Of a stretch of 64,000 bases of DNA, positions 1 to 64,000 are shown one piece after another. Below the pieces are notes generated by a model. That model did not search any database. It saw nothing but the letters and a program-made list of their open reading frames with translations, and was not told the origin of the DNA. The position numbers and the translations under genes are program-made. This stretch comes from Mesostigma viride (Eukaryota; Streptophyta; Mesostigmatophyceae; Mesostigmatales; Mesostigmataceae): NCBI GenBank assembly GCA_009746045.1, contig RPFO01000667.1:1004221-1068220 (forward strand). The letters are read 5' to 3'. Numbering within the stretch: position 1 is the stretch's first letter; every line of letters starts with the position of its first letter.

Positions 1-104
1 GAAATTTCCAAGTATCTGACGCTCGGAGACCTGCCACCGTTTTCCCCTACTTGACCGACCCACATTCCCCGCTAAAAAAGGTGTCCTAGGCGGCGAAATG
101 TAGT

Positions 105-210
105 GCTAGTAGATAGCCGCTTACACCATCCATTCCATCCCATGTTCCCCTCCCACTGAGGACATGCTCACGTGACGCAGTCACGTGCCTATTAATTAAT
201 TAATAAATTG
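105..210 (+). repeat. 3' end of a LINE (family A): hairpin plus (TTAA)n tail
   Basis: This stretch matches the end of the reverse-transcriptase LINE at 49088-49178: the same CATCCATTCC block, the same CCCACTGAGGAC block, then a perfect 8-bp stem at 169-187 (CACGTGAC, loop GCA, GTCACGTG), then CCT and an ATTAATTAATTAA tail. Only the 3' end is present, as expected for a 5'-truncated retrotransposition product. Bases 1-104 upstream are not recognised. The element lies upstream of the pseudouridine synthase gene. Confidence 0.7.
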
Positions 211-1377
211 CTGGCCAAGTGAGGAACCCTCACTAGGCCGGCTAGTGCAAGGATACTAGCTCCGCGGCTCGGCTCCCGGGCGACAAGAGCTCTTCAGTTG
301 GGACGAGCCGTTTAGTTGTTACCGGCAACTGGCGTCGATCAAGGGCGGTTGAGAACGGTCACTTGGCCTGCATGTGGCAGGCCGGTGTGCACATCATGCA
401 TGCCACTCACGCCGGGATTGTGATGCACCTCTAAACTTAGTTCAGTCGGTGATGATCAGTAGCTCAGCGACCCCTGGGCCAAGGTTATGAGTTGCCACCT
501 TGAAGGCGGGTCAATCAGAAAGGCCTAGTAATTGGCCCGTGCCGGGTGTCAGTAAGAAGTTAGCTAGAAACCTCAAAATATGAACATATGTTATCACTAG
601 CTCAATCAATCATCATCAAGATAATGGCTCCCCGGTGAGAGGAGGGGATGGGATGCTAGCCTAATTCTACCGTTAAGTTGCGTTACCGCGTTAAGTTGCG
701 ACGCCGAATTGTAGGCGTCGATGGCAACTTAACGGGGCAACGACTGTAGTTCAATTTTATTTAGTCACTCACGCCTCAAGTTGTGTCCACGCCTTATGAG
801 TTGACCCGATTAAACCCTCAAACCCAACGTGAATGAGATTAAGTCAAATAACCGAATTTGGATGACGCGATGATGAAGGAATCCATAGATGACGCGATAA
901 TATTCCTGCACGCAGTACTTACTGTGTCTACAGGAATTTTGACAAGGCGGCGACACAGGTGGTGCATCATGATACTGCACTTTATCCACCAGGTACTTCA
1001 CGTAAAAATGACCATTGAAAGTTGAAGAAAGAGACTTAATATCTAAGGAATGAGAGGGCGGTGCTTCCAGCAAAGTCTTCATTGATTTTAGATTTATGCA
1101 AGGCATCAGGGAACAAAGCGGTAGAAATCTGGCGACACGAAGGTGCATTTGCGACACGGCTTGAAATTTAAGGTAGTGGATGTGCTTAGTGCTGGCTCCA
1201 TCTGAAATCCAGCGCCACATGAGCTCGACATAATTTTTCAAGAGTATATGCATAAGAGTATTAAGGAAGCGACAAGCCAGGCGCATCCTCACTACCCGTC
1301 CTACGGCATTCTGTCTTCCGCAAGACGTGCCCGAGACGTCTGCCTATATCGAGCTAATGTACTCCTAACAATAATAT
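211..1377. other. Region upstream of the pseudouridine synthase gene
   Basis: No gene is recognised here. A 160-codon open frame on the minus strand (1292-810) has no similarity that I recognise, no spliced partner and an ordinary composition, so I do not call it a gene. The region holds an imperfect inverted repeat at 689-734 (CGTTAAGTTGC then GACGCC against GGCGTC then GCAACTTAACG), with an extra half copy of the outer arm at 671-681. The promoter of the downstream gene must lie here, but I see no clear TATA element near 1378. Confidence 0.4.
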
Positions 1378-4300
1378 ATGGATCCTGCGAAAGTGCGGTA
1401 TCTGCTGACTGTGGAGTACGTCGGAACTAACTTCGTCGGATGGCAACGCCAGTCTGTTGGTCGTACCGTGCAGCAAGTTTTGGAGGTATGGCATCGTCCG
1501 CAAGCTCGCCCATGTCGTTCATTGGGCTTGGCTTTCAGATTCTGACCACTTTGGGTGGTTCGCCCGTCATGACGCACAGGTTTAACCATGAAAGCCAATA
1601 TTGGAAGAAGAATCACTTCGAAGAACGGATATATCAAATTAATTATCTTATTAACTTACCCCAGTCAAGCCAAGGGGGGGGGGCATCTCTTAGATCGGCG
1701 TTTACCCATGGTTGACATCGTGCCGCTGTTTGACGAGATAATGCGAGGCATGTAATGACCACTGCCAAAGGATATTTGATCGAAACCTTGCAGTCAGCCA
1801 ATTTTACTGCACGGCACAGAAAATCGGTTACGTCGTTTCTGAAGGGACTACGTCCTTCAGGAGGCATTGCAAAGTGTTGCATGGATACTTGTAACCCATG
1901 CGCGCAGTTTATGCAGCCATGTTGCCAAAATCCTTCTTAGGTTGCCCCCCCGTACTATATTTGTATCTCTGATGGCCGATTTGCTTGGTCGTTCTTTCTT
2001 CCATGTATTTTTTACACTGGTTGACATCTGCTTATAAATTTAGCTGCTTTTCACCCTGTACTTGCAACCTATTCCTTTGGCATCGTTCTCTCTTCCATGT
2101 GTTGTTTTTGACACTGGTTGACAGCTGTTTATCAATTTTGTTTGTCGACTCTCGTGCATGTTTGTTAGGTCTCTGCGTGTTTGGTTATTCCCTGGCCTGC
2201 CTGATGTTCCGCCAGGATGGTTGCAGGAAGCCGTCAAGTGTTTCTTTGGCAAACCTTTTTAGTAACTGATTCTCTGGCATGCTTACCTACATTCGGGATG
2301 GTTGCATGCTAACTTGTTCTCTACTATGCTTATCTACATCCGGGCCGGTTGCAGGAAGCCATCAAGAGTTTCTTGGGCGAACCAGCGCTCATCCATGGCT
2401 CGAGTCGCACGGTGGGGAATAGCCAACCACGAATGCAGTTATGACCACCATTTATGATTAAGAATGTAGAGTGTACGGCTCGATTCGAACGGCGAAATGC
2501 AGTTATGACCACCATTTATGATTAAGAATGTAGAGTGTACGGCTCGATTCGAACGGCGAAATGCAGTTATGACCACCATTTATGATTAAGAATGTAGAGT
2601 GTACGGCTCGATTCGAACGGCGAGTGATCGTGATAGTCTTTTACAGAGGCTAGTTCTTGGATTACACAGCGATTCTCTAGTCCATGTGCCCTATGCCAGA
2701 TGTCATGAGCACAACATCCCCCAGTCGCACGGTGGGTGCTTTACGCCGTTGGTAACTTCAGGAAGTCTATCTTGCCGTCATCGGTGCGTCGTTGGGTTGT
2801 GCCGCCGCAATGCCACAGTGGATGGATGCTGTATTATATAATGCTAGTATATCTACTAAATTAATTAGGGGGTTGCGATGGCTTCCTGCCCGTGTGGCGA
2901 AATTCCCCAGTGCCCGTACTACCGCTTCGCTAGCCAAGCCCTATGGTGGTTGGCTTCCAAAATGCCAGCTGTCACCCATACACAGTCGGGAGAACGTTTT
3001 TAGAATACATATTTCCGTTGCACAGAGTGTGCTGGGCTCTACCAGTGACTCTGCCTCTTCTGGGTGTATCGGCTTAATAAACACGTATCCCCTTAATAAA
3101 GACGTATCCCCTTTAATAAACACGTATCCCTTTAATAAACACGTATCCCCTTAATAAAGACGTATCCCCTTTAATAAACACGTATCCCTTTAATAAACAC
3201 GTATCCCCTTAATAAAGACGTATCCCCTTTAATAAACACGTATCCCTTTAATAAACACGTATCCCCTTAATAAAGACGTATCCCCTTAATAAACACGTAT
3301 CCCTTTAATAAACACGTATCCCTTTAATAAAGACGTATCCCCTTAATAAACACGTATCCCTTTAATAAACACGTATCCCTTTAATAAACACGTATCCCCT
3401 TAATAAAGACGTATCCCCTTTAATAAACACGTATCCCCTTAATAAACACGTATCCCCTTAATAAAGACGTATCCCCTTAATAAACACGTATCCCTTTAAT
3501 AAACACGTATCCCCTTAATAAAGACGTATCCCCTTAATAAACACGTATCCCTTTAATAAACACGTATCCCTTTAATAAACACGTATCCCCTTAATAAACA
3601 CGTATCCCCTTAATAAACACGTATCCCCTTAATAAAGACGTATCCCCTTAATAAAGACGTATCCCTTTAATAAACACATATCCCCTTAATAAACACGTAG
3701 GCTGCGACACATGAGCATTCTTGATATAGTGACATACCCCAGCTGTGACATGTACAGCTTGCTACTCCATGATGACCAGTTCCCTGGTTCTGTTGCCACA
3801 AGACAACAAAGTACGGCTTTCGATGTTTTGTGGTTTGATCTCCTGGTCCTGTTGGTAGAGAGCAAAGGGGCCCGTGCGCTCCTTTGCCCTTTATGACGTA
3901 TCGTCGCATTGTTTGCCCCATATGGTCGCATTGTTTGCCCCATATGGTAGCATTGTTTGCCCCCTATGGTAGCATGCATTGTTTGCCCCATATGGTAGCA
4001 TTGTTTGCCCCATATGGTAGCATTGTTTGCCCCATATGGTGGCATTGTTTGCCCCCTATGGTAGCATTGTTTGCCCCCTATGGTAGCATTGTTTGCCCCG
4101 TACGGTAGCATTGTTTGCCCCGTGTGGAAGCGCTGTTTGCCCCATATGGTCGCATTGTTTGCCCCATATGGTAGCATTGTTTGCCCCCTATGGTAGCATG
4201 CATTGTTTGCCCCATATGGTAGCATTGTTTGCCCCATATGGTAGCATTGTTTGCCCCATATGGTAGCATTGTTTGCCCCATATGGTAGCATTGTTTGCCC

Positions 4301-7300
4301 CCTATGGTAGCATGCATTGTTTGCCCCATATGGTAGCATTGTTTGCCCCATATGGTAGCATTGTTTGCCCCATATGGTAGCATTGTTTGCCCCATATGGT
4401 AGCATTGTTTGCCCCGTACGGTAGCATTGTTTGCCCCGTGTGGAAGCGCTGTTTGCCCCATATGGTAGCATTGTTTGCCCCATATGGTCGCATTGTTTGC
4501 CCCATATGGTAGCATTGTTTGCCCCATATGGTAGTATTGTTTGCCCCATATGGTAGCATTGTTTGCCCCATATGGTAGCATTGTTTGCCCCATATGGCAG
4601 CATTGTTTTCCCCATATGGTAGCATTGTTTTCCCCATATGGTAGCATTGTTTGCCCCATATGGTAGCATTGTTTGCCCCATACGGTAGCATTGTTTGCCC
4701 CATACGGTAGCATTGTTTGCCCCATATGGTAGCATTGTTTGCCCCCTATGGTAGCATTGTTTGCCCCATACGGTCGCATTGTTTGCCCCATATGGTAGCA
4801 TTGTTTGCCCCCTATGGTAGCATTGTTTGCCCCATATGGTCGCATTGTTTGCCCCATATGGTAGCATTGTTTGCCCCATATGGTAGCATTGTTTGCCCCA
4901 TATGGTCGCATTGTTTGCCCCATATGGTCGCATTGTTTGCCCCATCTGGTAGCATTGTTTGCCCCCTATGGTAGCATTGTTTGCCCCATATGGTCGCATT
5001 GTTTGCCCCATATGGTAGCATTGTTTGCCCCATATGGTAGCATTGTTTGCCCCCTATGGTCGCATTGTTTGCCCCATATGGTCGCATTGTTTGCCCCATA
5101 TGGTCGCATTGTTTGCCCCATTTGGTCGCATTGTTTGCCCCATATGGTTGCATTGTTTGCCCCCTATGGTAGCATTGTTTGCCCCCTATGGTCGCATTGT
5201 TTGCCCCATATGGTCGCATTCTTTGCCCCATATGGTCGCATTGTTTGCCCCATTTGGTCGCATTGTTTGCCCCATATGGTTGCATTGTTTGCCCCATATG
5301 GTAGCATTGTTTGCCCCCTATGGTCGCATTGTTTGCCCCATATGGTAGCATTGTTTGCCCCATATGGTAGCATTGTTTTCCCCATACGGTCGCATTGTTT
5401 GCCCCCTATGGCAGCATTGTTTGCCCCATATGGTCGCATTGTTTGCCCCATATGGTAGCATTGTTTGCCCCATACGGTCGCATTGTTTGCCCCATATGGT
5501 AGCATTGTTTGCCCCATATGGTCGCATTGTTTGCCCCATATGGTAGCATTGTTTGCCCCATATGGTCGCATTGTTTGCCCCATATGGTCGCATTGTTTGC
5601 CCCATATGGTCGCATTGTTTGCCCCATATGGTCGCATTGTTTGCCCCATATGGTCGCATTGTTTGCCCCCTATGGTAGCATTGTTTGCCCCATATGGTAG
5701 CATTGTTTGCCCCCTATGGTAGCATTGTTTGCCCCGTGTGGAAGCGCTGTTTGCCCTGTATGGTAGCATGCAATAACAGAAGCTCCCTTTCCCCACCATT
5801 CCGCCCGCCCGCCCACCCGCCCCTCCCTCCCTCCCTGCCTCCCTCCCTCCCTCCCTCCCTCCCTCCCTCCCTCCCTCCCTCCCTCCTCCCTCCCTCCCTC
5901 CCTCCCTCCCTCCCTCCCTCCCTCCCTCCCTCCCTCCCTCCCTCCCTCCCTCCTCCCTCCCTCCCTCCCTCCCTCCCTCCCTCCCTCCCTCCCTCCCTCC
6001 CTCCCTCCCTCCCTCCCTCCCTCCCTCCCTCCCTCCCTCCCTCCCCCTCCCTCCCTCCCTCCCTCCCTCCGTCCGTCCCTCCGTCCGTCCGTCCGTCTGT
6101 TTGTTCGTTCGTTTGCCATGGAAACCGGGCGCACTTTCATCTGTCTTAGGGCACCTCGTAACTGACCTGCCTCTAAATCCTAAACCCTAAACAGCATCTC
6201 GTGACTTACCTGCCTTCGATGATATGCTGAAACAAAAGCAAGCTTCTGTTCCCCACCCGTTGCTTACTTTTCCCCTTCCCCTACAAGAACGTGGGTGTGC
6301 CACCGCGGGGCAACACCATTTCCTGACTTGCGATATCTAGCAGCTTACCTATCCCTTATGATATCTCACCGTAGTGGTCAAAATCACTTTGCGTATAATT
6401 GTTTGCGAATCGACCTCGCAAACTGCTATTAATGTGCTTCATTTTGGGTCGCAAAGTTCAAATGTTACCGCACCGCGCCTGCGCCGTGCCGCACAGCCCC
6501 AAGCCTAGCTATTTTAATCAGTGCTACCCAATGGATCAATAAAATTACTCAGTTGGGTAGTTGGGTTACATTGGAAGGGGGACAAGGGATATGAAGTCGG
6601 TGAGACCCAAGCCACTGACCACAAACAAGTCGATCGGCTCGCAAACCTAAAACTTTGCCTTCGTTTTGGGTCGCAAACTATAAATTTCACCTTGTTTTGG
6701 GGTTGCAAAGTAATTATTCGCAAAGTGATTTTGACCACTACGGTATTGCTCACCTGCCCCTTACGATATCTAATAGCTCACCTGCCCCTTATGATAACTT
6801 ACATCTTACCTGCCCCTCATGATATCTAATAGCTATTCGCATCTGATAATGTTGGTTCTTCTTCCCATTCACCCACCCTTTTGTCCCTACCAGGACGCGG
6901 GCGTGCACGCGCTGGGCAACACGGCGCACCTGGATATCTGCCGCGTGAGCAAGCGCAAGCCGGGGCAGACGGTGCGTCCCATGAAACAGTTATGAGATAT
7001 GCATTGTGCTGAAAAAGAGTACTAGCAACAGTTATGAGATATGCATTATGCTGAAAAAGAGTACTAGCAACAGTTATGAGATATGCATTATGCTGAAAAA
7101 AGAGTACTAGCATGCTATGAAACAATGAAGGGGTACCGTGCGTGCGCATGTTGGTGGCACCGCTCCCTTTGCCCGCTAGGAACGTGGCAGGCAGGGTTGA
7201 TGGCCCATTGAGTCAAATGATAGTAAATAGTGATGGTAATAGTGATAGTAACAGTGATAGTTATCGTGATAGTAATGGTAATAGTGATAGTAGTTAATGA

Positions 7301-10300
7301 TGTTGAAAAACAACTGTATGGTGCTGAATCGCAGCACATTACCTTCACATGCAATGTTTTCTGGCCTCCGTTTCCTTCTGGTCTATCTTGTTTTGATTGT
7401 GTCTTTCTTTCTGTCTGCGACCGTTGGAATCCGTTGCAGTTGCATGTACTCATGGTAGAGGTAGTAGTAGTACTACCTAGTAGTAGTAGTATACTACTAA
7501 TATAGAGGTCCAGAGTGCAGCCGTGATCAACCAGGAGTCACCTTTGGCCGGCTTCCGCGGCGTGACCCAGTGCGTAGTTCTCCTACTCACATCCGCCCCC
7601 GTGGGGCTAGCAGTTAGATCTGATCCACTGGTTCATATTGGGGAATTTCGGACGCACTTGCACCGCTCTCCGGTAGAGTGCTTTTTTCGCAGTTGGGCTA
7701 TCGCTTGGGATGCCTTCGGATCAGGAGACCCCTACAGCCGCGAAATCATGCAAGAGGTCCTGTGTTCGAATCCGGTACGGTACCAAACTATTTCATAGTA
7801 TACTACAAATCTAGTATACCAATGTATATACTACTTATCTAGTATACTGCTAATGTATATACTACAAATATAGTACTACTAATATAGTAGCACATTTAGT
7901 GTCAGCACATCTAGCTTTCCTTCTTGCGTTCCTCCCTCTGTGACCACCACACCGCCTGGCCCCCGGCAACGTGTGCCATCCAGCAACTTATATCCGCAAA
8001 CCCAAACACCATCTCCCTCGTTTGCAACAGCCCACCCTTCTGCGCTCGTGGACCTGCGTCAGCGCTTTTTACACCTTTTGGTGTCGTGCGTGCGCATTGT
8101 GGCGACACCGTACTTGTGCCACTGCCTTGTTGCATATTCTAAAAGAGATTCGTTTTTTTCCTGTGAATCCTAACTCAAGGGGATACTATGATGTAGCCCA
8201 AAATTATACCACTTGACAACGGCAACAGGCTCTGTTGCCAAATGGTATAATATCCCCTGCATATTGTTACATACTACTATTATTTCTTTGCTATTAAATG
8301 GTGAGATCTGGCAGCTCCTCCACACTAACATTTTCAACTTTGTCTTTGACAGCCATTTGCAAACTTTGCTTCTGTGGTGCACGTGATGGAGACGTGCAGC
8401 TGGCCCCCCACGAGCCGTCGGCGGTGCTTAAAGCGATCAACCACTTCCTGAGGGTAAGTAATCGACTTACTCGTTGATACCTATACTTCTCTTGTAACTA
8501 ATTAATCCTACGGGTAAGGGCGTGTGTGGTGGTGAAGAGCGCAGCTACCTTTGGGAGGAGCTATGTTACTCCTCTCTTCGGCAGCAGCTGTGTTATTCCT
8601 GTCTTTATTATTCCCGTCTTTGGCAGCAAGCCAGCAACTATATGATTCTTCTCTTTATCATTCCTCCCTTTGGCAGCAACTATAGGATGGTGTTCAAGGC
8701 GCTCAACCACTTCCTGCATGCAGGGGTCTTCATACGGACGACGCAACAGCCAGGTACCGATTGGGTCAGCAGGCACTGGACAAGAGGGGAAAATCTGCTG
8801 CGTCGTCCGCCGTATAGTCGGCAGGTAGATCAGCGGGCACCTCCGTTTGCTTCAGAGGCCCGCGATTCAGAGCATCGTCAGCAGCAAGCATCAAATGCTT
8901 AAACTGCTTGGCCAGTTCAGGTTGTGCCACGAGGGTTTGCATCAGCCTCGTGGCCTCGTCCGCACTAAAGCGTGGCAGGACGGAGCTTGCGGCCTCGCCA
9001 CTTGGCGCATCTGTGTGTTCTCCCGTGCGGCTCCGTGTGCCGGAAGCCATCGGGACGTGTATGAATACAAGTTAAAGCCCCCGGCCGGCTAAGCTATGGC
9101 GGTCGGTCACGTTGAGCTTGGGAGAATGAGAACACAGAGAACCGCTGTCCGAGCTGGCCAACCACTGGCTTATGTCCTAGCCAGCAAAGCCTATCCGGTT
9201 AGCCGTAACCGTGGGACAGGCTAGCTGTGCGTACTGACCCGGATAAGGCCCCGGACTGGGGCCTAGGTGGCGCCGGCCCTAGGCGCCGCCCTTAGACCGG
9301 TCGACCGCATCGGACCGCCGGATAATAGCCGGCGGCTTAGCGGACGCTAGCGGAAGGCGTGCGGACGGACATGGGGAACTTAGAGCCAGATGCTAGGGCT
9401 CTAGAGTTACTCAACTCCCTTATCTCTCATGCATTCCCGTAGGGACGGTTCTCGACGCCTTCCACCGCTTTGTGCGGGTAAGCAGGCACTGGACAACAAG
9501 AAAATACATTTCTTGTTTTTGGTCCATTGGAGTTCCTTCCCACCAAGAGAAACATTTATTTTACATTTTTGTGTGCTAGGCTTTATACGGACAGCCTATA
9601 CCACACCTTCAAACTCAGTGCACATCATTATCAAGTTGGTTATTGTAGCACCATGCTGGGGGCCCAGCATACTCGAACACAAGGTGTTGCCCCTCTTAGC
9701 AGCGTGGGTGGGTGGGTGGGAGCTGAAAAGAGGCCTCCCTACGTCCCCTACACCACTCTAAGTACTGACTATCATTCACATTGCGCCACGCAGGCCTGCC
9801 GGCTGGCGCAGGTACAAGGTGTACTGACTGCCAATCACAGTTGCGCCACGCCTGGCGGCTGGCGCAGGTAACAAGGTCTAGTGACGTACGTTAGAAGCTA
9901 CCTAGGCCTGCACTCCGGAACCACACTCAGCCTAGGCACAAAAAGGGCCGGCCGGTGCAGTACCCTCGTGACAAGCGCTAGTCTTACGCTACCTACGGCA
10001 GGTCGGTCCCCTTTGAGCCCGTCCACGCGTCATATATAAAATGAGCGAAGCTCAGCAAATACATTTCTTGTTTTTGGTCCATTGGAGTTCCTTCCCACCA
10101 AGAGAAACATTTATTTTACATTTTTGTGTGCTAGGCTTTATACGGACAGCCTATACCACACCTTCAAACTCAGTGCACATCATTATCAAGTTGGTTATTG
10201 TAGCACCATGCTGGGGGCCCAGCATACTCGAACACAAGGTGTTGCCCCCACACCTCCTTCCTGGCCACCAAGGCTGTCGCCAACCTTGGTGCCGATTTTC

Positions 10301-13300
10301 TTTCCGCCCATGGCCCCCCTCCTGCACGCTGCCACGGCTGTACTGCCGCCCCCGTGTGGCCGCTACGGTTTCCCGGCGGACGCAGGGCGGCACCCATGTC
10401 GTTCCCCCCGTTAGGGGGGCGGTTTCCAGCGGCTGCTCATTAGGCCTTACGCCCCCGGACCGTCTCTCACAAGCCCAGGACCCATCACCAGCCCCACCCC
10501 CGAGGCTGGGATTTCCCGGCATTGAAACCTTTGTGGCGATAGGCCCTCTACCCTACCAAGGCCTTGGCTTGGAAACTGCTTAGCCAAGGCCCTGACCAGG
10601 GCTTGTGTTGTTGTAGGAAATTTTTTATGGCATAGATATGCCCCCCTGGCTGAACCGAACTCTTTATCGCTTTTCCTATAATGCATCATACAGGATAAAA
10701 ACAAGGCGATAAAACAGCAAGAATTTCAGCCCCGCCAGGCGAACATTCTTTGCTGAAAAACTGGGCAATGATGAAGAGCGCGCTCCTCCCACCAAGATTC
10801 GCTCCAGCCCCGCATCCTCCCCGAAACTCCCGTCTGGCCACAGGCCGAAAGATCGGGTCCGCTGTCAGGCTCCTGGCAGTTATGGGCTACCCTGGCACCC
10901 CGCGCTAGCCATCTCCACGTTTAAGGCAGATTCGCCTCCACCTGTGATTCTTTCCACCGTAGCCGCTGGCCCTGGCCTGTATGGCTCCTTCCCTGACGTT
11001 GTCCGACTAAAACGCAGCTTCCCCAGTGTCAGGAAGCCGCTTGCCGCACCCAGGGGTAGAGGGGAATCGTCAGTGGGCCCAGCGCCGGAAATCACACCCT
11101 TTTACTCAAAACGTAGAGCCCCCCACCCAACAACCATTACCGTGGCCTGTAACGGTGGGTGGCGAACATAAAGAACTTTATTCCAGGCCTCTCCACGCCC
11201 GGAGAGGCCGATAGCATCGTCTTACATTCAGCGCAGCCGCCATAGCGGCCAGCCGACCTTGCCAGCAAATGCTGGGATCAAGTTGCGAAGCTGAAAAGAG
11301 GCCTCCCTACGTCCCCTACACCACTCTAAGTACTGACTATCATTCACATTGCGCCACGCAGGCCTGCCGGCTGGCGCAGGTACAAGGTGTACTGACTGCC
11401 AATCACAGTTGCGCCACGCCTGGCGGCTGGCGCAGGTAACAAGGTCTAGTGACGTACGTTAGAAGCTACCTAGGCCTGCACTCCGGAACCACACTCAGCC
11501 TCGGCACAAAAAGGGCCGGCCGGTGCAGTACCCTCGTGACAAGCGCTAGTCTTACGCTACCTACGGCAGGTCGGTCCCCTTTGAGCCCGTCCACGCGTCA
11601 TATATAAAATGAGCGAAGCTCAGCAAATCCTTACAGAAAAAGTAACAGTCACAGATGTTTTTATCTAATCCCCCCGTGTCGCTCATCAATCAACCAGGGG
11701 ATGCCGCAGCCAACCGTTTTCTGCGGGTAAGCACACACTAGATTGCCAGGTTGGGCACTCGTAGATGCGCTCGGAGCAGGTGGTGCAAGCATTTCCGTTT
11801 TTTCAAGCTTTGTGGGAGCCGAGACAGTAGGGTTACAATCATCTTGCTTCACATCACACATTATCTGGATCTTTCGCGAGCTAGAACTGCTTTCTAGGTA
11901 TACTGCTACTATTGATGGAAGTCAAGTGTTTGTGAGGGTTTTGGACGTGGTGGTTGGGGGGGCGGGGGGGGGGGGGGGGGGGGGGACGTGACGGCTGCCA
12001 GTGGTCTGCCAAGTCCCTTGGAAGCGGTCTCTGTGACTTTGGTGTAGTGAGGCTTTTTGGTGTGTTCATTAATGTATTAATGAATAGCACGTGGATCTGT
12101 TGGCCCCCAGTCAATGGCAGAGCGATCCAGGCATGCGTGCAAAGGTCACTATAGACAGCGTTCATGATTCGCCTGCTGCAGTTTTTCATTTACCTACTTT
12201 TGTTTTCCTTACTCTACTTAAGACTATGAGCCCGTTGTATGAGCCCTTTCTCGCTGATGTGAGACGCGTGTCCATGGGATCGCCTTATTGGTCCTTATGT
12301 GTGAATCAGTGGAAGATATTATGTAGTCGTCCACTTTATTATGTTGTGTATGAATCAATGGAATCAATTTGTAGTCCATGTGTTACTTAATGGGATTGCC
12401 TGATACGTCCTTACGTGCGTGCAAAGTAGTTTACACGCTCATCGCCCATTCCCTTGCTTGTCTCACATACATTGTTAGTAGCGGTATTACTGCTATCACG
12501 TTACTTGCTTTTTTATGATAGTATCTGCTAGTTTGATACTATGGAAAAATTCCTATAGCTAGCTCGTGTAATGTATCCAAAGCTTGCCGCAAAGGGGGGG
12601 GGCAAACATACTAGAACTCAAGCACTGAAGGGTGTTTTGCGCGGCGAAGCTATACACCTGTTATTCAGTAAGTAGGATTGCTCTTAACTCTCCATAGTAA
12701 AATATATACTACTATGAGCTATACACCTGTTATTCAGTAAGTAGCATTGCTCTTAACTCTCCATAGTAAAATATATAAGCTATACACCTGGTATTCAGTA
12801 AGTAGCATTACTCTTAACTCTCCATAGTAAAATATATACTACTATGAGCTATACACCTGGTATTCAGTAAGTAGCATTACTCTTAACTCTCCATAGTAAA
12901 ATATATACTACTATGATTCTTCTTTTCCGGGTTTTCCTTGTGTTGCATTCCCCTCTCACCTCCGTAACTTATCATTCTCAATGAAAATATATATATATAT
13001 ATATATGATAATGACAAAGTACGGAGGTGGGATGGGCTCTCCATACATACATACACGCCCCTCTTTGGGCCATGCTCTTATTCCTGTGTGCATGCGTGGA
13101 CATGGTCTGTGGGGTTTGGCTCATTATTGTTGCAAATACTGTGGGGGGCCCCATGGCCCTGTGCAGAAGGCAGGGACCCTGGATGTGTCAGTGCGCGGCG
13201 CCCACCGCGTGCCAGAGACGATCCACGCACGCTACGCCGCCACGAGCCGTGTGTGAGTGGTTGGATGTCTGGTTTGTTTCGTGGTCGCGATGCACTAAAC

Positions 13301-16300
13301 CTGCAGGCTTGACGGATACCCTCCCGTTTCCTCTTTTTGCTCAGACCTTGGCATCGTCAAGCCTGTGCTGGTGGTCTTGTGACGTCGTGGGCACTGAAGT
13401 AGCAATGCCACGCCCGTGCTGGTCGTCTCGTTGATAAGTACACACATTCTACTCTGGGCAAGGGGAAATGTCTTGGGGCACCGCCAAAGGGGAGATGCTT
13501 GGTACTACTATACTGCCAAAGTCAGAGGAAATTTCTTGGGATACCACCACCGACCACGTGTGAGTCACTAGAAACTTGTTTAGTGGACTCTCCATGTCCA
13601 CAGGGGCGAGAACCAGCATGGACTCAGCTTCTGGGGCGTAGCCGGTGCCATAACCGGAAGTGGGAAAACATAACCGGATGGGAACCCCCTTACAGGCTTG
13701 TTCCCCGAGCGCATGAACTCGTCGCCCCATAGATTAATTTTTCGTTGCTCCTAGATAGTGGGTTTAGTTTTGTGTGCTTTTGGTTACACTGTGGGTCGCC
13801 GATGAGGCAGTCACGTACGAGGAGTTCCTGTCATCTGATGCAGACACCGAATTCCCAGACACATAGGAAGTCTATTCAAGCTTATGACGTCGTAACCAGA
13901 ACGGGGGTCCATGTCCCGGTCATGGGCCGTCAGCCAGAAGTTGAGAGTTACGCCTCCACCTGACCAGTGCCCAAATTGACCAGTGGTTCAGTTGCCAGAT
14001 CATCGAAGCTGCTCACATAATCTGTGATGGCCCTTGCTTGGTTCTTTTGTGTGCACAAGATCATTGAGGCTGCTCACATCATATGTGATGGCCCTTGCTT
14101 GGTTCTTTTGTGTGCACAAGATCATTGAGGCTGCTCACATCATCTGAGATGGCCCTTGCTTGGTTCTTTTGTGTGCACAAGATCATTGAGGCTGCTCACA
14201 TCATATGTGATGGCCCTTGCTTGGTTCTTTTGTGTGCACAAGATCATTGAGGCTGCTCACATCATCTGTGACGGCCCTTGCTTGGTTCTTTTGTGTGCAC
14301 AAGATCATTGAGGCTGCTCACATCATCTGTGACGGCCCTTGCTTGGTTCTTTTGTGTGCACAAGATCATTGAGGCTGCTCACATCATATGTGACGGCCCT
14401 TGCTTGGTTCTTTTGTGTGCACAAGATCATTGAGGCTGCTCACATCATCTGAGATGGCCCTTGCTTGGTTCTTTTGTGTGCACAAGATCATTGAGGCTGC
14501 TCACATCATATGTGACGGCCCTTGCTTGGTTCTTTTGTGTGCACAAGATCATTGAGGCTGCTCACATCATCTGTGACGGCCCTTGCTTGGTTCTTTTGTG
14601 TGCACAAGATCATTGAGGCTGCTCACATCATATGTGACGGCCCTTGCTTGGTTCTTTTGTGTGCACAAGATCATTGAGGCTGCTCACATCATCTGTGATG
14701 GCCCTTGCTTGGTTCTTTTGTGTGCACAAATTTCATTTGTCCCCCAGTTACCTGCTAGCGCGCATTTGAGCTGCGCTGTCCTCGCACGGACCATTTGTTT
14801 GTCGTTCTGTGCGTGGTGTGAATGTGTGCGCAGGTACCGCTAGGGGACACTCCTCATTGCCCACTTTAATCCTCAAAACACTGTGCCCTCTGTGCAGGTA
14901 CCACTACCGCACGCTCCTAAATGCCTGCGGTCATCCTAAAACCACGCGCCCTATGCACACATATGTGTTCTATGTGCATATGTGTGCAGGTACCACTACC
15001 GCATATTGTCAGGGTCGCTGCAGCCATCAGCGTTCGAGCAAGGGCGGGTGTGGCACGTGCATGAGGAGCTGGATGTTGATGCCATGCGGGTGGGTGGGGA
15101 GACTTGGATTGTTGTAAGACTTTGATGAAGACCTTGATTAAGACGGACTTGACGAAAACTTGGTGGTGTGCTTTGGACACCATGTGGGCAACTATGAGAC
15201 CTGGGTTTGCCCCTTAGTAGTTGGTCATGGAAGCCTCGCCGGTGGGTACAGGATTATGCGGGTGTCTGTACTGTAGGACTTGGGCTTGAGCTGTTACAGT
15301 TTGTACAGTTTGCAGCGAAACTCTGTCGATCTCTATAGGGCTCTTGTCTGCCACAGCTGTGGGTCTACGATTAGCTGTTTAGCTTTAGCTTTTTAGCTTT
15401 GACAAATTCGTAGTGGATGCCATGTGGGTGGGGTAGGCTAGTCTTCAAGATTTAGTGGATGGCGTGGATGCACTGCGTGTGGGTTGAGATGTTCAAGTGA
15501 AGAGTTGGCTTGACCAAGCCCATCGACAGGTGAAGGCTTTTGGACGCCGTACAGCTGGGTATCGAACCTGAGTTTTTGGTTTCGTGGACGTGGACATGGT
15601 GGGTGGAAGAAAGATTCAGGTCTGAAAAGCATTTCCAAAGACAAGCTCCAGCTACTGTTTCGAAGGCAACCGCAATCAATATTGTTGTGCAAATTTGTTA
15701 TTGTTGTTGTTGTTGTTGTCGTCGTCCTCGTCGCCACCGTTGTCGTTGTTGTATAAAGGTCGTTCGAGGCCATGAATGCGGTAATGGTAGCCTTCATGTA
15801 AGCTCGACTTTGCCTGATTCGGGTAATGTGCGCTGGAGGCCATGCAATGGGTAGAGTTCCCCCTGCATGTCGGGGACATACCTAAGCGGTAGGAGTCTTG
15901 CGCTTAGGTTAAATGGACTGGGCTTTGGAGGCCGTGCAAGTGGGTTTGGTTATTAAGTGAATTAAGGAAGGTAAAAGTTTCTGGGGCCATACATCAGGCA
16001 GATGGGTCGAAGCTTAGGGATGGAGTAAGGTTGAATTAACTTGAAGGCATTGGGAGGGTGGTGCGGACACCCGGTTTCAAGCTCTCGTTTTGCATGTCGG
16101 TTGTGGTGGGTTGTATGGAAGTGACTGTGGAGTTTCACGTGTGCTGACTATTTCCTTCCACTCACCCCACCACATACTGTATGCCACCACACGCAAACCA
16201 CAACCCGCACCGCACACTCACCACATTTGCGTCCTCGCCCAAGCCTTTTTGCAAACCCACAAGTTCGAAAATGGTGAATACATGAATGTGATGTGCACAT

Positions 16301-19300
16301 GTTCTTTTAAATATACGAATATTTGATGCAGAGTGCGGCGGAGATTCTGCTGGGCCGGCACGACTTCAGCTCCTTCCGCGCCGTGGGTTGCCAGGTATTT
16401 TGATTTATATACTCGAATATGATGGGGTGGAGATTCATTACGTCATGGTTAGCCCTGATGTGTTTGAATGGTTCCGCGCCGAGCCACGCCTGGTATTTTA
16501 ACAGATGGAATGGAGAGGTCGCTCGTGTATGTTAGCAACAGCCTCATAACCTTGTACTATCTATTTATTTCAAGATGACCCACTATCTATCTATTTATTT
16601 CAAGATGACCCACTATCTATCTATTTATTTCAAGATGACCCACTATCTATCTATTTATTTCAAGATGACCCACTATCTATCTATTTATTTCAAGATGACC
16701 CACTATCTATCTATTTATTTCAAGATGACCCACTATCTATCTATTTATTTCAAGATGACCCACTATCCTGGGGACCTGGGCCAGTGCAGGCTTGATGGCT
16801 TGGTTCTACCCACACGGCCATGCACCCACTAAACCCTTTCACCCAATGCATCATCGCTCCCTCCGTAGTGTCAGCCGATTTCCCACCGTCCACGTGCCAA
16901 ATCCCCAGGCACAGAATCCAGACACGCAGGCAGACTGACGTGTACTCACTATTACTGGCATTCGTCACCAGCGGAGCTTGTACCCTTATTTCCCACATCG
17001 CACCCGTTTGTAGGCGTGACCGCTGCTGACCTCTCCATGATTGGCATCTTGGTTACGGTCACCATGATCTGCACCCCTCCATGTTTGGGCAGGGGCATCT
17101 TTACCCCGCTTATGTATGCGCCCACCACCCGGCACGCAACCCCGTCCACACACACACATACACACACACAGCTAGTTGATACCCAACTGACGAGTACCCA
17201 ACTCATTGGTGCTCGTTATGATTGACGTCCGTCACCGCCCACCCGCCCGCCAGGCGCGCGATCCCGTGCGCACGCTGGACGTGCTCACCGTGGCCACTGT
17301 GGCCCACTGGCCCCACTTCTGTCCGCCGCAACCGGCACCTCGACCCACGGAGGGCGGCGACGACGGCCTCGTGAAGAGCGAGCCTAGGGGGGAGGCAAGG
17401 ACTGGTAGTGCTGGTGATGCAGCAGTCAATAATGCCGGTGAGGGCCTGCTGCAGAGCGAGCCTCAACTCCGCGGGGATGCCTCTGGTGGCGACGCCGACG
17501 TCATGCATGCTGGCGCCGTAAAGGTTGCTGCTGGTGACGGGACGTTCCGTGCTCACGCGGGTGACAGTAATGCTAGCATTGGAAACCCAGGCAGATCCAG
17601 GGACAAGACAGAGGATGCTGGCAACGCGGGAGTCGGCGCGGGCGACCCCGCGGCGTTGAATGCTGTGGACGGCCTCCCCAGGCGCGGGTACAACCCTCTG
17701 CACGGCCATGGCGTGCGGGAACCAAGTCCTGACGCCGAACAACGCATGGGGCACGAGCGCCCTGTCATCACGGCGCAGGAGCATAATTCCCCGCTGGCGG
17801 TGTCCAAGCGTCGCAAGGGGGAAGCTGGCGGCCCCATCCCCGCTACTCCCCCCCGTAGCGTTGCACCCGCCCCGGGCAGCCTTGTAGGAATCAGCTCCCC
17901 AAAACACACAGCACTCGGCGGAAGTGGGGGAGCAGCTGATGCGGCTGCAAGCGCTGTGTCGGCGGCTCCCTCTCGGGAGAGGCGGGCGGGCGTGAGAACG
18001 GCGCAAGGTGACGTGCCGAGTTTCCAGGAGGCGTACCGGGAGGTGGTGGTCACGGTCAAGGCGCGCTCGTTTCTCTACCATCAGGTAAGCGGGCTGTTCA
18101 ATACTGGTACTATGGTACTTATAGTAGTAGTATAGTCCTTTTGATATCAGAGCGCCATGGTATTGTTAGTAGTACTCTGGCAAGGCGCGCTCGTTTCTCT
18201 ACGGTCAAGTAGGCGGGCTGTTCCTGTGATCACCTGCTTGTGATGTATCTGGGTGATGTGGGAGTGGCGTTCATGGATTCGACCGAAAGGCGCGCTTGTT
18301 TTTCTACCGCCAAGTAAGCGGGTTGGATAGTGAGAAGGTTGGCTGGTCAAATGTTTAAGTCCTTATGCGATCACTGTGATGTGGAAATATTAGTAGCACT
18401 CTGGCCAGGCGCAATCGTTTCTCGACCATCAGGGAAGCGTGCACGATACTCAGTACTAATTTACGGTACGGAGAGTAGCATGTGAAACCGACATGCCATT
18501 AATGGATAGCCTGGTAAGGCGGTCTGGTTCCATCAAGCGGGCAGTACTGTCGAGTAGGGCGTTATTATAACCACTGTAGATGGGGTATTCATGGATTCGG
18601 CAGACAAGGCGCGCTCATTTCTCTGCCGTCAAGGGAGCGGGAGCGCCGCGTCGCAGGAGATTCGTGATGTTGGTTTGGGAGTGTTTGTAGAAACTGGTGC
18701 ATGATGGTGGCTGGGGGAGTGATTATAGAAACTCACCAAGTATGTTGTTTTACGAGTCTCGTGCCTATATCGATGAGGATGAGGGAAACAAATAACCCAG
18801 CACTTTCCTGCCCCGCTAGGGTACGGGTGCTAGCATGTAGGCTAGTGCATAGTGCTAGCGTGTAGGCTAGTGCATAGTGCTAGCGTGTAGGCTAGGGCGT
18901 AGTGCTAGCGTGTAGGCTATTGCATGTAGGCTAGCGTGTGTGGTGACTGCTTTCACCCCTACCCTGTGTGCTTGTGGTGCAGGTGCGGCTCATAGTGGCG
19001 GTCCTCAAGGCTGTTGGCTGCGGCAAATTGGCGGTGGAGGACGGTGAGCATGTGGCCTCTATCCCATACTGGCTTCTTTTGCCCCTTTGCTCCTTGGGAG
19101 AAATGTTTTGTTGGCTGTGGAGGGCAGGCATGAGGTGGATGGCGGTGAGCGCAGGGGGGAATGTGCAGAGGGTTTCTTGGCATTGGCATGTGAGTCAGTC
19201 CTGGCAGTGGTCTTACTGTTGGCAGGTAGAGTGGCGGTGAGCGCGGGGGGGGGCATGCGCCAGGAACAAGTTGTACCAAGAGACGTGCCAGGAACATGCA

Positions 19301-19752
19301 TATCAAGAGACGTGCCAGGAACATGCATATCAATTGAATTTTATTTCCCTCACTTCAGTGCCCACAAACAGGCTTGCCTTCGATTCCTGGCCACACTTTG
19401 GTTGGGGCATGATGCAGACGATATTTGTAACTTTCCTGTGATTTTTTTCCAATGAGATTAGCATAGTACTCCGTGGCATGCCCATGCGCATGGCACGCAA
19501 GTACTTTCTTATGCCCCAGTCTCTCACGCGCCACTTTGCTGAACTAACTTTTTATGAAATCCTAATATATTTTATACTACTTGTTTCTGTGCCCATGCAG
19601 TCCGCAAGATCCTTGACGCAAAGAACAATTTAGAGATCGCTCGCCACAAGGTGGCCATGGCCCCTGCCTGTGGCCTATATTTGGCCCAGGTGAACTATGA
19701 TGAGAGCGAGGTGCTTGGTGCGGAGGAGCGGATTGACGAGATGGAATGCTAA
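1378..19752 (+). CDS. tRNA pseudouridine synthase, TruA/PUSL1 family, 10 exons
   Basis: It would isomerise uridine to pseudouridine in tRNA; TruA-family enzymes act around the anticodon stem-loop. Exons: 1378-1485, 2355-2411, 6894-6971, 8400-8453, 13167-13252, 14990-15089, 16332-16394, 17254-18084, 18983-19043, 19601-19752 (TAA). All junctions are GT..AG and the phases match, giving 529 residues. Landmarks in order are GTNFVGWQRQ (exon 1), GSSRT joined to DAGVHALG with the catalytic Asp as residue 56 (first codon of exon 3), HARYAATSR (exon 5), FEQGRVWHV (exon 6), HDFSSFRAVGCQ (exon 7), ARDPVRTL (exon 8) and ARSFLYHQVR across exons 8/9. The wording is closest to the PUSL1 branch. Exon 8 carries about 235 extra low-complexity residues between ARDPVRTL and ARSFLYHQ. 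Most exons are 100 nt or shorter and the introns hold satellites and junction copies. A TGTAA, a green-algal type polyadenylation signal, lies 18 nt after the stop. The family call is firm; localisation is unknown. Confidence 0.9.
2196..2354 (+). repeat. Acceptor-side exon echoes of pseudouridine synthase exon 2
   Basis: The true exon 2 begins after GGTTGCAG at 2354 with GAAGCCATCAAGAG. A copy at 2219-2258 reads GGTTGCAG followed by GAAGCCGTCAAGTG and a decayed continuation. A further copy of the intronic lead-in (CTACATTCGGGATGG) lies near 2288-2305. These are degenerate tandem duplications of the intron-exon junction, and the last copy is the one that fits the protein. Confidence 0.7.
2397..2735 (+). 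repeat. 64-bp tandem repeat derived from the donor edge of exon 2
   Basis: Exon 2 ends with GGCTCGAGTCGCACG before GTGGGG (2397-2417). The following repeat has units starting at 2477, 2541 and 2605, each beginning GGCTCGATTCGAACGGCGA, a diverged copy of that exon end, and each followed by the same 45-bp intronic sequence. A last copy, AGTCGCACG then GTGGGTG, lies at 2723-2738 and keeps the donor. The tandem array therefore grew from the exon-intron boundary. Confidence 0.7.
3063..3705. repeat. 18-19-bp minisatellite in intron 2
   Basis: About 34 units of CTTAATAAACACGTATCCC, with two alternating variants: AAACACG against AAAGACG, and CCCCTTAAT against CCCTTTAAT. The variants are interspersed, which points to unequal exchange among pre-existing variants. 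There are no spacers, so it is not a CRISPR array. It lies between exons 2 and 3 of the pseudouridine synthase gene. Confidence 0.9.
3896..5768. repeat. 22-bp minisatellite, about 85 copies, in intron 2
   Basis: Nearly perfect head-to-tail 22-bp units centred on CCCCATATGG followed by T(A/C)GCATTGTTTG. The A/C variant and CATATGG/CCTATGG/CATACGG variants are scattered through the array. Because 22 is not divisible by 3 and the unit has no stop codon on either strand, long frames stay open on both strands, the longest 441 codons. These are repeat artefacts inside an intron, not genes. Confidence 0.92.
5771..6110. repeat. (CCCT)n polypyrimidine tract
   Basis: Roughly 280 bp of nearly pure CCCT with single-base phase slips, running into GTCC and GTTC tetranucleotides at its right edge. 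The strict purine/pyrimidine strand asymmetry could support triplex (H-DNA) structure. It lies in intron 2 of the pseudouridine synthase gene. Confidence 0.9.
6281..6325 (+). repeat. Exon echo of pseudouridine synthase exon 3
   Basis: CCCCTACAAG then AACGTGGGTGTGCC and GGGGCAACACC parallels the true junction at 6884-6928, where CCCTACCAG precedes GACGCGGGCGTGC and CTGGGCAACACG. The catalytic-Asp codon is not intact in the copy. It lies 570 bp upstream of the functional exon. Confidence 0.6.
6976..7112. repeat. Short tandem repeat, three units, intron 3
   Basis: Three consecutive 44-45-bp units of ACAGTTATGAGATATGCATT followed by ATGCTGAAAAAGAGTACTAGCA. They start four bases after the donor of exon 3. 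A TA/GA-rich short repeat (GTGATAGTAATA type) follows at 7218-7290. Confidence 0.8.
7497..7800 (+). other. Unassigned intronic segment with a B-box-like motif
   Basis: The stretch ends with GTTCGAATCC (7764-7773), which resembles the pol III B box and is followed by GGTACGGTACCA. I cannot fold a cloverleaf around it because the flanking T-stem bases do not pair. It could be a decayed tRNA-derived SINE; I do not call a tRNA gene. Confidence 0.25.
8178..8257. repeat. Compact nested foldback in intron 3
   Basis: Three nested inverted pairs: AGGGGATA against TATCCCCT at the outside, ATTATACCACTTG against CAAATGGTATAAT (one mismatch), and GGCAACA against TGTTGCC with a 5-base loop. The whole 80 bp can form a cruciform or RNA hairpin. 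It may be a small foldback or MITE-like element; no target duplication was identified. Confidence 0.55.
8692..8727 (+). repeat. Exon echo of pseudouridine synthase exon 4
   Basis: GTGTTCAAGGCGCTCAACC then ACTTCCTGCATGC copies the end of exon 4 (GTGCTTAAAGCGATCAACC then ACTTCCTGAGG, 8424-8453). Two further decayed copies that keep a GTAAGC donor lie at 9454-9483 (CCACCGCTTTGTGCGG before GTAAGC) and 11704-11732 (GCCAACCGTTTTCTGCGG before GTAAGC). All are downstream of the real exon. Confidence 0.6.
8766..9050 (-). CDS. Unrecognised 94-codon frame, possible retroelement gag-like start
   Basis: The frame begins MASGTRSRTGEH and is rich in Ala, Asp and Leu. I do not recognise the product. It lies inside intron 4 of the pseudouridine synthase gene on the opposite strand, and its 3' end runs into an echo of exon 4, so it is at best a fragment. 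The GC-rich, stem-forming sequence 9090-9425 upstream of its start could be the leader of a retroelement, but no LTR pair bounds it. Treat it as hypothetical. Confidence 0.2.
   Translation of the reverse strand: MASGTRSRTGEHTDAPSGEAASSVLPRFSADEATRLMQTLVAQPELAKQFKHLMLAADDALNRGPLKQTEVPADLPADYTADDAADFPLLSSAC
9502..9693 (+). repeat. Direct repeat S, copy 1 (192 bp)
   Basis: Near-identical by eye to 10057-10248, beginning AAATACATTTCTTG and ending GGTGTTGCCCC. It stands 27 bp upstream of repeat R copy 1. The high identity within a heavily decayed intron implies a recent duplication. Confidence 0.85.
9721..11628 (+). mobile_element. Direct-repeat-bounded element (340-bp repeats R1/R2), possible non-autonomous LTR-like unit
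   Basis: R1 (9721-10060) and R2 (11289-11628) are both exactly 340 bp and differ by about one base (CCTAGGCAC against CCTCGGCAC). Each contains a TATA-like CATATATAAAATG about 30 bp from its end. The second S repeat (10057-10248) follows R1 directly. The interior has an open frame from about 10715 to 11171 rich in Pro, Ser and Arg that I do not recognise; there is no RT, integrase or recombinase. The two near-identical terminal direct repeats resemble a young non-autonomous LTR (TRIM-like) element, but I could not confirm TG..CA ends, a primer binding site or a target duplication. Confidence 0.5.
11950..11987. repeat. Poly-G tract in intron 4
   Basis: A run of more than 30 nearly uninterrupted G. 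It is a potential G-quadruplex or assembly-length-uncertain homopolymer. The remaining bases 11990-12640 show no recognised feature. Confidence 0.7.
12645..12915. repeat. Four tandem units of about 62-70 bp, intron 4
   Basis: Units begin AGCTATACACCTG and contain TATTCAGTAAGTAGCATT and CTTAACTCTCCATAG, differing by a TACTACTATG insertion in some copies. Each contains CAGTAAGTAG, which resembles a donor site. The gap before exon 5 ends with a (TA)n run at 12985-13006. Confidence 0.85.
13995..14727. repeat. 61-bp tandem array, about 12 units, intron 5
   Basis: Units contain GATCATTGAGGCTGCTCAC and GGCCCTTGCTTGGTTC with strict 61-bp spacing. Sites of variation (ATCATATGT, ATCATCTGT, ATCATCTGA; GATGG against GACGG) are shared in a patchwork between units, as produced by unequal crossing over or gene conversion. 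Confidence 0.9.
14830..14945 (+). repeat. Two exon echoes upstream of pseudouridine synthase exon 6
   Basis: The true acceptor is GTGTGCAG then GTACCACTACCGCATATTG (14982-15008). Upstream copies read GTGCGCAG then GTACCGCTAGGG (14826-14845) and CTGTGCAG then GTACCACTACCGCACGCTC (14890-14917). Both keep the AG acceptor. Only the third, exon-proximal copy continues into TruA-like coding sequence. Confidence 0.75.
16440..16500 (+). repeat. Donor-side exon echo of pseudouridine synthase exon 7
   Basis: GGTTCCGCGCCGAGCCACG then CCTGGTATTTTAACAG copies the end of exon 7 and its donor (CCTTCCGCGCCGTGGG then TTGCCAGGTATTTTGA, 16370-16404). The copy is decayed and lies about 90 bp downstream. Confidence 0.65.
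16556..16766. repeat. 30-bp tandem array, seven units, intron 7
   Basis: Pure 30-bp units of ATGACCCACTATCTATC plus TATTTATTTCAAG. Because 30 is divisible by 3 the frame stays open as a repeated MTHYLSIYFK decapeptide, but the array lies within an intron and is not called as coding. Confidence 0.92.
18180..18640 (+). repeat. Four donor-side exon echoes of pseudouridine synthase exon 8
   Basis: Exon 8 ends AAGGCGCGCTCGTTTC then TCTACCATCAG before GTAAGCGGGCTG (18058-18096). Copies occur at 18181-18222 (CTACGGTCAAGTAGGCGGG), 18288-18322 (CTACCGCCAAGTAAGCGGG), 18408-18440 (CGACCATCAGGGAAGCG) and 18605-18640 (CTGCCGTCAAGGGAGCGG). Spacing is 105-200 bp. The GT donor dinucleotide survives in the first two and is lost in the last two. 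Confidence 0.85.
18826..18940. repeat. Short tandem repeat of GCTAGCGTGTAG type, intron 8
   Basis: Four to five imperfect units of about 25 bp built from GTAGGCTAGTGCATAGTGC, ending about 40 bp before the acceptor of exon 9. Confidence 0.75.
19120..19255 (+). repeat. Donor-side exon echoes of pseudouridine synthase exon 9
   Basis: Exon 9 ends TTGGCGGTGGAGGACG before GTGAGCATG. Copies GGTGGATGGC then GGTGAGCGCAGG (19134-19156) and GTAGAGTGGC then GGTGAGCGCGGG (19225-19247) lie downstream and both keep a good GTGAGC donor. Confidence 0.6.
19445..19512 (+). repeat. Family C retroelement tail hairpin
   Basis: The block reads ATGAGATTAGCATAGTACTC then CGTGGCATGC, CCAT, GCATGGCACG, then CAAGTACTT. 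It recurs inverted at 22535-22605 next to (AAGT)n and, diverged, at 44225-44290. The 10-bp arms pair except for one conserved purine-purine mismatch. A hairpin followed by a short tandem tail is typical of a LINE 3' end. It lies in the last intron of the pseudouridine synthase gene. Confidence 0.55.
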
Positions 19753-20020
19753 GGACAAGTTATGATCCATGTAAGGATAATTGGATTCCTGCAAGGTATT
19801 TATGGGAGAATATTAACTTCATGGTGAACTGCCAACGTAGCCTGGCTGCTTGACCTTGCGCGATGCATATGAACGCCATGCACATGGCATCACGTGCATG
19901 TGTTAGCAGAGCTACCAATGACCAATCAATCATTGTTGGAGAACTTCCATGGGGAAGCTTGCAGCGGCTCAGCTATGAGGATCCCGAACCAACACAGGAT
20001 CTCAGCCCCGCATGAATTAA
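19753..20020. other. 3' flank of the pseudouridine synthase gene
   Basis: No further gene is recognised. A TGTAA lies at 19770-19774. This begins the convergent gap that extends to 25530. Confidence 0.4.
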
Positions 20021-20070
20021 TTAATTAATTAAACGCGTGCTCCCGTTGGGGAGTCACGGAGCACCGAAGT
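20013..20070 (-). repeat. LINE 3' tail (family B type), minus strand
   Basis: AATTAATTAATTAATTAA is followed by ACGCGTGCTCCCGTTGGGG then AGTCACGGAG. Read on the minus strand this is a stem of the CTCC..GGAG type followed by (TTAA)n, as in the LINE tails at 51412-51455 and 53684-53725. Confidence 0.55.
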
Positions 20071-20479
20071 GCTTTTAATCCCTGTGTGTGCACAACAGGA
20101 GAAAGGGCAGAGACCCCCAGTCTCCTTCATGCCAAATGCATGCCACAGCTGCATTCGGGCGCGCTAGCTAAACGGACACGCTAACGATCCGGCAATCTGT
20201 GGGTGCAATAAGACCCATGTGAGCATATCATAACAAGGAGCGTGGGCAAGTAATCTGATCGAAGCCAGGACGTAGCATTGCTGTACAAGGTTTAAGCTAA
20301 GGCTATGGCTGCTTGTGTACCGTGTGTTAGCGGGGCACGTGACTAGGTATGGTGGCACAGCTAGGCAAACATTCTAAGCATGGCTGCCATGGCGGCAGTG
20401 ACCAGCTAGCCTGGCTACAAGCTATTCTAGCCCGCTGGGCCGGGGCGTCCACATCTTGTGGTTAATCATCAGGTCCCGG

Positions 20480-20885
20480 CCCGGCCGCCCCTCCCGTACA
20501 CCTTGGGCTTCTGCGGGTCCTGCTTGTGGCGGAGGTATTCAGGCCACAGGTCACGTCGCTGCTGCTAGCTGAGCGGGGGTCAGGTCGTCATCCAGCGTCC
20601 AGGTGAGGTCGTGTAACCGCTTGCGACGAGAGAGGAACCGCTGCTTGTCCTCACGGGAGGGGAAGGTGAGCAGGACTGGTGGGGGAGCCGCCTTGTCCGG
20701 CCCGTGAGGGGGGAAGGCGGTGGCACCCACGCAGTTCTACCTCACCTACCAGGCCCATGAGGGTAAGGAGCTGGTCCTTAAGCTCGTCGGCAAGGGAGGT
20801 TGACGTCTCACCTGGCTTCTGGGGGAAACGACGCAGCACCACCGGCAGTCGCGGTGGGCGCGGTCGGTGGCCTCCCCGCATGAAA
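20480..20885 (-). pseudogene. Relic of a LINE ORF1 protein gene
   Basis: On the minus strand the frames carry KPGETSTSLADELKDQL, LLTLMGLVGEVEL, a HRLP motif and, in another frame, KRFLSRRKRL-like and WTLDDDLTPAQ, in the order of the ORF1 proteins at 50600-50990 and 52200-52560. Frameshifts separate the parts. Only the C-terminal RNA-binding half is recognisable. Confidence 0.7.
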
Positions 20886-21156
20886 GCCAAGTGATTGACC
20901 ATGCGTGGAGTTGTCTCGTTAATTGATATGTTGGGAAGCATATTGGTGTACTGGCCACAGATGGATGGGAGTGTGACCGTGGCACAGAAATTTGCATTTA
21001 TCAATGGATACAACTTTAACTCTACCTTGCCGGTGCTGAACCTTGCCTGCATGTCTTCTATCATGCAGGGAGACATGAACCAGCGCAGGCCAGAAATCGG
21101 GAGAATCTATAATAGCTAGATGCTGCATGCAGCAAGCGTCGGGGAATTAACTTATT

Positions 21157-22264
21157 GCATTCATTCATTCACTCATTCACTCATTCATTCATTCATTCAT
21201 TCATTCATTCATTCATTCATTCATTCATTCATTCATTCATTCATTCATTCATTCATTCATTCATTCATTCATTCATTCATTCATTCATTCATTCATTCAT
21301 TCATTCATTCATTCATTCATTCATTCATTCATTCATTCATTCATTCATTCATTCATTCATTCATTCATTCATTCATTCATTCATTCATTCATTCATTCAT
21401 TCATTCATTCATTCATTCATTCATTCATTCATTCCTTCCTTCATTCGTTCGTTCGTTCGTTCGTTCGTTCGTTCGTTCGTTCGTTCGTTCGTTCGTTCGT
21501 TCGTTCGTTCGTTCGTTCGTTCGTTCGTTCGTTCGTTCGTTCGTTCGTTCGTTCGTTCGTTCGTTCGTTCGTTCGTTCGTTCGTTCGTTCGTTCGTTCGT
21601 TCGTTCGTTCGTTCGTTCGTTCGTTCGTTCGTTCGTTCGTTCGTTCGTTCGTTCGTTCGTTCGTTCGTTCGTTCGTTCGTTCGTTCGTTCGTTCGTTCGT
21701 TCGTTCGTTTCGTTCGTTCGTTCGTTCGTTCGTTCGTTCGTTCGTTCGTTCGTTCGTTCGTTCGTTCGTTCGTTCGTTCGTTCGTTCGTTCGTCGTTCGT
21801 TCGTTCGTTCGTTCGTTCGTTCGTTCGTTCGTTCGTTCGTTTCGTTCGTTCGTTCGTTCGTTCGTTCGTTCGTTCGTTCGTTCGTTCGTTCGTTCGTTCG
21901 TTCGTTCGTTCGTTCGTTCGTTCGTTCGTTCGTTCGTTCGTCGTTCGTTCGTTCGTTTCGTTCGTTCGTTCGTTCGTTCGTTCGTTCGTTCGTTCGTTCG
22001 TTCGTTCGTTCGTTCGTTCGTTCGTTCGTTCGTTCGTTCGTTCGTTCGTTCGTTCGTTCGTTCGTTCGTTCGTTCGTTCGTTCGTTCGTTCGTTCGTTCG
22101 TTCGTTCGTTCGTTCGTTCGTTCGTTCGTTCGTTCGTTCGTTTCGTTCGTTCGTTCGTTCGTTCGTTCGTTCGTTCGTTTCGTTCGTTCGTTCGTTCGTT
22201 CGTTCGTTCGTTCGTTCGTTCGTTCGTTCGTTCGTTCGTTCGTTCGTTCGTTCGTTCGTTCGTT

Positions 22265-22295
<31 letters not shown>

Positions 22296-22321
22296 TCGTT
22301 CATTCATTCATTCATTCATTA
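21157..22321. repeat. (CATT)n-(CGTT)n-(CATT)n compound tetranucleotide satellite
   Basis: About 70 CATT units (21157-21443) switch through a short CCTT step to about 213 CGTT units (21445-22302), then five CATT units. The blocks are sharply bounded rather than mixed; the CGTT block has only rare single-base slips. Every stop-free frame over it (up to 420 codons of FIHS or FVRS type) is an artefact. Confidence 0.95.
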
Positions 22322-22534
22322 CATGCATGCGCGCGCGATCGTTGGCCGGGGAGGACTACTTCGCGGCCGACGCAGTGAATAGATCAGTGCTTTCCATCCC
22401 TGGTTGCTACACGACGTACAAGCAGGGCAGAGACACCTATTATCCATCTCTCACTGTCAAGAATTAGGGAGGCAATGGGTGCAAACAAAACTACTCGCGA
22501 GGAGAGCGTGGCATCCACTGTAAGTACAAGTAAG

Positions 22535-22610
22535 TAAGTAAGTACTCGCGTGTCATGCGCATGGGCCGCATGCCACGGACTACTATGCTAATCTCATTAG
22601 AAAAATAATT
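22535..22610 (-). repeat. Family C retroelement tail, minus strand, with (AAGT)n
   Basis: GTAAGTACAAGTAAGTAAGT leads into ACTCGCGTGTCATGCGCAT, GGGCCGCATGCCACGGACT and ATGCTAATCTCATT, the inverted counterpart of 19445-19512. On the minus strand the order is hairpin then (ACTT)n tail. Confidence 0.55.
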
Positions 22611-22999
22611 ACACAAAAGTTACAAGTATCATACCTGCCGATTGATCATGCCCCAACCTTATAGTCACTATAGAGCTCCTGTGGATATAATCCTCATCTG
22701 AGCTCTCCTCTACTGTAATGGCAGACGAGGCGGTATATAGTGTAGCGGAGCCCTAGATCCTCAGGGGCCATAATCTCCACCTGCAGACTTCTACCCTGCA
22801 TCATTGGCTGTACGTAGCAATGGCCCGTGGGAATACAATAGTACAGGAGGAAGGCACTTATCGCAGACGGCAGCCCATTTCTCCTTGTCGATCTATCATG
22901 CAGGCGCGGATCGAGTACCGTACACTGAGATAGTCCCAGAATTAAGCTCTGCGCATCCTCAAGCAGTTGTCTCACATGCATGGGTTCGGGTCACGCCGC

Positions 23000-23620
23000 G
23001 TCTGTACGTGCGGGGCGCGCGCAAGTTTCAGTGCCAGTGGATTGCACAACAGGACAAGAAGGGGACCCTGCGCCATGGCAGGAGGTGTCTACCTAGCTGG
23101 TTGGCCAGTCCTAGCTAAGCCCGCCGGCAGGGCCCACATTGGTATTCACATGGCCTAGCTGTGCGGGCATGTGCAAGATGGCCGGCAAAGAGGAGGCGGC
23201 GATGTCGGAAGGTATCCATGGTTGACAAGAGGGAGCTCGCAGTAGAGCGCGGCCCGGGTGCGGCGCTCAAGATTGGTAGCGGACGCTTCAAGGATGCATG
23301 TGACGGAGCATGCATGCATTCTAGTGACGATGCTGTCAAGCTGCTTGCTCAGCGCCTGGTCCACGGTCCACGCCTCGCAGCCGTAAAAGAGGATGCTGAT
23401 CGGGACAAGGGCCTTGAACAGAATGCATGCGCCACTCACTCAGGTAGCGACATGTCCAGAAACTGTCGCGGCAGCGAAGGGCCACCCAGGCCTGGCCATA
23501 TTGCAGGTGTTGATGTCGTCGGCCGTGGAGGGGAGCGCCATCAGCAGCTGCGAAGGAGCTTGAAGCGAGTTGCCGGGGGGGGGGGGCGGTGGGGCTTCCG
23601 TCCAGCAAGAGGAGGGTGGG
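23000..23620 (-). pseudogene. Relic of a LINE reverse-transcriptase ORF, C-terminal part
   Basis: Minus-strand frames carry KALVPISILFYGCEAWT then LSKQLDSIVTRM, and further on FRHRRLLFAGHLAHAR. These match, in order, the C-terminal region of the LINE at 48510-48750 (ILTYGAETWT, RLDGAVTKML, IRHRRLGLAGHLAR). At least three frameshifts are present. It occupies the convergent gap between the pseudouridine synthase and TLDc genes. Confidence 0.7.
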
Positions 23621-24059
23621 TGGGTGGTGCCAGCAAGGAATTCGCCGATGCCCATGACCTCCGATCTGTTTTCTTGCAGTCAGATCATCATTCTTGCTGT
23701 CATCGTTGGATCGCCATGCGTCCAGGCATAACTTTGTCTCACTTCATAATCCCCACCGCTCGCGCATTCACCATGTGGCCGGTGCTGACCTAGGAGGTCA
23801 GCGGACATGCTTGTGGCCGCCCGCAGATGTACGTGGGCCGGCTTAAAGTACGCCATGCAGGTTCTTGAAATTTTCATATACATACTATATTACTTGCAAG
23901 AGCGCTGATTACATACCATCAGTCTGCAGACTGAATGCAGACCATCTGTGCAGACTGAATGCAAATCAGCCGATATAAAGCTGAACAACTCGAAAACGCG
24001 GATAAGATAACAGCAGGCTCGAGCTACCATGGTCCGGATTCTTCCGATTTCTGGCCTGC

Positions 24060-25310
24060 CGGCTGACCAGTTGTCTCATTGATATGAGGATTTGTACGCT
24101 GATCGATGTACCAGCTTTGTTCGATCCGGCCACATCCTTGCGCTTAGGCAGAGGCGCCTGGGCCTTGAGTGCGCTGGTCACCCGCCCCGCAATGATGATT
24201 GATTTATTAATTTACCGAAGACTGCGTCACGTGAGCAGAAGTCCTCAGTGAGATGGAAATGCGGAATGGGGTGGGTATAGCTATCTAGCTTCTAGCTAGT
24301 TACAGGCGGCCGGGTACTGCATGCGGGCACCTCGACCCGAATCACTATGTTTGCCGACTTTGGTCAGACGCATTTATTATCCCCATAGCTGACGTGGGGT
24401 TGATATCTTTCATAATTCGTCATGTGCACCAAAACTGCCCACTCCAAGTTTGGTCCGACGGGGCTCTGACAGACGTGAAGCGAGCTCCAAAATCGCCCCG
24501 TTGCCAGAATAATTGAAAAGGTGTGCGCTCAAGTTGGCTTTTTGAGGGCGGCACGAGGAAAATAGAACCGGAACATTTGCGCCCGGCAAACGGCACCCGG
24601 CGCCTAGTTTAATTTCAGGAAACCTGTGCGCGCTCACCCGCGTGAGCTACTATGTTTAATGGTCCGGCGCTTTGCCTTACATCCTGGAGTGAGGTACTCG
24701 TGGACGTACTAATGCACTTATACGTATACTACAGTAACAATACGGTCATTATTTATAGGGCGCGTTGCGAAACTAGGAGTGATCTTGGTGGCGTTAGATA
24801 CAAGCCCTGACTGTGCCGACTACCTCCATCGCGTATAAATGCCACGTGTCACACGTCTGGATGACGTGCACTCCGTTTCGCCCCGACGGACCCATTTTGG
24901 CAAAGGTGTACGCACTGCCATTTTTCACTTTGGCTGTTGACGGACGGCGCTGTCCAGACGGCAAAAAAGTGTGGGGGCTCAAGTAGGAAAATGGGGGGGT
25001 ATGCCCCCCCTCCTCTTTCATAACTGTACCTGACCCCTAGATCTTCTGGGACAGATGACCTGGCCGCCCGTACGGTTCAGGTGGATCCATCATGCAGATC
25101 TAGGCTAGCTAGCTGGCACCAAGCTCGCCCAGCCTAGGACACTTCGAGTCCTCCTCTGGGATGCTCCTTTTCGGCAAATGTGGCCGGCCCAAGGACCTTT
25201 CGCAATACAGGCCTGCTATGTATGGATCGAAAATGGGCTATCCTACGAAGAACGGGCTCATGCCCAGGCAGCCTATTGGTTATCTGTGACTATGACTATC
25301 CCAACGGAAA
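24060..25310 (+). pseudogene. LINE RT C-terminal relic split by an inverted insertion
   Basis: Part one (24080-24185) reads ATGAGGATTTGTACGCTGAT and CAGAGGCGCCTGGGCCTTG, parallel to 48655-48720 of the intact-frame LINE. Part two (25050-25310) resumes with GCTAGCTGGCACCAAGC then TCGCCCAGCCTAGG and ends GGGCTCATGCCCAGGCAGCC, parallel to 48768-48920. Between them 24190-25045 carries a family A tail on the opposite strand (near 24190-24300) and unrecognised DNA. The copy is heavily decayed. Confidence 0.6.
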
Positions 25311-25327
25311 GCACCTGATGATCTACA

Positions 25328-25349
25328 AATAAGAAACACGTTTCTTATT
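25328..25349. other. Perfect 10-bp stem palindrome
   Basis: AATAAGAAAC, AC, GTTTCTTATT. It lies about 180 bp beyond the TLDc stop codon, in or near its 3' flank, and could be an RNA hairpin or an incidental palindrome. Confidence 0.5.
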
Positions 25350-25530
25350 CACACACAATTAAACAAAGCATCACACACGCACCCCGTGTGCTCCACATCG
25401 AACCCTCCTAGCTCACTCCAGTTTGCAGCGGACCCAAACTCAGTCTTTTAGGGCACCGTCCATACCAAGAAACAGACGCAATAAAACAAGTTCAGAAATT
25501 GATGCTGAACCCAGAGAAGTTCCAATGTCA

Positions 25531-33714
<8,184 letters not shown>

Positions 33715-34387
33715 GTTTAAATGTCTAGCGAAGGCTCACCAATTTTAGGAAATCGATGTAGGTTATTAGTTATTACTACAGCAGTCCGCCATGATTTTGC
33801 CTGTCACGAGCCGGAGATCAATTTCAGGTGGTGGAATTACTGCTGAGGTGGCAGCACAGATGCGCGCTCCGGAGACCGTATCGCTACGAGACATTCGTAC
33901 GGGGCGACTTCTCAGAATCCAGGAATTCAATGCCGGACGTACGGTACGAAACGCTTGGACATTGAACAACTGTCCATGTGTGTTGAGATTGGCGGGTAGT
34001 CGAACGGAGACGGGAGAAGCCGAGCACGCACCACGGAATGGGGGCACAGGAAGGCTGACCAAACGTCTCAGATGGGCCAGGGCATTGCTCGTGCTGTAAA
34101 ACAACGCACAAGCTGGTGGCATATAACGTGCGAGGCGGTGGCCGAGCCATGGGGCCGCAGCACCTGCTGCTGTAAGCCAGGTGCCACGATATCCAGGCGC
34201 GGGCCTTGAATCTTTGAAGGAGGTCATTGCTCGGGATCTGCATGACTGCGAATAGTCATCACAGTTTCCTAGCCAGAATGCCAAAATATAAGCCGTGGTT
34301 ATTTATAATGAGTGTGGTCCCTCCGTTGGAGTGAGCCGCAACATGACATCAGCAATATATTTCTGCGGGGCATGGTTTTGATGAGAT
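33715..34387. promoter_or_regulatory. Divergent intergenic region between the TLDc and carboxypeptidase genes
   Basis: The 673 bp between the two proposed start codons must hold both promoters. No microsatellite or transposon relic is visible here, unlike every other non-coding stretch of this size in the window. A 172-codon minus-strand frame (34284-33766) is open but has no recognised features and is not called. No clear TATA box was seen on either side. Confidence 0.45.
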
Positions 34388-43276
<8,889 letters not shown>

Positions 43277-44220
43277 ATTGTTTCGCTGCTGGCCCAATCT
43301 TGTCTGGTGTCCGGTGAAGTGCATCGCCTTTGGCCTAACCTCGTAGGGGTTTTGGTGAAGTACGGCGCTTGGGGCCTAGACTTGTCAGGTCTCCGGTGAT
43401 GAGGTCATTCCGCTCTATCGCTTTAAATGCAGGTCTTCTTGGGATCTCAGTGATCCTAGAGCTCAGTGATCCTGAGCGGTAAGTTGTCACTGGCGACCTC
43501 TCATCTGGGGGTTCCGGTGAGGAGGTCGCTGGCCTGTTCTGGCCCAACCGCTGGCCCATTCTCATCCGGCAGCCGGTGGAGCATGCACTGGCCTATCTTC
43601 ATCCGGCATCCTCTTCATCCGGTGGCAGGGGAGTCGATCCCATCTCATGCCGTGGTTTCGAATGCCATCTCTGGTGTTGAGATGGTGAAGCGGGTCCTGG
43701 AGTCTTCCCTCATGGTTCGGGCACATTGGTCGAGTGGATTTGATTCTGGCCCATCCGGGGGGAGTTGTTGCCTCACGCAGCAATGATGGTCATTAAATTT
43801 TCAGGTTACCGCCTCGGAAGTGTTCTATGTGGACCCCGGGGCCATTTTTATCTGGACTTTGGGCCGTGGATGGTGAAGTGGATTCGGGTCCTTTCGTCTC
43901 TGATTTCCAGTTACGCTAATCCTGGGCCCCGGTCGACTACTTCTCCAATGGTTTGGGTCACTCCTGTCTGGCACCAGTGAAGAGGATTTGTGTCCATTTT
44001 CGTTCGGTTTCTGGGCGCTGAAGGGGATTCAAGTCCGTTCTCTAGTCCTGGCTGAAGTGGATTCTAGTCCGTTCTCTACTCAGGCCTTGCTGGCCATGCT
44101 AGGCTTCTTGGATCCAACCACCAAGGGGCTTGCATCCCAAGTTTCTTGGGCTGTGTCTGGACCATCCTTGTTCTCTAGTCGGGCCTTGGGGTTGAAGTGG
44201 TTTTCATGTAGGTGAAGTAT
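43277..44220. repeat. Degenerate tandem echoes of the carboxypeptidase stop-codon region
   Basis: The coding end GGGTTCCGGTGAATTG (43265-43280) is followed by imperfect units at spacings of roughly 40-65 bp: TGTCCGGTGAAGTG (near 43309), TTTTGGTGAAGTAC (near 43350), TCTCCGGTGATGAGG (near 43391), GTTCCGGTGAGGAGG (near 43511), GCAGCCGGTGGAGC (near 43568), and later GGTGAAGTGGATTC blocks (43870, 44060). Several units also share CTGGCCCAATC. No gene is recognised here; it is the 3' flank. Confidence 0.65.
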
Positions 44221-44224
44221 GTAT

Positions 44225-44290
44225 TAAGTACTTCGCGTGTCATGCGCAGAGGCATGTCACGGAGTGATATACGAATCTCATTGAGTGCAA
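44225..44290 (-). repeat. Family C retroelement tail, diverged copy
   Basis: AAGTACTTCGCGTGTCATGC, GCAGAG, GCATGTCACGGAGTG and CGAATCTCATTG match the inverted form of 19445-19512. The stem again has a single purine-purine mismatch at the same place. Bases 44295-44740 hold nothing else that I recognise. Confidence 0.5.
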
Positions 44291-44744
44291 TGGTTTTCAT
44301 ATGGTCCATCCTTGTCACACTTGTATTTGGTGAAATGAGCTTGTTCGGGTTGTGGTGGCAGCCTTACGAGCTTCTTCCGGCCGCGGTGGCAGCATTGGGC
44401 TTTTAACCTTGCTGCCTGTGTTTTCTCATGTGGGATCATTATTGGCGGATTAGGTATGCCCGGGTCCGTGTCAAGACTGGTGCATTCACGGTTGCCAAGT
44501 AACGCGCATGCATGGAGGTAGTTGCGCTAAGCATGGCATTTTTTATGCAGCCAATGGGGCCCTGGAACGGGGAGGGCTCTGGGCATAAGGTGGCAGATCA
44601 GAATAGGGTGGCGTAGCATGCCTTTTATCAGCTAGCGACGTTCTGTGTTGCGAAGCAGGATGCCCATGTTGGTGGGCGCCTGTGCACAACAGGCTATCTC
44701 TTGGAGGTACCTGTTCCCTCCCTTGCCCAGGGTCACCGTGGGGT

Positions 44745-45000
44745 GATCATTAATTAATTAATTTGAATTATAACATGACTCCGTTGGGAGATCATGTAGC
44801 ACGTATTCCCTTGCTGGATGGATGGAGGTGGGCGAAAAAAAAAGGCGCGAAACCGAACTAAGCTAACTCCAAGCTATTCTAGAAAATCCTACCTACTCTA
44901 CTCAGCAAAGCGCCCCTTCTCCTCGGGGGGGGGAGGCTTGCCCACAGGGGCTGGCGTGTGAGCCTGGACAATCGTCTGCCACCTCTTCTTGTTCTCACCT
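44745..45000 (-). mobile_element. 5'-truncated LINE, C-terminal end of RT ORF with hairpin and (TTAA)n tail
   Basis: On the minus strand 44990-44890 reads KKRWQTIVQAHTPAPVGKPPP, which matches TRWKKIVKAHTPDPVGKPPP of the copy at 46580-46640. It is followed by TGCTACATGATCTCCCAACG then GAGTCATGTTATAATTC and (AATT)n. The CTCC-CAAC-GGAG hairpin is the one used by the ORF1-only elements. This links RT-coding and ORF1-only elements to one 3' end type. Confidence 0.75.
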
Positions 45001-45089
45001 CAAACTTAGCTTGGACCACTACGTCGGCCAGTGCTCAACTGCTGCAACTGATGGAAGATAACTACCTGGGAGAAATAATTTCCTGGATT

Positions 45090-45192
45090 TCAGTGCGCAA
45101 CGCCTATGCGATTGTGCACCTATAATGAGAGCTACTCTCTGCTGAGACGCCATGCCCTAGCCATCATGTATAGCCATGATGATCTTCCACCC
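45090..45192 (+). mobile_element. Family B LINE 3' region, left half of an interrupted copy
   Basis: CTCTCTGCTGAGACGCCATG and TATAGCCATGATGATCTTCC match the 3' untranslated region of ORF1-only elements at 51190-51245 and 53460-53520. The copy stops at TCTTCCACCC (45183-45192) and resumes at 49179-49188 with the same ten bases, so it is split by the LINE between. Confidence 0.8.
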
Positions 45193-45260
45193 AAAAACAA
45201 AGGTTCCCCTGACGACCCCGCCAACTACAGAGGAGTCTGCATCCAGAGCGCCGCACTTAA

Positions 45261-47641
45261 CCCGTGTTTTTTTACAACGCGATACATCGCGTTGTAGGGT
45301 TAGAACGCGATGTATCGCGTTGTAATCTGACACGTGGCAAACCTATTAAACATGCGATTTTTGGTCTGAAACTTTCAAGATAGGTCAGAAACATCTCATA
45401 GAATTCAAGAAAAAATCCTGGTATTTTTGGTATTTTTTTTGTGACAGCTGCAAACAAATATGTACCACTGAAATCAGGCATTTTCGCGGGACGAAGGTGA
45501 AGACGACGGCGATGGCGGCAGGTAGATCTCGCCAGTTTTCGCGCGAATTTCAGTGGCTGTTGGGTAGCACGACCATGATGATGCGTTCAAAGGTTGATAA
45601 TTAGGTTTCTACGAGTTTGTTGAGGTACTGGGGCAAAGGAAACGTAGTTTTTTCCAGTTTCTCACCCAACTTTCATGCGGAAACCCTGGAAACCGGCATA
45701 CGTATTATTACGTCAAGACTCGGGTCTGCTGCGGCACCATGCTTGGTATTTCCATGGTGTTTCGACTTCTTAACACATGTTTATTCATTCCGAACGCCCG
45801 GACTCTCGGCTAAACCGAGATTTGTGCAGACTTTTATTGGGTAGCTCCGGGCATGATGGTGCCTGCAAATAGCGTAAGGCGTGACCGTGGCTATTGCTAC
45901 GGTATGCTGTATTTTCCTGGAAATGGCCTCTGCCACCGGCTCAATAGTGCATGCAGGCGTAAGTATGTCGTGTTTCTACCTAGTTTCTGCCAGTTTTCCA
46001 CATATTTCTACCGACCTCTGCCCAGCCTCTCTAAGACCGCCATCCTACTCGGCGTTGCTTGCATGTCAGCCATAGCAGGTTGCAGTTGTGCAGTATTTAG
46101 GTGCTGTATACGTCGTCAAGCCGTGCATATATCGTGAGGATTGGATGTTGATGGTTTATACTGCGTTGATTGTGCATGGCGCCGAGGCGTGGACCCTCCC
46201 CCCCAAACTGGCAGCTCGGCTCGACGGCACAGTTTACAGGATGCTCCGGCAGGTTTTTCCGAGCGTCCGTCATCAGAGTCTCTGTATCATGGCATGCCTC
46301 GTGTTTCGGACGAGATTAGACAGCGTAGGATAGCATTTGTAGGTCACCTTGCACGCACCAGCCAGGTCGACACCACCCTTGGTCTGGCCGGCCCCCAGCG
46401 GCTTGGACAGCCAGGGCGGCACATTCTGACCTGGCCTGGCCCCAAGGACATTCCCAAAAGGGTAGGGAAACCTGTCACCAACTACGTTCAGATGCTGCTG
46501 GACGACCTCGTGGTCCCAGCCCAGTTTGAGCACCGCATCCACTCTCTCTCCCGTCTTTGGACTGCCATGCAGGACAAGACGCGGTGGAAGAAGATTGTCA
46601 AGGCACACACGCCCGACCCTGTGGGCAAGCCACCTCCCCCCAAGCGGAGGAGGCGCCGGTTTTGATGAGTAGTGCAGTTAGGATTTTCTAGATAGAGTTA
46701 GGATAGTTCGATCACGCGGCTTCCTCCACCCCATCCATCATGAAATATGTGCTACATGACCTCCCCACGGAGGCATGTTATAATTTAATTTAATTTAATT
46801 TAATTTAATTTAATTGTGCAAGAAGATCAGCTGGGTGCCCATAATCATGGTGTATAATCATGTGTTGTTAGCATCTTGCCACCATTTGCTAGCATGCATT
46901 CCAGCGTCATCTTTGCCTGCATGTAAGCTCATGGATCACTCAACCTATCCAAGCCTTGCATTACACGTGCCTCTTTCTTTCAGTATTGCACGCGTTATGG
47001 AATGAAAACCCAGCACCTCCATTCCCACAAGGCATGTGCTCAACACGTTGTGAGAGTGGATGATGCTTTGGCTATGGCTGCCTGATTCAGTCATATTAGG
47101 TCATCCAGTCATGATGTTTGATGCATGTTTGATGCAGTATAACTTATACAACACCTATTTTCAACGTTTTGACCCTCCAAGCTCACTATGGCCCCGTTTA
47201 TGGGGCTCGGGTCGTTGCGTAATGTTGTCAAGGGCTCTCATGTTTCCCACTGCGTTGTACTGCGTTGTAATTGTGATGCTAATGAAAAATAGCTCCAGTG
47301 GCCCAATGGGCCTGAGTTTTGTTTCACAGAGCCTGCATATGTTGCCCATAGCTCGTGCAAGAAGCCAGATTTTTTTCATGAACCATTTGTGAATAAGCAC
47401 ATGACCTGTGACCTAGGGTCAAGAAATCGCGGTCATGGTCAGACCCCCCTGTATTCAAACCAGTGTATCTCTCTAATGAATAAGCATTTTGTAGGTCTGA
47501 GTAGCTCAAAAAATCCTTTGATTTATGGGCTTTCAGGAAAGTATATACATGACCATGAAAAAAAATTTTCCCTAGGTGCTATACGCGTTCTAAAAAAAGC
47601 TTACAACGCGATATATCGCGTTCTAATTAAAAAAACACGGA
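45261..47641. mobile_element. piggyBac-like non-autonomous element inserted at TTAA
   Basis: TTAA at 45257-45260 and 47642-47645 flank CCCGTGTTTTTTTA at the left and TAAAAAAACACGG at the right (its last base, expected G, is A). Joining across one TTAA restores the host LINE frame as SAALKLFMRM, a typical RT sequence. Inside each end lie palindromes AACGCGATACATCGCGTT and AACGCGATGTATCGCGTT (left) and AACGCGATATATCGCGTT (right), candidate transposase sites. Of 2381 bp, none encodes a recognisable transposase. TTAA targets and CCC termini are the piggyBac hallmark; family assignment is inferred from these alone. It carries a LINE fragment at about 46080-46816. Confidence 0.75.
46080..46816 (+). 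mobile_element. 5'-truncated LINE inside the TTAA element
   Basis: YTALIVHGAEAWTL, RLDGTVYRMLRQ, RQRRIAFVGHLARTSQVDT and TRWKKIVKAHTPDPVGKPPP form the C-terminal end of a LINE RT ORF, with one frameshift near 46290. After the TGA (46663-46665) comes TGCTACATGACCTCCCCACG then GAGGCATGTTATAATTTAA and an (AATTT)n tail. The hairpin CCTCC-CCAC-GGAGG is a coupled-change variant of ACTCC-CAAC-GGAGT. Confidence 0.8.
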
Positions 47642-49178
47642 TTAAGTTGTTCATGCGCATGATCCTCAACCGCCTTCGTTCTGCCCTCGACTGTCACCTT
47701 GGGGAAAGTCAAATGGGCTTCCGTCCTGGGCGCAACACGGTCATGGCCATCTTCGTCGCGCGTCGCCTCTTCGAGGAAATCGCTCTCCTGCAACCTGGTG
47801 AGTTTCCCGCCATCCTCATCTTCGTCGACTTCATCAAGGCTTTTGATTCTGTCCTCTGGGACGCTCTATGGGCTGTACTTGCTCGCGCTCGCGTCCCCAC
47901 TCCCCTGATTACCGTCATCCGCACGCTGTATGAGGGGTCGACCACTTCGGTGCGCACTCAACACGGCATTACCCCGCCCTGCCCACTGCAGACCGGCGTC
48001 TGGCAGGGTTGCGTCCTGTCGCCGTACCTGTTTATTATTGTAGTGGATTATGTTATGCGCCAGGCACGTGCTCGCTTTGCTAGCATTGCAGGCCGTGCCC
48101 CTGGCCTAGCGATCACGAACGAGCTTGGGGAAGGGGGGCCGACTAACAAGCAGAATTTACTAGCTGACCTCATTTATGCCGACGACATCACGCTCATCGA
48201 GAAGCCGGAGTCTGCCCAACTTTGGCTGGACTGCCTGGCGCTCGAGGCTCGGGCGGTTGGTCTAGAAATCAGCCCCAAAACGGAGGCCCTGGCCCTCGGC
48301 ATGGCAGGGCCCGCACCCACACTCCGCCTCTTAGACGATGCCGACTCAGGTCAACTACCCTACTTCAGGCCGCTTCAAGCTGCTCGGCAGTTGGCTTCCC
48401 GACTGCGAGGACGACATGACGACACGGATCGGCATGGCGTGGGCGCACCTCCATGACCACCGCCGCTGGTGGAGCAACCCCGCCCTACCCCGGATCGTCA
48501 AGCGTGACCTCTTCAAGGTCGTCATTCTGACGATCCTGACCTACGGCGCCGAGACGTGGACACTGATGCAGGAGCTGGAGCAACGACTCGACGGCGCCGT
48601 CACCAAGATGCTGCGCAAGGCCCTTAACATCCCCTTTGGTTTGCACATTAGTAATGAGGATTTGTACGCTGATTTGCCCTATGTTTCCCACATTATTAGG
48701 CACAGGCGCCTGGGCCTAGCCGGGCACCTGGCCCGCACAGATCAGGTAGATACATCAGATAGACTAGCTGGCACCAAGCCCGCCCAGCCTGGGCGATATG
48801 TCCTCACCTGGCGTGCCCCCGGCCGCGCGCGGCAGGGCCGCCACCCGTGGACTTTTCGTGATAGACTCGGCATGGACATGTGCTACACTAGACGTGACGG
48901 GCTCACCCCCGGGCAGCCTCCTGGTTTGTCTGTAATATGGAGGCAGATGGTGCACAAGGATAGATGGCAAGTAGTGATGAAGGAGACCACCCCCAAGCCT
49001 GTGGGGGCTCCGCGTGTGACCAAGTATGGCATTCATAGCGATTCGGGCCGCGGTGCCCACACCCCTGTAACTAGGACCTAGATAGCTTATACCATCCATT
49101 CCGGCATCCCATGTTCCGCTCCCACTGAGGGCTTATGCTCACGTGACGCAGTCATGTGTCTATTAATTAATTAATTAA

Positions 49179-49430
49179 TCTTCCACCCTATGCACGCACC
49201 TTAGCTGCTGGAATACATAGTGGTGCAGGTGCACTTCGTGCACCCAGAGCAGGTGTAGTTTACACCCTACGGCTTGCAGGACTTCAGTAGCCCAGAATGT
49301 ATTAATAGCCATATGCCCCTTCTCAGGGATATGTGCTACATGTACTCGGACCAACTGAGATTAATTAATTAATTAATTAGGAACATAACTCCGTTAATTG
49401 GGAGTATCTGTAGCACATAGCCCTTGCTAT
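49179..49430 (+). mobile_element. Family B LINE 3' region, right half, joined tail-to-tail with an inverted tail
   Basis: The sequence resumes from TCTTCCACCC and runs through CATATGCCCCTTCTCAGGG and ATGTGCTACATGTACTC to (TTAA)n at 49352-49377. It is then followed by the reverse complement of the same tail (GGAACATAACTCCGTTAATT, GGGAGTATCTGTAGCAC, AGCCCTTGC). Two tails therefore share one TTAA tract. Confidence 0.75.
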
Positions 49431-49479
49431 GTGCTACACTTGCTATGAGTTCGTTTGTCCACTATTCATATTTGTTGCG

Positions 49480-49635
49480 ACGAGCCACGAGCCACGAGCC
49501 ACGAGGTAGCCATGGCTGTCGGAGCTCATAACTTTCATGTTTGAGCGCCGAATTCAGCTGTGAATATCACAATCGCTTCGTCTTTCTAAGACGCACATGC
49601 TGATATAATTTTCCGACGCTATTACGCAATATACG
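49480..49635 (+). promoter_or_regulatory. 5' leader of an ORF1-only LINE
   Basis: Three GAGCCACGA repeats, then a 130-bp leader (GGTAGCCATGGCTGTCGGAG..TCTTTCTAAGACGCACATGC..ATATAATTTTCCGA). The same leader precedes the inverted copy at 55129-55275. Conservation of the leader next to ORF1 in two independent copies marks the true 5' end and probably an internal promoter. Confidence 0.6.
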
Positions 49636-51013
49636 ATGAGCAAACGCCTCTCGACGCAACGCAGCCTGGCGGCTGCGCTCGGCAATGAAAATACGCCTGC
49701 AGCTTCGGCTGCAGCTTCGCCCACCGGCCCAGATGGCAACGGTGACACTAGTAGTGCACTGGTGCTCGCCCAGCCTCCCGGGCTCGCCTCGCCATCAGCC
49801 TCGCCTGAACCTAAGCGCAGTCGCTCTGCTGAGCCGCCCTGGGAAGAGCGCTCCTTTGACGTCAACAGCCCCGACTTCTGGCAGCGCAGCCCCGGTTGGA
49901 TTATGGAAGACTTTTATTACGGCAATCACGCCTCGCTTCTAGCCCTGTGCGTGTACCTCACGTCCCACAACCGTGGCCGCTGGCCTGGTGACGGCAGGCT
50001 TGTCGACCCCGCCGAGGCTCTCCCCATCATTCACCGCATGCCTCGCCCCAAGCTTCAACGCTTCGCCCTCTGCTCCCTTGTTGGACGCTCCGAATCCGAG
50101 ATCTGGGCTCCCAAACCGCCCCCCTTCCCCTCCGAAGCCTCCATCCGCACCATCCTCAAGGAAGCTTTCGAGCAGCACGTGACCCCTCTTGCCGCAGATG
50201 TGGCGGCACTTGGCGGCACGCTGGCTGCTGAGCTCCCCACCATCCCCACCGCCACCGCCACCCTCCTCGCCTCCACCCCCCCCCCCCTCCGCCTCCACCG
50301 ACTCCATCACCGCCCAGCTCCGCGACATCGACCAGCGCCTCAAGGATAATGCAATCGCTATCGAGGTCTTGCAGAACACAGCCGGCCTCACCGCCCAGGC
50401 AGTGAAGGACATTGCCGCCAAGCCAGCCCCGGCTGGCCTGGCCGGCGATGCTCCTCCCATCACGACCTGGGCGGACATGCTTAAGCAACATACCACCTCC
50501 ACCACCTCCGCCGTCGCAGCCCAGCTCCAGCGGCAGACGCTCGACCTCCGCGAGGAGGCCGAGCTCGCCAAGCGCAGCCTCAACGTCATTGTCAAGAATC
50601 TCAAGATGGAGGAAGGTGAGAATTCCGAGAAGCTTGCGCGTGCTTTTGAGAGAGAAATCCTTGATCGCATGGGCCTTACTGGTGAGATCGAGCTGGCCGC
50701 CCACCGCCTTCCCCGCGCGCGGGGTAAGGCAGGGCCGCCCCCGCTCCTTCTCACCTTTAAGACCCCGGCGGACAAGATTTCTTTTCTCAGACGCCGCAAG
50801 CGGCTCGAGAAGACTCTCTTCACCCTTGACGACGACTTGACCCTGGCACAGCAACAACGGCGACGGGAGCTATGGCAGACCTACCTCCAGCTCCGGCAGA
50901 CCAAGGCGGGCCAGCCGGTGTACTGGAAGGGGGCGGCCATCTACGTCGGCCACAAGCCCTGGCAAGCGACCCCCTCGACCACCGCGGCCCCAGCAACTCC
51001 AGCCCCAGCCTAG
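49636..51013 (+). CDS. L1-type ORF1 protein (RNA-binding), one homopolymer frameshift
   Basis: It would coat the element RNA. It starts MSKRLSTQRSLAAALGNEN. The first frame runs to a 13-base C run at about 50277-50289, where a one-base slip moves the frame to STDSITAQLRDIDQRLKD; otherwise the frame is open to the TAG at 51011. The heptad-like region DSITAQLRDIDQRLKDNAI and LRQQTLDLREEAELAK-like stretch suggest a coiled coil. Then come an RRM-like part (SLNVIVKNL, PPPLLLTFKTPADKISFL) and a C-terminal domain (TLDDDLTLAQQQRRRELW, VYWKGAAIYVG), the arrangement of L1 ORF1p. No RT follows before the 3' tail at 51395-51455. It is possibly functional apart from the slip, which could be a sequencing error. 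Confidence 0.75.
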
Positions 51014-51455
51014 GGGAATACAGCAGTAGTGTAGAATAGTTAGACAGTGGCCTTGTACATGCCCGCCTAATACAAGCACTATACCAGCTGAGGCCTAGCC
51101 TTTTTAGTCATGTACATGTGTGCCTATGATGTGCCACACTCCAGACGATGCCTAGCCTTATTTAGTAATGCTGTGCCCATGCAGGGAGTCACTCTCTGCT
51201 GAGAAGCCATGCCATAGCTCTTGAATAGCCATGATGATCTTCCCCCTCACAGGCATGCTCCCCCCTTACCCGGGCATAGCGTGATAGACCATGAGGGTGC
51301 GGGTGCCCTGGTGCACCTAGAGCAAGTGTTGTTTACATTCCCACCCTTGCAGGAAGTAGCTTAGAATGTATTATAGGCTCATATGCCCCTTCTCAGGGCT
51401 ATGTGCTACATATACTCCCAACGGAGTTATGTTCCTAATTAATTAATTAATTAAT
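51014..51455 (+). repeat. 3' UTR, hairpin and (TTAA)n tail of the ORF1-only LINE
   Basis: About 380 bp of shared 3' sequence, including GTTTACATTCCCACCCTTGC and ATGCCCCTTCTCAGGG, ends with ACTCC-CAAC-GGAGT (51412-51425), TATGTTCC and (TAAT)n. No reverse transcriptase remnant lies between ORF1 and the tail, so the element is about 1.97 kb in all. Confidence 0.75.
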
Positions 51456-51800
51456 AGCCCTTGCTCAAGAAGGGGCAGATGGCATATAATACATTCTAGG
51501 CTACTTCCTGCAAGGGTGGGAATGTAAACAACACTTGCTCTAGGTGTACTAGGGCACCTGCACCACCCAGAGTCTCGGGCAACTCCCAGCTAAGGGGAGC
51601 CCGTCATAGGTGGGGAAGATCATCATGGCTATACAAGAGCTAGGGCATGGCTTCTCGACAGAGAGCATCTCTCTGCATAGGCATAGCATGGCTAAATTCT
51701 TAATGCAACATCCATGGGGGTCCCATTATAGGCATGTCTTGGCTAAACTCTGAGGGCATCATCCATGGGCCGGGGCCATTATAGGCGCACATGCGCGTGG
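51456..51800 (-). mobile_element. Inverted family B 3' region sharing the same TTAA tract
   Basis: From the TTAA tract outward the sequence is the reverse complement of 51190-51400 (GCAAGGGTGGGAATGTAAAC, ATCATCATGGCTATAC, GCATGGCTTCTCGACAGAG). The arms are long and similar, so 51180-51720 forms a large inverted repeat. The hairpin just before the tail is missing on this arm. Confidence 0.75.
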
Positions 51801-52576
51801 ACATAGCAGCAATCGGCGGCACGCTGACTGCTGAACTTCCTCACATTTCCACCGCCGCCGCCTCCACCTCCACGGCCATTTCCGCCTCCACTGCCGACAT
51901 CAAAGCCCAGCTCCTCGACCTCGACCAACGCCTTCAAGCCACCGCCAACGCCCTTGAGAGCTTGCATGACACCGCCGGCCTCACCGCCCAGGCGGTGAAG
52001 GACATCGCCGCCCAGCCGGCGCCTGCTGGCTCGGCCGGCGATGCTCCCTCCACCTGGGCGGACTTGCTTAAGCAGCACACCACCTCCACCACCTCCACCA
52101 TCTCGGCACAACTCAAGCAACAAGCCCTCGACCTTCGCGAGGAAGCCGACATCGCCCGGCGCAGCCACAATGTCATCGTCAAGCACTTCGACCAGCAGGC
52201 AGGTGAGACCTCCACGAGCCTTCTTGAGGCATTTAAGCGCGCCATTCTTGCCCCCATGTTACTCACTGGTGAGCTGGACATGTCGGCTGTCCGCCTCCCC
52301 CGCGCGCGGGGGAAGGCTGGCCCGGCCCCCGTGCTCCTCACCTTTAAGTACATGGCGGACAAGCTGGCGTTCCTTAAATGCCGCAAGAAGCTCTCGGAGA
52401 CTCGCTTCACGCTGGACGACGACTTGACCCTGGCCCAGCAACAACGGCGACGCGAGCTATGGCCGGCCTACCTTCAGCTCCGGCAGAGCGCAAGGGGGAA
52501 GCCGGTATACTGGAGGGGGGCGGTCATCCACGTTGACCACAAGCCCTGGCAGCCCCCTCCTGCCACCTCAGACTAG
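51791..52576 (+). CDS. 5'-truncated LINE ORF1 protein gene
   Basis: The frame is open for 261 codons and colinear with ORF1 from the coiled-coil region on: KAQLLDLDQRLQATANAL, LREEADIARRSHNVIVKHF, VRLPRARGKAGPAPVLLTF, FTLDDDLTLAQQQRRREL, VYWRGAVIHVDHKPW. The N-terminal 190 or so residues are missing; the break at about 51800 abuts the inverted 3' region. The frame is uninterrupted, but without the original start it is a fragment. Confidence 0.7.
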   Translation: MRVDIAAIGGTLTAELPHISTAAASTSTAISASTADIKAQLLDLDQRLQATANALESLHDTAGLTAQAVKDIAAQPAPAGSAGDAPSTWADLLKQHTTSTTSTISAQLKQQALDLREEADIARRSHNVIVKHFDQQAGETSTSLLEAFKRAILAPMLLTGELDMSAVRLPRARGKAGPAPVLLTFKYMADKLAFLKCRKKLSETRFTLDDDLTLAQQQRRRELWPAYLQLRQSARGKPVYWRGAVIHVDHKPWQPPPATSD

Positions 52577-52719
52577 GAATATATATTAAAAATATAATTA
52601 CTTACAGCAGAGTGAAATCACTCAAACCAAAGCAAACGCCCAGCTATAAACCTATATACAGAGCCATGTCAAAGCTCTATACTACGATAAGACCAATGGA
52701 AACGCCTAACGGGAGGAAC

Positions 52720-53249
52720 CTAATAGCCCTGCTGCACCGCAAAATCAGCCCGCGTACGGCGGAGCATGATGTCCGCCATGGCCCGAGTCAGCGCCACCGA
52801 CAAGCGCTGACGCCAATATGACGTCCAGGTCCGCGCCGACCATGGGGCCCGCTGGCCCTCCAGGTCCAGCCGGTCCTCCCGGAGCCGGCAACACTCCTTG
52901 AAGAAGGCGGAGGTCAGGGGCCCCATGGCCCCAAACTCCTCCAGGACAAAGGGCACCACACGATGGTGCCCGACGTCGCCGTAGGCCAGGAGCTTGGCCC
53001 GCTCCGCCCGGTCCGCCGTGTAACCTGCCGTGAGGGAGGCCCCAGCCACGTGGCTAAGAGCCAAGGGCCGCGCCACCGAAACGTCAATAAGCAGATGCCG
53101 GCCACCCCCTCAAAGTCCAGCACCACGATGTCAGGCCGGTGGTTGGGGGAATAGAAGGCAGCGCCATCCGCATCCTCGGACCGGATGTTCGCGTGGGGGA
53201 AAACCGACCGAATCATGGCGAGCACCACCGTCAGGAGGACAGTGTGCAA
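52720..53249 (-). pseudogene. C-terminal fragment of another retroelement ORF, possible PD-(D/E)XK endonuclease part
   Basis: Two overlapping minus-strand frames join near 53100: ANIRSEDADGAAFYSPNHRP then DIVVLDFEGVAG, continuing as RHLLIDVSVARPLA and AERAKLLAYGDVGHHRVVP then FVLEEFGAMGP. The spacing RPDIVV..DVSV resembles the restriction-like endonuclease motif seen at the C-terminus of some non-LTR retrotransposons. That reading is inference; the frame is shifted once and no RT is attached. Confidence 0.4.
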
Positions 53250-53297
53250 ATACTAGGAATATATATAATAATAAATAATACTAGGAATATATATACC

Positions 53298-53725
53298 AGT
53301 AGTGTAGATTAGTAAGGCTTAGCCTAGCATGTGGCCCACGCGCATGTGCGCCCATAATGGCCCCCATGGATGATGCCTTCAACATTTAGCCATGCTTTGT
53401 CTATAATGGGACCCCCATGGATGTTGCATTAAGAACTTCGCCATGCTATGCCATGCAGAGAGATGCTCTCTGTCGAGAAGCCATGCCCTAGCCCTTGCAT
53501 AGCCATGATGATCTTCCTCCCCCGTGCCAGGATCCCCTTAGCTGGGTTGAACCTGAGACAGCATGGTGGTGCCGGTGCCCTTGCGGCACCTAGAGCAAGT
53601 GTTGCTTACATTCCCACCCTTGCATGAAGTAGCCTAGGATGTATTTAAAGCCATATGCCCCTTCTCAGGGATATGTGCTACATTGACTCCCAACGGAGTG
53701 ATGTTGATAATTAATTAATTAATTA
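53298..53725 (+). repeat. Family B LINE 3' region with hairpin and (TTAA)n tail
   Basis: It contains GAGAAGCCATGCCCTAGCCC, GTGTTGCTTACATTCCCACC, TGCCCCTTCTCAGGG, then ACTCC-CAAC-GGAGT (53684-53697), GATGTTGA and (TAAT)n. Its left end (ACCAGTAGTGTAGATTAG, GCCTAGCATGTGGCCCAC) is the inverse of 53727-53775, just beyond the tail, so it too is tail-to-tail with the minus-strand copy that follows. Confidence 0.7.
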
Positions 53726-53748
53726 ATGCGCGTGGGCCACATGCTAGG

Positions 53749-55290
53749 CTAAGCCTGACTAATCTGCACTACTGGTATATAGTCTGAGGTGGCAGGAGGG
53801 GCCTGCCAGGGCCTGTGGTCAACGTGGATGACCGCCCCCCTCCAGTATACCGGCTTCCCCCTTGCGCTCTGCCGGAGCTGAAGGTAGGTCTTCCATGGCT
53901 CGCGTCGCCGCTGTTGCTGGGCCAGGGTCAAGTCGTCGTCCAGCGTGAAGCGAGTCTCCGAGAGCTTCTTGCGGCATTTAAGAAACGCCACCTTGTCCGC
54001 CATGTACTTAAAGGTGAGGAGCACGGGTGCCGGGCCAGCCTTACCCCGCGCGCGGGGGAGGCGGACAGCCGACATCCGCAGCTCACCAGTGAGTTGCATG
54101 GGGGCAAAAATGTCGCGCTTGAATGTCGCAAGAAGGCTCGCGGAGGTCTCACCTGCCGGCTGGTCGAAGTGCTTGACGATGACATTGTGGCTGCGCTGGG
54201 TGATGTCGGCCTCCTCGCGAAGGTCGAGGGCAAGCTTGTTGCTTGAGTTGTGCCGCGATGGTGGAGGTGGTGGAGGTGGTGTGATGCTTAAGCAAGTCCG
54301 CCCAGGACCGTGGTGGGTGCATCACCGGCCGGGCCAGCAGGTGCCGGCTGGGCGGCGATGTCCTTCACTGCCTGGGCGGTGAGGCCGGTGGTGTCATGCA
54401 AGCACTCAAGGGCGGTGGCGGTGGCTTGAAGGCGTTGGTCGAGGTCGAGGAGCTGGGCTTTGATGTCGGCAGTGGAGGCAGAAATGGCAGTGGAGGTGGA
54501 GTCGGCGGTGGTGGAGAGGTGAGGAAGTTCAGTAGCCAGCGTGCCCCCCATTGCTGCCACATCGGCGGCAAGGGGGGTCACGTGCTGCTGAAAGGCTTCC
54601 GTAAGGATGGAACGAAGGGTGGGGGCGGAGATGGATGGAGCCCAGATCTCGCCGTCAGAGCGCTGGAGAAGGGAGTTGAGGATGGCATGCTGGAGGCGGG
54701 GGCGGGGGGATGCGAAAACCATGCTGACGTTGTGCCAGCGGCGGCCGTCGGTGCAGAGGAGGCGATTGGTACGTGTCGTGGAGATGGAGGCACAGGTCGT
54801 AAAGCGAGGCGTAGCCCCCGTAGAAGATGCAGTGCATAGCATCGGACGGAGACATGTTGGTCCAGTCGTGATCATTGACCTGGAAAGGTTGGGGCCGAAA
54901 GCGCGGTTCCGAGGGGCGTGAAGACCCTCCTGTTTTGTCGGCTGAGCGGGTGCGTTTAGGGTCAGGCGATGCAGTGAGCCCGGGAGGGTTCGGGGCGACC
55001 ACCAGTGCTCGACTAGTGTCACCGCTGCCTGCCGGATCTGAGGGCAAAGCTGCAGCCTGAGCTGCCGCATTTTCATGGCCAAGCGCATCCGCTAAACTGC
55101 GTTGCGTCGAGGAGCGTTTGCTCGTCATATATTGCGTTTTAGATTCGGAAAATTATATCAGCATGTGCGTCTTAGAAAGATGAAGCGATAGTGATATTCA
55201 CGGCTGAATTCGGTGCTCAAACGTGAAAGTTATGAGCTCCACCGTCAGCCATGGCTACCTCGTGGCTCGTGGCTCGTCCCACGCGCATGT
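53749..55290 (-). pseudogene. LINE ORF1 gene, frameshifted, with 5' leader
   Basis: Starts at 55128 (MTSKRSSTQRSLADALGHEN) behind the same leader as 49480-49635. The protein is spread over three frames: the N-terminus to about 54760, LRSILTEAFQQHVTPLAADV and LLDLDQRLQATATALE to about 54300, and VRLPRARGKAGPAPVLLTF, FTLDDDLTLAQQQRRRE and VYWRGAVIHVDHRPW to 53749. At least two frameshifts make it a pseudogene. It is inverted relative to the copy at 49636. Confidence 0.75.
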
Positions 55291-55329
55291 GCGCCCATAA
55301 TACCTGATGCCCATAAAACCAACTGAGAT

Positions 55330-55500
55330 ATGTTACAATTTAATTTTAATGCTACTATAATACGAGTCGTAAAAAAACGATTCGTAATCTTTACGCCTCG
55401 TATAGAAGCTCAATTACAGCATAGTTCCCGTACATAGCAGAGTCGTAAAAAAGACAAGTCGTACTAACTTATAGTCTTATACGAGTCGTTATTTCATCGT
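55330..55500. repeat. TACGAGTCGT-repeat insert in an ORF1 fragment
   Basis: A 150-bp AT-rich segment with ATACGAGTCGTAAAAAAACG at the left, GAGTCGTAAAAAAGACAAG in the middle and TATACGAGTCGTTATTTC at the right. It interrupts the alignment of the minus-strand ORF1 fragment at 55500. It is possibly a small transposable element; ends and target duplication are not clear. Confidence 0.4.
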
Positions 55501-55720
55501 CTAGTGTTTTGCTGTGCCAGGGTCAAGTCGTCGTCCAGCGTGTAGGGGGTCCCCACGAGCCGCTTGTACGTGACTTTTGAGATACAGCAGCTTGTCCGCC
55601 ATGTATTCAAAGGTGAGGAGCAGCAGGGGCGGTCCAGCCTTACCCCGCGAGCCATGCATGGGGGAAGGCGGGTAGCCTCCAGCCATAACACCAATGAGGG
55701 CGATGGGGGCAAGGATTTCA
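55501..55720 (-). pseudogene. Third minus-strand ORF1 fragment
   Basis: Frames carry YTLDDDLTLAQQ, LLTFEYMADKLLYLKS and PPSPMHGSRGKAGPPL, matching the C-terminal RRM part of ORF1 with frame changes. Bases 55725-56055 beyond it hold nothing that I recognise. Confidence 0.6.
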
Positions 55721-56059
55721 ACACCAAGGAATCAACACCGATCCAGTCCATAAATAAGGGAGTTGTTTTGACAATTCGGTGGGAACCTCTATGAATAGTA
55801 GCATGTCCACGCACGTGGACAACCCACATTGTTACCGGGAGCCTGGTATACAAAATTGGGCACTGGAATGGCGCTAGCTTTCAATAGACAGCAGCGGTGA
55901 CAGGCCCGTGCAGAAAAACCCACAGCACCTTAGCAACAAACATATCGCATTGACACATCTGACATGTCGAAAATTATCACTAACCGCGGGCTAGTGCCCG
56001 TTGCCAGGTGCCAAATTGCCACTTGTACGGCATGTCATCCACGTATATACATTCCCAGC

Positions 56060-56150
56060 TAGAATGATCTCATTCCTACTATTCCATCCCACTGAGGACG
56101 ATTTGAGAAAACTAATCTATGCTCACGTGACGCATCCTACACGCAGATTG
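56060..56150 (+). repeat. Decayed family A LINE tail
   Basis: ATTCCATCCCACTGAGGAC is followed, after a 19-bp interruption, by ATGCTCACGTGACGCA. The right half of the hairpin and the tail are lost. Confidence 0.5.
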
Positions 56151-56207
56151 ATTATTAGTTACTTCATACATTCCCTGACTGGTGGGGCTGGACATGCTGC
56201 TCAAGAC

Positions 56208-59200
56208 TTAAGCACCGGGTATGCAGCTGTCGCTTTGTTCGTCACAAACCTCCCCATACTGACACAATAAAAGGTCCGGCTCGCTAACACACGCGCCATC
56301 ACGACACTTGTCCAGGGAGCAAAACTGGCCATCGTTACAGTCAGCATTAGAAGAACACTGGGCGGAGCCTGCACAGATGTCAGCATGAGAGGAACACGTG
56401 GCGGAGCACCGATGTCAGTGTTAGAGGACCACTGGGCGGAGCCTGCACGGATGGCCAATGCCAGTGGTGTGAAGCGGTACACCGCAGGTATGGGAGGCTT
56501 CAACCAGCAGCCATACGTGACTCAGCAGAGCCTGCATGGGGTGACTGTTGGTACAAATCATTTTTTTTGTAGCCCGCTCAAGCTACTTCAGAAATGATCA
56601 TGGCAGGAGCGGTGCATGGCTGAACAGCATGCATCAGAGCTGTGAGCTTTGGGCGTGCCAGTATCATTGGCAGGTCTGTGCATGATGCTGGCTCAATTTG
56701 CAAACTACTCTTTCAGGTGGCATAAGGCGATAGCCCAGTGGTTGTGCAACCAAAGTCGCTATCCCTTTTCCTTTTCATGACAGCCGGTCAAAACATTCGT
56801 CTAACATTCAATACTGGACCATGGTGTGCATGATAGCACACTGATGGGTACATTCACACTTCACTACCAGCCTGTTATAATAATATAGCACATTATTAAA
56901 TCCATAATGCCTACCTCTGAACGTGCATGAATTTAGTAGAAAAGTTCAGGAACTCATACAGCAGAATCTCTTATACAGAACTCTTGGCAAAGGCAATGAT
57001 AACTAGTTCACACAACTCTAGCCACCCGCGCCACCCCGCTTACCCTTGCAGCTGGGAAAGTGAACGGCCCCGATGTACGTGGCCGAGCGCGACGCCCTGG
57101 TCTCCCAGGGACCCACGAAATAGAAGCTGCAGCCGTCCATCGGGTCCACCGCCATGCTGCTCTGGCCGCCAAACGAGGAGGTGGCGGACGCCGCCGTGCC
57201 GGCGATTAGAAGCGTCTCGGGACTCGGCATGCTGCCAGGTGGCGCAAACGCGACCCTACCGGTATAGTACAGGCTGGGGTAAACGTTCCTGCTGGAATCC
57301 GCCACGGAGTAGCCGAGGGCAACGTTCCCTTCTCCGTCCAACGCGGCGTGGGGGAGCCAGCGGTGCGCCCCGTCGTAGGGGAGGACCCCGTCCTGGGACC
57401 TCTCCCAGGGGCCCGCAATGCCTGACGTCGGGTCGACCGATCGGCGCAGCTCCACCCACATGATGCCGGCCTGCGAGGTTGACCAGTGCGCATGAGGAAA
57501 AGAACAGCACCTGCCAGTGAGTTGCTATGAGGAGATAAGAGTACTCTCACCATTTCTATTTGCTAATCCTGCGAACAAGTGGGTGAGTGGTGACAATGCT
57601 GCTATGCGAGCTCTATAGTAGTATGAGGAGGAAACCGTAGAGGGGGGTTGTGGAGGACCCTAGCTAATGCACGACGACTTGGTCAGCTTTATTGGATGGA
57701 CCACTGTGGGCTGGAACAGATATCAAGATATGCCGAGGTATGGGGGTTAGATTACTATATGTGCCACTGTATACACAATAATAGTAATACAGTATAACTG
57801 TATTAGATATCAAGATAGATCATCCGCAACCCAAGGAGACAGTATATCACGCCTGGGTGCAGCCTGATAGTAGATCTCTGTCAGTATGTCGGTACATCCT
57901 TGAAGGCACAACAGATTGGGTAGAGGTTCATTAACATTCCTGCATGCTAGTGCAATCATCCGAATTCTCGTAACTTTATTCATTTCATTAGAGACAATTC
58001 GATTGATGCACTTCGTAGCAGCACTGTTTACATCATTAATGGGCACTTGGCAACAAATAGGAGCGTTAGCACCCACGTTGTTTACAGTTCCTGTGCACAC
58101 TTGGGCATGCTCAATAAAAATTGGGATCAAGGTGCCACAACCAGGGGCACTCACATTCACGCTCACATGGGCATTACATTAGTGCTCTCAGGGGCACTTA
58201 CATGCTCTGAGAGACATATACGTTAGCGGCTCAGCATATGGTCCCTGCCTCCCTGGAGAGGTTCCTAGTGCGTTGACGATTCTTCAGGAGCAAGGTCTGG
58301 CCCAAGAAATCACAGAGCCGCTCAGAAATCACGGAGCCGCTCAGCATTGTGATCACGCACCTTCTAGTAGTATGAGTGACAGGACTAACCATAGGACTAC
58401 GCGCGGCCATCTACGTGAGTGCAAGTTCCGTAGGTGACACTGACCACTATGAGTCGGTGTGCAAGAATAGGCCTCGTGTTGGACAGCACGATGCCCACAA
58501 GGGGATGCTTTGTCTGCTGCAAGACATCTCGATCAGTGTCTTAGGGGCGACTCTTCCCGTGGCAAGAAGCGCAAGCAGCAGAAAAAATGAAAAAAACTCT
58601 CTGTTTATTTTTAACCCTGCGTGGCAGTGAAGGCCTTCCAGGGGTTCATCAACATCCCTACGGATGTCATTTGGGTTAACCCGTTAAATAAACAGAGAGT
58701 TTTTTTCATTTTTTCTGCTGCTTGCGCTTCTTGCCTCGGGAAGAGTGGCCCCTAAGACACTGATCGAGATGTCTTGCAGCAGACAAAGCATCCCCTTGTG
58801 GGCATCCTGCTGTCCAACACGAGGCCTGTTTAGATACCACCGAATATCATACATAGTAATAACAGAAAAAAATAGTAGTAAGTATGTAAACCATAATCAT
58901 TCTCGATAGATACATACATATATGCCACTGTTCCAGCCAGAGGGGTACGTCGTCATGCCGCTGCCTGTGCCTGTTCAGTGATCCGCTTGATGAAAAACAA
59001 ACTGCTAGATAAGATCGAGTAAAACGATGCCACCCTATCGTAAAATGTCACCAGATAGGAAATAGAAATTTCGAATAGGAATGTCAGATAGAAACATTGC
59101 CTGGATAGTGATGTCGCCGCAACGTGGGCACATACGCCAAGATAACCCAGACCTCTTTTCTCACAACATAGTTCAAGCACCTCCATTGGGCACATCCATA

Positions 59201-62200
59201 GTCATTCAATGATGGCCCCCATCACTCACCGTGTTGTTGCCCGAGTTGACGGTGAATGTCGCCAGCAGCGAATCGTGGCCGTCCGCAAAACTCCGAAACG
59301 ACGCCTTGCCTGTCAGCCCCCGATGGTACGGCGCCAACACCACCGTCGACCCTGGCTGTGCAACGCAGGGCGTGTCCTGCAGGCCCGCATCCCCGCATAC
59401 GCCAGCAGAAAACTCGGACACGCTCACCAGGGCCTCCAGGCCGAAATCGGCCGCCGCTGGGGTGTCAAACGAGGGGCAGAGGCGCCACACCTCCACGAAA
59501 TCATTGCGGGGATTCGTGGACGCGCCGGAGGGAACCGCCAGCTCATCGTCGATCGGCCGAAGGAAGTACCCGCACGCGCTGCCCACCCTGGGCCGCCCCG
59601 CCAGGTGGGCCGGCATCAGCCCGCGCAGCACCGCGCCCGTGTGCGCCGGCACTAGCACATGCACCGTGGGGCGCAGGGACCCGCCTGTTAGCATCCGCGC
59701 GCGGTCCAGCGCGTACACCGCGGGCGGGTCCTCGCCTGTCCCAACATAGAACGCGTCCGGCAGCGACGCGAACGCCAGGGCGTCCCCAGGGTCCCCCCCA
59801 GGGAGCGCGACCGCGACACCCCGGTAGAGCAGCCCGTAGGGGATGCCTGTGAGGGAAACGATCAGGCACAGGTAGTGGCTGGGCGTACTACCGCCGCTGC
59901 CGCCCGTGGCATTGCGCGCGTATTCCATGATCAGCCAGCGGTCGGCCAGGTGGTCATAGGTGGCGTGGGGGGCACCCTGGAAGGGGCCCGTCCGGCAGAT
60001 GGTGTTGGAGCGGTGGAACTGGGTCAAGAAGGACTGCTTGACCTGCAGCCAGGGCTGCTTGGTGTAGACGCGGTACAATGATTTCCCGAACAGACTGCGG
60101 ACGATGGTGATGACGTTGTTGGGCCCTATGGCGGCGGCGGGGGAAGGGGGAACGCCGCCAAAGCCTCTTTCGGAGTAGCGCAGCATGGGGGGGGCCAGGA
60201 AGCCGCCCGCTGGGAGAGGGGCGGCCGGTGCATGTTATCAGGAGGAAGAAAGTGAGGGACATTTGCAGAGGAAGTTAGACAGGCTATCAACTCAAAGAGG
60301 TTGTTAACCCCAACATCCCAAACAATCTAACACAGGGCGCCCCATGCATATGCAATGATTGCTAAGTGGAAGCTAAGGGCATTCAAATTGAAGGATGGGT
60401 GTCAACTCCAACAGTCAAGGCCCGCTGCTTCTAGGAAAGGGGCGGGCATTGTTGTACAACTGCGAGGGTGACCCCAGGGGGAGATTGTGAAAGTGTAGCC
60501 AAGCATTGCCTGCTGACCATAGCACAAAATTTCTAAGGCAAGAACCTCAGAGCCGTACATTTCCACAGACAGAGCGAGGGTCATGGAGACTGATATTTCG
60601 CAAAACAATTTCGCAAAACACATTCGTGTGATAAAATTGATTGGCAGGCACAACCATGCTGTGCCCGGCCCGCACATGCGTGTTTATCTGCCAGGCGCCA
60701 CATTCCAACAAACTAAGCATGCATAAAATCAGCTGTGATAAGAGCCCCTCCCCCCATAAAAGAGTCAACTGTGTTTCAGCAGCAGAGAAGACGACTTTAG
60801 CATGCGGCAGAATCGCTGTACAGAGGCAGCTATTGTATGACTGCGGCAACAATGCAGAAATGCCAGCAGAGTAAGAACGCTAGACAGGGTGCCATGCGTA
60901 CCTGCAGGAGGGGGCGGCCATGGTGATGGTGGCGGCGGCGGCGGTGGTGGTGGGTGGTGGTGGTGGTGGTGGTGGTGGTGGTGGTGGTGGTGGTGGTGGT
61001 GGTGGTGGTGGTGGTGGTGGTAGAGGTGGTCGTGGCGAAGGAGGCGGTGGGGGCGATGGTGGGGGAGGCATCGCTGGTGGCGAGGAAACGCACTTGCCAG
61101 AGCATGAGCAAGTTGGCAGCGAGAGGGGAGTGATGCGCTGCACAAGGACGTCCCATTCGGCCGTCAAGTTGCACTGCGCATAGCCCTGGAGGTATTGAGG
61201 GGAATCCAGGGAACAGCCCGCCAGGAAGGTAGTGTCGCAACCCGACAGTTGAACCAGCTGGTCATCATATGTTCCTCTGCCGTTATCCGAAAGCGTGTTG
61301 AACATGATAATCTGCTCTCGGTAGCAGGCACATTTGTCGACCAGCGATGCGCTGGGCTTGGGGCAGCGGGTAGTTTGGTCAAAGGCCTGGTAACAAGCGA
61401 CGAAGCCCACTTCTGAAATCGCATGAAAGACATCATCGGCAAGCTTGGTCTCCCATGCCTGGCAGGTAGTCCGGTTCGGGCAGACTAGCGGGGCCGCAGC
61501 GAGTGAAGGCGGGGGCGGGGGCGGGGACGGGCATCGGTTACCACAGGTGCAGTTTGTAAGAGGGTTGGCAGTTATGCCTGCACAGTTGAATCCCATGTGG
61601 CCGTCAGATTGCGCTGCGCGTAGCCTTGAGCGTATTGAGGAGAATCCCATGAGCAGCCCACCAGAAACCGAGGGGCGACCCGAAAGTCTCTCCAGTCGTT
61701 GACAATCTGGCTCCGTTTCTCAAATTCACAATTTCTCAGAGACGGGGGCTGAGATTAATTAAGAGGTAGCTTAAAATTAAATAAGAGGCATGATTCTATC
61801 AAGATATATTACTGGAGGCGAGTTTCTATTGGCGTAAATGTGCAGTATTGTACGACAACATGTCAAGGGTGACGGAAAGTACTGAAGTCGCGGAAGTGTC
61901 GCGGAAAAGTCGTAAAATTCATGAGTACGTCTTGGTTCTTTGCGCCGTTGCTGGACTATTACTAACTCTGAAATTTCAGCAACCGTAGCTTGAGTTACGG
62001 TCCTAGGACGTTAAGCTGCACGAGAAACTCTTTCAAGTTTGCTTCGTAAGACTAGGGTTAGTTCTAAGTGCGTGTCCTTTGGTCGATCCAAAGGCGACAG
62101 CGAATGCGCGTCGCGTCTTTCATGACAGCTGGATGTTGGATGAAGGGAAGAGGGCGCGAGAGCACAGGCACCACAAGGAAAGCCACTGGCGGTGGTAGGC

Positions 62201-63796
62201 AGGTGCGGGGCGATGGCGACAGGGCCACAAAGGCCTTCAGGGATTTTCATACTTCGGTTCGCAAAGTTTCCCACAGTCCTGGTTGAATATATATACACAA
62301 AGTCTGTCTAGCGGGTGAATCTGTCCAATGTGATCAAAAAGAGCGTGATGAAATGAAAGAAAGCTGAGGACAGTGTCAACGGTCAAACTCCTAAGGATAG
62401 TGGTGGACTATGCCAGGGAAGCCTCTATGCAAGGAACACCAATGGTGGTCGCAACATTGGTTTATAATAAAAAACGCGACATTGATTTATAATCTGCCAT
62501 GCTTTAGGAATCTGCCACGGTTTTATTGTCATTTTCATCCAGCATCCTTTTTCAGCCGGCGATCTAATTAGAAGTATGATCGTCTATGGTCTTGATTTCC
62601 TTGTTTCAGCGTTGCCTATGCATCTTGTGTGCAGGCAGAAGGCCATGCAAGGCGAGCTAGACGCGGACGAGGCTTATGCAAGATGAGATGACGCGGTCGA
62701 TGACGAAGGGGGAAACTTTGTACCTCTCCAGTCAGCATTTAGCAAGAAACCGAGCATTTTAAATAGGGAGGGTACAAAGCGCCACAAGATCAATTTTTCT
62801 GGCATGGTTGGGTACCCTAGAAATTGGAAAATTAGAATGGGTTTGACATTTTGTAAGAACATTGTATTGACGAAGAAGAGTAAGGAAACCATAGGAGATA
62901 GATCGAGTATGTTGCATGGATCTCACACATTGTGTCTCAATGCGTACAACTTACCAGAAGTGCAGCCGTGTACTGGTTCAAACATCATGCAAGGATTAAT
63001 CGCGAGCCGAACTTCATTAGGACGCTACCGATCACACACGATGAAGACTGGCCACTTGTCTGTCGACACACCAAATTCCTGCATGCTTTGCAGGAGAGTG
63101 GACTATCAACGTGCCTAAGCTGCCCATAAGAATTTCGTAGAGCCAATTGATTCAGTGGATGTAGTTGCACATGGATCATAGAGTGGTACTATTCAGTACT
63201 CGAGGAAGTCCGATGCCCTGTAACTGTGGATTCGGAAGGTGATGGCGAAACTCCTGCAAGATCGCGACATAATAGACTTACCATGGTGACTGCAGTGATA
63301 CCAAGTCATTGGAGTATGTTCGGTCCATGACTCCGATAGCGGCAAACAAGTAGACCCACTGCCACAGTGCCAGGAAATGGGTGCCATGAGATGATGTCAT
63401 GGTCATGCTGTAATTATAACTTTTTATAAATAAAAAAATGACTTTTCTGATTTATTTTGAGAAACGAGCAATCGAGAAAATAGCACATCGAGCCAGTCGT
63501 TGACAATCTGGCAGTTGGTCGTCATACGTTCTTTTCGTGCCACCACCAAGCGTTAGCGAGTTGAAAATGGACAGCTGTTCTGTGTAGCAGGCGCATTTGT
63601 TGGCCAGCGTTCCACTGTCCTTGGGACAGTGGGCAAATTGGTCAAAGGCTGTTCCACAGGCAAATAAGGCGTCGTTGGATATCAGCGCGAGGATGGCATC
63701 AAAGAGTTCCTGCTCCCATTGTTGGCACGTCATTCGGTTGGGGCAGGTTTGACCGGCGATTAATTGAAGCCCGCCATTGCTAACTTGCATACACAT
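56208..63796 (-). CDS. Secreted cysteine/proline-rich protein with propeller-like domain
   Basis: Likely extracellular; function unknown. Minus-strand segments: 63796-63493 (domain 1, start uncertain, may begin beyond the window), 61711-60902 (rest of domain 1 and domain 2), 60209-59230, 57470-57044, 56368-56208 (TAA). Domain 2 reads CPNRTTCQAWE, ACYQAFDQTTRCPK, KCACYREQ, TYDDQL, GCSLDSPQY, then a polyproline linker. Domain 1 has the same CPNR..TCQ, AFDQ..CPK and KCACY spacing. The third segment has the pattern of a beta-propeller-like family common in secreted proteins (IGPNN, TYDHLADRWLIMEYA, DAFYVGTGEDPPAVYALDRA); the next continues with WVELRR, GVLPYDGAHRWLPHAALDGE, VALGYS, MAVDPMDGCSFYFVGPWE and FPSC. 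The last exon is a CSSNADCNDGQFC-type Cys-rich module. Phases match from 60209 on; the polyproline tract needs a one-base correction at about 60949-60951 to join to 60209. Domain 1 is broken by an insertion and two compensating frameshifts. Confidence 0.65.
56369..56470 (-). repeat. Acceptor-side exon echoes of the last exon of the Cys-rich gene
   Basis: On the minus strand the real junction is TGTGCAG then GCTCCGCCCAGTGTTCTTC and TAATGCTGAC (56375-56340). Copies lie upstream: CGTGCAG then GCTCCGCCCAGTGGTCCTC and TAACACTGAC (about 56446-56410) and GCTCCGCCACGTGTTCCTC then TCATGCTGAC (about 56407-56378). The first keeps the AG. Confidence 0.8.
58469..58827. repeat. Long foldback (about 145-bp arms) in an intron of the Cys-rich gene
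   Basis: The left arm 58469-58616 (AGGCCTCGTGTTGGACAGC..CTCTCTGTTTATTT) and the right arm 58674-58827 are reverse complements with only a few mismatches, around a 57-bp spacer. Transcripts of either strand would form a hairpin of about 145 bp. It may be a foldback transposon or a hairpin RNA source. The surrounding bases 57480-59220 hold nothing else that I recognise. Confidence 0.8.
60932..61026. repeat. (GGT)n tract encoding the polyproline linker
   Basis: A GGT run on the plus strand, read as CCA proline codons on the minus strand. A single extra G near 60949-60951 (GGTGGGTGG) shifts the frame from PPP to TTT. Without it the linker continues PPPPSPWPPPPA to the donor at 60902 in the phase needed by the next exon. 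Confidence 0.8.
61712..63492. mobile_element. 1.78-kb insertion with a perfect 20-bp target duplication
   Basis: CCAGTCGTTGACAATCTGGC occurs at 61692-61711 and 63493-63512. Between them, TCCGTTTCTCAAA at the left and TTTTGAGAAACGAG near the right form imperfect inverted ends. No transposase or RT is recognisable; short frames inside have no features. Removing the insertion and one duplication restores an uninterrupted minus-strand frame through domain 1 of the Cys-rich protein. The element class is unknown. Confidence 0.8.
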
Positions 63797-64000
63797 AACG
63801 ACCAGACTGACAACCTGGCACCTGGACGTGAGCGGTGGCGGTGGGGCCCGCGATGAGCGTCAAGGAATGGCACCTGGACGTGACCGGTGGCGGTGGCGTT
63901 TGCGAGTGTAGTACAGGTTTCTTACATTACTATTTGTGATGCCAAATGGGGTGTGACGAAGTATGTGACTTTTGGTTGATACAGCAAGCATCAGGGGGGG
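63797..64000 (-). other. Right edge of the window, upstream of Cys-rich domain 1
   Basis: A 29-bp block CCACCGCCACCGGTCACGTC plus CAGGTGCCA (minus strand) occurs twice (about 63895-63867 and 63837-63809), again a junction-like duplication ahead of the coding frame. A TGA in frame near 63858 limits how far the open frame can extend, so the gene may begin here or have another exon beyond the window. Confidence 0.4.

Follow-up and report, generated by a model that had tools for sequence, protein, structure and literature searches.

Direct duplication across an intron-exon boundary has been described in the potato RdRp gene, where the end of an intron and the start of the exon were duplicated with the acceptor included, and where an 83-bp tandem duplication is also found within the first intron (Ma, Lan and Niu 2016, PMC4974935). 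In rice, insertions of 10-1000 bp include tandem and partially tandem duplications, for which staggered nicks and end joining are held responsible (Vaughn and Bennetzen 2014, as described in PMC7407515). Fill-in by CST and Pol alpha-primase at staggered breaks produces small tandem duplications in mouse and human cells (PMC8355091).

The introns of the alga Mesostigma viride hold copies of splice junctions beside the real sites, here called echoes, which share with the potato case a direct duplication crossing the boundary. In the potato gene as that report presents it, however, the two copies come to flank a newly formed intron (PMC4974935), whereas in Mesostigma the intron just lengthens, presumably with the exon-proximal site in use, and about a quarter of the tested edges carry copies. 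The rice duplications are likewise short and direct, but the description cited gives them no tie to exon edges or splicing (PMC7407515), and most of the copies here are old and decayed. The overhangs of 43-50 bases given for CST fill-in lie within the size range of the echo copies, although that process was seen in mouse and human cells (PMC8355091). Intron gain by AGGT duplication also copies splice signals, but it predicts alike intron ends, which are absent here (0/85 introns). A search of the open PMC literature turned up no description of genome-wide copying of splice junctions; with one boundary-crossing case known (potato), what is new here is their frequency, the strict side rule and the excess at intron 5' ends.

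The window, which is the whole stretch of 64,000 nt analysed, comprises positions 1,004,221-1,068,220 of the forward strand of contig RPFO01000667.1 (GCA_009746045.1). Three of its genes have open, frame-consistent GT-AG exon models that splice cleanly, and their family identity was confirmed by Pfam. A TruA-type tRNA pseudouridine synthase gene (PUS; 1378..19752, plus strand; PF01416, E 1.1e-35) has 10 exons at 1378-1485, 2355-2411, 6894-6971, 8400-8453, 13167-13252, 14990-15089, 16332-16394, 17254-18084, 18983-19043 and 19601-19752. An M14 zinc carboxypeptidase gene (CP; 34388..43276, plus strand; PF00246, E 4.5e-43) has 7 exons at 34388-34812, 37150-37371, 38445-38540, 39316-39541, 40408-40556, 41510-41645 and 42860-43276. 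For a TLDc-domain gene (25531..32081, minus strand; PF07534, E 7.3e-10) five exons were found at 31826-32081, 30395-30461, 29022-29204, 27461-27583 and 25531-25605; its first exon was not found in exon modelling. A Cys-rich gene on the minus strand entered through its last exon.

Twenty kinesin loci of this 440 Mb genome supplied 66 introns as an independent set. These were what remained of 80 candidate junctions once 11 without a permitted pair of splice sites, and 3 that fared worse joined than separate, had been set aside. Masking in the kinesin loci covered repeats with a period of at most 12. In the window 24 tandem arrays were masked, some with longer units (19, 22, 30, 61 and 69 bp), so that the intron-interior copy rate of the window is lowered. 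The search for each edge was confined to the adjacent intron. Claimed echoes were tested junction by junction against 300 random segments from introns of other genes. A window-only test used 60 controls, fewer and narrower, from window introns only, and the pooled edge test used 40 controls drawn from both sets.

The preliminary description had listed echoes at 17 junctions of the four genes, and 13 of these beat all 300 controls. They comprise the acceptors of PUS exons 2, 3 and 6, CP exons 3, 4 and 6 and TLDc exon 4, the donors of PUS exons 4, 7 and 8, CP exon 5 and TLDc exon 2, and the last exon of the Cys-rich gene. The echoes of PUS donors 9 (p 0.027, nominal) and 2 (p 0.063, borderline) are less firm, and those claimed for TLDc acceptor 3 (p 0.61) and TLDc donor 4 (p 0.29) found no support against the same 300 controls. 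By eye, the intron at TLDc donor 4 holds a tandem array which begins at the 5' splice site and is without exon sequence. In the window-only test 17/38 window edges beat all 60 controls, including PUS donors 2 and 9 and TLDc donor 4, and 14/38 beat all 40 controls from both sets.

Acceptor echoes that keep the AG were found in the PUS gene for exon 2 (2212..2255, real site 2340-2383; 44 nt, 84% identity) and exon 3 (6279..6316, real 6885-6922; 79%). The acceptor echo of exon 6 (14891..14911, real 14983-15003) is identical at 21/21 positions, and its interval is homologous to a flank. On the donor side, exon 4 has an echo of the exon part only (8689..8716, real 8423-8450; 86%), exon 7 one which keeps the GT (16472..16499, real 16374-16401; 79%), and the first of exon 8 lies at 18181..18223 (real 18057-18099; 91%). 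More donor-echo copies of exon 8 were seen by eye near 18287, 18405 and 18606. In the CP gene, echoes were found for the start of exon 3 (38147..38170, real 38451-38474; 92%), for the acceptor of exon 6 (41323..41404, real 41477-41557; 79% over 78 paired bases, AG kept) and for the donor of exon 5 (40867..40908, real 40525-40564; 78%, GT kept). An earlier copy of the exon 3 echo was seen by eye near 38022. The echo of CP exon 4 (38853..38890, real 39337-39373; 89%) had been described as AG plus exon start; this is incorrect, as it holds exon bases 22-58 only and neither the AG nor the junction was copied. Two further echoes were absent from the original list, namely the donor of PUS exon 6 (15413..15432, real 15075-15094; p 0.04) and the acceptor of CP exon 5 (40270..40296, real 40403-40429; p 0.007), all of these on the plus strand. 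On the minus strand, the donor echo of TLDc exon 2 (31598..31748, real 31721-31871) is an adjacent 124-bp duplication with 85% identity over 150 nt and the GT kept, and the acceptor echo of TLDc exon 4 (29737..29779, real 29177-29219) has 77% identity and keeps the AG. In the Cys-rich gene, TRF reports 39-bp tandem units at 56340..56453, across the start (56368) of the last exon; here the echo scored 30 vs a control maximum of 13.

When both sets were pooled, 45/170 edges had a direct copy in the adjacent intron vs 4.1 expected, and the kinesin introns agree with the window genes. The proposed direct local duplication across exon edges is borne out. Its strict polarity holds as well, since wrong-side matches were found at 1/106 edges overall and 0/32 in the window, which is chance level. 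Inverted copies were found at 4/170 edges. Exon interiors, probed in exons of at least 132 nt, matched introns no more often than chance (6/201 tests vs 4.9 expected). Two outcomes which the preliminary description had named as refuting it, namely wrong-side echoes as frequent as right-side ones and exon interiors matching introns as often as edges do, were therefore both looked for and neither was seen.

No support was found for the claim that splice junctions are the specific material of which their introns are made, or for a distinct intron class. Local direct copies were found for 55/250 intron-interior 52-mers, compared to 45/170 edges (p 0.30), so edges are not special relative to the rest of the intron. 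Of intron-interior probes 40/169 had a direct copy vs 3/169 an inverted one, 862/2616 intron windows had a local copy with a score of at least 14 vs 95 in controls, and arrays with a period of at least 13 make up 20.6% of intron sequence vs 1.3% of exon sequence. The intergenic DNA of the window has fewer copies (13/101). Since intron interiors are copied about as often as edges, there is no separate intron class; the pattern most likely reflects short duplications that arise locally and generally within introns and are sieved by coding selection. Nor does the polarity require a special mechanism. An extra copy across an edge must sit on the intron side if the exon stays whole, and this geometry suffices for the strict side rule.

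Our main reading, to which we assign a probability of about 0.7, is that local direct duplications occur in introns and survive where the protein is unbroken. Short direct duplications accumulate at a high rate in the introns examined, and the proposed intron growth by duplication is supported. Where a duplication spans an edge, the extra copy would land in the intron and the exon would remain whole if the exon-proximal splice site is used, so that the copy survives. Duplications inside exons or splitting them would be purged by selection, as the absence of exon-interior and wrong-side copies suggests. Surviving copies appear to decay without visible constraint, judging by the splice dinucleotides in a small sample. 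The mutation itself would in most cases be a tandem duplication, at times one whose copies are separated by unrelated sequence. Its likeliest source would be staggered breaks with both overhangs filled in and the ends joined, at times with filler, with arrays expanding later by slippage or unequal exchange. The splicing machinery must then pick the exon-proximal site in spite of strong decoys, a preference that would be compatible with exon definition.

The pairs themselves were compared in 44 aligned echoes (edges with a score of at least 13, out of the 45 beating all controls; strict gap costs). They lie 47-606 bp from their source (median 139.5 bp, within the adjacent intron searched), with identities of 71%-100%. 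The term 'tandem' fits 10/15 young pairs, with at least 90% identity, which are adjacent or have a homologous interval; it fits 6/29 older ones and 16/44 in all (6 adjacent and 10 with a homologous interval). Chance alone would give about 2 of those 10 homologous intervals (200 controls, taken from other genes). Tandem structure is commoner in young than in old pairs, as expected if it decays. In 28/44 pairs the interval has no detected homology, which would reflect either decay or filler added at repair. Five of these pairs speak against the main reading: they are 91-93% identical over 26-58 bases (PUS exon 8 and loci L042, L044, L048 and L051), so that decay hardly accounts for them, and filler is only one possible explanation. 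The distance to the source is also larger for edge copies than for interior ones (median 140 vs 84 bp, p 0.014), and this, like the lower copy rate of intergenic DNA and the donor excess given below, weighs against the main reading as well. In two paralogous kinesins with exon identities of 164/180 and 243/308, the same intron has a donor echo without an acceptor echo in L038, and the reverse in L051.

The strongest rival is a duplication mechanism targeted to splice junctions, for instance through transcription- or splicing-linked breaks, by which introns would be built from their own junctions. It is suggested by the 38/44 echoes that span the junction and by the larger number of copies at intron 5' ends than at 3' ends, but probes sat on the junction, so the spanning is partly built in, and the similar rates at edges and intron interiors given above make this mechanism unlikely. 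The donor excess is clearest with intron-only probes (27/82 donor vs 8/73 acceptor edges, p 0.001), and smaller with edge probes (28/85 vs 17/85, p 0.08) and exon-only probes (26/85 vs 15/85, p 0.07). It is not predicted by a plain neutral model.

Less probable still is templated insertion by template switching of the polymerase theta type, in which nearby segments are copied into intron breaks. Many copies are short, close and spaced, and the intervals without detected homology would suit this process, but it predicts inverted, wrong-side and exon-interior copies, and all three are at chance.

We consider it improbable that the echoes represent alternative exons, mutually exclusive exons or decoy splice sites selected for regulation. 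Introns do contain decoy sites as had been proposed: the GT is kept in 22/27 donor and the AG in 13/17 acceptor echoes, and 17/22 of the former outscore the lowest-scoring tenth of true donors while 6/13 of the latter clear the corresponding limit, all these counts being biased by a probe which includes 12 intron bases. The strong donor sites could indicate a function, as could the divergence between echo and exon, which is highest at codon position 3 (0.185 vs 0.152 and 0.115); such a mild excess is expected, since the real exon is under selection. The copies, however, comprise parts of exons, copies of exon interiors are no commoner than by chance, and the dinucleotides are retained no more than decay predicts, with exon-only probes giving GT in 14/20 (16.0 expected from identity) and AG in 10/14 echoes (10.5 expected). 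A high retention of splice dinucleotides in junction-spanning alignments (35/38) was considered and rejected as junction-probe bias, the exon-only count being neutral. Whole-exon duplication with both splice sites was not seen in the exon-interior tests on exons of at least 132 nt (6/201, at chance).

Intron birth, either through duplication of an AGGT segment of an exon or through introner-like elements that insert with target-site duplication, would also yield direct repeats around splice sites, but we give it very little weight. Donor and acceptor regions are unlike (maximum score 10 vs a control 99th percentile of 13; 0/85 introns), the echo-plus-interval queries of the L050 pair and the PUS exon 8 array matched nothing in the genome but themselves, and no segments were shared in 85 random cross-intron pairings, as a dispersed introner-like family would have. 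The query from the C-rich intron of L051 had 65 weak matches elsewhere (68-80%), which were read as compositional.

An assembly or sequencing artefact can practically be dismissed: the assembly does contain redundant near-identical contigs (L048/L058 and L059/L060/L061; 99.8-100% alike), but most of the 44 copies differ from their source by substitutions, at 71-96% identity, and assembly errors do not produce such copies. Comparison of the redundant contigs yielded no pair, allelic or between strains, with substitutions; they align over long stretches free of mismatches, with a few gaps.

Local duplication under coding selection offers a simple and measurable route to longer introns without mobile elements, and explains a design-like pattern by geometry and selection alone. 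A wider proposal, which we hold only tentatively and with the odds against it, is that these introns owe much of their lengthening to local duplication at break repair and not to transposons, that about a quarter of edges are loaded with copies of their own splice sites with which exon definition copes, and that the donor excess reflects selection against acceptor copies. If true, such introns would be a natural large-scale test of the choice among near-identical splice sites. As each echo is a junction copy beside the real site, splice-site choice (exon vs intron definition) could be tested directly in a genome rich in such pairs, as could the price paid for decoy donors and acceptors. Gene predictors applied to the Mesostigma genome should expect false exon fragments at intron ends.

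The window genes were reconstructed from reading frame and splice rules, which gave 10 exons for the TruA-type tRNA pseudouridine synthase, 7 for the M14 zinc carboxypeptidase and 5 located exons for the TLDc-domain gene, all with GT-AG introns and an open joined frame by these rules. The products matched the Pfam families PseudoU_synth_1 (E 1.1e-35), Peptidase_M14 (E 4.5e-43) and TLD (E 7.3e-10), respectively. Coverage of the Cys-rich gene was its last exon only.

A second sample was taken from the assembly containing the window (439,911,974 bases, 2243 contigs). Kinesin exons were located genome-wide, 20 loci were retrieved and a kinesin profile was built from the same genome. The splice sites of 66 kinesin introns, chosen independently of echo detection, were set using the reading frame, the splice signal and profile gain. 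Two of the kinesin matches (L008 and L010) carry a near-whole motor profile in a single open frame, and many other listed matches are exon-sized. Some contigs of the assembly appear to be redundant: at loci L048/L058 and L059/L060/L061, the small contigs C622, C805 and C1104 duplicate portions of C2 and C1926 (or of one another) along extended tracts that are 99.8-100% alike. The 85 introns measured in both samples have a mean length of 979 bp; for Mesostigma viride, a genome of 441,847,188 bp, a mean intron length of 1141.9 bp and repeats covering 30.1% of intron space are reported in PMC6947507.

We call an echo a degenerate copy of an exon edge inside the adjoining intron. Edge probes of at most 40 exon bases and 12 intron bases were each aligned with what remained of the adjacent intron, using random equal-length stretches from other introns as controls and masking arrays beforehand. 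In the window, 14/38 edges beat every one of 40 controls, and 17/38 beat all 60 controls drawn from window introns only. Among the kinesins 31/132 edges beat all 40 controls, compared with 3.2 expected, giving 45/170 for the combined set. With a fixed score cut, one to nine copies were found at 46/170 edges; 39 of the 85 introns, from 17 of 23 genes, had at least one echoed end. Thirteen of the 17 junctions named in the preliminary description beat all 300 controls; synthase donor 9 was nominal (p 0.027), donor 2 borderline (p 0.063), and TLDc acceptor 3 and donor 4 found no support against the 300 controls. The observation is confirmed and extended beyond the window.

Intron-interior segments submitted to the same test had a local copy in 55/250 cases, no different from edges (p 0.30). 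In 169 interior tests by orientation, direct copies were present in 40 and inverted copies in 3. Local copies were present in one third of the intron windows tested (862/2616; controls 95), and arrays of period at least 13 cover 20.6% of intron bases versus 1.3% of exon bases. Duplication therefore affects exon edges and intron interiors to a similar degree, and the separate class of echo-built introns proposed earlier is unsupported.

The strict side rule, also claimed at that stage, holds. Matches to the wrong-side intron occurred at 1/106 edges, and to the reverse-complemented right-side intron at 4/170, both chance levels, and exon-interior probes matched adjacent introns in 6/201 cases (4.9 expected, no excess). 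Template switching predicts inverted, wrong-side and exon-interior copies as well and is disfavoured, all three being at chance. A duplication spanning an acceptor would leave an extra exon fragment upstream, and one spanning a donor would leave it downstream. Because the copy joined to the remaining exon must be the one completing the protein, geometry plus selection accounts for both strict polarity and the exon-proximal rule.

Echoes lie 47-606 bp from their source (median 139.5). Of 44 pairs, 6 were adjacent and 10 more had an interval matching a flank (p <=0.05; about 2 by chance), while in 28 no interval homology was detected. Pairs at least 90% identical were adjacent or had a homologous interval in 10/15 cases, the remaining pairs in 6/29; most young pairs are therefore explained by tandem duplication followed by decay, and many old ones can be explained in this way. 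Five pairs (synthase exon 8 and kinesin loci L042, L044, L048 and L051) are 91-93% identical over 26-58 bases with no detected interval homology, which suggests that filler separates the copies. Around the array at synthase exon 8 the sequence is single-copy in the genome, as it is around a 94% pair at L050, whose interval partly matches a flank. As the source of the copies, fill-in of staggered breaks would fit best, with analogues in the fill-in described in PMC8355091 and in rice insertions as described in PMC7407515.

Echo-source identities span 71-100%, so echo formation may well be a continuing process. Kinesins L038 and L051 (identity 164/180 bases in the last exon, 243/308 in the first) differ at an intron position they share: the L038 intron carries an echo of its donor (score 25, control maximum 13) but none of its acceptor, and the L051 intron carries one of its acceptor (score 29, control maximum 18) but none of its donor. 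Gain or loss of echoes takes place one intron at a time. With exon-only probes GT was retained in 14/20 echoes (16.0 expected from identity) and AG in 10/14 (10.5 expected), and neither purging nor preservation of these dinucleotides is visible at 20 donor and 14 acceptor echoes. Junction probes, which bias the counts, gave 22 donor echoes with GT and 13 acceptor echoes with AG, of which 17 and 6, respectively, outscored the weakest tenth of true sites.

Three observations fit this explanation poorly: a donor excess, a greater distance from source for edge than for interior copies (p 0.014), and a lower frequency of copies in window intergenic DNA (13/101 tests). Donor copies outnumber acceptor copies with intron-only probes (27/82 versus 8/73, p 0.001) and edge probes (28/85 versus 17/85, p 0.08); by position, the copy rate is 0.18-0.23 within about 200 bases of the intron 3' end and 0.29-0.36 near the 5' end. 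The donor excess could reflect selection acting on acceptor copies to remove them.

Other repeats were also recorded. Very long arrays of simple or short units comprise a 22-bp unit (3899-5769, 84 units), TTCG (21184-22317, about 283 units), AGA and GAG (26818-27214, 37 and 96 units) and CT (39825-40124, 150 units). Synthase intron 4 (8454-13166) holds two identical-segment pairs of 340 and 192 bp with spacers of 1228 and 363 bp, perhaps a recent mobile-element rearrangement. A dispersed repeat of about 113 bp in synthase intron 9 (19399-19511) recurs at no fewer than 40 further sites spread over many contigs, most of them 87-96% identical, with related pieces, judged by eye, near 22540 and 44230. 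Read by frame, an open stretch in carboxypeptidase intron 3 (38900-39250) resembles a retrotransposon polymerase fragment, and open frames at 47300-55150 resemble LINE-type retroelement pieces, among them a reverse-transcriptase-like frame at about 47.6-49.1 kb and, at about 49.6-55.1 kb, ORF1-like frames repeated on both strands.

In potato, one boundary-crossing duplication is already known (PMC4974935), whereas the echoes described here are a frequent, intron-wide duplication process made visible at exon edges.
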